Assembly: GCA_002118135.1 (NCBI GenBank)
Contig: BDIU01000404.1
Location: 1-64,000, forward strand
DNA length: 64,000 nt
DNA from: Trebouxia sp. TZW2008
Taxonomy: Eukaryota; Chlorophyta; Trebouxiophyceae; Trebouxiales; Trebouxiaceae
Direction: 5' to 3'
In this document: piece by piece, positions 1 through 64,000 of the stretch
Numbering within the stretch: position 1 is the first letter of the stretch
Layout: each line of letters starts with the position of its first letter
The notes under the pieces: generated by a model
The model's database searches: none
Told to the model about the DNA's origin: nothing
The model's input: only the letters and a program-made list of their open reading frames with translations
Program-made: the position numbers and the translations under genes

Positions 1-3000
1 TGGTGGGTGTAACCAACGAGATGGAAGCGGTGGCAAGCCATAAAAACCCACACGCTTTAATATCCAAGTTCTCAGACCTTCTCAAAAGCTTTTTGTACAA
101 AGAATAGAGTTGCAAATATGGGCATTGTGACAGGGCCACAATGTGCATACATCAACTGACAGATTGCTGCAGCCACTATGCATTGAACAGCAGCAGCTCA
201 CTGAGGAGGGTGTCTTGCGGGATCACCATGCAGTCCTTGAAGCCAGTCGAAACCGGCCATATCATGACATAGACAACAACTTCGAACAACCCAGAGCTCA
301 GCAACAAACCATGAGAGGTTACTGTCACAGCATGACTGTAGCTTCCTACCAGAAAGCAATGCAACCCGATTGAGTAATGTATTCCAAAACTTAGAGCTGT
401 CTATTGCAAACTGCATGTGAGCCAAATATCAGGTAGCCATTGTGCTAGTGATAGTGTGCGTTGACTGCACAAGCATACCTGAATGATCCTGTCTGGGTCC
501 TGATTAGGGACCAGGCGGCATGATATCTTGGCAGTGGCCTTGGAAGGCACAATGGTTTTGATGCCTGTGCCCTGAAATCCTCCATAGATTCCGACCACAT
601 CAAGTGTTGGCCGAAGCCACCTACAAGTTCAGAGCGGTACAATGCGCAAATCTGACAGAAGCAAATGCGACTAGGTATCAGGCGGCATGACATCTGGGCA
701 GTGGCTTTGGAAGGCACGATGGCTCTGATGCCTGCTCCCTAAAACCCGCCATAGATTCCGGCCACACCAAGTGTTGGCCGAAGCCACCTGGGAAGCCGCA
801 ATCTGCAACTTCAATCACCCTCACATGAGGGGTGTGTAGCACTCACTGACTAGCACAAGATGCAAGCTTCATGAAAGCAGCAAAGGAGTCAGCTGTTTTT
901 GCATCTGCAAGCCAAACAGGGCATGTACACAAGCCCATTGCTTCTTGCAGAAACTGCAGCCAAAAGTCATGCAACAATGCAAGCTAGCAGAGTATGTAGC
1001 TGTTGCATGTATGCTGCCTGCTGCCCATCAACATTATCAACATGTGCTCGAGCAACCTGACACTGCTCATTTACCATGACCAAGCACAGGTCGTACATAT
1101 AATGTGGTGGTTCTGCAACATGTTGCCAGCAAGCTTTACCTGCGCTCCAGGGTTGTATAGCCCTTCTCACCGACAGGCAATGCACCTCCCAGAGACCGGA
1201 ACTCTGCCTCCTCGTCAAAGGGAAAAGCAGCCAAGTCCTCTTTATCTTCACTGCCTATAGCTTTCACAGCACTGCAGCCAGTCAGGGCATCACTTTGAAG
1301 GCCATCAATGTATCCGGTTTCTTTACATTGCAGTCAGTCAAAGGCATTGCTGTCTATAGCTTTCACTGCGCTGCAGTCACTCAAGGGCATCAACAACTAT
1401 AAGGTTCTCTGGGCAGTCATCTTGAGATCTGACAAAGCCATCTTCTGATGCAAGACCACCAGATATGTGTACAGACGCTGTGCCGTCATTGAGCTCCTAA
1501 GACACGCACCACTGTGATGCTACTGTGTAAGGCTGCTGTGCAGTGCTACTGCGCAACGCTGTTGTTTGTGCAATCAGTGCAGACGTTGTGAACTTGACAT
1601 GTGCATTTGCGATGTGTCCAGACCATGAATGAGCTGCAAGCATCCAGTTGCAATCAGAGTTGCAAAAAAAAGCTCACTCATAGAAGCCTTCGACAGTGAT
1701 GTGGCCATCACCATCTTGCATGCCAGCCAATAATTTGGTCAGGGCATTGATTGGATTTAGTACTGAGCCGCCCTTCATTCCTACGAAGGCAGTCAAGACG
1801 GTTATGCAAAGATGAGCAGTCGATGTCGCCTGTACATACCTAGCTGGGCCCCTTGAGCCTGCCTAGCATGCATTGGTTTGTGAATGAACAATGACAGGAT
1901 GCAAACATCATGCTTTTGGATGTCCCTTGGTTCCTTGCTGCCTTGTTGACTGCTCACTAGGCCATGCAGGCCAACGTAGCATCATGTCACAGCAGCGTGT
2001 GCAGAGCCAAACACAGGGCAACGGCTGCTTTCTGGTTGCATGGTTTGGTTCCCACATGCAGAGACCCACACTGTTCACTGTGGCAAGGCAAGCAGTCAGT
2101 GTGCAGCTTCTTGACTGAGCACGGGATGTATCTATAGGAATCAGTGTTGTTGAGCATATTCAGGCATTGTTTTATGTTGTGTCAGCTGCCTCGTTGCTGG
2201 CCTGCCTGAAGGCCAGTCTGGTGAGTTGAGCAGTATGCAGGGCAAGGACTGCTTTCTGGCACCTTGACTACTTCCACAGCAACATAACGTGTAGAAATCA
2301 AGCTGCTTTAGCATGGGCAGGCATTGCGTCAGTGTTGTGTCAGCTGCTTGCCTGAGTGCTGATCTGATGCCAGAGTCTGCAGCTCAACCTCGACAGCGAC
2401 TGCCCCTCGCAGGCCTATTGCCAAAGTGCCTTGGTCCCTGAAGTTTTGCCCACCGTCAGCAGACAAGGCGTAATCTGCCTGAAGTAGCTTGCTGTTGCTG
2501 GATAGGAAATGCCCAAAGTCAGGACTGCCCACCTCTTCCTGACCCTCTATCACAAACTGTACCAGAAGGATGAAGGTAAGACCAGACAAGCACGTCCTAT
2601 TGGGCGTTTCATCCCCTCAGCATGGAATTATGCATCATATCATGCTGGCGTGCAAAGACTGGAATGCATCAAACGAGAGACTTGCTGATGCTTCTGCCAC
2701 CAACAGCTACTGAAGTAGACGCCAGCCTATCTCTGCATGCATACCTTCACATTGATTGGTAACTTGCCCTCAGTCTTGAGCAGTGTTTCAACAGCTTGAA
2801 TAGGTTGCAACAGCCCACCCTTATCATCAGCAGCTCCCCTGCCCAGGAATTCTCCATTGATAAGCTTGGCATCAAAAGGCTGAGTACGCCACAGCTCCAC
2901 AGGATCAACTGGTTGTACGTCGTAATGACCATAAATGAGCACTGTTGGGGCGCCTTTGGCATGCAGCCATTGACCGTACACAATTGGCTGACCCTTTGTT

Positions 3001-3536
3001 GGGTATATCTTTGTGTCCTGTAGGTAGGTCAAGCATTTGAGCAGTGGAATGTTGTCTATAGCGGTGAATCATGTGCCCTTGAGCGAGACTACTGCTGCAG
3101 TGTCTGGATCGAGGTGCAGATGCTGTGTAGTGCATGTGGACCAAAGGTGCAATGCAATCACCTCAAGGCCTGCTGCTTCAAGCCTTTTCTGAACCCATGT
3201 GGCAGCTGAAAGAATGTCTTTGTGGTGTTCTGCATGGGCAGCAGGTAGCTGTCACTACTCAGATGCATGCTGCAAAGCAACTGCTGCATCAAAGGCAATG
3301 GCAGACTCAAGCATTTTGCTTGTGTGCAATGTGCAGGTATGCGCGAGATCGATGGGTTATGCACCTGGCAAGGATGAGACAGAAGGTATGTTGATCAGGT
3401 CAATAAGCTCCTGATTATAACGGCTGGTGTGGCTGTCGAGATAGCTCAGAGCCGTTTCAGAGCTTCCGGCGATTGGACACAGCGAAAACAAAGCCAAGAT
3501 GACCGATAGAGCTGCACGCTGGGTCGACACACGCAT
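1..3536 (-). CDS. M20 family metallopeptidase (dipeptidase/carboxypeptidase), 3' end outside window
   Basis: Spliced gene on the minus strand encoding a zinc dipeptidase of the M20 (CNDP/ArgE-like) family, which hydrolyses dipeptides or C-terminal residues. The first exon runs 3536-3365. Its ATG at 3536 is preferred because it begins a signal-peptide-like stretch ([19 protein letters not shown]), so secretion or vacuolar entry is inferred. Downstream exons carry in order: an alpha-helical segment ([21 protein letters not shown], ~3170-3235), HYDVQP and [10 protein letters not shown] (~2750-3010), EGQEEVGS plus ALSADGG and DQHSG (~2340-2570), an [17 protein letters not shown] block (~1685-1750), [14 protein letters not shown] (~1143-1220), and [15 protein letters not shown] with a [18 protein letters not shown] block (479-620). 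Metal ligands H, D, EE, D and H of the family are all visible. The C-terminus lies beyond base 1 or was not resolved in 1-478. It shares a divergent, CpG-rich promoter region with the AP endonuclease gene. Confidence 0.88.
670..787 (-). pseudogene. Ghost copy of the M20 'WLRPTL...IYGGF' exon with an in-frame stop
   Basis: About 167 bp upstream (minus-strand sense) of the real exon 479-620 is a second copy of the same exon, with its own acceptor. It reads [15 protein letters not shown], then TAG, then [18 protein letters not shown]. The glutamine codon after GGF has become a stop, and homology fades before the donor. It looks like a tandem exon duplication in decay and cannot be included in a functional mRNA. 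Confidence 0.85.
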
Positions 3537-3900
3537 CCTCGTGTCGAAGACAAACCAGAAGCAAGGTGCAACCTCTGCAAGCAATTTAGCAGGGCCGCAC
3601 TGTCACAAAGCTTAAACCCAATTGCCCGCTGCACGCAGTGCTTTTGAAGCTGCAATGTTTCGTTCCGGAACGACCCTAATGGAGCCGATGTATCAACTGT
3701 CATATATCGAAAAGGGAGGCGAAACGGCTGTTCAGATTTTCAAACTTTGTCTAGGTCAAGCGCTGCGCTTGAACGAGCGCCATTCATGCTAGGAATTTTG
3801 CGCGTCCGAGGGGTTCGTGCGATTTTAACGAGCTGCAACTCGTATCGGTCGGCGTCCCGCCAGATTGCATTCTGCCACCAAAATGATCTGCACCTGCCTA
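3420..3900. promoter_or_regulatory. CpG-rich divergent promoter between M20 peptidase and AP endonuclease
   Basis: This stretch covers the 5' part of the peptidase gene and the gap toward the AP endonuclease. CpG dinucleotides are plainly denser than in the surrounding introns, which are TG/CA-rich. No clear TATA box was seen. The role as a bidirectional promoter is inferred from the divergent gene starts. Confidence 0.45.
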
Positions 3901-4085
3901 GGCACACGCACTCGGTGCACCGTACCAGGCTCTGCACACAAAGGCCCCAGCTTCAAAGCCGCAATCATCAAGCTGTGAGCCCGACAGCCAGATCAAGACT
4001 TCATCACATGTACTGCCAACTCGCTGTTCATGGACTTGCTGCTATATTTTTGCCCAGGACTAGTTGACAAGCTACAGCAAATGCA

Positions 4086-7000
4086 GGGGCAAAAGGAAAA
4101 CAGCCGCAGCTGCCGCCTCTCCACAAAGCGCCAATGAGAACGCTGCACAGCATCATGACAGGTCTGCCTGCAAATAGCTTGCACTCTACAGTTGCTGCGC
4201 TGTCGTACTCAAGCTCACCTGCTTTTGCGTGTGCTCAGCGATTCAGACACCAGCAAGCAAGGATCAACCAAAAAGCGAGGTAGAAAGAAGGCTGCAGAAC
4301 AGCCTGGTATGCCTTCTATCCCACTCACGCATTCCATGCCAACCAATTTGTGCATCAGACAACATGTGCCCTGCAGAACATAATGCATCACATACTGGCA
4401 ACCACATGATGCCACTCAGTTTGCGTAATAGCGATCACGCTACTCATCTCATGCCCGTCAATGTGTGCATCCAGAACAACACATGGCCCTCAGAACACAG
4501 GGCATCATAGCAGCAAGTTCACAGTTCAACCGATGTTGAAGAGAAGCTATGTTACTGATTGCAGTTCTGCTGGCAATACAATGTCTCAATGCAACCAGCA
4601 GCATTGGCAATCTTGCTGACTGCAGTTCTGCCAGCGTACAATGTCTCAATGCGACCAGCAGCATTTGACGGGCCGGCCATGCGGGTGCTCAGCTGGAATG
4701 TGGCCAGCTTAAAAGCCATCCTCACCAAGGTCAGCCTATGTCATAATATGTCACAACATGGCATAACAGTGGACATACTCATAAAAGCCTGCCATCTCAT
4801 GAGTGTCAAATTCATTTCTCGACTGCAGCATTGCGCACTTGTAAGGTGCTGTGCCTGAGACTGTTCTGCAACCCGAAACGAGGCCAGATTCGTTTCTCAA
4901 CTGCAGCACTGCACACTTGTGACGTGCTGTGCCTGAGACTATTCTGCATGCTTGAATGTGGCCAGCCTGAAAGCCATGCTTGCCAGGGTCAGCCTGTACT
5001 ACAGCAACACATAGAATCAGAAAGAAGGAAATAAAGGCAATGGAGAAGTCTATGTCTCTAGGCATCATACAGGGACCCTCTGTTGATATGTAGCCTGGGA
5101 GAACCACAAATGCCTGCAGCTGTTAACCTCTTAACCCTCACATCTCATATGCATTGTTGCATGGTCAGAGTTTGCATTCGACAACTTTGCAGTGCCACAC
5201 GCAATCTGCCTGCCAGCGCTGACCAGGATCCAGTTGCTTGACTTTGACCATATGTTGGAGTATCTGCATGTTCAGTCGCGTGACACTGACTACCCACATG
5301 TTGATCTACACACATGTTCAAGCACAGATGCGTTTGCCAACAGCATCTGCGCAAGCAGATTCTCACACAGACTCACCACGAGTGACCCAAGTAATCACTG
5401 CTTACAAAAGTCACAAAAGATAGCAATCAGACTGAGGCAGAAGTAGTCCTGATATGGCCAACAGCGATCAAGCAATTGGTAGAGGCAGAGGATGCTGACA
5501 TTGCAAAATCCAGAAGAAGAAGAAACCTCAAAGCAAAACGGTTCTTGGTATGCAGAACCCAACAGCAATGAACCAAATGACAGAGGCAGAGAATGTTGAT
5601 GTGGCAAAACACAAAACAAAAGAACCCAGCCAGCCAGAGCAAACAAATTCTTGGCATGCAGAACCCAGCAGCAATCAAGCAGTTGGTGGAGGCAGAGGAT
5701 GCTGATGTGGTCTGCCTGCAAGAGACCAAGATGCAGGACAAGGCCATTGAGCAGATGGAAAGTCTAGTGGGCTTGTCAGGCTGGCACCATTCTTGGAACT
5801 GTTCCACTGCCAGGAAAGGCTACTCTGGCACTGCCATCGTCAGCAAGTAAGGCGTGTGTGGTACTAGCTTTGTTGTCAGCAAGCAAGGCATGTGTGGTAT
5901 TGGCTTTGTCAATCAATCAATAAAAAGAGTTTACAGTCTGGAGTAGGCAGCCAGATGTGACTCATGGGATTTCCTGGCTTGAAAGCACAAGTGAATGTGT
6001 CTGGCAACCAATGGCAGCTGATCAGTGTTTGACTCAAAGAAAAGGCGAATGTCTCGCTGATGAAAGGCTGAACCAAACAAAGCAAAGTGTTGACATTGTC
6101 GCTTTCTTGCCACAAGCTTGCGTGATGACACTGAAGGCGTCTTGTCACAAGCCTGCCTCGCAACAGTGAAGGTGTTTGTGTTGCTTTCCATGCCGGCAAC
6201 AATGACGGGGCTGTCAGGCTGGCAGCATTCGAGACTGGTCCACTGCCAAGAAGGGCCACTCTGGCACTGCCATTGTTAGCAAGTAAGACATGTGTTGTGT
6301 CAGCTTTGTTGCATTGAGTTGTGAGGCAAGCTCAGGACAATCAAGCTGAGCTTGCTTTGTGACACTGAGGGTATATGTGTCGCTTCCCAGGCTATTGCGA
6401 CAACGTCCTGATTGCTGGGCTGGCGCTTGTTTTGGAACTGCTCCACTGCCAAGAAAAGCTACTCTGGCACTGCCATTCTCAGCGCGTTGGGCATCTGTGG
6501 TAATATCATTTCGCAGATCAGTCCGAGCACATTTGCGCCACAGGCCAGAGAATGTGTCTTCTGATTACGCCGCTTTCTGACAGAACTTTTTGTGATTGCA
6601 CAGGAGCAAGCCTGTATCTATCCAGCTTGACATGGGCAAAGATGAGCATGACCAAAAGGGGCGACTCATCACAGCAGAGTGTCTATCACTCTATATCGTC
6701 AACGCATGCATACCCAACTCATGGGAGGGCCTCAAATGACAAATCTCTGCAAATCAGTCCAAGTACATCTGCGCCACAGGTCAAGACCGCTGTCTTCTGA
6801 CTATGCTGTTTTCTGGTTGAGCTCTTTGTGATTGTACAGGAGCAAGCCTGTTTCTATCCAGCTTGGCATGGGCAGAATAGAGCATGACCAGGAAGGGCGA
6901 CTCATCACGGCAGAGTACCCGTCCCTCTATGTTGTCAATGCATATATACCAAACTCAGGGGAGGGCCTCAAACGGCTAGATTACAGGCTCCAGCAATGGG

Positions 7001-8944
7001 ATATCCACTTCGCAGAATATCTGCAGCAACTTGCAGCAAAAAAGCCGGTGGTCCTGACTGGGGACCTGAACTGTGCACATCAGGAGATGGACATTCATGC
7101 CCCGAAGAAGAATCTGCGGTCCGCAGGCTTCACACAGGTGCTGGTCATGGGTCACTGTGCTAGGTTTCTGACCCAATGCAGGTTTCCTGTGCGCAACGTC
7201 GCATGGCAGAATGCATTCCTAGCTGATTATGCCGTCCTGTTTGCTTGCCATTTGCCTTTGGATTGAGTGCAAGTGCAGATGTACAAAACGGCCATGGCTG
7301 CCTGAGTGGGCTGCATCAACATGTTTAGCCTACTGCTGCAGCACAATCTGGGCAACATTGTATTCATTGGCATTGATACTGCAACAGTCAACGATTTTTC
7401 CTTGATCCTAAGTTGTGTGAGGAGCCATCTCATGTGAGTTCAAATGCAGCCATCCACCCAAAAGGAAGCAAGCATACCGAGCGTTGGCAAACTCTGTTTG
7501 TACAGCTTGTGACATCAAGCACCGACCTTACACCTTGCACGTCAGGAAAATATGGTCTCTGTGCATGGCCTGATCCATACATGTTTGCAGGAAGAGCGAG
7601 ACTCCTTCAGCAAGCTCACTCTTGGCTTGGCATCAATCATACAGGCTCCCTGAAGAAGACCGTGGCCTCCTGCCTTCATAATGACAGGAAGCAAAGCTGC
7701 GACCATATATGCTTGCTGAACATGTATATCGCCTGATGTGTGCTGGCTTGCAGGAGGAGCAAAACTCGTTCAGAAAGCATGAAGCTCTAGTTGTCACAGT
7801 CCCCATGACACCAGGATGTGCTTGTGATTGGCCAGTTGCAGTCGCAAATAGCACTTAGGTCAATGTATGGCAGGATACTCTGACTTGACAGCAGTCTCAT
7901 ACTTTGCTCAGGCTCTTGCACCAATCATAAAAACTCTCTGAACATGAGTATGGCCTGTGAACGTCGCCTGAAGCATGCTGGCTTGCAGGAAGAGCGAGAC
8001 TCTTTCAGCAAGCTAATCTTAGGCGGCGGCTTCACAGACGCCTTTCGCCGCCAGTACCCTGACGTGACGGGGTACACATACTGGAACTATCACTTCAATA
8101 CGCGTGCCAGCAACAAGGGGTGGCGCCTGGACTACTTCCTGGTGAGCTATGCATCCAACAAAACATGAGCAACAGGAAATGTTGTATCAGGGTGAGCCAT
8201 GCATTAAAAGCAAAAGTAGATAAATTTGGACTAGCGCTTGAACCGCCGTACCAGCAACAAGGGCTGGCGCCTGGATTGCTTTCTGGTAGGCCATGCATTC
8301 ATTGCCTTTATTCTTTCCTCAACACTCTTGTCAGGACAAAGACATTTTCTGAGTTTCTTTCGCTAAAGAGAATTGTGACTTGATTTTGTGCCATGAGGCT
8401 TCATCATGCAAGACTCTTTAAGTTAAGCCGCTTGGGAAGCATGCAACAGAACGCCAAAAACTGCATCTGGTGCGATAATGTCTTTTGGAACTTTTGATGC
8501 AGCCGGTTGGAACGCTGACGCGTCGCTCACTCGTAATGCGCCTACTCACTACTACCAACTGTGTGGAACGTAAACAGGCAAAGCAGGTATGACTACAACT
8601 GGCAAAATGCAAAAATCACTGATTTGAGTGTGATCATAGGTCAAAGCAGCTGCATTGCTGCAGATGCATGCTGTATGCATTGTTGACGATCACCACACAT
8701 TGCGAGTATAGCTTGTCAGCTTGTATGAACAGGGCAACCAGCTATTGCCACTGTTGTTGATCAGTCTGTTTACTGACTGAAACATGGGCGCTGAATCATT
8801 GACTGCTGCAGTAAGCTGTTGCTACATGTCATGCAGGTTACAGAGCCGCTTTTGGAGCAGGTGCATGACTGCTTCCACCTCACAGACTTCATGGGCAGCG
8901 ATCATTGCCCTGTAGGTATAGTGCTGAAGCAGCAAAGCACCTAG
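4086..8944 (+). CDS. AP endonuclease / exodeoxyribonuclease III family
   Basis: DNA-repair endonuclease (APE1/ExoIII, EEP fold) that cuts 5' of abasic sites in base excision repair. An N-terminal basic, Ala-rich tail ([12 protein letters not shown] near 4090 and [13 protein letters not shown] near 4262) resembles a nuclear signal. Catalytic-domain exons: one ending 4729 ([17 protein letters not shown]); 5662-5846 (CLQETK with the Mg-binding Glu, [17 protein letters not shown]); 6840-7137 ([40 protein letters not shown]); 7989-8141 ([37 protein letters not shown]); 8837-8944 ([19 protein letters not shown], stop). Junction phases agree: 0 after 4729, split AA|G after 5846, and 0 after 7137 and 8141. 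All signature residues (N, E, Y, D-x-N, SDH) are present. The first exon and initiator ATG were not fixed. The long introns are filled with decayed copies of the exons. Confidence 0.92.
4560..5000 (+). repeat. Tandem duplications around the AP endonuclease '[10 protein letters not shown]' exon
   Basis: Three local duplications are visible. A ~60-bp unit at the start of the exon (ttctgctggcaatacaatgt / ttctgccagcgtacaatgt, 4563-4670) occurs twice. A ~90-bp intronic unit (gcactgcacacttgt-type, ~4796-4950) occurs twice. At 4955-4998 a degenerate copy of the exon itself (gaatgtggccagcctgaaagccatgc) sits downstream of the real one at 4696-4729. Confidence 0.75.
5455..5600 (+). pseudogene. Two ghost copies of the AP endonuclease '[16 protein letters not shown]' exon start
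   Basis: Just upstream of the real exon at 5662 are two diverged copies of its first ~45 bases. The one near 5455-5503 contains 'gcgatcaagcaattggtaga'; the one near 5553-5600 contains 'gcagaacccaacagcaatga'. Each breaks down before the CLQETK motif. Confidence 0.75.
6200..6485 (+). pseudogene. Two ghost copies of the AP endonuclease '[20 protein letters not shown]' segment
   Basis: Copies at ~6206-6290 and ~6408-6482 repeat the end of exon 5662-5846, including 'ctactctggcactgccat'. The first has a one-base loss that shifts the frame. The second keeps [14 protein letters not shown] but then diverges at the donor. Both lie in the following intron. Confidence 0.75.
6603..6735 (+). pseudogene. 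Ghost copy of the AP endonuclease '[11 protein letters not shown]' exon
   Basis: It repeats the first ~130 bases of exon 6840-7137, with its own acceptor (cacag|gagcaag). Translation gives SKPVSIQL, then a shift near 'gacatgggcaaagatgagca'. Later remnants match LITAE and NAYIPNS. It stops before the GDLN motif. Confidence 0.78.
7590..7800 (+). pseudogene. Two ghost copies of the AP endonuclease 'EERDSFSKL' exon start
   Basis: At ~7590-7630 and ~7750-7790 the sequences 'gaagagcgagactccttcag' and 'gaggagcaaaactcgttcag' repeat the start of exon 7989-8141 together with part of the preceding intron ('gctggcttgcagga'). Both decay within about 30 bases. Confidence 0.7.
8190..8300 (+). pseudogene. 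Ghost copy of the AP endonuclease '[12 protein letters not shown]' exon end
   Basis: A diverged copy of the end of exon 7989-8141 (reading [12 protein letters not shown], followed by 'gtaggccatgc' in the donor position) lies about 110 bp downstream. The conserved Tyr of the GWRLDYFL motif is Cys here. Confidence 0.75.
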
Positions 8945-9444
8945 ACCAGAGCAGACTGTGTAGTACCTCGGCTCACATGTCAGCGGCTTACTTTATTGTC
9001 AGTGAACTTTTGGAAAGCAGACCCTCAGATAGGTGTACAACAGTCACAAGCTCATGCTAAAGAAAGAAGTGCGTTTGGCCCCCTCTCAGCTTTCAGAACG
9101 CTGATAGACGGATGTCACACGTGTGAAGCGACTGCTGGCACCAGCAGGTGGCCACAACTGTAGGAATGTCAACGGCATTCGACTCAAGGCATGGCTTGCA
9201 TTCCTTGACCAGGCATTGTGTGTGGCTTGCTCTTGCTGGCACAACTGGTTTGAGTTTGTCAATTGAATGACAGCCCGAAGAGACCAGCGATCACAACAAT
9301 CAAGACATTTATAGCTAATGCAAAATTTGCAGCTCTTGAACACGTGTCAGTTCCAAGGTCTTGGACCATCATTGAGTGATGTGGAGAGCCTTGCTAGTGG
9401 TCGCTGAAATTTGCAGTCATGCGTTTGACAGCACCAAAATCTGC
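8945..9444. other. Convergent 3' intergenic spacer
   Basis: About 500 bases between the stop of the AP endonuclease and the stop of the CoA-transferase, which converge. No gene was recognised. The sequence should hold both 3' UTRs and polyadenylation sites, but no clear signal was identified by eye. Confidence 0.5.
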
Positions 9445-12400
9445 TCATTTGCTGAAGCACCGCTTGTCCATGAGGCGTACATTCGGCATCAAGGGCTTGA
9501 AACCCATCAGGTCTAAAATATCCTTCTGCAAATCAACTCCTGCAGCAATGCAAGCAGCAGGTGTGATTGACTAGTACAACCAAGGTGTCCATCTAGCTGT
9601 ATCTGCCACGCTGGCAAGCAGATGGGATTGCTACAATTTGCAAACAAGGCAGTTATGCACTGCAAAGTGACAGTGCCATACTGTGACACTGCAGTGATGT
9701 CTTGCATATCAAAGTCAGACAAGCCCACAAAGATGAGACATGCCCACACTGACATGACCCTGACAATTTGATCAGGAACAAGCAAGACTTGCTGTAGCAG
9801 TGCAAGGCACTAGCAGCTTGCCATGTAACAATTGTGCTTTGCCAAAAGTCAAGAGAAGCCTGTTCATACACCTGGCACACTCAGATCACCAGGTGAAGCT
9901 AGCAAGACTCCACACACGGTTGTGCATATACCTGGCGCAGTGTCAAGCTAGCATGCACTTCTGGTAGCACATGCTTTGTCTCACTTGCCAGTAAACTTCA
10001 ACACTGCATAACACTAGCCAGCAAATTCAAGACAAGCCTGTGCATATACCTGGTGCGATCTCAACAAGCTCTAGCCCCTTCCCTTCCACCAGCCTGAACA
10101 CAGCCCTTTCTGTCACATACATGATGGCTCTACCATTGGCTGAGCTGCCTGCAAAGGTCTTCTGCTGCACTTTTTTGGTGAACTTGCGTGACCGGCCCTC
10201 TTGATCTATTTGAAGCTTTCCTGATTCAAGGTGCACCTGTAGATCAAGCACTGTGCTCAGCCAGATGCTCGTTGTCACTTGCACTTGCATGGCATGCACA
10301 TTGTTGCATGTATGAGCTTCCCTGACCAAGTGCTTACCAACAATCATTGCTGCTCATGCCTATTCTTTTTTTTGCTTCAGTGGCAAATGCTGCACAGCAC
10401 TTTGCGGCCTCAGGCTGAAGCAAACCAGTCCCAACATTTTGAACAACACCAGCAAGTACCTGTTTACACTCCTGAGGCCGCGGTTGAAATGCAACATGTT
10501 ACAATAAGACAGCAGCGTGAGCTGGGAAACTTGGAAGATAAACAGCCCGTCTTGTGATCCAAACTCTGCTGAATGTGTATAAGCAAAATTTTGCCTTCAG
10601 CCCTGCTTGGGTGGGAAAAGCAGAATGTTGTGTGCAAGTCTGCGGTGGCGTGTAGAACCAGGTGGATGTGATGAATCCCTTGAGGCCGATGCGGGTGAAG
10701 CTGCCAACAACCACACCCTTTGTGGCTGTCTGCTTGAAAGCTGCAATGCAAAAGAAGGAGAAAGAGAGGGAATCATTACCTTGGGGCCGCCGCTGGCGAA
10801 GCTGCCAACAAAGACGACCTTCATTACTGTCTTCTTTGGAAAGCCACAAACGAAAGAGGAAGAGGGGAAGCCATTACCTTGAGGCCGCCGCTGGTGAAGC
10901 TGCCAACAAAGATGACCTTCTTGGCAGTCTGGCTGATGTCAATGAACCCGCCACAGCCCGGCGTACGCGGCGGGAAGTACGACACATTCACATTTCCTTC
11001 CTCATCTACCTGCATGCACACATTGAAAGTAATGTAGAAAGCTTGAGTGCCACTGCAAACTGATACATTCGTGGCTGTGGTCAAGGAACTGGTCGAAAGC
11101 ACCCCACTGATGTGTGTTTGGAGCCCAGACATTGGCAATGAGCAAAAAGAGCTGACTGTGAAGGGCTGAATTGCATCCTGTAGGTGCTGTGCTTCACTGC
11201 CCATGTCAGAGCATGTACTCAAGAGACACATATGTCACAGGGAATGGCTGCATGTATGCAAAAGCCAAGGTTCTGAGTGATGATCAAAACACAATGATGA
11301 TGGTTACACTTTCCAGCACATGTGCTAGGTGTGTGTGGCTCTGCGTGACTTTGGCTTCACAGACTTATTGCTGAGGTTGCGTGCAGAGAATGCCACTCAG
11401 CTGCTACATTGGGTAGTAGGGAATGCATCAATGTTGTCAGAAGATGCAGAGCTTGCTCACACATTGCGCAAGGCAGCTGTGAGTGCTGAGGAAGTCATGA
11501 CAGACACCGCCACCCCTTCTAGCAAACAAACAGCTCACGCAGAGCTTGCAAGCATGTTTGAAGCAGACACGCACCTCAGCCATGCCTGAACAGGCAGCAT
11601 CCATGCCACAGCCACGGGTCAAGTCAAACATGCTGCACAATGCATGTGGGCACCTGCATTGTGGCCGTGTGTTCTAGCAAACAGACAGCTCATGCAGAGC
11701 TTACAAGCATGCCTGAAGCAGACCCTCACCTCAGCCATGCCTACACAGGCAACATGCATGCCACCACCATAAGTCAAACTATTGGCACAAGGCATGTGGG
11801 CAGCTGCATTGTGACCATGTGTTCTAGCAAACAGACAGCTCAGGCAAAGCTTCCAAGCATGCTTTGACCAGACCCGCGCCTCAGCCATGCCTAAACAAGC
11901 CACCTCCACACAGCCAACATTACAAAGTCATGAGTTCTGGCACAAGGCATGTGGGCAGCTGCGTTACCTCAGCCATGCCTAAACAGGCAACATCCACACC
12001 ACCACCATTGTAAAAGTCAATCATGCTGGCACAAGGTATGTGGGCGGCTGCATTGTGGCTGGCGCCAAATCTGAGGCCTCCTGTGGGTACGCCCCCAATG
12101 GACCCTGCTTCTGTCGATAGGTTGATGGGCAGCGCTGAAGAGTTGTGATGACCATGAGTGGTGCAGATGGTCGCCACACCCTGTAGGTTAAGCCAGAACT
12201 CGGCCTGCTGAGCCGTTCTAGCATGCGTTTTGAATGATTGAAAGAATGAACAAGCAATCCTGAGCACATGTGGACTCTAAATGCCACATGACATGTTGCT
12301 CTGAGGCTAGTGCTGCCAGCGTTTTGGTGCAGCTTCTGAGTTGCTGCAGCTCCCACATGTCGCTGTGCATGAGCATTGCACACTGATGCAGAAGTGGTGT

Positions 12401-15045
12401 TACCTCTGGCATGCCTATGCCCAAGTTGACGATGGCATGTGGTCTGTCAATCATGAGCATGGCTCTGTGAGCAATGACCTTTCGCTCGTTCATTGGCAGG
12501 GGAGCAAGTGAGGAGATTGGCGCTCGCCACTCGCCTGCATCACAGCAATGACTTGGAATTCATTCTGACGTTGAGTGAGCCTGCTGTGAAATTGTGATAG
12601 TGAAAGATAATATGGAATGTGCTTGAAGAACAGCGATCTGGACTTGTCTGCCTTGCGTGTCCATTTCAGTTGGTTCAACACAGATTACAACAGAGCTGCA
12701 AAGAGGCCATTGATTGTATCTGTACGCAACCAGGACATGCAGACATGCATTGACATGATGACACAGGCTCAAATTGCTCAATCGCAAATAGCACTGCGTG
12801 ATTGTAGCCAGACGCGGATTGAAAACAGAATCATCCCTGACAAACCTTTTCATTTACTTACCATGTTGCATGCTCAACGCAGCAGCTGCACTGCTCCAAA
12901 ACTGTTGTGAAACTTTTCCTTGAAATTTTTTGTGCACATGTTGTTGAAATAGTTTGCAATTGTGCTGAAGAACTGTCTGCTCACCAGACAAGGAGCCATC
13001 ATAGATGTGGCTGCCTAGATGCATCCAATGATTTTCAGCTGGCGCCAATACAATCTTGTCAACCATAGCTCCTGGTATGTGTGCTGCCCTGGTGTTCATG
13101 GTGCCTCTGTCCACAATTCGCTCCACTTGCACAATCACAACGCCACCGGAATTATGCGCTGCCATGGCCTGCACCACACACTCATGATGACACCAAGGGT
13201 CTTGAAAGTCATGGTAATAGTGATGATGATGATAACGATAGTGGTAGTGATAATGCTGGTGCTGGTGCTGGTGCTGGTGCTGGTGCTGATGCTGATGATG
13301 TGACAGTAACATACATATGAACGTTTGCAGTCAGACTGGTATTAGCTTGACAATAGCATCAATGAACGACAGTACTGCTCCTGTCAGAATGCAGTGACTG
13401 TTGCCAACCTGCATTGTGCTCCCAACAAAACTGTCCGTGCATGACATGCCGTTTCATCACTGTAGTGCATACCATGTTGAGACTGTCCAGATACAGAGCC
13501 TCCTTTTCAAAGCTGACATTGCCATCCAGGTCAGCAGTGGTCCCTCTCAGCAAGGCTGCATGCACCTTAGGGGGCGCCTTGTACCACAGGCGCTCCTTGC
13601 CATCCATATTGACAACATGCACCACGTCTGCTTGATCCGGGCTGGTTAGCTTGCCGCCCTGTCATGACACAGCATGTCAGCATGATCGTCATCATAGTCA
13701 TCTGACATGGCTATCTCCCTTGAACTGTCTGACACAAGGCCCAGCCTTTCTGTAAATGGAGCGTTTAGTGCTAACGACGTTGCACCAGTGTTGCACAAAA
13801 GGCTACAGCAGATACATGCTTGTTGCAGAGCCCATGCAGAACTAACATTACTACGTGAGGTGCAGAACATCGTGACAGTTCAAGTTATCAGCTTTGATGC
13901 TGGCGTTGTGATTTCATCACCTCTTTGACACTCTAGCTGCTACACAAACATTGCTTGCAGCGACCCACATGAAACGTGGGCTTGCGCAAAGACAACAGTG
14001 TTAGTTCTTGGAATGCGCACCTGTTCCCTTGGATCCACAAAGGTCCCAAGCCCAACATGGGTGATAGGGCCTAGCCTTCCAGAAGCTGTGTCTCTCAACA
14101 GGTGCGACACTGCAGCACACCTATTGCATGCTTTTGTCACACATCTCTTGATGACTGCTCGTACCTCATTCCTGCTGCACTTCAAATCTGTGACTTCGCA
14201 ACCATTCAATGTATGCTGCGGCAATATGTGCAAATATCATGTTGCTCATCTCTCAGCTGCTGCTCATGTGTCATTTCTGCTGCGGTCCACATCACCATTT
14301 ACTGCGCGTTGCAGTGATGTCGGTCAACATGACAGGGGCACACCTACGCCTAGAGGCAGATTCCAAGCATTGATCTTCTTTGCTGTGATCATTTTGAGAA
14401 GTTTTGGTGATAGACCAGCCCAGCCAAATGTGGCTGTGCTAATTAACCCATCAACAGCTAACTCATCCAGGCCTCTTCCTTTGCCATCACCACAGGCGGC
14501 CACACAAACAATGTGCAGATTTTGAGGATGCTGACTGGAATCAAAGCGCTTTCTGAGAGCCTTAACTAAGTATTCTGGAAACCCCAAGCCAACAAAACCT
14601 GCAACCTGCTCAGATGCAAGCCAGAGTCAGGCAGCCGGGATCACGCTTTATGAACACGTGCGTGAAGTGCGCTACAATGCAGTATTGCCTCAACACTGTC
14701 TGTTGTGAGAGAAGCTGCTATGCCTGCAAAGCTTTCTGTATTAGGCTGACCAACAGAAAGTTTCTCACATCGCTGTGAAGACGAGCTGGCACTGCAAAAT
14801 GGGTTTTGCGTCCTTTGCGTTGCAAGGCTTACGGTCATGACAGCGGAGTCAGGGATGAGATCGACAGCATCTCCCGCTTTAGCAACCTTGCCTTCCGGAC
14901 GCGAGGCCGACGCTCGACACGTCGATGCAAGCAAGGCAGGTCGTACGGCAGGCAGTGGTGACAGGTGCTCCTGCAGCACTTTTACACGCCGCAGTTGCGC
15001 AAGTGTCGAGACCTGCTGCTCTTGACCGACTGCTGCCGTGTCCAT
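9445..15045 (-). CDS. Propionate/acetate CoA-transferase (YdiF/Pct-like, fused alpha-beta subunits)
   Basis: Spliced gene for a class I CoA-transferase, which moves CoA between acyl-CoA and short-chain acids. ATG at 15045 opens an Arg/Ala-rich leader ([23 protein letters not shown]) that could target mitochondria; the domain starts at [20 protein letters not shown]. Then follow [14 protein letters not shown] and [14 protein letters not shown] (~14350-14590), [13 protein letters not shown] (~14040), [17 protein letters not shown] with [13 protein letters not shown] (~13470-13625), [15 protein letters not shown] (~13020-13168), [11 protein letters not shown] and VNLGIGMPE (~12410-12490), [14 protein letters not shown] (~12060-12120; its Glu is probably the catalytic residue), [15 protein letters not shown] (~11966-12010), [20 protein letters not shown] (~10890-11010), [20 protein letters not shown] (~10050-10130) and [18 protein letters not shown] (~9470-9530), ending [12 protein letters not shown] at 9445. 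The intron-exon detail is approximate. Confidence 0.88.
10665..10825 (-). pseudogene. Two ghost copies of the CoA-transferase '[16 protein letters not shown]' exon end
   Basis: Downstream (minus sense) of the real exon (~10880-11010) are two copies. One at ~10773-10822 reads [15 protein letters not shown]; one at ~10675-10735 reads [14 protein letters not shown]. Both keep a donor-like position but lack the PGCGGFIDI part. Confidence 0.8.
11560..11965 (-). pseudogene. Three ghost copies of the CoA-transferase '[14 protein letters not shown]' exon
   Basis: A ~150-bp unit is repeated next to the real exon (~11966-12060). Ghosts at ~11577-11640, ~11727-11815 and ~11880-11965 translate in pieces as [20 protein letters not shown] and [10 protein letters not shown]. 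Each is followed by the same intronic sequence (tctagcaaacagacagctca). The upstream NFYNGGG part is damaged in all three. Confidence 0.82.
13205..13305. repeat. GATGAT / GCTGGT microsatellite in a CoA-transferase intron
   Basis: A simple repeat: (GAT)n-like at 13220-13240, then about seven GCTGGT hexamers at 13254-13300, running into GCTGAT. It produces a His/Gln-rich false ORF on the minus strand. It lies just beyond the acceptor of the exon that starts near 13168. Confidence 0.85.
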
Positions 15046-15529
15046 GGCTGTATGAATGCGCAGCTCGCTTTCGCTGCAAGGACTGGCAGCATCAACGGCA
15101 CCAAATCATGATGCCTCGTGGGTGTAAACTTCCACGGTCGTGCCGCTGCCGGCTCGCATTGCCGAGGTCTTGTTGCTGACTCCGAGTACTGTTAGCTGGA
15201 GTTACTAAACGTTAGTCACAATCTATGAGTAATTAGCCTCACAAGCAATGTGCATTGCAGAGATGAGATGCAGCCTTGCCCTGCGTTCTTGTGACGAGCG
15301 GCAGATAGCAGCTATACGAATGTTGTCTGTGTGTGTGGGAAGCGTTGATCGCATGACTTGGTAGCAATCAGCCTGAGGAGCTCGTGTGTTGGACTGCGTT
15401 GATTTCAAAACTTGTCAGGCGTTGTGAAGCCTCTTCCGCGTGTAGGTTCTGCCGGTGTTGTGCAACAGCAATCAGTTGACGTCAAAGAGGCGCAGTATCC
15501 ACTACTTTCTCTGGGGGAACATAGGCAGC
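14800..15529. promoter_or_regulatory. CpG-rich divergent promoter between CoA-transferase and TEX9-like gene
   Basis: This covers the CoA-transferase first exon and the ~480-bp gap to the TEX9 ATG at 15530. CpG density is visibly high at 14820-15180 and drops on both sides. No other gene is seen in the gap. The promoter role is inferred from the two divergent starts. Confidence 0.45.
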
Positions 15530-18496
<2,967 letters not shown>

Positions 18497-19476
18497 ATGT
18501 AATGCAACCTGGACGTCCATGTGAACCACTCAACTTTGGTGTAACCCTTTGCTTTCTGCACCTTGGGCTTTTCAAGTCGGACCATTGAATGTTGTCCTGC
18601 CAGTGAACGTCGTGTTTCAATACTTGGTCTGGAGCCAATCATGACCCAGTCAGTGTGTCTGGATGCTGAAAGATGGCACATTGACTTTGGGCCTGCCAGT
18701 GACCTTGGGCTTTTCCAATCAGACCATTGAGTATAGCCTTGCCAGTGCAAATCTCATTGAACTGTTGATCTGTGACCAGAAGTTGTTGACCAAGTATGTC
18801 TGGGTTCTGGACTGTTGCATTGGCCTGCCAGGGTCTGCAAACGCTCACATTTTGACATCTCTTGCTTGTGCCTGGTATAATCTAGCAAAAGTGCATGGCA
18901 TTCTTGTGTGTTGCAAGCAGTCTTGAGGAGTGTCTGCTTGTTGACACACTGTACAGCTGCCCGCATCAAACAGGTTATCTGATCCCAGGATGGTCACACC
19001 AGAGCAAAAGGTCAGTGACAGACCGTATGGGCATGTAACAGCTCATTGCTGCGCCAGGAAAAAGCTTTGCAAGGACTGAAACTTTGAAAGCAGATCATGT
19101 ACAGGGGTCAGCTCCGCGGACAAAAGTGTGTAGCTCGACCCTTGAGCTGCACACAGATCAAGTCCTGCTTGCATGTTGAAAACCGACTTCTGGCTTGAAA
19201 GGCATGCAACTAATGATGAAATAGAAACTGCAACGGAGCTGCTTGCCCATGCAGCACACAATGTAGCAGACTTCTGGTGAACTTGAAATTTTGTTTTGAC
19301 CGGGCCCAGCGTGCATGGCGACTTCCCGAGCATCGAACAAAGCAAGTCTTGCTCGGCGCCAACTTTGCGATCGACAGCATGGCATCATACATGCGGCAAG
19401 CGAGCGACTTCACCGCTATCTCCAAAGTCACTCGGTCACCCAGTCAGGTGATCGCACCTTATTGACCTAGCCAGGC
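18497..19476 (+). other. Intergenic region with a duplicated ~55-bp 3'-UTR segment and the protease promoter
   Basis: After the TEX9 stop, a ~135-bp stretch is repeated once: 'ccttgggcttttcaagtcgg' at ~18560 and 'ccttgggcttttccaatcag' at ~18697, each followed by similar gccagtg sequence. CpG becomes frequent from ~19300, just before the ubiquitin protease ATG at 19477, which suggests its promoter. No gene was recognised here. Confidence 0.55.
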
Positions 19477-22400
19477 ATGTACCCACTACTTCCGGTCACG
19501 GAAACAAGCATGAACGCGGCGGTTCCAGGTCCCGCAGACGAAGCCAAGCAAGTCATTGAAACCGAGACTAGATGCGCAAACGCTGTGGCTAAAGAGCCGA
19601 CCTTTCTCGTGGCGACAAGGTACAAGCTCAGAATGTTCTTGAGCGACAGCACGCGCAGTGGGCATTTTCAGCTGCCAGACATCACACTATGGTGGATCAG
19701 ATTCGATCATTGTTGTGCCTTTCCTTTGCGAGTAAGGACACCCTGTGATGTCTATGCTTTCGGACGCTCACAATCGCTTCTCCACGCAGTTGGTGGAACA
19801 CCTGGAAAGACTACTCTGGCTTCACACTTGATCATGACAATGCTCCTGCCATCAGACAGAGGCGCGCAGATGAAATGCTGCCCGCGAGGCCTTCAGCAAT
19901 AGACAATAGTGGTCTGGTTGTTGATGAGATCAACAAAGACTCCAAAAACCTGAAGCCAAACCTTGTTGAGGGGCGAGACTACATTCTGCTTTATGAGAGC
20001 ACCTGGAAGCTGCTGCACAGCTGGTACGGGGGCGAGACAGCTTTCATGCGACAATGGGTGGGCGGGACAAACGATTCAGCGTTTGTGGAAGTCTATATGT
20101 TACAGCTCATCATCAGGCGCTCCTCTGATAACAAGGAAGCTCAGCTGTTTATCACGCGAGAGGTGCAGCACAGAAACCCACGTTCCGCATTGCCAGCTAG
20201 TCAGCCTGTTTGCGGTTTGTCCTGCTTATAAGCAAGACATTTCTTGCCTTGCTGCATTCTGTTTGCGCAAGAGAAGGACAGACACCAAGAGAGCAATTGC
20301 CTACACAGTGGCAATCAATATGTTGCAGTGACTGTCAGATGTGAACCTGCAGGCCAAAAAATCAGAGCTGAAAGACAAAGCATGCGAGTTGTTGGGTCTC
20401 AAACCAGAGAAAGTGCGCTTGTGGGATTTCTATAATCAGGCTTTGTACCAACTTATGGAAGATCAGCTTGATGACAAGGTTGCAGGGGATGTGCCAAACA
20501 ATACGCTGATGGACAAACAACATGTGTTGTTGGAAGAACAGGTATAGCACCTGCATGCTTGGCAAAACAAGTTTGCATCACTGTCATGCTCTGGGTGGAG
20601 ACATTGTCATTGATGCCAGACAAGACATCATGCAAAACTGCATGACATGCTGTGTGAGAAGCTAGAGGCATTCATGGTATTGATGATGGGGATGCTCAAC
20701 AGCGCATGCAGCAGCTATGCCTCATGCCCACTTTCAACAGTCAAACATCAGACGTCCTCAATTGATGCTCAAACAAGACAGCCTGGTAAGACAAGACTCG
20801 TGACACACACGACAGCTCCCATGCTACAGTATTTGATTTGTCAGCGGCATCATCATGCACATAGTTACGCATGCTGTCGGCAGGTGTTGCTACTGCTGTG
20901 CGTTGCCCACACTGCTGATGTACAGTAATATCTCGTTATAAGGACACTCGTTATAAGGACGTTTTCGATGCAAGGACAATGCATCTCAGAACCAAGCACT
21001 GCATTCTGACTGCAGAGGTCCCTCTGAGTAAGAACAATTTGATGTAAGGACAAGATTCTTGGTCATCAAAGCAGTCGTTACAGAGAGAGTTTACTGTAAT
21101 ACTATTTGCACACCATCTGCTGATCGTGCTGGCATCAGATGTTGACCTGGATGCAGGATGCTGCTGTCTTTTGCCTGCAGTGCTAATGTGCGCTGTTTGC
21201 ATGCCAAGTTCTGATCATGCTGGCGTTAAGCTTTGATGTGAAGCTATCTGCACACCATCTAATGATTATGCTGGCACCAGAAGTTGACCTCATTGCAGGA
21301 TGCTGCTGCCTTTTGCCTGCAGTGCTGATCAATGCTGTTTGCACGTCAACTACTGAGGATGCTGGCCTTGCGTTTTGACCTCATTGCAGGGTGCTGCCAT
21401 CTTCTGGCTGCAGTGCTGATGAATGCTATTTAGATGTCAATCACAGATGATGCTGGCCTTAGTTTTTGACCTTGTTGCAGGGTGCTGCCGTCTTTTGCCT
21501 GCAGTGTTGATGAATGCTGTTTGCATGTCCATGCCTTATGATGCTGGCATTGGATGTTGACCTTATTGCAGGACGCTGGTGGGCAGTTTGTCCTAAAGAA
21601 GGAGCCTACAGCTGTCATTCCTAGCAGCAACTCTCTGATCTTACGTCATCGGAACTTCCCACCTTCTGATACCTTCATGGATGTAAGCCCCTCTTGAAGG
21701 CAGTCAAACCTGAATCAAAATGCACATATTCAGATGCAGATAGCAGCCTGTCACCAACCTGCACTTGTTTTCGAGTTTGAATCATGGTATGTCAAATGCA
21801 AACAGGCAGAAGGCAAAAGTGCTATTGCTTGCATTTGAGTCAACTTTTGCCAGTTTGAGGGTTGCAACTCAGGTAGAAAGCAACATGGTCGCAACCTTCT
21901 GTTAAGAATGCTGTGTTTCATCTACATAGCAATGTTCTTCTGCAATTGTGGGCTCAGGTATGCAGGACTTGCCGATTGCATGAAACTCTCAAAGGCAGGG
22001 AGTGCTACTGCTTGCATACAACTCAACTTTTGCCAGTCTGAGGGTTGCAACTCAGGTACAAAGCAACCTCGTTGCGACCCTCAGACGACAATGCTGCTTT
22101 CTATCTCAGTCGCAATCTTCTTCTGCTATTGCAGGCTCAAGTATGCAGCATATGCCGGTTGTACGAACATCTTCGACTTGTGTTGCACATCTCATGTCAC
22201 ACAAGTTCTGGCCTTTTGGACACAAAGCTTCACTTGGCAATTCAAATCATGCTGCATGTGCTGTTGCCTTAGCTGGTCCCCCTCTCTTTGCAATCTGTCA
22301 CATGAGCGCAGCAATGCCTATTTTGCTTGACTGCAGCAATGCCAAGATATGATGTTGGAACTGTTTGCAAGTTGTACCAGACTTTGAAGTAAATAGCTGC

Positions 22401-25400
22401 TACAGGCCAAAGTCTGATGGCTAATAGTGCATGGCTTTGCGCGCTGAGATCAATGATGAAGCACCTGTTGGCGCAGGCCAAAGGTCATTGTCTGACAATG
22501 CATGTCATTGCAAGTTCTGGACAATAATGAAGTCATGGTGGGATGCAGGGCCAAGTTCAATGTCTGAATTTTCAAAATGTTGCAAGTAGTGAACAATGAT
22601 GAAGCACTTGTGGGCTTAAGGCACAAAAGCGAAAGCATGGCCTAGCAGGCGAGGGAAATTTGGCCAAAACCTGTTTCATGAACTCCAGCTTTGAGAGCCT
22701 GGCTTACACTATAACCCCATGCACAACCTGCTCCAGAACCAATGTTGCAGCATTTGTGTGGTACAGGCGCAAGGACGGGAGCATGGCTTAGCAGGTTTGG
22801 GTAATTTGGGCAATACCTGTTTCATGAACTCCAGCATTCAGAGCCTTGCTCACACTGTTCCCCTCATGCGCAAGTTCCTGGGCAAGCGGTATGAGTCAGA
22901 CATCAATAAGGACAACCCGCTGGGCATGAATGGGGAACTGGCTGAGGCTTTTGGGAATTTGATGGATAAGCTTTGGCAGGCAAGTTTCCTCTGCCAATGT
23001 GGCTAATTTAGCTTTTGCTGATGGTTGCTCTGTATTTCTGATCGGCCAACAACATGCGTTTGTCAAGCATTTTAGCCGTTTCATTCACGCTCAACTTGCT
23101 GGTTGCTGCCTATCGGTGTTTGGCACCAATCCAGTGTTTGTCAACTCGGCTGGGGCAAAGCATACGCTGGCTGTTTACCATGGCTGTGTATACCTGAGAA
23201 TGCACATGACCTGGTATCTTCACTCTTATCTGCCACAGAAGATTTGTGATCCTGGAATGAGTGAATTGAGGGTTGGTTCGACACCAATACGGCCTGTCCC
23301 AAAATAGCCTGTCCAAAGGCATTTGGTGGCTATTTGGAAGCAGTTTTCTGCTGCTGCATGCCCCTCGCACCGTCGTGGCATCTCCCTTGCAAGCATGTGC
23401 TGATGAATGCAGGACAATACAGCGCATGTCAATCAAACCAACTCTGATTTTGCACTGATGTCACAACTTACGCTCCTGCAATGCAGGGTAATACAGCGTT
23501 TGTGACCCCCAGTCACTTCAAGTATCAGCTGGGCAAGTTTGCCCCTCAATTTCAGGGCTATGGGCAGCAGGACAGTCAGGAGCTGCTGGCCTTTCTGCTG
23601 GACGGCTTGCATGAGGACCTCAACAGGATCAAACGCAAGCCTTACATTGAGGTGTGTTCTAGTATGCATCCATGCCCATTGAGACATCAGCCTTGTGGTT
23701 ACATGCAGTGCATGTATTGTTTGTCGCCACAGCAATTGATCAAACCCTCTCTGCAGGCTGAGTTGTTACTACGAGAATGGGCATGCATAGATCTGATTGC
23801 ATTTCTTGTGGATGTGTAGGAGAAAGATGCCAATGGCCGGCCTGATGAGGAAGTGGCAAGGGAGGCCTGGGACAATTACAGGAAGCGCAATGACTCCACT
23901 ATTGTGGACCATTTCCAGGTGGGCATGTTGACCTCCCTCCCTTGCTGTTTTGCCCCCCCCCCCCCCCTCCACCCCCCCCCCTTGCTTTTTTCCCCCCCCC
24001 CCCCCTCTACCTGCAAACCCCCCCTCCCCAGCTGCTCCTGCCCTGTGCATGCCTGTCATTTGACAAAGACCGACCCCATGACTGATTGCATGAGAATTCA
24101 CTCCTGCCCAAAGCCATACATCAATGTACAGTAAACTCTCACTTTCACGACACTCGATATAACGACACTCGGACCTTGCCCATGCGCAGTGTGATTGCCG
24201 TTATATCGAGTATATAATGAGTGCTCAGACTCGGCTGCAGCTGACTGATGCCGATCGCAAACTGATCTGCGAGCTGAGATTAGCAAACAAAGACTTGTCT
24301 CAAGAGCAACTGACAAGACTAGTAGCAGCAAAGATAGGCAAAGAAGCACTTGACCGCTCCACAGTGACTTACCTCTTGAAAAGAGGCCTCAAAGTGGCAC
24401 AGTGACAAAGACAGTCATGCACAGAGCAGCACAAAGTTTAGACTTGGACACAGCTCTGTATGCATGCTTTAGATACGATAACATGTTTGTGAACAGGATG
24501 TCAGAGAAGGTGGCAAAGACACAAGATTCCCATCCCGACAACCGGCAGCAGCGCAACATCACATCATACTTCAGCACTGCATAGCTGTAGTCAGTTTTGT
24601 CTTGCAATCTTACCAGAAATCACCAGCAGTTTTGGTGCAGCTGTATATCTGATCAAAACAAAGCATATGACACCATTTGTAGCTTGCATGACTGAGCATT
24701 CCCGCCTTTACAGCCAAGATTTGTTGTAAGGACAATTAGCAGCTAAATGTCGTTACTTCCAACTAGGGACAATTCGATGTAAGGACAATTTTCTTGGTAA
24801 CCAGTGCAGTCGTTATATCAAGAGTTTACTGTATATCATCTTATCTGGACTGCCCTTGAGCTCAGTGACCAATCCAGCGTCTGGTGTCTAGTGTCCTGTC
24901 CCTAGCTGTGCTGCAGCTTGACCTGAAACCTTGCCTTTTAGCAAAACGCTGTCAATCAGCTTTGTAGCGCTTGTAACCTGTGCATGGTCACCTGCGCGCT
25001 GTTCAAATTTGGCTGTGCCCCACAGGGTCTGTACAAGTCAACCTTGATCTGTCCAATGGAAGATTGCCAGTTCCACTCCATCAAGTTTGACCCCTTCATG
25101 TACCTGTCGCTGCCTCTGCCTGACAAGCGCACACGCAACTTTGAGGTGACTGTGGTCCATGTGGACGGCTCCAAGGTCCCTACCCGCTACTGTGTCACAG
25201 TGCCTGTCACAGGTCAGCACTCATTGCATTTCTGTATGGCATGTCCATGTACTTGTTGCTGCCTCTGGCTGATAAGCGCACCCACAAGCTTCAGGTGACT
25301 GTGTTGCATGTGGGCAGCTCTAAGGTCCCTACTCAGTACTGTGTCACAGTGCCGAACACAGGTTAGCACTGCTTGCTGAAAAGTGCAAGTTGTCTGATGC

Positions 25401-28400
25401 TACAAGTGCAAGACCTTTTTGCTGACTAGCAGAGATTGACTGCAAGACTGAAGTCTCTCTTCTTAAATTACAAAATGCTTTTGCTGATCAGCAGGTTCTG
25501 ATCGAGGGACCTCTTTCTGGTGCAAGAAAGCAGCACAATGTATTGAGACCGATGAGGCAAGCAAGTCAGCCCAACATGTGTAGAGTTCAACATGTGTCGA
25601 GTTGTGTTGAGTCAGAAAGGTGCCAGAGGGCTGAAGTAAACGCTGATCACATGTCAGATTTTCACATTCGCCAGGACAAGTTACTCCCGGCAAATGTGGT
25701 CATCTAACACATGATTGGTGTCACTCCAGCCATTTGTGCCTGCCATGCTGCCGCATAGTTCAGCACGTGTGCTGGCCTGCATCAGATGCAATCACACCGG
25801 CAGCAAGCGGCAACTTCACGATGCAATTAGATTCTGCAGCTGACATCGATTGTGTGACCATCCCTCTCTGTCTGTCCATGTTTTCGGTGCGTGGTTGCGT
25901 CAGTGAGCCACTGAACATCCCGACATGAATCGGCCTTTTGCAAGTACAAAAGGCTACTTGCATTTCTAGTCAGAGCTGAAATGCTAATGCCTTCAGGCAG
26001 CCCTTGGCTCAGCCGTTGCAAAGGACCTACTTGCTAGAATTTCAGCAAAGGTGCCATTGTCAGCTCTCCAGAAATTGAGATTGATAGTGCCAGCTTTGCT
26101 GAATTTATGCAAGCGATCACTTGGTGCTTTGCTCCATCTGAGTGAGCAAATGGCTGCTGCCAAGATTTTGGCCCTGAACTGCTTTCTGATTGCATTGCCT
26201 TTGTATGCCTAGTGGAAGATGTCAGGCGCAGGTTCTGGATTGCATATGCTGAAATACAAGACATTCTCAGACACGCAGCATGATGTGATGGCTCGGGCTT
26301 GTATTTGCAATTGTATCTGCAAACACGGATTCATTCACCCATTTGTCACTCTGTCCCATATTGAGAGTTCTGCATCTTGGCACAAGACACCCACATTGCT
26401 CTTCTTTGCTGTTGACGCGCTCAGCTCATGTCCCGCAGGCAAAGTAAGGAAGTAATGTGCAACAGTGGCTTCACCTGCCTTCTGCTGATTCTCAGCATCT
26501 GCTGCTGCTGCTGCTGCTGACATGCTCAACCCATGTTTTACAGGCCAAGTGTGGGACTTGTGTGCAGCAGTGGCCGAGATCCTTCAACTGCTAGTTGCTC
26601 ACCCCCAAAAGGTGCTGCTGCTGGCTGAGTATGACAGCGGACAGATCAGATAGACCACGCAGCCTAGCTCGTGCAGACACATTGCAGGCAATAAGATCAA
26701 GAAGTCATTGACCCTAAGCATGCGCACTGAGCTCTTTGTATGTTGCAGGGAAAGTGAGGGATTTGTATGCAGCAGTGGCCAAGATCCTTCAGCTGCCTGT
26801 TGCTGACCCTCAGAAGGTGTTGCTGCTGGCTGAGTATGACAGCAGGCAGACTCTCAGCATGCACATTAAAGCCTCTGAGCCTCTCAGTACTGTGAGCGTC
26901 ACCAATGGACCAGGCCACTTCTCCAGCACCAAGCCACTGCTGTTGGCATATCACTACGCCTCTGCTGATACTGGTCCCTCATCTGGCAAGCAACTGCTAA
27001 TCTATCACAGGTGATGGTTCAAGCAACTTGCCTCTCTGCTGAATGCAGTGTTTCAGGACACAAAGCTCTGCACAGCAGCCATGCAAAACTGCCCACACGC
27101 TGTGGGAACGTGTGTCAGCAGGCAGCAAGAGAACTGCATGCAGTGTTTCAGCATACATCAGCAAGGGTCAGTCAGACAGAAGGTTGCTGTGGCTCATGCA
27201 TCTCTCTGCAGCATGCTTGGTGCGATGTGCGCGACATGTCACGCCATGCCAGATTTGCCTGCATCTGGGTTTGAAGATCAGATCACAGCTTCTGCCATGT
27301 CACTCAAGGCTCCGATGTATGACTCTACCCACAGCAGTCCGAAGCAGGCAGAAGTCGTTTGACACATCATACTGTTTGCTCTGATCTCGCCGTTGCGTTG
27401 CATCACCGCTGTTGATCTGCATCACTATGTGCTTTTGACTCTGCTGCAAGCATCCCAATGTGACTGTACAGGCAGCGCAAGAAGCGCCTATTCACATATG
27501 GGGGAGGTGGGGGTGAAGAGTTCTCAGAGAAGTTTGCGCCCCCTCTGGTGTTGTTTATGGCAGAAGAGCAAACACAGCAGCTGCAGCAGCACACTCGCCA
27601 GGTCACAGTGGATAGCGTACCCACTCGCTGGCACTTCGAGTATGTGTTGGACTCCAACAGCAGTGTCAACACCATGCTGGAAACAGCTCTCAGGTAGCTG
27701 CCTCTGTCTTGTGCCACAGATAACCATAGTGGTCTTTACACTTCTTTGCTCATGTGCTAGTCGTCAGGTCGCTGTGGACAGCGTACCCACTGGCTGGCAC
27801 TTTGAGTATGTGTTGAATTCCAACAGCAGTGTCAACACTGTGCTGGAAACAGCTCTCAGGTAGCTGCCTCTATCCTGTGCCACTCATGACCACCATCATT
27901 GGTCTCACACTCTCTAGCACATACTTGTCGTCAAGTCGCACTGGACAGCATACCCACTGGTTGGCACTTTAATTATGTGCTGGATTTCCAACAGCAGCGT
28001 CAATACCATGCTTGAAACAGCTCTCGGGTAGCTACATCACTCACTGCTCACTGTCTGCTTACGCTGGCACTTTGTGTATGTGCTGGGCTCCAACAGCAGT
28101 GTCAACAACATGCTGGAGACAGCATGCACAAAGTGTATTGTGTCCTGTATTGCAAGTGCTACTCTGTAACTCTGCAGGCCCTTGCAGGGCAGTCCTGGGC
28201 TTAACATGTGTGACATTTGTGCAGCACTTGATGCAACAAGTACCACTGTGTCATCCTGCAGGCTGGTAAGCGCCCAAGACAGGATAGCGCTGAATTGTGT
28301 CTTGCCTGACTCTTAGTAGTTGAGCATCAACCGTTGCTAGCACGACGTTGAAAACAAGCCAGCCTGGCGAGACAGGGCTTGTGTCACAACTAGATGCTTT

Positions 28401-31400
28401 GCTAGAACATGTGACCCATCATCATATTATTGTTGTTTCAGCATGTGCAATGTGTGCTGCAATCTGTACCTCATCTGCTACTTCACTCTGCAGGCCTTTC
28501 AAGCGTCCAAGGCAGGAAAGCGCTGGGCTCAACAGCAATGATGCAGGCCACAGTCGTATGGTGCGCAGTCGCCTTGCCTCTTCCACTTCCAGTGACTCAC
28601 CCATGACAGATGCTGCAGCAGCTTCCTATACGCCTAACAACAACAGCCCCACTCAGGACAACTCAGCTGCAGCAGGGCTGAACGGAACTGCCCACAACGG
28701 TTTGGCTGAGGGCAACTCGACGGCAGCAGGGCTGAATGGAGTTGCCAACAATGGCTTGACTGAGGGCAAGTCAGCTACAGCAGGGCTGAATGGAATCACC
28801 CATCAGCAGCCCAATGGGGAGCTTAGACCGTATGAAGAGTTGCTACAAGGCAGCCCGCCTTCAGCCAGCAATGTCACCACCAATGGAATGAGCGATGTGG
28901 TAAGTCCCTTGCACCATGAGTCCAACCGCAATGGCTACGCTCTCAATGGCGACAATGCACACAAAATGGGCAATGCAGCAGCTGACAGCGGTGATGTTGA
29001 GGAGAGTAGTAAGCACAAGGGGGCGCCAAGTCTGAAGAGAATGTCATGGATGGAGCCAGAAGCTGCATCAGTCAATGGGCACCCTGATGGGCAGACTAAT
29101 GGACAGGCTAATGGGCACCTCAACAGGCAGGCTAGTGGGCAGATCAATGGGCAGGCTAATGGGCAAGCCACTGGAGCAGAAAATGGGCAGGCAACTGGTG
29201 ACGCTGATGGCACAGAATGGGAAGACGTCCCTGAAGCAGAAGCGCAGACATCGTCTCCAGTCATGTTTGAGATGGACAGTGAGCAGACAGACACAGCTCA
29301 ACCCTTGCTGCCTGCTGCTCGTGCTGACCTCAGTGCGTCACCCATTGTCCCAGCAGCCCAGCCCTTCAATATGTTTGCTGGTCAACAGGTGAGCTGCTGT
29401 CCTGCTTTTATGTGGACTCATTGACAGGCATGCTGCTCAGTAGGCTGTGGGCTGTCACTTGAAAGATGCTGAGCTGAGCATACCCTGTGTGTCTCCTTCT
29501 TTCAAGCACTGCTTTGCCAGTATCAGCTGCAAGACTAGCTACATGTCATACTGAACCGTACGTGCAGTGACACTGCCTTCAGGCAACCTTGCAAGAACCC
29601 TCACAGCCATGTAGCAGCAACAAAACTGTCAGCTGTGTTACTTGGTATGCTGCGTGCTCATAACTTCCTACTTCCTGCTTTATTATTTACTACACCTGCT
29701 TGAACCATTGTGAACAGCTGACCTGCTAAGGTTTTGCACCCTGGACTCCTGGAATGCATCTGCTTGCTATTATGTAGTAGAGGCACCTCAAATAGCGGGT
29801 TTTGCCTTGTCATGCTTATACATCTGGGCCATGTACCCATGGCACCCGTGGCGACAAGTGTAAGTCCTCACTCTTATTGCTTATGCAGATGCAGCAAGCA
29901 GTGACCAGCCAGCCAGGGGATGCAGAAGCAGATGTGAATGGCCAGGCAGCTGCAGAGGATGTGCCTTCATGTACTGTCAAATGTGCCAACAGCTGGGGAG
30001 ACAATGTACATTTATGTATATGTATGATGGTGTCACATGCAATTCTGATTATATGCAGGTGCAACAGGCAGACACCAGTCGGCCAGAGGACATAGATGCA
30101 GATTTGAATGGCGAGGCAGCTGCAGATGATGTGCCGCCATACACCGTCAAGTGTGCCAACAGCTTGGGAGATGTCAGGTTGCAGAAGTGCCCTAGCTCTG
30201 AAGGGCAGGACGTGCTGTACTTCACATGCCAGTGGGAGCGTGACGGTGGCGGCATGTATGATGTTGCCAAGCTGATACAGCCTGAGGTTAGTCTTCTTTA
30301 CCTACAGTGTTGCTTTGCTGCACACTGTGCATGGTGCTGCTGAGCCTGCACTGGGATTCTGATAGTGGAGGTATGTATGGTATGGACAAGCTAATACAGC
30401 CCGAGGCTGGTCCTGTCATGTTCCTTGCTGCAGGCTTAGAGTGTAGTGTGAATTAAACTGATGAACATGCAATGCTTAGCCTTTCTGCGGCAGACCGTGG
30501 AGATGAATCATTTGCAGTGCATGTACATGTCAGCAGCTGTTGCAAATGTGCAGTCTCTTGATCAGCAGTGAGCAATATACCAGGAATCCCCAAGAAAGTC
30601 TGGAGTCAGGTTTCAGCAGCAGCGTTCCTGTCACCAGCAAAATCTTGTAGCAGATCTGCCTGCTCAACAGGTTGGGCTGTGGATGGACCCTGGGTCTCCC
30701 TGTTGACCATGCCTGCTGGGTCACCCCTTCCCTTTCTGTTGTTACACTGCCTACCACGCCAAACTTTGGGCATACACCGAATTTCCAGTCTTGGCCACTA
30801 TAGCTTGTAACAGTAAGGGCCGCTGTGTTTGCTGCAGGAGGACGAGTCAGTGGCGAGGGCCAGTGGGGTGGCCAGCACCAGTGCCAGGGAGGCAGTAGGG
30901 CTGGATGCCTGTGTCCAGGTATGCTTGCAACCTGCCACCTCATGAGACTGGATCGTTGCAGCTTCGCTATGCATCGGTTTTCTTTGACGCTTCAGTGACA
31001 GCAGATGATGTATGAGGCTCTCCAGGTGCAGCAGCTTATGTTGTGCCGCATATGAAGTCCTGTGACGTCGCAGTAATGTAAATGATGGAAGTACTGATGG
31101 CACACATTACCAGAAGTATGCTGAAGGCAATCACGTAATAGTAATTGTAACGGCAAGAAGTATCATGAGGTTACCACTCATGCTTGACAAGACATTACAA
31201 CGCTGCAGGCTTTCCAGACAGCAGAGTAGCTAAAGGCAGAGGACAACTGGTTCTGCAGCAAGTGCAAGCGCCATGTGCAGGCAAACAAGAAGCTGGACCT
31301 GTGGGCTCTGACTGTCTCTTCTCTTGTGTTTTGCTGCTTTGAAATGATACCATCTTTCACAAAATGCTACAATGCTGCAGGCTTTCCAGACAGCAGAGGA

Positions 31401-34400
31401 GCTAGAGGCAGAGGACAGTTGGTTCTGCAGCAAGTGCAAGCGCCACGTACAGGCCAACAAGAAACTGGATCTGTGGACTCTGCCAGAAGTCCTGGTTGTG
31501 CACCTCAAGCGCTTCTTCTTCACGCGTGCCCGCCGCGACAAGCTGGATGTGCAAGTGCAGTTCCCTTTGGAGAATTGGGACCTGTCAGACTACCTTCCCC
31601 AGCACCAGGTACAGCTACTAACCTCGCATACTTTGCGTTCATGATCTGCGCATGCTCAGTCTTTAGTTTTGTGGCGGCCTCAGTGCTGCCAATTCAGTCC
31701 TGGTTAGAGGAGTGGGACCTGTCAGAGCTACCTGCTCCACCATCAGGTATGCAGTTTGTTACCTCAATCATCAGTGCACCATACATTGAGCTTGTTTGTA
31801 GATTCAAGAGGCTCTTCCCTGATTCTCTGTATCTTTCATCATGTGGGGGGATGAATTATGAGACCTGTCGGACTCATGGGCTGCGTTTGTATGGAAAGAA
31901 AACAGAAACCAGAATATGGGCACCTCCTGGGCCGGCAGGCGTCATGATGAGAGCTTTTGTGAGAGGAAGCTGCTCAGATGTTTGTGCCCTGCTCATATCT
32001 GCCTCAACAGATGCAAAGCTGCTTCTGTTGGTCCAGAGTGCAAATCTGGATGTTGGCTGTGCAGGATGTGCCTCCAGTGCTTGACCTGTAGGGCTGTCAG
32101 GACCTTCAGGACTGCCATTGCCTATAAGGGCAGCGCTTGTAGGTAGCGCTGCCTCACCTTGGATGCAATCTAGTAACAATGCAACGCCCGATGATGACAG
32201 CTGGCATTACATCCTGGCTCTCGACCTCAGACTTGCTCAACAATTCTTTGCAAAGCTAGGCCCATGCTCGTGCCTGTGCTGGATGTCCTCTCAGTGTACA
32301 GTCTGTACGCAGTCAGCACACACATTGGAGGCATGGGCGGTGGCCAGAATTGTTGCTCACATGTTATTTGCTTTTGATGTACAAACATGATGTACAGACA
32401 TCACAATGCAGACAAGTTTGCAGCATGGGCTGCCTTTGTGCAGACAAAAAAAGACAACCCAGAAAAGGAAGCGCATACGCTAGCAGGCGTCATTTCGGAA
32501 GCTTCTGTAGTCAAATCAGCCCGGGACGCACCCCTGATGACAACTGCTTCAGCAGATGCGAGTCATGCAGTGTACCAAACTGGATGTCTGCTGTGCAGGA
32601 TGTGCCTCCAGTCTATGATCTGTACGCGGTCAGCAATCATTTTGGCGGCATGGGCGGCGGCCACTACAATGCCTACTGCAAGATGCCTGATGGCAAGTGG
32701 TGGTGCTTTGATGACAGCTCTGTGCACGCTGTGGACCAGGACAGGATCTGCTCTTCTTCAGCATATGTGCTGTTCTACCGTCGCCGTCATGAAGCTCAGC
32801 AAGACTCAGGTACAGAAACTCCTTGAGTAAGAACACTTGATATACGGACACTCGAAGCTGGTGTAAGGACACTTGATTTGATGCAAGGGCATTCAATCTT
32901 GGTATCAGGACGTTCTTGTTGTATGGCCAAGCTGACCTGACAACAGTCACTGAACTCTAAGTGCAGTGACAACACATCAGGTAGACAACTTTCTGGGATT
33001 GGGCAGCATGACCCTGCATTATTTCTATGTGATATGACTGCTTTTGTCACCAAAAAAGCTGCCCAATCTTCTTCCTGATCTTTGCATACACCCATCAAGT
33101 CTCGGCTGTATCTGTCCCTGATGGACAGCTTACCATTTTAACTTGCCTGTATAGAGTTGAAGCTTCTGTCACCCCAGCAAGCATGACTGTGAGACAAGTC
33201 CTTCAATTTTGTACAAGCAAAGTGCGGTAACACACTGTTGATCAGGAATGATTATGGCCAAGCCTTGAGGCGCCTGAGCAAGCATGACTATATCCAAGTG
33301 TTGCTGAACTTTGTCACCTGTTTGTAGAAGCTGAGGCTGAATGTCACAATGCCATGCATCCTCATTCCATCTGGACATCAGATGGTGTTGGCAAAGATGA
33401 GGTGAACTGCTGACTTTGAGCTTTGAATGGCTGTTTAGCAGCTGAGCATTGTGTGATGCAGTAAGCTCTGCTAGCAGGTAGTTGAACTTCTGTGAACCAC
33501 ATACCGGTAGTGCAGACAAAAATTTCTTGTGCTGAGGGTGCTGCTGAAGTTGTGCACAATACTTGTGTCATATTTGGCCAGGGCGATGTGTCATATTTGG
33601 CCAGGGCGAGCACATGTCGTGCTTTTTATTTAGACCCTTTTCTACCTCTGTGTCGTGTTGCATTGGCCAGCAATTGATGATATTGTCTTGTGTGGCATAG
33701 GAGATCTGCTGGCAGACATCCTGAAGTCAGAGCCAGAGACAACAGACACAGTCATGACAGATGCTGGCGACCATGCTGATGCCAACAACAGCAATGGCCT
33801 GAACCAGTCCATGCCACACCTGATTCAGGCTGACTCCCAAGCAGAAGAAGAACCAGCCCCACATGACATCCACAATGATGATCAAGAAGATGCGCAATTG
33901 CTGGGGCCAAGCTATTGCCCAGCACCAAGCAGTCACATGGCTTCAGTCGCTGGCAATTGGGCACAGTCAAGTGCTGCTGCCAGAAATGCTGTGCCCAGCA
34001 AGTCAGATGTCAGCATGAGAGCTGCGTCTGACCATGATGCATCCACAGAAGCAGTTGATGATGCAGAGGCAAAGCACGCAGGCGGCAATGAAATGGCAAC
34101 TACCAGTGGGTACCACTTGGATGCAGCCCAGGGTGAAGGCACTGAAGAAGCTGGGGAGACCGTTTGGAGGACAGATTACATTGCCAGAGAAACGCCAAGA
34201 GAGGGCGTTTCTGGTGCTCATGATAATCAATGGACGCTTGTCAACAGCCCTCTGCAGCGTTCCGAGGATCCTGAAGGCAGTGCAGATGCTGCAAGCCATG
34301 AAGCGGATGATGGCAGCAGAAGTGAGCTTGATGATCTGCAGGGTTTTTCTGAGGGCGAGAAGCAGCAGCATTCTGATCATGAGCCTGATGCACCAGAAGA

Positions 34401-34416
34401 CTACCACTTAGTCTGA
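19477..34416 (+). CDS. DUSP-UBL ubiquitin-specific protease (USP4/11/15, plant UBP5/8-11-like)
   Basis: Cysteine deubiquitinase that removes ubiquitin from proteins. DUSP domain: exon 19790-20162 ([45 protein letters not shown]). UBL exon: ~20339-20541. Catalytic core: Cys box up to 22979 ([20 protein letters not shown]); 23487-23651 ([20 protein letters not shown]); 23820-23918; 25026-25212 ([20 protein letters not shown]); 26749 onward; 27473-27694; a long insert 28494-29388; 30058-30286; 30838-30918; 31381-31608 ([32 protein letters not shown], zinc-ribbon Cys pairs); and His box 32599-32809 ([31 protein letters not shown]). The last exon 33701-34416 is an acidic Ser/Asp-rich tail ending PEDYHLV. 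Catalytic Cys, His and Asp candidates are all present. Core exon junctions keep frame. The ~15-kb span comes from long introns holding exon copies and transposons. Confidence 0.93.
20923..21096 (+). mobile_element. 174-bp pogo-type MITE (copy A)
   Basis: Begins CAGTAATATCTCGTTATAAG and ends GAGAGAGTTTACTG, flanked on both sides by TA. The two ends are imperfect inverted repeats of ~23 bp, matching those of the 703-bp element at 24129. It is non-coding and lies in a protease intron. Confidence 0.85.
21100..21570 (+). repeat. Tandem array of ~90-bp intron-end/exon-start units
   Basis: Five diverged units of ~90 bp precede the protease exon that begins at ~21571 ([20 protein letters not shown]). 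Each unit has 'gatgctggc', a 'ttgacct..ttgcag' polypyrimidine-AG and then 'ga/gtgctgc', mimicking the true acceptor 'ttgaccttattgcag|gacgctgg'. The array is therefore a ladder of decoy 3' splice sites. Units start at about 21103, 21241, 21325, 21418 and 21510; the second is partial. Confidence 0.8.
22630..22730 (+). pseudogene. Ghost copy of the protease catalytic Cys-box exon
   Basis: About 150 bp upstream of the true Cys box (22782-22860) is a copy reading [20 protein letters not shown]. The family motif GNTC is altered to AKTC: the Cys is kept but the Asn is lost. The sequence decays after ~100 bp, where the real exon continues [10 protein letters not shown]. Confidence 0.85.
22980..23486 (+). 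other. GC-AG intron after the Cys-box exon
   Basis: The exon ends DKLWQ at 22979 and the next exon resumes at 23487 with [11 protein letters not shown] in the same phase. The donor is GCAAGT rather than GTAAGT, a recognised minor class of U2-type intron. No GT donor nearby keeps the frame as well. Confidence 0.65.
23930..24010. repeat. Poly-C / polypyrimidine tract
   Basis: Between 23951 and 24005 are three long C runs broken by short T or A interruptions. It lies in the protease intron just upstream of the pogo-like element. Such C runs are prone to sequencing length errors and can form i-motif or G-quadruplex structures. Confidence 0.9.
24217..24405 (+). pseudogene. Pogo-like transposase remnant, N-terminal helix-turn-helix
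   Basis: A 62-residue ORF starting [20 protein letters not shown] and continuing [30 protein letters not shown]. The pattern (L-D/T-x-K-x-x-I, LSQ..L...., STV...LK) is that of the CENP-B/pogo N-terminal DNA-binding domain. The catalytic DDE domain is absent, so it cannot be an active transposase, although it could still bind element ends. Confidence 0.75.
24402..24584 (+). pseudogene. Pogo-like transposase remnant, C-terminus with PIP-box-like motif
   Basis: A second ORF in another frame overlaps the stop of the first (ATGA). It ends [16 protein letters not shown]. Q-x-x-I-x-x-Y-F fits a PCNA-interacting (PIP) motif. Pogo transposase is known to bind PCNA through a C-terminal motif, so this is probably the end of the original transposase, joined out of frame by the internal deletion. 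Confidence 0.65.
25240..25365 (+). pseudogene. Duplicate of protease exon 25026-25212 (3' half), still open
   Basis: Reads [37 protein letters not shown] and ends at a donor (ACACAG|gttagc) in the same phase as the original. No stop interrupts it. The zinc-binding CPMEDCQF segment of the original is missing, and no good acceptor was seen. It is either a ghost or a partial alternative exon. Confidence 0.7.
26420..26640 (+). pseudogene. Two ghost copies of the protease '[18 protein letters not shown]' exon
   Basis: A short one at ~26433-26475 reads GKVRK-stop. A longer one at ~26544-26640 has an acceptor (tttacag) and reads [20 protein letters not shown] then [13 protein letters not shown], without a stop for ~32 codons. 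The functional exon is at 26749. Confidence 0.8.
27598..28130 (+). repeat. Four tandem copies of the protease '[19 protein letters not shown]' exon part
   Basis: Copy 1 (27598-27694) is joined to the upstream exon sequence ([18 protein letters not shown]). Copy 2 (27768-27862) is preceded by an AG and open throughout. Copy 3 (27930-28029) has a frame change after WHFNYVLDF. Copy 4 (28062-28127) is truncated. Copies 1-3 each end CTCAG/CTCGG|gtagct. Copies 1 and 2 could be mutually exclusive exons. Confidence 0.82.
28170..28300 (+). pseudogene. Two ghost copies of the start of protease exon 28494
   Basis: 'Ctctgcaggcccttgcaggg' near 28173 and 'gcaggctggtaagcgcccaa' near 28258 repeat the acceptor and first codons ([14 protein letters not shown]) of exon 28494. 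Both lose the frame within a few dozen bases. Confidence 0.65.
28660..29210 (+). repeat. In-frame peptide repeats in the protease insert
   Basis: Inside exon 28494-29388 there are three ~18-residue units of the form AAGLNGxAxNGLxEGxSxxA (28665-28800). Further on is a run of short NGQA/TGQ/NGH units (29080-29210). They lie in the insert between the Cys and His boxes, where length variation is tolerated in this family. Confidence 0.85.
29888..30000 (+). pseudogene. Duplicate of the start of protease exon 30058
   Basis: Reads [20 protein letters not shown] then [18 protein letters not shown], against [20 protein letters not shown] then [18 protein letters not shown] in the functional exon. It has an acceptor (atgcag) and stays open, but lacks the [16 protein letters not shown] part. 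Confidence 0.75.
30335..30415 (+). pseudogene. Ghost copy of the end of protease exon 30058-30286
   Basis: 'Ggaggtatgtatggtatgga' onward translates [14 protein letters not shown], against [13 protein letters not shown] at the end of the real exon about 100 bp upstream. The preceding part keeps only WDSDS for WERDG. Confidence 0.7.
31209..31315 (+). pseudogene. Ghost copy of the protease zinc-ribbon exon with in-frame stop
   Basis: Reads [28 protein letters not shown] then NKKLDLWAL. The Cys pair is intact, but a GAG-to-TAG change stops it after six codons. The functional copy starts at 31381 with the same acceptor context (aatgctgcag versus cgctgcag). Confidence 0.88.
32030..32365 (+). pseudogene. 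Two ghost copies of the protease His-box exon
   Basis: A short one at ~32045-32100 repeats the acceptor and 'gatgtgcctccagt'. A longer one at 32282-32365 reads [20 protein letters not shown] then GQNCCSH. The catalytic His of [10 protein letters not shown] is replaced by Gln. The functional exon starts at 32599. Confidence 0.83.
32825..32925. mobile_element. Degraded pogo-type MITE fragment (copy B)
   Basis: Contains the family's internal motifs (gagtaagaacacttgatat, gtaaggacacttga, atgcaagggcattc, cttggtatcaggac) but not clean CAGTAA ends. It lies in the last large intron of the protease gene. Confidence 0.6.
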
Positions 34417-34921
34417 GATTGATTCGACTGAGCTCAGCCTTTGACTCAGAACTTTCAATGGCTCCCATGATTGCATTGCTTCGTGGCCAGCTTGTGTATG
34501 CCTTTGTACATCAGTCAAATCATGTGTTGTACAGCTTTTTTCGTCTACAGATGTAGCTAGATGCCTAGACAGTCACAGCGAGCTCCACCAGTGGAGTACT
34601 GGGCCAAGCAATTCCACAGTTTGTTAGCTCATGCCATCTGTGATTGCTTTTGAAGGTTAAAGTGGGCCAATGTCAAAGCTTCCAGGCCATGCCCACCACT
34701 GCTATTGCTATTAATAGATAGCATCGATATCGTCTCAAAGTCTGTTTCAACAGCGTCCATCGACAGAACTCAGTCTTGCAGCTGATCAAACTGCATCTGC
34801 ATGGCATCAAGCTGTACCTGCAAGTATCGAGGTGGCCTCAGAACAGAATTCTCGCAAAGTTCTGGAAAGATGCAATACAAGCTATGACAGTTCCATTTTG
34901 ATTCGCGTACAATGTGACCAG
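34417..34921. other. Convergent 3' spacer between protease and TORTIFOLIA-like gene
   Basis: About 500 bases with no recognised gene; presumably the two 3' UTRs. A short 'tgctattgctattaatagat' AT-rich spot lies near 34700. Confidence 0.45.
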
Positions 34922-37900
34922 CTAAAGCTTGTGAGACAGCAGAAAAGATGCTGCCGTAAGCCTGACTCGAGGCGCCCTCACCTTCATCAAGCTGATGTGG
35001 TCTGCTGACGTCCGTGCAGCAACTTGGTCCACACTTGGCCTTGATCTTGCATGCCCTGTCCTGCGCCTTTCGGGAGAGTCTGCTGCTGTGCCAGCTTTAT
35101 GTGGCAACGTCCACACCACTTCAAGTGTAGATAACAGCAAATGCACCTGCAGCAACACAGCATTAGCCCGCCTGGATCAATATGTTGATCAGCTAGGGTG
35201 CAATGGCACCAACAGCTGTTCCTAATTATACACCTTGTATTGACAACAATGACAGAATGCTGATCAGAGCAACGTAACATTGCGTGTGACAGAGTGTCAG
35301 GCAGTGCATGCAGCAGCGTTGTGTGCTGCGCCTGGCTGCGTCCTGTGACTGCATCTGCATATGTCACACAGCTCAGGCATGCTTTCTTGCAATCTTGTAT
35401 GTCCAGATTGCGTGAGAGACATCAGCAGTGCATGCAGCAGGATGCTGCTCACCTTGCCTCGCGGGACAGTGTCTGAAGCATCAGACATAGCTGTGAGAGC
35501 TGCCAAAATACGCTGTTGCAAGGCAGGGGCAACTTGCACATTGCACCCACTGTCCTCATCTGCCAAGGGCCACAGCCAAGGCAGCACCACAGCAACAGTT
35601 TTGTGCTGCTCCAGCATTGTGACCAACCTCAGAAGCAGCTGGTTTGCCGTTTGTGCTGAAAGTCTGTGCCAGACTGGGGTTGTTGATCTGAGCAACTGCT
35701 CCAGATACCCATCACCTGTATAATCCAGCACAACAGGCTAACCTTAAGCACATGAGATGTCATATCACAGTCAACTCTTTTTGTAAGGACAGACGATATA
35801 AGGACAATCTCAATGTAAGGACAATGCCATTGGTAATCAACTGCTGCATTCTGACTGCAGTAGTCCCCCCGATTGAGGACAACTTGACGTAAGGATCAAT
35901 TTCGTTGTTACCAAAGCAGTTGATACAAAGAGAGTTTATTGTACATGCTGCCTATCAATTCCTGACTTTATTGCTGCCTGCCCTATTGCATCTACAGCAG
36001 ACATGCTTTGATTGATGAAGTGCTGCTGTCAGAATGCTAGCCGTGAGTTGCAAGGTAACAAAATCAGTTGGCAAGTGATGGAACCAGGCTCACCATTGCC
36101 CAATGCCAATGCCTGAGAAATGGCAAGCTCTGGATCTGACATGTCAGCTTCCTGGGTCAGTCTCCTGCTTTGATCATTTGACCTGAAGTCATGCCATTTG
36201 CCGGCTGTGTCTTGGCTGTTCCACTCTGTGTCAAGCAGCACGTGACATTCAGGCACACCACATGTCATTTGACCTTGACCAGAGAGCAGCACATCTTTCT
36301 GAGAGCGCAGCTGATGCAGCTGGATTCTTTTTTCAGGTTGTCAACTCCTGCTTTTGAAGTGCTTGCTGCCTGCTTTCAGCGCTCGCCGTTGGCAATTTTG
36401 ACAGCACAGACGCTGCAGCTTCAGCGACAACAGCAGCCACAGAGACTATCAGCTTGTGACAAATTGCTGCAGCCTAAACCAGATGCATTGACTTTGGCAT
36501 TGGTCAATGTCTGCAGACACTCCTTTGCCCAAAATATACAAGCTGATGCAGCATGATTGCCTGACGCGACTGAATGGCTGCAAGGAAGCATAAGGTCTCA
36601 CCTGATGTACTATCAGAGGCAAGTCTGCTTTCTACAGCCAGCAGACGGGCTTCCAGGCTTGCCAGGGCGGCTTGTGTGGACGTTGACAAGCTGCCAATGT
36701 GCTCCAAAATCCTCCCCTGTTGCTCCTGCACGGAAGCCAATTCAAGCACTATGCATCTTGCCTGTGAAATGACAGTAGGTGCTGAGCTTTTTAGAATGAG
36801 CAGTGTCTTCAGACCATGAATAATGTCAGACCTTAAAGAGACACAACAGCTGTGCATACCACCTGACAGACCCATGAGAAACCGTGCAAGCAACTTTGAG
36901 CTACCTGCAGCTTCTGCATTTGCAAAGCCATGGCTGTGTAGTGATGGTGGGCAGATGATGTGGGCAGGTGCTGATGATGCTGCTCCAGGCTGATGTGCTT
37001 TGCTAGCCGCCTGCTTCTGCCCTGGCTTTGCTCTTCAACATTCTGTGACATGCCTTCATAGCCTGTAAACACATACGCCTGGTCATTGGAGCAGCTTCAT
37101 TGTTGCAACACAAGTTTGCAGTGATAATGCATGCAAATGTGAGTCAACTCCTCACACTTTCAGTGAGGTGCTTGTACAGGGATGCTCAGCTGAGCAGTTA
37201 ATGCTGACGAGAGCGCGGTCACAAAGGCCATGATTGTGTTTGACGTTGGCTGTGTGCATTTTTGTCCAGAGCTTTTCATTGCCTGCAAGGTGCCTAATCT
37301 AACTGATATATCTGTATGGTCTGCATTGCATGGTCTGCGTCCCACAGCAAAACAAGCAGCAAGATAATAGGGTGTTCAAATACTTTTAGTGGGCATGCAC
37401 TTGATTCTGAGGGCTTTGCCTACAAGAGCAAATTCAGACACTATTGCGGCATTGATGACATATGATGCTAGTGACAACAACACCATAATGATCACACCTT
37501 CACCACTTGGCCTGGCTGCAGCATCCTGCTTGACAGATGCATTGCTACTTTGCCTGGGCAGGTAGCTCTCCTGTACAACTGCAAGGGGTTGTCTGGTTGG
37601 TCTTGTAGCTTCTGCCAAACTTTCCACACCCCTATTACTGCCATCTTCCAGCTGCTGTGCTGACTCACTGAGTGCTGAGTCAGCAGGCATCAGAGGCCTG
37701 CCAAAGATGCTGATGTCATCTGTGGGCTGCTGAGCTGACTCATTGAGTGCTGAGTCAGCATGCAGCAATGGGCTGCCAGATGCTTTCATATCATCCGCTG
37801 GCTGCTGCGCTGACTCACTGACCGCTGAGTCAGTAGGCAGCAGCGGGCTGTCAGAAGTGCTGACGTCAGGCTGTGCATCTGCCTCTGGTTTGACCTGACG

Positions 37901-40900
37901 TGCTGCTTGATCTTCTGCCTGGCTTGTAGCAGCAACTTCATCTGGGCTGTGTAGAGCATCTAGATCCTCTGTACTGCTGACAGGCACTGGTGACCATTGC
38001 TGTGGCCCTAGCGCTGCATCTGTTGCTATGGAGCCAGAGCTCAGAGGCATTTCTGCCTGAACAGGCTCTTGATAAGCAGGTGCTCCAGCTGACTTCTGTG
38101 CTGCTGGTGCAGCTGTGCCAATTTGTGCATTGTCAGCAGCCCTGACTGGGCTGGTCTCTGCAACTTGATATGCTTTGGCCGCAGCCATGCAGAAGCGCTC
38201 GTGCACACTGCAGTGACAAGGGCGTGCTTGTTTGATCCCTGACAAGCCATCGCCTGTTTGACCCTGCTTGACATTGATGCATGCATGCACCAACCTATGC
38301 ATGCTGAGAGGTTGCGGCCCATGGTGCAAGTCAAAGTCATGACACAAACACCATGATTACTGACACGCATGAGCTTGCGTTCAGAAGGCAATTACGTACT
38401 TGCGTCCAGACATGCAACAAATACATATGCTATGAAAGGCGGCTGAAACAGCACAGGCATCATCAAACTTTGCAATTGCATGTCCAGGACAACCAGCACA
38501 AGTAGACATTGTGCTTATGGCTTGAAGGCAGGCATGGTCACCTGTTGTGGCTTCCGGCACGAAGCAAGGCTGATGCTGGGCGGGATCTGGGTGACTGCAG
38601 GCCTGGACTCACAGGGCGATTGCGAGGTGGGGACTTCACAGCAATGCCCCTGGCCTGAAGCTTGGGTGCTAGCCAAGAACCCCAACCTGATGTGCTGCCA
38701 CCAGTATTGATGTAATCCTACACCAGACCAAAAGCAACTGAAATTATGCAGCATCAGCTTGGGTACTATATGTATTGCTGCAAACGCCTCTAATGGCATG
38801 TAACAGCATCTCACATTGACTTGCTTGTGCTTCAAAGGCTTTAGCGCTGCTCTCATCTAGCTGCGAATACCCACACATGCCAGGTGAGCCAGAATTCAGC
38901 AGTATCACGCAAAGCAACTTACAATGACAGAAGCTGTTATCAACTTGTTGGTACAATCTGAAACCCAATCTAGGCAACAGCAGCAAAGATCAACGCAAGG
39001 CATGCTTCAGATCCATCTGCAACTGTGCAACCCATCAATGGTAGAAAGTGCATTGACCCTGTGCCCTGCTGAGTAAGATCAAGACATCAGAAGCTGACCT
39101 GCAGGTCCTGCAACACAGCTTGAGCTTCCTGCACAGCTTCCCTGACTGGCCGCACTTTGTCAAAGCGGCACCTGTCCAGTGCTTCAGCAGCTCTAGCAGC
39201 ACCAGGTTGAGCTGCATCAGTCATCGCGGCTTGCCCTGAGCCATTGAGGCCAGGACCCAAACCGACTGCCAATGCCTTGAGAGCCTCTGCTGCTGCTCGC
39301 CTGACTGGCCAGTCTGGGTTTGATAAGGCAGCAATCACTCCTGAGCTGCATACAGGGCTGAAGCAGTCAGTCCTGAGCTGACTTCAGCGTTCAGGCAGTC
39401 AGACTAGTACAGGGCTTGGTGCAAGCTTGTCATGCCTGGAGTGACACACAATCAGCAATCAATGCAACTCACAGCTCACGCTCTTTGCATCTCATGCATT
39501 TTGCTGCATCCTATGCTGTGTCTGCCTCACTGTGTATGCCATCATAAAAGTCAAGTGTGAATCAGACTCTGGTAGTGCTACATGGCCCTTGACAAGCAGG
39601 CAGTTGCGGCAAACCCACAGCATCAACTGCATTGAAGGCACATATATGAAATCCCAGGCCAAGCTCAACCTTACGTGGTGCAGCATGAATGCACTGCAAG
39701 GCCAAGCCCCTGCAACACACAGCGTTGTGCACATTCGACCATGTGGCACTTGATGCCAAGTTGATACAGACCTGTTGTGCTTGGCAGACTGTGACTGTCC
39801 GATGAGTGAGCTGATGTAAGGCTGCAGAGCTTGCGATGCCCCTTGCACAAGGCCTGTTGGTTGCCATGTGTTGCCCTCACAATGGGCAATGGCAGCTAAC
39901 AATGCGGCCTTTGCAGAAAAGAGATTGCTGTTGAGCAGCTTGAACAGAGCCTTCCAAACTGTAGGAACCAGCGGCTGAGTGTAGCCCACTACCTGACATC
40001 AAAGGTTCCAAATCAGGTTTGCCTTGCTGTCAAAGGCTTTGCTACATCATTAGGCAGCTAGCACAGACATGTCATGAACAAAAGGGCCAACATGTGGGGT
40101 TTCATTGGGCAGCAAGGCAAGCGATACCCACCATGCGTGATGCTGTTGTCCCATAGCAAGGTGATCAACAACTGGGTCTTTCACTTTGCAAGCTGTCTGA
40201 TTTAAAGTGCTGTGCAGCTGATATGCTGCAAAGAAGCTTGTTGAGGCAGCTGATCCACCTTAGAGAGCGTATATGCTCCAGCTTGTTGCAGTTCCTTTTT
40301 TTGCTCAAGCAGCATGTCATATGCTGCCTTGAGCATGGGGTTGTGCACAGGATCTCCCAGTGTCAAGATGCTCCCCTGACTGAAGAGCTGCTCAGAAATT
40401 TGTCCTAAGGCATCCCCAGCTGTCTCACGTACTGTGTTGTCTGGGTCCTGCATTGTGCAATGCATGAACTTGATATGTAACAGAAAGGATTAAATCTTGC
40501 ATGCAGCCACTGCCACAAACACATTGAGGATAGGTTGGACTGCTGCCTTGAGATGTTACCTTCAAGCGTGACTTCAGGTAGTTGACTACTTTGCCTACAG
40601 TTGGCTGCTGTAAGCAAAGTGCCTGAACAGGACAGGCTGGGCTTGCCAGCAATCCCAGTGCTCTAACGCATTCCTGCAAACAGCACACTTGCTGGTGCTC
40701 TGCTGTCTGAGATTGACGAGTCTGTTGACACCAGCTTTTGCCTCCAACCTTGCGAGCAAAAAGCTTTTGCTCTGTTCCTGTGGCACACAAGCAGCTCACA
40801 AATGTTCCTACACTGCTTTCATCCAGAGTCTGCAAGACACACCAGAGATGTGTCAGCGCAGGCGATGGCTACATTTGGCATCAAAACAGTAACTTATATG

Positions 40901-41079
40901 TCTGGCCAAAACAGCTGGATCACCGTGATCAGGCGTCGAATTTCGTCAACAGCAGTCTGCTGCGTGTCGCGCTCGCCAAGCTTGTTGAGAGTGGTGAGTA
41001 TGCTCTCCTTCCTGGCATGTCTCACAGGAGAAGACAAGGGTCCGAGGTCACGAACTTGGCCTCTGGCAAAGGGCGGCAT
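34922..41079 (-). CDS. TORTIFOLIA1/SPIRAL2-like microtubule-associated HEAT-repeat protein
   Basis: Plant-type microtubule plus/minus-end protein that guides cortical arrays. Exon 1 starts at 41079 (RKESILTTLNKLGERDTQQT AVDEIRRLIT) and is followed by HEAT exons: TLDESSVGTFVSCLC (~40740-40830), CVRALGLLASPACPV (~40565-40675), NTVRETAGDALGQISEQLFS (~40220-40450), TVWKALFKLLNSNLFSAKAA (~39785-39995), and NPDWPVRRAAAEALKALAVG with EALDRCRFDKVRPVREAV (~39100-39345), the hallmark block of this family. A long disordered linker follows (37490-38160). A short coiled coil (QEQQGRILEHIGSLSTSTQA, ~36640-36770) and a C-terminal helical domain (TPVWHRLSAQTANQLLLRLV, PWLWPLADEDSG, ~35450-35700) match the family's order. 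The stop at 34922 follows a last exon whose frame is only moderately certain. A 174-bp MITE lies in an intron at 35768. Confidence 0.85.
35768..35941 (+). mobile_element. 174-bp pogo-type MITE (copy C)
   Basis: Begins CAGTCAACTCTTTTTGTAAG and ends AGAGAGTTTATTG followed by TA. The left flank is CA rather than TA, a one-base change from the expected target site. The internal sequence is collinear with copy A (tgcattctgactgcag, acaacttgacgtaaggat). It lies in a TORTIFOLIA-like intron. Confidence 0.85.
37640..37860 (-). repeat. Three in-frame ~26-residue repeats in the TORTIFOLIA-like linker
   Basis: Units SPLLPTDSAVSESAQQPADD, SPLLHADSALNESAQQPTDD and RPLMPADSALSESAQQLEDG follow each other in the disordered linker, separated by short MKASG/ISIFG-type spacers. 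At DNA level each contains 'tgctgagtcagc'-like sequence. Confidence 0.88.
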
Positions 41080-41428
41080 TGAAAACTAATCAGCTATGTC
41101 AATTCCAACGCGTATGGCAACCAGCAGCTGCACGTATATCTCGTTATCACAGGCTTTGCATCAGTAGCCTGACTGAACCGTGTGAAGTCTCCACGCTCGG
41201 ATCCGAGACTGGCGTGGAGAGCACTGACCCATCAGGAGACGAAACGTCTTTGCTTTTGCATTCGCACTGGCAAGCAATAGAAACAGGTGTGTGCAGGCGC
41301 TTCAGCACAACATGACTCTTCAGTATCGTGCCACTAGCAAGGGCTTTTGACATTTGCAATGGCTTGCTGTTGAGTCTTCGTTGCCTTCCGCCTGATTCTC
41401 TGCTGGCAGATCCTGTTGCGCGACACTG
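41080..41428. promoter_or_regulatory. Divergent promoter region, TORTIFOLIA-like / F-box genes
   Basis: A 349-bp gap between two divergent ATGs with more CpG than nearby introns. No TATA box was identified. It probably contains both core promoters and 5' UTRs. Confidence 0.5.
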
Positions 41429-43189
41429 ATGAACGGTGACTGGTCTGCTTGCCCACCAGAGATTTTGCGACAATGTCTCGATGCTCAGGCGGATGACAAC
41501 GACAATGCTGCTGGCGCATGCGTTTGCAAGACGTGGCTAAAAGAAGTTCGCTTAGGACGTCCAACTGTTCACCCCGATCACGGAGGTCTAAGGTCAAATC
41601 CACCGCCAGGGTACCTACGCCAGTTTGAAGGCTTGACATCTGTAGTTTTGAGGAGCAGTTCAGAGTGGCGATCCACCACAAAATTGTTCACATCCTTGAT
41701 GAGGCGGAAGCTGCACCTGCAGCACTGGCAAGAAGTAGTGAACAGTATACCAGCAACTTGCGCCAGTCTGACTCTGGACTTTCCAGGACTAGGTCACACT
41801 GTACTGCAGCAGCTGAGTATCAATCATCTGACAGAGCTCAAGCAACTCAGAGTCTATCAGGATGCAGAGACCAGATTTGCTCCAACAATACTTGCAGAAC
41901 TTAGCAGCCTGGAGTTTTTAGAGATTGCTGGTGGAGGGACTCAAGGTGTATTGGGTGTGCAAAGCAGTTCGCAGAAAGTGTCAATTGAGGACATTCTGAC
42001 TGAACTTTTTGACCACATCACTGGCCCGAAGCTGACCGGTTGCCGTGATGTCTGCCTGGACGAAGTTTGGTGCTTTGAACTGCTCAGAGACCTAGACTTA
42101 TCATACTCTGATTACACGCGCAACACCTGCTCTGCTGATGCGTTGCTGCCTCCTCTGACCAGACTCATCATGCGCAGTACACCTTTTCATCAAGGCTTGC
42201 TTACAGAGCGCGCACAGTTCTCTGCCTTGCAGATCCTGAACCTCCGTTCATGTCATGTAGGATACTATGTTGTGCCTGCACCTGTGACTGCTTTGCTTGC
42301 AGCAATGCCAAATCTTCATGAGCTTGACATGGCCTATTGCGATGGGCTGTGGCTTGCGCACTCAGACGACACAAGTATGTATCCATCATTGCTGACTTAT
42401 GACAACCAACAGGTCCGTCATCCTTATGGTGGAATTGGTGCTTCCAAGCTTTTCCTAGCTGAGGGAGAACTTACCTCATGTGAAATACTTTTGAACAAAT
42501 ACCAGTGCCTTGCTTCTGCTTTTAGTTTCACTCACCAAGAATGCTCTTGGACTCTTACCGAATTGATTCTTGGTGATGTCGACCCTAAGTTTATTGGGGA
42601 TGAGTACTTCTCTAGCCTTCCTGTCATGCCAAATTTGCTAGTATTGGAGATTCGTTTTGCCTGGGAGGCATTTGGTTCACAGACCCGACATGAGTTTGGC
42701 TGCTTTTCCTTGGATCCAGGCTTTAACTTGACACAATTCTACATGTCTGGCAGTAGGTTCACCTCATACGACCTGACTGCTTGTACCACGCTCAACAGTG
42801 TAGGCATTGCACACCAGTTGTGTGATGTTAACATAGACATGTTGCTTCCACTTGCACAGCGTCTGCTTACACAACATGTCGTCTGCAGCTTTATGTTCTT
42901 GCTTGGACAGCCTCACTGATTTGGGCAGCTTGAAACTGGGAGGGTCAAAAAGTGATCAATTGCCACTATTGCCGATCAGCTTGACCGAGCTTGATTTTTG
43001 GGATCTGTTTGTACCAGAGCTGCAGCAACTGACCAGGCTGACAATTATCAAGAAGTTTACCTGTGCAACTTGCCAAACGATCAGCAGCTCAAGTTCATCA
43101 AGCAAATGCGGCAGCTGGGGCATGTGGACATCACACCTGAGTTTGGTACAAGCCCATCATGTGCTGTGTCTTTGTGTGATGCTGCCTGA
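41429..43189 (+). CDS. F-box/leucine-rich-repeat protein, intron-poor, with frame changes near its end
   Basis: The main ORF 41429-42919 (496 codons) opens MNGDWSACPPEILRQCLDAQ with VCKTWLKEVRL, a degenerate F-box that would bind SKP1 in an SCF ubiquitin ligase. Then come LRR-like strands (LPPLTRLIMRSTPFHQGLLT, FSALQILNLRSCHV, MPNLHELDMAYCDGL, MPNLLVLEIRFAWEAF). LRR-like sequence continues past the stop in a second frame (SLTDLGSLKLGGSKSDQLPL, SLTELDFWDLFVPELQQLTR, ~42900-43045) and then returns to the first frame (YLCNLPNDQQLKFIKQMRQL, 43047-43189). Either short introns or two compensating indels explain this. It is otherwise unspliced, unlike its neighbours. No substrate can be predicted. 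Confidence 0.7.
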
Positions 43190-45130
43190 GTGTCAGGCAT
43201 GTCAGCTTAAACTCTCCTTGAAGTACACCATACACAGCCTATCACTCTACTGTGACAACAATGCACGACCACAGCTGTTTATAAATAGCACAAGGCACAA
43301 GTGCAGGCTATCAATATGCTCATGCATGTGCTTTGAACAAGTGTTCTTGGACACTGTGGGACCACAAAGTTGAAGGGTGAGGCGCAGTGCCACAGGGCAG
43401 CCTTGTTTACAGGTGTCGTTGTACGCATGCACTGCTGTGTGTCTCCCGGAAGTTGACTTGTTGCATGGTGCTTGCAGAATTTCAAAGGCGTGGCCAGATT
43501 AGCTGTCCATGGTGGTAACGTTATTGATGATACGTAGGCCCACACAGATCAGCTGCTGCCATCAGGTAAGCACATACGCATTTGCTGTGCCCTGCGTCAG
43601 CCAATGGCAGATGGCCAGCCGGCTTCAGAATTTGGTGCATACAGCATCATTCGTGTGCAGCAGCCAGAGAACAAGTCAGCATGTATTGGCAGTTGTGTGC
43701 TGTGGTGTCTCGTTAAGGGTGGTATCACCTTCTTTTGCTGCATTGAATGCTGCAGCAGATGAACCAATTGTGAGGCACAACTACTCTGTGCATGGAGTGC
43801 ATAGACAACATGTTTGCTGACTGTCATCATTGCACCTGATTCACTCCATACAGCTTGCAAATGTATTGCAAAAGCGCTTCTGCTGACTTTGGCTGGATGT
43901 GCTATAGCCAACCTCATTGACACAAGTCTCAATGGTAGCAACTCCATCTTGTCCCAGTCATTGTCTATGCAGGCTGCGATCCAAAAAGTGAGCGCTCAAA
44001 TCCAAGTCTACTGTCTTGAGCACAATGTCATGTACCATAATGAGATCCACAGCTGCTGGCAGAAATACAGAGAGATGTAGATTGCAGCCACAGATGACAC
44101 ACATCAGACCGTGTTGCAAGCTTCACGCAGATACACAGCTATGGCGCAATACAGCAGCCAGCATTTGGCAGAGTATACCACAAAACATTTAGATTGTGGC
44201 AAAACAACACAGATAATTACTGTCGCCTTTTCAGCACGTGAGTATGCACACATAGTTTGGCCTTGTTCACACGGTTGTCAGAAAAGCACAGGAGAGCTGA
44301 CTCAAGAAATATGCGCATACATTGCTGCAAAACCTATCACTGCACCACAGTCTAAGACAACATTAAATGCTGACATCACTGTAACATCTCATGCACACAT
44401 CGCCACCAAAGCTGCACAACTGAAACGACCAGAAGGGGCCTGCTTGAGCATGTGTTGCTTTTTGGTGAGGAGCACATGTCAAGGCAGTCACTTCATGGCA
44501 TGCAGTGACCGTCTAGCTTCAAGCGGCTTGATTGTTGCAAATGCAGGCAATGTTGCCTTATAGTTATTTTCACCTAGCAGTGGACTATACATATACATAT
44601 GTGCAAAGACCACAGCCAACGGTGTTTTGGTGCAATTTGGTATTTTAAAATTCCCTCACGTCCCTTGCTGGTCTTGTTATCCATGTGAAATACTGTGCAA
44701 ACTCAAGGATGGAGATGCAAGCTCAACGGATTCAAGGGGCGTGAACTGCAGGTACTTTGCGAGTGCGCCAGGGTTTTTTTGGTTATGCTCAGCGCAATAT
44801 GAGGTGGTGTTAGAGATAGCTTGCACGATACATACCTTGGTCCTACCCTCGAGTCTTGAACTATTCTTGAAGCTTGCATGCAATGAACAGACACCGATGC
44901 AGGTTTTGAAGAAACCCTCCGTGAAACCTGAACGCTGCATGACTCGGTCGCAGGTCATCGGGCTTCTTGTTGAGTAGACGAATCCACCAAACCGAGAGGG
45001 TTCGGTAGACCGTTCTTGGTCAACACTATATAGTGTCTATATAGCTGTCATCTCGCTGGAAGTGCTAAACTTGCTGGTCAGCCGGGCTATACTTACAAGC
45101 CAAACGAGCAGCGAGGTGTGTCGCGACTAT
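43190..45130. other. Region without a recognised gene
   Basis: A possible short terminal exon (NFKGVARLAVHGGNVIDDT-stop, ~43477-43539, preceded by ttgcag) could belong to the F-box gene. ORFs of 88 and 150 codons at 43814 and 44111 show no family signature; the first has a hydrophobic stretch. CpG is scarce until ~44930. Confidence 0.4.
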
Positions 45131-45348
45131 GGGTCAGCTCCTGTTAGCCCTATTTAGGGTTTGAGATCTTGTAAATTCAAATGTTGCTTGTCTGTTGACA
45201 ATGCGTTCCGGAGGTGCTGTCTTCGATCCTTGCGGATCGTTGAATGTCTCGTGGAGCTAAGCTGGAGGAGCTTCCACAGCCTTAAGCTCCTACCGCCATC
45301 TCTTCCCGTACGTTCGTGCTTTGGAGTGCAGAACTTGTCTGGCTGGTT

Positions 45349-45483
45349 GCAACGCTAGTCGTATATGGGCTCTGCAATTAGCTGCGTTACATCGGCCATC
45401 ACCCTCCGAAACCAATTGGAACGGAAAGGGTGATGGCCGATGTAACGCAGCTAATTGCAGAGCCCATATACGACTAGCGTTGC
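45349..45483. repeat. Perfect 57-bp inverted repeat with 21-bp spacer
   Basis: The arm 45349-45405 (gcaacgctagtcgtatatgg...) is the exact reverse complement of 45427-45483. The spacer itself contains CCAATTGG. The DNA or its transcript could form a very stable hairpin. It is flanked by CpG-rich sequence unlike the local background. Confidence 0.95.
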
Positions 45484-45584
45484 TACAACACTTAAGATCG
45501 CGCGTCCCCGAGCGACACATAATCTCACGGACACGGCAAGGGCCACGCCCCTCATCACAGGACGCATCATGTACGTCGGAGAGA

Positions 45585-45672
45585 ACCCTTTTGCGTTGCG
45601 CAGCGGAAAGCAGGAATTGAACTCGCGATCTCAGCATCTCTGAGGTCCGAAGCGTTACCAGAACGACAAGTT
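45585..45672 (-). other. tRNA-like segment (possible SINE head)
   Basis: On the minus strand the segment has 'tggtaacgcttcgg' resembling a pol III A box and 'cgagttcaattcc' close to the B-box consensus (GWTCRANNC). GGAAA/TTTCC at its ends can pair, CGTT/AACG can form a D-stem, and CTCAG/CTGAG can form an anticodon-like stem. Loop sizes are wrong for a functional tRNA, so a tRNA-derived relic is more likely. Confidence 0.35.
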
Positions 45673-45680
45673 TCCAGAAT

Positions 45681-45758
45681 CCGAAACCAATTGTATCGAA
45701 AAGGGTGATGGCCGATGTAACGCAAAAAATTGCAGAGCCCATATACGACTAGCGTTGC
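45681..45758. repeat. Third copy of the inverted-repeat arm with part of its loop
   Basis: 45702-45758 repeats the right arm with a short block changed (cgcaaaaaattgc for cgcagctaattgc). The sequence just before it (ccgaaaccaattgtatcg) matches the hairpin loop (ccgaaaccaattggaacg). The element thus has at least three related arms within 410 bp. Confidence 0.9.
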
Positions 45759-45770
45759 TACACAGGAACA

Positions 45771-46119
45771 AGCATGTTTGCAACAACATGCAGAAGTTGG
45801 CCTGGCAAGGAGCTTGAAAATGCTAGGCTTGCTTAGGCTTGAAGTTGCAGCCAAAAAAGTCAAAGATCAATATGACGTTATCAAAGATTTGGACGTGCTT
45901 GTTGGAAAACTCATAAACAACTTCAAGCCACAAGAGGCGCCCTCAGCTACTGGAAGGAGTGGTCCCAGTCACCTGTTCAACTTCATGATGAAGTTGAGTC
46001 CTGCTGGCGTACAAGTCATCTACACTGGCCTGGAATTCAGGGATGCTGCAACAGTGAATGCTGAGGATGCCCGATATTTGAGCAACAGATGCATCAAGCA
46101 AGGCCCTGCTGCACCTTGA
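45771..46119 (+). CDS. Possible exon of an unrecognised gene
   Basis: An open stretch starts after an acceptor (ctacacag) directly next to the third hairpin arm. It reads EQACLQQHAEVGLARSLKML, VKDQYDVIKDLDVLVGKLIN, SHLFNFMMKLSPAGVQVIYT and ends KQGPAAP-stop. The composition looks coding (helical, few Cys). No homologue is recognised and no upstream exon could be fixed; the ATG-containing stretch near 45129 is one candidate. Confidence 0.35.
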
Positions 46120-47497
46120 TGCCTTTTCACCTCTGCATCAGCCAACCATATACTAGGCGCATGGCACAGTAGGTCAAAAGCTGTCCACATGCATCTGCTG
46201 CTAGCTTGCATAGATGTGGACAATCAGATTGCTTAACGATGCCGAGTCGACCTGGCTTGCTAAGTTCTGCTATGTTTGTGGCAGCATGCTTTGACACAAT
46301 CACTAGCCAAAGTGCTTGACAGAGCATGTTCAAAATGTTCTGGCACTCATATACATCGGTTTTGGCATGCCAGGGATGTGAAGGCCCAGTTGAGAAGCGC
46401 CCCTTGAGCGCAGGCACAGCCCTCAAGATAGTGTAGAACGAAGGCGACAAGAGCAAGGTACTTTGCGACTGCAACACGCTTATGTTGGCAGTGCAAATAA
46501 CGTCTGCTACTTGTGTACAGGCATAACAAGCAAATTAGCTCTCTGATCACTTAAGCTTCTTGTTGTTGGATTGCACTCGCAAAGCCATGCTGGCAGAACT
46601 CTATGCAATATTGCTTGTTTCAGTCCTTGCTGACATTTGCAGTCGAAATGTCTGTGTTGCTGTTATGCACTACGTGGAAGGGTGATAGGTTTTTGAAGAG
46701 CTCACGTGCTGCAGTGTGTGATAGTTGCAACAATCAACCAAGTGTAGCAAAAGGCTCATGCGCTTCTTGACCACATCAGTCGTGCCTTGTTTTCTGAAAG
46801 TGCATGTCTATCACATGTCAACATGCACAGAGGCTGCCAAAGGGCTGGTGATCAGGAGCCTCTATTGCTTTGAGCGTTGTGTAGCATTTCAAGTTGGTGC
46901 ATTCTATGCATGTCTGTCAACAGACAACAAGATGTTTTTGCACCAAGACTAAGTGCAACACATGCAAAGCACGCCACATTCAGCTTGCTGTCACAGCATG
47001 CCACATGCCATCCTATCAACCATGACAGACTACCTTCTGCTTCCAACTGCCTTGGTGCAACTTTCTGTCACACAGGGAGCAAGTATGGGTGCCTGGCCAA
47101 CAATTTGACAGCTCTCTGACCTTTGCTTCGCCCCCAATGCTCTTAACAGCACAGCACTTTGGGCATGTCGTGCGTGAGGCTCACTATTGTACAAACTGTG
47201 CGTGTACAATGCATGTATTGACATTGTGGACAGACAAAGTTTCCTAAGCCATCTCTGCTGATTGTTGTAGGCTGTAGATATGTCTGAGGACGTGCACAGC
47301 TTGCTAGCGTTCACCTTTGCGCCATCCCTCGCCTAGGGGCTGCAAGGCCCAGTCCGCAGCGGCTGGAATTTTGTTATCCTGCCACGGCGCAGCAACTTTT
47401 CTTTGACTGCCTCAAAGTCTCTCGCCCAATTGGTCTCATTCATCGGCGCTGCTTTCCCTGTCACATAGCTGTAAGCTGCCTCGACCAATCTTTCATA
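46120..47497. other. Region without a recognised gene
   Basis: About 1.4 kb of TG/CA-rich sequence with only short, Cys/His-rich spurious ORFs. CpG rises again from ~47280, just ahead of the orphan ORF cluster, and may mark a promoter. Confidence 0.45.
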
Positions 47498-48118
47498 ATG
47501 CCAAGCTTTTGCCGTTGCCTCTATGAAACCTCACAGATCTCACTGGTAAATATAAGTGCCATTGAGTATATGGCCTATCCAACATTTTCCCAGCTTTTTG
47601 ATGACACCGCAGAACATCAAGGCTTTGCAGCCCCCTCCAATGACCTCTTGCCACCGGTGGAGTTCAGAGCAACACCTTATATGTATGGCGGTCTCGAAAC
47701 ATCTTGGTGGAACCGCTCATTTCGAAGACCCCAATCTACGGCGTTGATATTGGGGGATAAATTTGAAACTCTCATCGCTGATTATAACAGCGTCGGCTGG
47801 GTCAGGTTTTATTATCTCAAGCCATCGGACACGTGCAATCTGTATGGTCACATAAGACTCAGCGAGCAGGATTGGGTCCATCAAACTGCATTTCATACCA
47901 AAGTTTACGAAACAGTGTGCGTCACACAATCTGTTGTTGGCAGTACTCAAGTACTTCGTATACCAGTTGAGAGTGTTTGTCATCTTTATTACAAGATACT
48001 GACTACCGGGTTGCAATTTAGAGTATTTGACGCTGATACTGACAGGCATTACACGCAATGTAAAGGCACGTCTGCACAAGCTTGCGATCACCCAGCGATG
48101 AGTATCTTCATCACCTAG
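47498..48118 (+). CDS. Orphan ORF, 206 codons
   Basis: Unspliced ORF with ATG at 47498 (MPSFCRCLYETSQISLVNIS). A second Met (MAYPTFSQLFDD) is also a plausible start. Aromatic-rich segments include WVRFYYLKPSDTCNLYGHIR and PVESVCHLYYKILTTGLQFR. No transmembrane helix or known motif was recognised. It is followed 138 bp later by another ORF on the same strand. CpG content is higher than in the flanking DNA. Function unknown. Confidence 0.5.
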   Translation: MPSFCRCLYETSQISLVNISAIEYMAYPTFSQLFDDTAEHQGFAAPSNDLLPPVEFRATPYMYGGLETSWWNRSFRRPQSTALILGDKFETLIADYNSVGWVRFYYLKPSDTCNLYGHIRLSEQDWVHQTAFHTKVYETVCVTQSVVGSTQVLRIPVESVCHLYYKILTTGLQFRVFDADTDRHYTQCKGTSAQACDHPAMSIFIT

Positions 48119-48256
48119 CTTTACACCCCCCACATGTCGGAGGAGCCTTTAAACCCTATAAAATCGATGACAAGAAAGCTAAATCCCTACCTCTACGACG
48201 ATCTAAAAAGACACGTCGACTGTGAGACACGACAACGATTGGTATGAAGCGGTGCT

Positions 48257-48763
48257 ATGAGCACACAGACACTCACTTACAAAGATCTGCATGACCATCT
48301 CTTCGACCGATGCGTTGCAACACCCAAGTTTCTATACGAAACTGACTTCGGCCATTTCACGTTGGACACCTTCACAGAACCGCCCTGTTGGAAACAAACT
48401 TCCGCAGGACTGAGCGACTATGGTGCTTGCAAGAACGTTCCGTTGGCATTACACAGACGTTCCGGAGACGATATAACGCTCCTGTTGCCTTTTGACAACC
48501 ACATCGGTACCAGCATCTGGATATGGCAGCAGACCTGGGATGAGAATCACCAATTTGCTGTACGCATAGCCAAGCCCATTCCTGGTGGAGAGCGCCGCAT
48601 GTATCCTGACCATGAAACTGCTTATTTTACTTTACGGTACAAGTCCCCAGATGTTTGGCGCAGAGATTTGCTTGCCATCAAGCACATTTTTTTCGCCTTA
48701 GAACGTTTTGAGGCAGCTGCAGACATCTTCTTAGACCTCTTGAATGAATGTGTCATCAAGTGA
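48257..48763 (+). CDS. Orphan ORF, 168 codons
   Basis: Unspliced; begins MSTQTLTYKDLHDHLFDRCV, has IGTSIWIWQQTWDENHQFAV in the middle and ends with helices LLAIKHIFFALERFEAAADI and FLDLLNECVIK. A TATA-like 'ccctataaaatcgat' lies about 100 bp upstream (near 48155). The base composition of this ORF and its leader is CpG-rich. No family was recognised. Confidence 0.5.
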   Translation: MSTQTLTYKDLHDHLFDRCVATPKFLYETDFGHFTLDTFTEPPCWKQTSAGLSDYGACKNVPLALHRRSGDDITLLLPFDNHIGTSIWIWQQTWDENHQFAVRIAKPIPGGERRMYPDHETAYFTLRYKSPDVWRRDLLAIKHIFFALERFEAAADIFLDLLNECVIK

Positions 48764-48799
48764 CCTTCTCGCCAATCTGACTCCTCAGTGGACTCTCAC

Positions 48800-49391
48800 T
48801 CACCACGAGACACACTTTATCATCAATAAGCTTGTGTATTGACCTGCAATACATTCAGCTTTCTTCTTCAGCAACATACTTGCAAGCAAGTTTGAATGAT
48901 TGCTTAGTGTCTTCCAGCCATCGGAACATGTAGCAGAATAACGTGACGATGCACTTTGCAGTTGGCTAGAGTGTGTCTTCAAAGCGTTGCTGACCGCCTC
49001 TGGAAATTGTTCCGACGGATGGACCACGACTGGCGTGGACTGTTCAACCTTCCAAAACGAAATTCCAGGATTTAGGTACCCATCAGACTCAGGATATGTA
49101 CGCGCTCCTGCATCATCGAGCCAAGATTGGTCGTGGAACGTCGGATACGATTCGGCTGGAACTCGTGGAGCATCTCTCGATCCTTCTTTCACCGAAAATG
49201 GTGTCATCAACGCTTTCGGCATGCAAGGAATATGGTCACCAGCAGCCGACAACGCGTCGCCAAACTCTGCAACATTGTCCCCACAGTCAAACAAATCAAA
49301 ACAGTCACGATTGAACAAAAAATTGGCAACAAGGCCAGGTCGTAGACGTTCCGAGGATCCATCGTCAACAGCTGATGCAGAAGCCGGCTAG
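48800..49391. other. Region open on both strands; strand of the gene unresolved
   Basis: The plus strand is open from 48942 to 49391 without an early ATG (NCSDGWTTTGVDCSTFQNEI, NKSKQSRLNKKLATRPGRRR), so it would have to be a spliced exon. The minus strand is open from ~49388 to 48800 (DCFDLFDCGDNVAEFGDALS, VVHPSEQFPEAVSNALKTHS), also without a near-N-terminal ATG. Both translations have natural composition. Only one is likely real, and sequence alone does not decide. Confidence 0.4.
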
Positions 49392-49538
49392 TCTTGGAAA
49401 AGATCACAAGACATAGAAATCACAGTGTTTCAGGGCTGCATTCTAGGACTGCCCTTGCTCTTGGGATGGTTGGGATTGTGCATTTACAGCTTGACGCAGA
49501 TTGCAGCAGCAGCAAAATGGGCGTTGCAGTGAAATTCG

Positions 49539-50135
49539 ATGTATATTCATTTTGCCGTCCACGGTTCTTCTCTTGATCGATTCAGCCAGCGAGCCGCAAA
49601 CGAGGTCGGAGGACACAATCATTACACGAAATATGGAGACGTTTTCTCCATCCTGAACACGACACTCACGATGTTCACATCTGTTTCCATCATGTTTCCA
49701 TCTCAGAAGTCACTCCTCGACTGCAAAATCGATGAGCTTCTTGACACCGTCAGTTTACTGCTCACACTAGACGATTATCGCTCTCGAGTGATCAAAGCAA
49801 TCAAATCAGCAACCAAAGAACAATGGTTTTTCGCTTTCAAGGTAGAGTCAACCTGAAGGATCTCAACACGAGTCGGCAGAGGCTCACCTCCTACACCAAC
49901 ACTAAAACAAATGCAAAATGGCAGCCTGCCTGGCCCCCCTCTACCAAGCCCATCCCCACGCCTTGGGCAGCCAGTGATGTCACAGTCAGGACCCATGCTG
50001 CAAGTTGCGAAGCTTTTGAGGCCGTCCCCACCCATATCTGGTCCAGGCCTGAAGCAACAAGACAGAGCCAATATTACCTACACCACCATGCCCGAACAGG
50101 TGCCATCAACTTTGCCACCCAATAAATGCCACTGA
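49539..50135 (+). CDS. Orphan two-exon ORF, ~170 codons
   Basis: ATG at 49539 opens MYIHFAVHGSSLDRFSQRAA, then a helical stretch (LLDCKIDELLDTVSLLLTLD) to FAFK, where 'aag|gtagag' is a plausible donor. A downstream Pro-rich frame (NGSLPGPPLPSPSPRLGQPV, QVAKLLRPSPPISGPGLKQQ) ends at 50135 and may be a second exon after the AG near 49879-49880. No homologue was recognised. Confidence 0.35.
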
Positions 50136-52600
50136 TCAGTGCATTATTTACGTGCTGCACCGGTTGGTCGCAGTGCATCCTGTGTTAAATTGCTGCTATC
50201 ATTTCTGGATCTGCATTGCACCTGCAGCAACAAGATGGAGCCTGGCCCGGGACTAAATGGAGATTCCTGTCCATGTCAATCTTGCAGCAGCATGTTGGCC
50301 ATGTGCTGTTACAACTTCTTGCATATGAATCAAGCTCATCTCTGCTTGGCAAGCACTTTGCATTCAGCGACTGAAAAATGACGCTCATCACCAATAACCT
50401 CGCTCAGGGTGATGTGCAGCCCACAAGTAAGATCTGATCTGCAGCAGCCGCTTACTGACTTGGCTTGTCAGCTATCCTATCACATATGTACACCAGCAAC
50501 ATGGCTTTGATGTCTTGCTCAGCTGTGCATGACAAGTCTCAAAGCCTCGTAACACGCTGTGACATGTCACCCACAATCACCAGGTGTCCTATAAACATGA
50601 ATACCTGTGTGCTCATACCATGAGAATACACAATCAATTAGGGCATGGCTTTGCAAACTTTCGTCAATGTCAGTCAAACAGCACGGCTGACTGAGAGGAT
50701 GCTTTGCAGGGAAAAGGACAGACACTGGACACGCAGCAACAAGGAAAGCAAATCAGCTAGTCTACCAGTCTGCATCAGGAGGCAAACCAAGGTTCACCAC
50801 CAAGAGCGCAGACCCAGCTGCAAGCCGAAAATGACTTCCAATCTGCAGCAAGCTTAGAGGCAGACCATCAGGTAAAAATTCTGTTATGTGGCAAATACAT
50901 GCCTACTCTGCAGCTCGTGTGCAGCTAATCGAGCTGTGTCTCCTGCATAATGTAGAGCTGCAGCATTGACTGCTTGTCACGCCAGGTGTTGTTCCAAGTG
51001 AACCTATTCCAGACAATGAGATGCACTGCAACACTCTTTGGTTCTGAAGGTGATAGTTGATCAGCATCACAGAACTGCAGGTACAAATTCCACACATTTC
51101 TAGCAAATGAACACGTATGCTGTACATCTCACCTTCAATACTGCAAGTCACATGAGATGTCATTGCTGCATTCATTGCTGATGGTGTTCTCACCTCTCCA
51201 CTTTGCTCAGGTGTGTGGGCTGTTGCCACGTTTTGCTGGGTTGCCAACACGCAGATGCACAGCGGCATCAGGTGTGTGAACCATGCCAAATCTGTCACTG
51301 AGCTGATCTATTGACCTGTCACAGGATGCCCCTGGTAGCAGTTCTGGCCAGGCTTCAGCTGCAGCCAGTGGGCCTGACCACAGTCTGAAGTTTGACAAGC
51401 AGTGCCAGATACACCTGCCTCATGAGTCACCCACATAAGCTTTGCAATTTGCATTCATGCTGTCAGAGAATGTGATTCCTAGTCGAAAATTGTCAAGCAG
51501 TTGACAGCACTCATGATGTACCTTTTGCTCGTGAAAAGACACATCAGGAATGTGGTGCAAGCTGATAGCAATGTCAAGCAATCTCAGGCAAGGGTGCTTT
51601 GCAAGCTGTCCAATGTGAAGCATGCAAGCAAGATGGTGTCAGGCCAAGTTTAGGGTGCAGCTCTACACAGTTGCTGGCGCCATAGGGCCACAAGCATTGT
51701 GCAGATCATGATGACATGCTGGCTACAGTTGCTGCTGGAATGTTTCCAAATTGTGCTGCCTACATCTCAGCCACCATCACCTATTTCCCTCAATCTCAGC
51801 ATGGTCACCCATCCATTGAGCCTGTTCAGGCTCTCAAATCACTGGCCATGTTGAACGGCATGCAGATAGATTTGTGCTACCTGTGGCTGTCCTTTGCATT
51901 GTTGCAGGCAGCTGAGCTGAAAGATCGTCACAGTTAGTGGCGCTAGAAGGCACCCCGGAGATTTACCAACTGGTATCCTGAAAGCATGCAAGGCTTTGTG
52001 TCTTTTATATTTGATATTCAGCCTGTGCTAATGCTGCTGTGACCAGCAGAGTTTTGTGCTGATTGTGGACTTCACAGCCCGAAATTTCCCTGGGTCAGAT
52101 GCTCCACAGTCGTGGTGAGAAGCTTTGTGGAGAAAAGCTATTGCTGTTCTGGCCTGAAGATGGGGCTTGGTGAGAGGTCAATGTCTTGTCCTTTGATGCC
52201 AACTGTCGTAAACACAGGTCAGTCACATATCTGCTGCATATCTCTGTCCGTCGCCTGCTTGACATCTTGACTGTCCCAGATGCTGTTCGCAGGCATAAAG
52301 GTACAAGAGTATAGCCTTTTATCAGAGTCTGCACAGAGCGCATATAAAGCACATGTTAGCTCAACAGCAGTCTTCACCCTGCCTATGCATCAAGGCCGTT
52401 GCTAGCAGTTGTATTGTGTCACTTTCGCTTTGTAGCAACTTGTCCAGCTTTGAGAATGTTGCACTTGTAAGTCTGATGTATGTGGTGATGCTTGACACTG
52501 TTCAAGTTTTTTGGACAGGCTTGGTATCAAGAAACGTATGCCTTGTCAGTGCAATCAAAATAGCGCACTTAGTGACTTTGGTATGCAGGCTGTGGTATCC
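50136..52600. other. Region without a confidently recognised gene
   Basis: About 2.4 kb with short ORFs only. A minus-strand open stretch near 51210-51400 (LPGASCDRSIDQLSDRFGMV) and a plus-strand one at 51716-51937 have reasonable composition and could be isolated exons. The plus-strand one might be upstream of the SET gene. Neither is supported further. Confidence 0.35.
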
Positions 52601-55600
52601 TGATACTGGGGATGAGGAGGAACTGGACTTGCGAGAAATTGTAGATGAAGAAATTGGGCTGCTTCCACACAACAAAAGCTTCTGCGTGAAGACCCGCCCA
52701 GATACTGCATCTCAAGGCTTGCCTGGCACTCACGAACAGGTCAGCAAGCTATACTGTATGGTTTCAAGCTTGGCTTGTAGCTCACTGAACTGACTTGTGT
52801 GTACGTTCCCAGTACCTCAGCAGCAGCTGTTGGTACAGCCTACCTGTGATGCTAGTGCACAAGTCTGTCTGCATTCACACTAATTTGTCTCTGCCATTGC
52901 AACTTGTGTGCCTGCAGATGCAGCTGCACCACATGGTGAGCATGCATGCTCAGATTTGTGCACTCAATCATGTCTGAAGAGATGTCTTGCTGGTTCTCAG
53001 AAACGCACTGAAAGAGTTGATTCAAAGGCAAATTCAGACTGGCATACAAACTGAAATAGAGCACAGAAATGGAAGTGACCAATACCAAGAGAGAGGCTCA
53101 AGGCCTGCAGCTAGCAGTAGCATTGCACCCCGCCCAATGATACCTAATGACAGCAATAGAAGAAAAGACCTTGCTACGCCTCAAGAGGTGCGCAATCTTA
53201 AATTTGTCAGCACGCTGATAGACTTCAACGGGCATCAGCACACATTTACAGCCATGTGCACTGGACACAAGTGTCCATTTTGTGTCATCAACTCGCAAGG
53301 CTTAGGGTCTTTGGAGCTGTCTGCAGTTGGTGCCTCATTAACAGCAGCTGCAGGCAAAAGTCCTGGAGGTCTGGATGTAGGAAATCATGAAGTGATCTGC
53401 ATGCTACGGGCTGCTGAGCATTCGTTGCATGAGGCTGCTGGTTTGATGCAGGGAGCAGCAAACAGGCGCCAACCAGCCAGTCAGCAGGAGCCTGCTGCTT
53501 TGCAAGAAATATCTGAGAATGTTTACCTACATCGCAAAAGGAGAGAGGAACAGGAGGAGCAAGTTTGTACCTGCAACTGCATCAAGCCAGTAGATGCTTC
53601 CCTTGGCTGCAAAGAAGAGTGTCTCAACAGGATGCTCAACGTAGAATGCCATCCTGTAAGTGCTGCCCATACAGATGCCTGCAAAGTCTAAACTGCATGT
53701 CTCTTGCATGTCCTACCTGTGCTCTGCTCATTGAAATTGACCAACCTGTCACCATGAGCACTTTAACTGCTTCCAGCAGTTGGTTTAGGTGCTGTATGCA
53801 ACCATATTGTACGCCATTATATCAGGATCTGTCTTGTTCCAGCCAACACACCTGTTGCAAGGGTCCTCCGACATGACAGGTGTCATTCTGTTTGTGCAGA
53901 AATGGTGTCCTTGCGGCCAGCAGTGCAGCAACATGAGGTTTTCAATGAAGCAGTACTCAGAAATCGAGCATGTCAGAGTCTTGTTGACATTTTGCAGGAT
54001 TTGCACCATCTTTGACAGCAACCGTGATGTCCTGCAAGTTTTCAGCATGTCCTGCGTATTGTTTGTCACAGGCCTGGACAAGCAAGCAGTTTGAGATTGA
54101 CTGCACTCCTCCTTATAAGACCAAGCTAAGCATTGTAAGAAGGTTTGCATGCAAACAGACATCTCTCGTGAGCTGACAAGTAGTGTTGCTACACTGCACA
54201 GAGGGATGCTGGCCAGAAGGGCTTGGGGCTCTTCACATGCCAAGACCTGAAAGGCGGAGATTTTATCATGGAGTATGTAGGAGAGGTACAAACTACTGCT
54301 CTAGGTTGCAACGTTGTTGCTATCTGTTCCGCCTACTGCACTGCTCTCCCTCACATCATCTCAAACAATTGCAATGACGCCAACATGCCAGCCACATCGC
54401 AGAGGCCTTTAACACCACGCATGGCCTTGACCTGGCAGTGCGTGGCAGCATGCACATTTGCATGAACAGCTCTGGGCAGAAAGCGCTCATTGAGTTTGGT
54501 CAAACCATCCATGATTGCAACAGCCTGCTGTTACGCGTGATGCAGTACCAATGCAGACTAGCTGCAACATCTGCAATGCAGTCCTGCATTCTGCACTTGT
54601 GCTGCATGAGCACGCTTTCCTGCACAGGCATCTGCAATCAGACAGTAGTTGATGCCATGCTGTTCACCACTCTCTGTATGAGCATACTGAGTACGTTGGC
54701 GGTTGCTCAGATTTTCAACAAAAGGGAGTACCAGCGGCGCCAGATTGCTCACCAGAATTCCGCCCAGTCTCATTTCTACTTTATGGCAGCTGGCAATGGA
54801 GAGGTCATAGATGCCACCCACAAGGTTTGACAAATGCATGAGCTGTCTTGCTGCTTTCATAGCATAGACACTGTTGCATGCAACTGCAGGTGTCAACATT
54901 GCCCTTTTTTTTCTTACACACAGCACTGGTGCAGATAGATGCATCTGTCTTTGCAACACAAGCAGTCCACGTGCACAAAGCCAGTGTTGACACAAGGGAG
55001 TTGGGAGCGTGCATGCTCATGTATTATAAGTGCATATCCATGTTTTTGCTGGCATCAGCTGTCCTGTACTGTTGCAGGGGAACGTGAGCAGGTATGTCAA
55101 TCACTCGTGCGAGCCCAACTACGAGGTACAGAAGTGGTTGGTGCATGGCGACAGCTATAGGTTTGTTTGTATGTAAGGACATCACAACGGGCCTAGAGCT
55201 CACAATTGACTACCACTTGAAGTCTTTTTGAACTGAGGTAAGCTCTCAGCTTGCCATGCTGCAGTCACTGGAACCTTGGCTTTCGACTTTCTACTGTAGC
55301 AGACGGATTAACTGCTGGACATCATGCACGATACTGTGGCATGTCTGTAGCGCAACAAGAGCTAGCTTCATAAGACTAGGATAGACGGATTAAAAGCATA
55401 TATGCTTATCCAGGCATGGATCTGGCATGATGGCATACACTGCAGTGGATGTTGTTGGCGTACAATATTGCAGTAATCAACACTCAACACTGATTGCTGT
55501 GTCTGCAGCCACTGGCATGCCTGTGCGGGGCTGCCAAGTGTCGTGGATTCCTAGGTGGCAAGCAAAGGCGACAGCAGCACAGCACAACACCAGGTGAGAG

Positions 55601-56251
55601 CTCGTTGCGATAGATGCTTGCTGGCTCGACGTCTGCATGAGCATGTGCACCGCCGGAATTCGGGTCACCCAATAATCAATTCCAAGCAATGTTTGTTGTG
55701 GCTGAGAGCACTTGTGGTCTTCTCAAACAATGGCGATGATCATATTGTTGCTGATGGGCATCAATGCATGCCCTTAGTGCCTGTGCATGCAGCTGTGCAG
55801 AGCGCAGAACTTGTCGGCAAAAGCTACATGAAGGCAGGCAATGGGCTGAACATCACTGCGCTTACATCAAGACAGCTCATGCTGCAGGAAACAAGGCCAG
55901 GCAGTCCCTGCACCAGAGATGTCAGGATCAGCCAAAGCAGCAGCTCCGCACGATGTCCTTACAAGCACTGCTCACCCAAAGGCAAGCCAGCACAAGTTGG
56001 CAACCTCTACCCAACCAGCTGAACCTCACCCCATGCAGACTGCCAACACTGCTTCCCCTGCCCTCGATCCTGCTCTGGACACTGCACAAAGGCACAGCCC
56101 TCGAGCTAAGCCCTTTCTTGTGCCTGCAACAGACAGCGCAGCTGCATCAGGACCTGCTGTTGGTGGCAGCCTTGAATCAAGCCTACAAAACAGCACCAGC
56201 AGCAGCCCACAAAAGAGCAAAGGCAGCCGCAGCTGCTTGTCTACAAATTGA
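52587..56251 (+). CDS. SET2/ASHH-type histone H3K36 methyltransferase (AWS-SET-postSET)
   Basis: Nuclear lysine methyltransferase that transfers methyl groups from SAM to histone H3, most likely K36. Acidic N-terminal exon ~52589-52739 (YPDTGDEEELDLREIVDEEI); a large exon ~53003-53652 with a basic/Ser-rich region and the AWS start (CTCNCIKPVDASLGCKEECL NRMLNVECHP); ~53901-53975 AWS end (KWCPCGQQCSNMRFSMKQYS); ~54204-54290 SET start (GQKGLGLFTCQDLKGGDFIM EYVGEV); ~54710-54825 (REYQRRQIAHQNSAQSHFYF); ~55079-55160 with the catalytic NHSCEPN; then FVCKDITTGLELTIDY; and a post-SET Cys cluster ~55510-55592 (CLCGAAKCRGFLGGKQRRQQ). The Ser/Pro/Ala-rich tail ending 56251 is likely but its frame is less certain. 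The 5' start is not fixed. Confidence 0.85.
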
Positions 56252-57289
56252 AAAGGGCTTTCTGTGACAGATCCCTCACTGCAAAGAATGAGGGGAGCAA
56301 TGCACGGAATTTTGTGATTGTATCACACCCTTTTGCAGACATCCTCAATGATCTTTAGCAATCTTCATGCATTGGGCTACTTCAGTGCTGAACATGTCAA
56401 CAGCATGAGACAGCGAACACCATACATTAGGTCCACCAACAGCAGTTACTGCACACAATGCCAGCCTGCAGACCTTACAGCACAGCATCATATGTGTACA
56501 ATGTCATGCAATGCTTCTGAAGAATTTCCTGTAATACCTGCTCGCAGTGAGGCGCTGATTCATCCTGTCCTAGCACCTCATGACTGAACATCATTACAGG
56601 ACAGTGTCACAAGTCGGTTCTGCCGTTGATGCGATTGCTGCAAATCTCCACAGTGCTTCCACTTTGTACTGAGACTGACCATAAGGTGATTGCACAGCAA
56701 GCTGCGATTGCTGACCACGAGTTGATATTAGCTTTACTCAAGCTGTTCATATACTGCATGCCTGCTGAAGATCACAGTCGACACACAACATGCAAAGCCA
56801 GCGGTAATCGCTGATCAGAATGGCGTGTCGCTTCGAGTTCTGCAGCACATACAGGTAAATCTGTAGATCCAGCATCAGCAACAACATGTGCAGTCTTAGA
56901 CATAAGTGACATGGGTTGATGACGCCATTGCAAGAGTCTGCAATACAACCAGATGCAAATTTTGAAAATGCTAACAAAAGATCTTCTGCAACACCGATGA
57001 CATGTTTGGTTTGTCTTTGGATAAACTGCTTCACAGTATACAGCTCAAAAGTGCACAAACAGAAAAATGTTGGGGCGTCCAGTCGACACTCGTCATGAAG
57101 GCTCTTGCTATGATGCCTAACAGCATAGAGTCCAACAGCGTAGAGTTCTCTGTCCTTTCTGTTCTTGACACTCAGAAGCCACTGTATCATTAAGTCAACC
57201 TGTGCATGCAATTGAATGAGCTTTAATCTAGCCGTAAAATGCAGCTTCAGGAGTCTGCTTCCAGATCATCAAGTAAGTGGTTAAGCTGC
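56252..57289. other. Convergent spacer between SET gene and kinase gene
   Basis: About 1 kb with no recognised gene; it should include both 3' UTRs. Minor ORFs are short and Cys/His-rich, the usual background in this genome. Confidence 0.45.
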
Positions 57290-60200
57290 TCAAAGGTCAA
57301 TCTGCTGCCAAGATGCACTTGGAGGTTTGCTCATCAGCCTGGACTGCTGCCCCTGGAGGTGAGTAACAGCTGCTGACCGGTCTTCCTGCAGCCCTACTTG
57401 ACGTGCATCAATGCCTTCTAAGCCTTTGCTGTTGACCACTGATGCATCACCCCTATCCTGCAGTCTAGCGCTGTTTTCAAGGCTTATGTACCCACTGTTC
57501 TGGCTGAGCCCATCTTGCCCTAGCCCGGCTGGCTGTTGATGTACTACAGCCTGATCCCCCCTCAACTCTTGATCTGACCTTGATGTGTCACTTACAATGC
57601 TGCTGGTGCTTTGACCCTTCAGCGATGCTGGCTGCGCCGTGGTTGCAATGTCGCTGCTGCCTGCTACTTGTGGTCTTAGCTGTGGTTGCAAGTGCGCTGC
57701 ATTTGTGCTTTGACCCTGCAGTGATGCCGGCTGTGCTGTGGATGCTGTGGATGCCGTGTCACTGCTGCCTACTGCTTGTGGTCTCAGCTGTGGCTGCAGA
57801 TGCGACGTACTTGTACTGGCACTCTGGACCTGCAGTGATGCTGACTGTACAGGGAATGGACCCTCAGTGCTGCCTGGTCTCAGCTGTGACTGCGTTGCCC
57901 TTGTACTAGTACGTTGACCCTGCAGTGATGCAGACTGCCCAGCACTGCCGCCTGGTGTCAGCTGTGACTGTGACTGTGGCATAGCTCTGTTGTGGCTTTG
58001 GGCGTGGAGAGATGATGACTGCAATGGGGCTGACTGAAAGGGCAGTTGAGACGGGGCCTCTGCAGTATCACTTGGCCGGCCAAAGCTCATGGTCTGTTCT
58101 GTGCTGTCATCAGCTTCTGCTGGCTGCCTGTTGCTGACTGGAGGAGGATTTGCCACTGGCACTGCAGGGTTGCCAGACTTGACCCTGCATCACACAAAGC
58201 AGAAGTCAGATTTTGGTCTTTCCTACAATTTTCTGTTGCACTTCAGTTTTCATCTCTGGTGTGCTTCGTGAAGATGCAGCACCAAGTGCTGGGCATCGTG
58301 ACGATTGATGACTGCGTGCCTAAAATTGAGTGAGTGAGTGAGTGAGTGAGTGAGTGAGTTCATGAATGAGACGGGTACCTGCGGTGCTTCCCAGAGGGGA
58401 TATCTGGCTGGCGTGTAGCTGGCATGGTGACAGTGATGGGGCTGCGGGGGGTGGCACCCCCTGCAGATCCCAGGGCGGGGTAGGCGGCTGGGAAAGGCGA
58501 GGAAGCAGGTGTGTCCAGGTTGGTGCTCATCTGCAGCATCAAGATGGGTATACTGCAAGTCCTTACCAGTAACAGGCTGATGAAAGTGTCGGCATAGCAC
58601 TTCAAGGCATGTTACGAATAGCAACAGGCTGATGACACATACATGTATGGCCATTAACAGTGACCAGGCAGCTTGTTGCTTCTGTATGCACCTAGCGGGT
58701 TCACAGAATCTCCCTAGCAAGCATGTTGAAGGCGTTGATACTGGGGATGATGCTTCTGATGACAGTGACCATTGGCATCATGAGTAGTGCAAGCATGAGG
58801 ACAGAAGAGGAGGAAGGGGCAGGACCTGCTGCACCATGGACACCTCAGCCTCACGCCGCGCTAGGGCTTTGATCTTCTTCGGCATGCCCTGCAGCTTCTT
58901 TGTGTTGAACAGCATGTTGCTGGTGCCTGAGGGGGTCACATGGATCTGCACATACAGTAACTTGTCCTTATGATTTGAGGGCATTCCCAATGTCTGAACG
59001 ATGTAAGTCAACCAATCACTGAATTCTGACCGCAGTGCCAGATCAAACCACCTGAATCCAAGTCGTCTTTTGCCTTGAGTCTAGACCGTTGAGGCTATTA
59101 GCTTTCAGAAGCAGGCTTATTTGTTAATCAAATTGCTGATGTCATGAAAATCTGACTGATAGGAGGCCATACAGACACTAATAACATTAGTCAATATTGA
59201 TCGGACAATCTGCAGATACATGACTTGTACTTGTCCAAGAGTCCAAGACTATCTCTTCATGCATGACAGACCCATGTAACTCACATGCATGGGTGGCGCC
59301 GCCTCGTCAAAGGGCAGCTCCTGTTGCCAGGGCTCTCCGTCCAGCTGCATGTGCGTTACAGCTGCGCCTCCTTTCCTGGGTGCCCCACTGACTTTGAGGT
59401 CCAGCTGCATCTCATTGGCTTGAGCCAGCCTCAGGCCATGCACTTTGTAGTACAGGCCGCCCATGACAACCGCTGTGTGGTAGCCGCTCTGTAACCCAAT
59501 GGCCTGTAGACATGCATGCATGCTTTGCTTGTTTGTTGCTTTGCAATGCAATGGCGTGTGGGCAATGAAGCATTGCTTTGCTTGCTTGAGTGTGCGGCCC
59601 AATGGCCTGTAGATAGCCATGCATTGCTTTGCTCAGGTCTGTTTCGACTTCACACTGCTTGCTCCTTGGATGCCTGTGTAGGCATGCTCTGAGGCTGCAG
59701 CAATGTGTGTTCAAGTCTGCAAAAATCTAGAAATACAACAATGATTGCATGGATAGACTATCTGTCACAAAGCACTGTCACTCGTATGGGACACAGCAAA
59801 GCATAAAATGTTCGCATGTGTGTGCGAAACGTCACAAAGCATCTCTGGATCTTTCTGGTGCATGCTGCTGCAAATAATATTTCCATCCCAGGTGATGTCA
59901 ACATGTGCAGACACTTGATGTTGGGGCTATCAAGTATAAGGCATGATGTATGCTTGAATCATTTGCTGATGTTGGGTGCAGGATTGCAGTCTGCAAGCAA
60001 TGCAGAATTAGCTGTAATCTTGACAAGCATGCTGTCATCATACGTGGTGCATGCAGACGCCCATCTGATTGACCAAGTCCAACATTGCCTGACAGCAAGA
60101 TGGCAGCAGAAGGTGTTGACTGCTCTGTCAGGATGTTTTGGTTGTCTGCCACATGGTATTGCCCACAACTTGCACAATGCTTCACCTTTATGGCTTAAAG

Positions 60201-63200
60201 GCTTCAAATCATCAACAACTGACTCCCGAGCCAAATGTCTTTCGCAGTGCTTTTTGTGTCACCTCAAACATGCCATCATTGAAGATGGGGGTCTTCCAGC
60301 CTTTGCTGGTGTCCTTGTAGGTGTCGGACAGGCCCCATATATCCCTCCCACCCCCATAGCTCTGCAGGTTCAACAGCACCAGCGCCTTCACGCTGTTGGG
60401 GATGCGCACCGCCTGCCACTTGCCATCCACCCCTTTCACCTAAATATAGGTGGAAGTCAGGTGACAAGTCAGGTGCAGTCAGTTGGCATGTCAACTAAGA
60501 GTCTGACCCTGAAGATGGGCTGAGCTGAATCTCATGAACAGGCTGCCTGCCGCTTGCCAGGTGAATCACGGAATGTCCAGCTGCAATGTGGAGTGCCCTT
60601 TCGAACGAAAGTCATCACAGCCAGCTGAGATGATGCACCAGCTGACAGCAGTGCCTACCATCCCTTCCACCTGATCTCAAGCACAGCCAGCTGGAGTGAT
60701 GACATTGACAAGCAATCTGCTGCCAGGTTGAGCAGGGCTTCACCTTGATGGTGATTGTGGTTTGGTAGACATTGACAAGCAGCTGTTTGCCAATCCATCA
60801 TCATTCACTTGGAGGTGGCAGTGCCGTTGACGATTTTCTCACACAGGCTTCAAGTCGAGAGTGGCAGTGGAGTCAACGGGTTGTGACAAGCTTCTTGTTG
60901 GTACCTAGGGAGGTGTTCAGACAGCGTTGTGAAGCTCCTTTTTGCAGGCAAAACCCCTCAAAAGGGCTTCACCTTGAAGGCAGCAGCTGATTGCCAGTTG
61001 AGCAAAAGTTTTTGACAAGTTGACCAATGTTGTCAAGGCCACAACAAAGCAGCTTGCTGCCAGTAGTTCACCTTGAGTGTGCTGATGATGTCGAGAGAAT
61101 GTTGAGAGCATTTCACACCTTGAGGGTTGCGGTGGTGTTGAGGGGCGGGGCACAGCAGAACCAGCCGGAGGCGCAGCTGAAATAGGCGTACCAGGCCTGG
61201 TTGATCAGCCGGCTGGGGGCTGCCCACGGCTTGCTCTCCCTCAAGTGGTGGAACCCGTACGCCGCTTGCGCATCCAGTCCTACGCTGAAGTAGTTGTAGA
61301 ACAGCCCTTCTACCTGAGAAGACCAGACACTGTAAGCAGCAGCAGGACCACACCTGCTGTGTTGTATGTTATTGCTTGCGAAAGATACAGCCAGGCTGCC
61401 ATAACAGGACAAGGAGGGTTGACAGTGCAAGACATGCTCTGTGAAACACACAGGTAATGATAAATTGCTGCTAGTTTTCAGCCATACTGCCTCATAGGCT
61501 GAATGAGTTATGGCAGAACTGCACCAAAGAGGTCCAGCGTGGGGTAGTAACTGGCTGACACACAAGCCAGCAAATGCTAAGTGGCTCAAGGCATATGCAC
61601 TTCCGATGAAGGGTCCAGCACATTGTTGCCACAAGGAATGAGGCAATCAAGTGCAGAGATTGTGCAATGATAGGCTGCCGACCTTTGCTTTAGGCCTGGT
61701 TTGGGTCTGCAGGTCCCCCACAAGTGCCAGAGAGTGGGGCAGCTGCTTGAAAAGGCTCTCACTACCTGAATGACACAACTCTGGCTTAGTCAACACAAAC
61801 AGGTCATGTCTACATGTACAGCATCTCTCACAGCTGTGCACTGGAAAAAAGGCAGCAGAGCTGTCTCAGCAGCACACGTCGTTCTCATATGGTGATGATG
61901 CTCTCACAACATCATCAGTTGCTGCAAGTGAGGGAGCAGCATGCGCTGACCTGCTGTGATGGCAATGTTCCAGGTGTCCAGATCACGCGGCTCTGCATCG
62001 GCTATGCGCTTCATTGTTGCATACAAGGTCTTATAGTCCTGCATGTCAACAAGAGCAGCAGCTGCAAAAACACAGCGGCAATACAGGCTTCTCAGAAATC
62101 TGAACACAAGCTGCTGCTCTTTTGCTGCATGTGCTTGCTTTAGGCTGCTGACTGCCTGGTGCTCAAACACATGCACTATGACTGTGCTACCCAAACCTGC
62201 TGCAATCTTTTGTAGACACTGGGATGTGCTGATGGTACACAGCTGTGAATCAGTGATTCAGCTGAGATGCCTCTGTAGATCAGCAGTCTGAACTGCTCTA
62301 CATCGAGTCAGCCGTCTATTTGCGATGCACAATGGACCACCATCCACACTGAAAACTGGACAAGTCGTAAACGCCGCAACTGCCACTGCCAAGTGCAGCT
62401 CATGCATGCTGCAATCTATGAGACTGCTGCAGAACATTCGACTTTTTGCCATGTGTGCAGCACAAGACACAAAGAGCGGATCACACTGCAACTTACTTTT
62501 GCAGGAAGGTGTTGCCTGAGCCCAAGTTGAATGTGATAATGTGTTGCAACACAGTAGCTATGTGGATCACTACAGAAAAGGGTAGAAGTGTCATTTAGCG
62601 CACTTGTGCAGGAAGGTGTTGCTCCAGCCAGAGCTGAGGGACAGGTGGCTATCTATTCATAGTGAAAGGAAGGAAGAGAGAACAATATGAAGAAGACGTA
62701 CTGCAATCCATTTGTGCAGGAAGGTGTTGCCCCAGCCAAAGCTGAGAGACAGGTCATTGCCAGTACCCAAGGGCATGACCGCCACAGCTGGGGCAGGCTC
62801 CAATTGCAGCTCCCTGATGGTCTTCAGAATCCAAGCCACTGTGCCGTCACCCCCCGCTGCTAGTATGCGCAGCCGGCTGCAACAGCGCAGTCCACTGTCA
62901 CAGCAAATGGCAGCTGACTGCATCAGCTGTATGGTGACAACTTGCTGTGATGACACTCAGTCAATGGCTCCATTTAGTGGGTTCTGCATGAAACGGTCAT
63001 AAAAATCCAGGCCACTGTGCCCTCTGCTCCTGCTGTAAGTGTATACAGCCGGCTGCAACAGCAAACTTCTTTGATGCAGGGCCGTGGAACCTTATTAGCA
63101 AGCCTGTCAACAGTGGTGAGGGAAGTACAGTAAAGTCTCTTTGTAACGACTGCTTTGGATACCAAGAAACTTACACTTACATCAGACTGTTCTTACTCAA

Positions 63201-64000
63201 AGGGACAACTGCAGTCAGAATGCAGTAATTGGTTACCAATGACATTGTCCTTAGTTTAACATTATCCTTACAACAATGTCCTTACAATGAGAGCTTACTG
63301 TACAAGAATGCCTAATGCTAGTAACTCATGCCAGAATACCTGCGCACCAGAGCAGCCATCTTGTCCCCAGTTTCAATGGCTGCTGCCAAGTTTGCATAGA
63401 TCTTTTGCAGAACAGGGCCAGGCCGATACTCCCTCAAGTCATACACCTGTGCATGCAACAGCACTTGCAGTCAAGGCAAAAGAGTTCTGTCATGGTCACA
63501 GCTCCCGTTGTGACAACTTGTTTGAAGAAACAATATTGGCCTTGGTACAAAGCTTGCAGTCATGAGTTGCACATCAGACAGAAGGATGCAAATCACGCTT
63601 GTCAAACCAAGCAGGGACACAAGCAAGGGATGCTGCTGTTGCATGTACTGCCTTAGATATGCTGCTTGCTTTATGGCTGATACAGAAAGCTCTTGATGTG
63701 GCAACAACTTTTGTTCCCAAGAGAATCGTCCTTACATGAATTTGTCCACACTCAATCAATGCCACTGCAGTCACAATGCAATGATCGGTTCCAAAGTGCT
63801 GTGTCCTGACAACAAGGATGCCCCTGTTATCAGGTTTCCACACTGACAGTTTGCTGTACGCACCTGAGAGTGTCCGAGCGCATGGAAGAGGGTTTCAGCC
63901 AAAGCAGGCCCTGCTCGACCGCCTGATCTGGAGTTGATAAAGACAATAAGAGGTGCTTCAGGACAGTCAGGCACGACAAATTTCTTAGTCTCTCGCAGGT
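57290..64000 (-). CDS. Diacylglycerol kinase, 5' end outside window
   Basis: Phosphorylates diacylglycerol to phosphatidic acid in lipid signalling. In transcript order: the exon ending 63864 (APLIVFINSRSGGRAGPALA) opens the catalytic domain at the window edge. Then 63446-63340 (VYDLREYRPGPVLQKIYANL); ~62880-62707 (LAAGGDGTVAWILKTI with the glycine-rich loop, AVMPLGTGNDLSLSFGWG); ~62070-61950 (YKTLYATMKRIADAEPRDLD); ~61770-61680; ~61310-61110 (FYNYFSVGLDAQAAYGFHHL, accessory domain); ~60440-60250 (VKALVLLNLQSYGGGRDIWG); ~59500-59284 (GLYYKVHGLRLAQANEMQLD, LDGEPWQQ); ~58950-58800 (IHVTPSGTSNMLFNTKKLQG); ~58560-58370; and a Gln/Ser-rich repeat tail to the stop at 57290. No C1 domains are in view; they would lie upstream if present. 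Confidence 0.9.
57560..58020 (-). repeat. In-frame ~28-residue repeats in the kinase C-terminal tail
   Basis: About five units share QSASLQGQSTSxxxxQxQLRP followed by a variable xGSSD/GSTEG piece. They form most of the last exon. A disordered, length-variable tail is inferred. Confidence 0.88.
58325..58362. repeat. (GAGT)n microsatellite in a kinase intron
   Basis: Eight or so perfect GAGT tetramers near 58329-58360, between the repeat-tail exon and the previous exon. Confidence 0.95.
58955..59045 (+). mobile_element. Truncated pogo-type MITE (copy D)
   Basis: Starts with CAGTAACTTGTCCTTATGAT preceded by TA and contains the family segment 'aattctgaccgcagtgcc'. The right end is missing. It lies just outside a kinase exon. 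Confidence 0.65.
62500..62645 (-). pseudogene. Two ghost copies of the kinase 'GWGNTFLHKW' exon end
   Basis: 'Tgcaggaaggtgttgctcca' near 62607 and 'tgcaggaaggtgttgcctga' near 62500 repeat the end of the real exon (~62715-62740, 'tgcaggaaggtgttgcccca'). They read roughly LSSGWSNTFLHK and a weaker version. The GTGND motif is absent. Confidence 0.78.
62998..63062 (-). pseudogene. Ghost copy of the kinase GGDGT loop
   Basis: Reads RLYTLTAGAEGTVAWIF, against RLRILAAGGDGTVAWIL in the real exon (~62826-62880). The Gly-Asp of the nucleotide-binding GGDGT loop has become Ala-Glu, so it could not work catalytically even if spliced in. Confidence 0.83.
63128..63300 (-). mobile_element. 173-bp pogo-type MITE (copy E)
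   Basis: Ends CAGTAAAGTCTCTTTGTAAC and ...CATTGTAAGGAC-type inverted repeat finishing GAGAGCTTACTG, with TA on both sides. It is inverted relative to copy A (gcagtcagaatgcag inside). It lies in a kinase intron. Confidence 0.85.
63695..63858 (-). mobile_element. Degraded pogo-type MITE (copy F)
   Basis: It carries family motifs in the same orientation as copy E (cgtccttacatgaatttgtc, cactgcagtcacaatgcaat, ggttccaaag) and ends near 'gacagtttgctgta'. The left end is eroded. It abuts the donor of the first kinase exon in the window. Confidence 0.6.

Follow-up and report, generated by a model that had tools for sequence, protein, structure and literature searches.

In the introns of five genes on one contig of the green alga Trebouxia sp. 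TZW2008, there are sequences that resemble the neighbouring exon, raising the question of what process made them. They lie in a stretch of 64,000 nucleotides (BDIU01000404.1, positions 1–64,000; hereafter the window). Where transposons do not dominate, the growth of introns and the mutations that cause it are poorly documented, because intronic insertions erode past recognition. Exon fragments, being recognisable against the conserved exon, are oriented markers of small tandem duplications, from which the growth of introns can be read.

The exon set comprises 93 exons, all located by homology to proteins. Of these, 23 are in the window, where one CoA-transferase match scores under the Pfam cut-off and the boundaries of the first M20 exons were drawn from reading the sequence, and 70 are chaperonin exons on other contigs. 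A Pfam search gave 80 chaperonin matches, not all of them strong (E as high as 0.58); the 70 used lie on 9 of 12 contigs, and the 10 matches on C308, C45 and C215 were left out. Loci L023–L025 were picked after overlapping model ranges had been noticed. The 93 do not include a CoA-transferase exon near 10852–11060 or the probable ubiquitin-protease exons around 26745, 27595 and 30052. Exon/copy pairs were called by DNA self-comparison at an E cut-off of 0.01. The sequence sampled outside the window amounts to 231 kb, 0.3% of the genome, and consists of 182,910 bases in 21 arbitrary loci and 48,500 bases in the chaperonin loci. Shuffle controls preserved dinucleotides, with a single shuffle per sequence.

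Exon pieces in five genes of the window

Diverged exon pieces were found in the introns of all five genes named by an earlier note on this DNA, which had read them as copies of the adjacent exons. The copies in the M20 peptidase, AP endonuclease and ubiquitin protease genes are backed both by tblastn with homologues and by DNA self-comparison. For diacylglycerol kinase, the exon was placed by Pfam and the copies by DNA, while for CoA-transferase the exon was placed by its match to YdiF and the copies by reading of translations.

In the M20 peptidase gene (minus strand), the working copy of exon 7 lies at 479..620 (tblastn P0001–P0003, 88–92% identity), and a decayed copy of its 5′ part lies upstream at 669..789 (DNA identity 87%, offset 167; tblastn 71%), keeping the acceptor AG and carrying one in-frame TAG. 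The Pfam M20_dimer family scores exon 7 at 30.8 bits and its copy at 15.3 bits, under the family cut-off.

In the AP endonuclease gene (plus strand), the exon at 4676..4729 (tblastn P0246; the P0242 match starts at 4637) is followed by a copy of its 3′ end at 4950..4995 (85%, offset 258), with the donor GT kept. The exon at 5662..5847 (tblastn P0241, 86%) has pieces on both sides. Specifically, its 5′ end is copied upstream at 5413..5498 (tblastn and DNA self-comparison) and at 5553..5603 (protein level only, tblastn), and its 3′ end downstream at 6208..6311 (83%, offset 439, donor GTAAG kept) and at 6418..6510 (80%, offset 639; tblastn 79%). Upstream of the exon at 6838..7137 (tblastn P0241, 87%), a copy at 6513..6736 takes in the intron tail and the 5′ part of the exon (82% over 224 aligned bp, offset 236) and forms a near-complete head-to-tail unit of 236 bp, whose intron part is alike at z = 12.4. 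The exon at 7986..8150 (tblastn P0243, 70%) is preceded by two copies of its 5′ end, at 7551..7623 (79%, offset 398) and 7729..7778 (84%, offset 235), and followed by a copy of its 3′ part at 8216..8301 (74%, offset 144) with two in-frame stops. On the minus strand, the CoA-transferase exon lies within about 10852–11060 (match to YdiF 2ahu, E 2e-10), and two decayed copies of its 3′ end lie downstream at 10655..10840 (self-comparison 72–77%, offsets 101 and 197; translation).

In the ubiquitin protease gene (plus strand), the exon with the catalytic-Cys motif (22779..22979; tblastn P0121–P0127, 56–72%) has a copy of its 5′ part, including that motif, upstream at 22633..22713 (tblastn). From 21090 runs a degenerate tandem array with a 142-bp unit (60% identity in self-comparison), and this copy seems to form its last part. 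Three further exons, all placed by tblastn, have copies. The exon at 25026..25214 is followed by a copy of its 3′ part at 25246..25376 (82%, offset 149) that keeps the donor GT and has no in-frame stop in its aligned exon part. The exon at 31366..31608 is flanked by a copy of its 5′ part at 31179..31310 (86%, offset 172; tblastn), with one in-frame stop, and by a copy of its 3′ end at 31687..31765 (73%, offset 137), with the donor GT kept. The His-box exon at 32596..32796 has two upstream copies: one of the intron tail and its 5′ end at 31875..32100 (67%, offset 549, one in-frame stop) and one of its 5′ part, with the start of the His box, at 32274..32346 (81%, offset 317; tblastn). One long reading frame from the protease region, searched against the PDB, gave no match. 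In the diacylglycerol kinase gene (minus strand), the catalytic-domain exon (62711..62872; Pfam DAGK_cat, E 7e-14) is followed by two copies of its 3′ end at 62485..62646 (offsets 107 and 215) and preceded by a copy of its 5′ end at 62995..63062 (78%, offset 176) with the acceptor AG kept. Rfam and tRNA searches of the whole window returned nothing.

Together, the window holds 18 exon/copy DNA pairs, one protein-only copy (5553–5603) and two CoA-transferase copies. Further likely copies lie at 26407–26850, 27595–28123 and 29882–30171, the exons of which are candidates only. The earlier count of more than 20 copies was thus about right.

Completeness and side of the exon pieces

At least one diverged piece of the exon is present in a neighbouring intron for 19 of the 93 exons by DNA self-comparison, 10 of 23 in the window and 9 of 70 among the chaperonin exons. 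The chaperonin cases are spread unevenly over 5 of the 9 loci: L029 alone accounts for four of the nine exons, and four loci have none. L023–L025 contribute 4 of 23 exons and the remaining six loci 5 of 47. Confinement to the window, named beforehand as what would refute the proposal, is therefore not what is seen; moreover, local direct duplications occur in 17 of the 21 arbitrary loci. About one conserved exon in eight, going by the chaperonin set, is marked in this way, a density at which rates and unit sizes would become measurable. Protein-based gene finders will report extra, broken exon pieces in such genomes.

The earlier description of the pieces as copies of the adjacent exon is not confirmed. 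Among the 25 exon-end cases there is no whole-exon copy, the largest covering 119 of 142 bp and 113 of 135 bp; every one is a fragment of a single exon end, usually carrying its one splice site, and because none is whole, no copy can hold both splice sites of its exon. Furthermore, all 25 ends lie where a direct tandem duplication spanning one junction would put them, 5′ pieces upstream and 3′ pieces downstream (p = 3e-8 under random side; 11/11 ends in the chaperonin loci alone), as do all 34 exon/copy pairs. No duplication of a whole exon or of exon-internal sequence was found; had units of this kind been placed at random, 22% would be expected to be so (P = 1.7e-3). All 25 copies sit outside homology-placed exons and, judged from their positions in the sequence, look as if swallowed by existing introns, though in some cases a small new intron may have formed instead.

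This geometry bears on several other explanations. Tandem exon duplication, including that behind mutually exclusive exons, likewise places exon-like copies next to their exon. In its usual form, whole exons would be copied, would enter transcripts as additional or alternative exons and would afterwards disappear, and the copies here differ in being decaying one-end fragments, none of them whole. If exon copies had instead been inserted into neighbouring introns by dispersed insertion, as transposon-borne, retroposed or template-switch copies, the 300–640 bp that separate some of them from their exon would be accommodated, but random insertion would give the correct side in half of the cases rather than 25/25. 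No inverted exon copy was found, the inverted matches that touch exons being only self-hairpins in L028 and, at a looser cut-off, L027. When four exon/copy stretches were searched as DNA against 68.5 Mb, each matched its own place and no other at the sensitivity of the search, so that related copies in many unlinked places, as expected of a dispersed repeat or introner, were seen for none of the four. Dispersed insertion is therefore extremely unlikely. An assembly artefact, in which mis-joined haplotypes or duplicated contig ends mimic duplication, is barely credible: exon/copy pairs differ by 12–40% and include frame-breaking indels, local duplications lie on many contigs, and the copies obey gene geometry.

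The unit reaches into the intron, where it has drifted faster than in the exon part. Identity between copies is 0.81 in the exon part, 0.59 in the rest of the unit in the intron and 0.54 between random intron pairs (23 of 25 exon ends, offsets 439 and 1430 excluded). The intron part is alike at z > 3 in 9 of 23 cases; head-to-tail structure is unproven case by case because the other 14, with z of 3 or less, are not clearly alike. In Rogers/Ma-type splice-junction duplications, as set out in the published account, a direct duplication likewise covers intron tail and exon head, acceptor included, and the gene described there also has an 83-bp tandem duplication in one of its introns. Direct local copies spanning exon and intron, the mark of that type, are what we find (34/34 pairs; z > 3 in 9/23). 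That account concerns one gene in which a new intron formed, whereas here the spare fragment appears to lie inside an existing intron, at 25 exon ends of 19/93 exons. Among the publications listed by searches of an open library, none surveys exon fragments at algal splice boundaries. Splice-boundary duplication is known from single cases; its density and one-sided geometry here look new.

Local tandem duplications and their origin

Self-comparison of the window yielded 41 direct pairs within 1.5 kb and none in its one dinucleotide-preserving shuffle. Local direct duplications were found in every group of loci sampled and cover 19.0% of the arbitrary loci, 13.1% of the window and 8.6% of the chaperonin loci. 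In the arbitrary loci, 172 local pairs are direct and 26 inverted, the pairs not all being independent. Exon-targeted duplication is rejected because the arbitrary loci are more densely duplicated than the window or the chaperonin loci. The earlier view that the exon is the thing duplicated is not supported; the process strikes all sequence, and the exon parts are best seen, one copy being conserved.

Recurrent duplication of roughly the size first proposed, spanning exon and intron, is borne out. The median offset is 172 bp for the exon cases (n = 23; 12 within 130–180 bp) and 156 bp for the arbitrary loci (55 clusters; 25 within 130–180 bp). A nucleosome-length peak was considered and rejected, since the offsets form a broad hump and a lag-neutral detector gives a roughly level count between 80 and 180 bp, with a fall beyond. 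Several exon cases have outlying offsets of 317–639 bp, and a single one of 1430 bp has just 15 bp of exon overlap; these would need extra duplications or insertions, or may be chance. Some units are demonstrably head to tail, with near-complete examples at 6513–6972 in the window, 6836–7173 in L007, 2812–3157 in L009, 6590–7117 in L010 and 5655–6010 in L022.

These data point, with a probability of about 0.8, to a genome in which small direct tandem duplications have built up densely in sequence of any kind, and from which the one-sided exon fragments follow as units that straddle a junction. Duplications, with offsets mostly of 90–240 bp and typically about 160, would land anywhere. Where a segment straddles one splice junction, the copy joined to the exon remainder would stay exon, and the other, with one splice site, would come to lie inside the intron and decay; 5′ fragments would thus lie upstream and 3′ fragments downstream because the copy attached to the remainder stays the exon. 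Whole-exon or out-of-frame exon-internal duplications probably arise too and are then purged by selection. Where tandem repeats occur within long open frames, their units measure 54, 24 and 75 bp, each divisible by 3. The exon-centred appearance would arise because selection holds one exon copy while both intron parts drift. The same markers would let selection against whole-exon events, and the choice between duplicated splice sites, be measured.

The origin of the units is less certain. They may arise when staggered breaks, or paired nicks, are filled in by synthesis and rejoined by end joining; the copies are old, and the duplication breakpoints are too eroded for reading microhomology or for judging whether repeats were there beforehand. 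Alternatively, the same tandem duplications could be made by replication slippage or unequal sister exchange, in the manner of minisatellites. Degenerate multi-copy arrays with periods of about 124–200 bp in L005, L011, L012, L016 and L020, and the 44 of 93 duplication clusters that are multi-pair, favour this origin and recall minisatellite or satellite arrays. The other 49 clusters are single pairs, and the four tested stretches have no other match, unlike such arrays. Nor is slippage typically a source of new units of about 160 bp where no repeat existed before. We consider slippage or unequal exchange possible, though somewhat doubtful, as the origin.

PMC8355091 describes small tandem duplications formed through staggered-break repair in mouse and human cells, and a staggered-break model that was put forward on the basis of insertions occurring naturally in humans and plants. 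Like those, the duplications here are direct and local, lie in arbitrary sequence and are in part head to tail; in contrast, they are mostly 90–240 bp, old, and cover 9–19% of the sampled sequence. That the units exceed the <100-bp class of PMC8355091 tells against a staggered-break origin. It is an unlikely further step that nucleosome-sized tandem duplication, perhaps from paired nicks at repaired methylated deaminated CpGs, would be a main route of intron and genome growth in this algal lineage, with the junction cases as its fossils and splicing reliably picking the innermost duplicated site. Small tandem duplications were reportedly also the subject of work in rice by Vaughn and Bennetzen in 2014.

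Decay, constraint and age of the copies

The exon fragments are decaying, as had been claimed, with exon/copy identities graded from 60 to 88%, in-frame stops in 6 of 25 copies and frame-breaking indels in 10 of 25. Each exon end was represented by one pair under differing rules, the smallest offset for indel and offset counts and the best score for stop and splice-site counts. The proposal that the copies supply material for alternative exons is not supported, given these stops and indels and the want of any whole copy.

The substitution pattern bears again on the usual tandem exon duplication, for which the 19/25 copies without a stop in their aligned codons also speak. Over 24 of 25 exon ends (offset 1430 excluded), dN/dS between exon and copy is 0.34 (0.28–0.41), below the 0.48–0.50 of a neutral copy at low transition bias (kappa 1.6). 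In neutrality simulations, the observed mix was reached in 5 or fewer of 150 in 8 of 12 settings; those rejecting neutrality (at about 3% or less) are 4/4 at kappa 1.6, 3/4 at kappa 3 and 1/4 at kappa 5. Against this stand the four settings compatible with neutrality, the frame-breaking indels and the value for a copy with omega 0.5, which at kappa 1.6 is predicted at 0.27 (0.20–0.34), too low for the observed 0.34. Usual exon duplication is thus highly improbable, and the deficit of amino-acid changes hints that some copies experienced slight constraint during a portion of their history, or underwent conversion by the exon.

That deficit, and the splice dinucleotide kept in 20 of 23 copies where it could be placed by reading (23 of 25 exon ends covered), would also suit copies retained for regulation as functional decoy or alternative splice sites. 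The excess is small, because 15–17 of 23 are expected by chance at 80–85% identity (hand estimate); stops and frame breaks are common, and we regard such a function as very unlikely. Splice-site context is usually carried, as the earlier note had it, but for one site only and never for both.

Under the favoured reading of junction-straddling duplications, much of the point decay may be CpG deamination. CpG is hypermutable between copies, with 18% kept versus 54% for GpC, which upholds part of the idea that CpG loss drives decay. For loss specific to the copy, there is a trend and no decisive result: in copies over exons, 26 CpG were lost, set against 16 in the copy alone.

In the chaperonin loci, the gaps between matched exons are larger where a copy is present (median 564 bp, n = 10) than where there is none (293 bp, n = 51; one-sided p = 0.0016), which agrees with the suggestion that the duplications account for long introns, but long introns may simply hold more copies. 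That the duplications are ongoing, as had been suggested, is not clearly supported. Because young copies are scarce, the best pair reaching at least 95% identity in 0 of 55 clusters and 90–95% in 3, an ongoing rate is not established. Short near-identical stretches, of 24–78 bp at 93–100%, do exist.

Diverged exon pieces beside exons

Self-comparison of the window, proposed in the earlier note as a check, yielded 55 pairs, comprising 41 direct pairs within 1.5 kb, 3 direct pairs farther apart and 11 inverted pairs; one dinucleotide-preserving shuffle of the window yielded 0 direct pairs. By combining this DNA comparison with tblastn, using homologous proteins as guides, we recovered the diverged exon pieces that had been reported beside exons of five genes. 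Specifically, tblastn placed a poorer second copy at 669–789 beside 479–620 in the M20 peptidase (minus strand), poorer second copies for the AP endonuclease exons at 5662, 6838 and 7986, and poorer second copies of exon pieces for four ubiquitin protease exons. The diacylglycerol kinase exon was placed by a Pfam match, and the CoA-transferase exon carrying copies was identified by its match to YdiF (E 2e-10).

The geometry was examined in 93 exons located through protein homology. Of these, 23 lie in the window and the others are 70 chaperonin (TCP-1/cpn60) exons (70 of 80 matches) at nine loci on other contigs; three of these loci were retrieved ahead of the rest on account of suspiciously overlapping model ranges. 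Direct pairs within 1.5 kb at E 0.01 or better, with one copy overlapping an exon by at least 15 bp, were recorded for the exon end covered and for the side on which the other copy sits. This gave 34 pairs, involving 25 ends that belong to 19 exons. At every one of the 25 ends, 11 of which are in the chaperonin loci, 5′-end pieces lie upstream and 3′-end pieces lie downstream; with random sides and independent ends, the probability of this would be 2^-25 (3e-8) for all 25 and 2^-11 (5e-4) for the chaperonin 11. One of the 25 ends is marginal (chaperonin locus L029, offset 1430, exon overlap 15 bp); the CoA-transferase copies, whose exon is outside the 93-exon set, follow the same rule. Furthermore, every one of the 25 cases is one-ended, versus 77.5% expected from random placement of like-sized units (P = 1.7e-3).

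Copies accompany 10 of the 23 window exons and 9 of the 70 chaperonin exons (in five of the nine loci), and thus are not confined to the window. Because the window was flagged for such copies, its rate is inflated, and the chaperonin rate is the fairer estimate (4/23 exons in the first three loci, 5/47 in the other six).

Probable duplication across single splice junctions

Tandem exon duplication is a well-known source of alternative exons. It does not fit here, because 0 of 25 cases cover a whole exon; none lies wholly inside an exon either. The earlier description of 'copies of the adjacent exon' stands for exon-derived pieces lying beside exons and is not confirmed for whole exons, each case involving a single exon end; the suggestion that the process supplies alternative exons is not supported.

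The side rule is the outcome expected of tandem duplication across one splice junction, and not of random insertion of exon copies into neighbouring introns. A segment spanning the acceptor and the exon start would be duplicated directly in tandem; the downstream copy would stay attached to the remaining exon and the upstream copy would become intron, with the reverse arrangement for a donor-spanning duplication. At 23 alignable exon ends, identity is 81% in the exon part, 59% in the intron part and 54% between random intron pairs. The intron part is alike at z above 3 in 9 of 23, indicating that, at least there, the duplicated unit extends into the intron. Its faster drift is as expected with both intron copies free and one exon copy held, and the copies look exon-centred to a reader because their exon parts stay recognisable. 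Selection would then remove whole-exon events and frame-breaking exon-internal events.

The nearest published case that we found in the open literature, a tandem duplication across an intron–exon boundary that created a new intron in a potato gene, is the same type of event (PMC4974935). In contrast to the potato case, the event here is common and its geometry is statistically testable, and these two features appear to be what is new, as far as the open literature shows. In the genome paper on Trebouxia sp. A48, the main text nowhere uses the word 'tandem', and 'intron' occurs once, in the reference list.

Generality, origin and decay

Local direct duplications account for 13.1% of the window sequence, 19.0% of the 182,910 bases sampled at 21 arbitrary loci (17 of which contain some) and 8.6% of the chaperonin loci. 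The duplication process is general, being present in every group of loci sampled. The arbitrary loci hold 172 direct versus 26 inverted pairs, not all independent. A lag-neutral detector found 523 segments in 119 clusters across 262,410 bases and 0 segments in shuffles (one per sequence). The median smallest offset is 156 bp in 55 arbitrary-locus clusters, 52 of which fall within 90–240; for the 23 exon cases it is 172 bp. A genome-wide search with four exon/copy stretches gave, at its sensitivity, no match beyond each one's own place.

The duplications are direct, local, one-sided at exons and in some cases head to tail, with near-complete head-to-tail units at 6513–6972 in the window and in four arbitrary loci (L007, L009, L010 and L022). 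With less confidence than for the selection step, we propose that they arise when staggered breaks are filled in and end-joined, a route shown to generate small tandem duplications in cells of mouse and human; the same paper cites this model for insertions that occur naturally in humans and in plants (PMC8355091). Slippage or unequal exchange could also produce such tandem duplications and fits the arrays. Some loci hold longer arrays, among them the arbitrary loci L011 (3489–10000) and L012 (4931–7434), where kilobase-long, highly degenerate, satellite-like arrays have 149 and 174 bp, respectively, as their smallest offsets.

Of 25 copies, 6 carry in-frame stops and 10 carry frame-breaking indels. 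The splice dinucleotide, scored by reading, is kept in 20 of 23 placeable copies versus 15–17 expected at their identity, and thus gives no strong sign of splice-site use. Across 24 exon ends, dN/dS between exon and copy is 0.34 (0.28–0.41); simulation gives 0.48–0.50 for an unconstrained copy next to an exon under constraint (low transition bias) and 0.27 for a copy at omega 0.5. Neutral simulations were run under 12 settings that varied transition bias, CpG rate and the constraint on the exon; the observed mix was reached in no more than 5 of 150 simulations in 8 settings, but not so in 4. Strong constraint on the copies is therefore excluded. Amino-acid changes at these 24 ends are nevertheless fewer than most neutral simulations give, a deficit that may stem from copies having been slightly constrained for some of their history, from exon-driven conversion or from a misjudged mutation bias.

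CpG is conserved between copies at 18% versus 54% for GpC (49 single pairs), indicating that CpG decay is fast. Best-pair identity in the 55 clusters of the arbitrary loci peaks at 80–85% (17/55), with 3/55 at 90–95% and 0/55 at 95% or more; shorter ungapped stretches of 24–78 bp at 93–100% do occur. This scarcity of young copies may mean that activity has slowed, that identical repeats are lost again while still young or that the assembly collapsed them.

Other repeats and composition

A dispersed element of ~180 bp with inverted ends (TACAGTA...) lies at 20919–21098 and 35767–35943 (plus strand) and at 63126–63304 and 63681–63859 (minus strand), with partial copies at 24764–24833 and 16345–16465. 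It has at least 41 further matches at 80–90% identity (40 scored of 1306 first-look candidates) and is probably a small DNA-transposon derivative. A near-perfect palindrome at 45346–45487, 92% self-complementary over 144 columns, with a related stretch at 45680–45762, is a putative fold-back element (predicted fold −125 kcal/mol). In-frame tandem repeats within long open reading frames (28651–28795, 29104–29165 and 37651–37868) have units of 54, 24 and 75 bp, each a multiple of three. In the ubiquitin protease, a degenerate 142-bp tandem array of 1.7 kb (21090–22873) apparently reaches into the first conserved exon, and poly-C tracts lie inside an intron at 23931–24005.

The assembly comprises 68.54 Mb in 527 contigs, the window being the first 64,000 bases of its contig; the sizes published for two Trebouxia assemblies, 63.7 and 69.1 Mb (PMC12712428), are in keeping with this. 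Window G+C is ~49.5%, CpG is depleted (observed/expected 0.40) and TpG stands at 1.68. The M20 peptidase at the left end is closest to a metagenomic protein (77%) and a Trebouxia sp. C0005 protein (76%), which makes a Trebouxia-group lichen alga the probable host. The fourth exon of this peptidase gene apparently has a GC rather than a GT donor (CAG/GCAAGC, ~2346–2351, minus strand).
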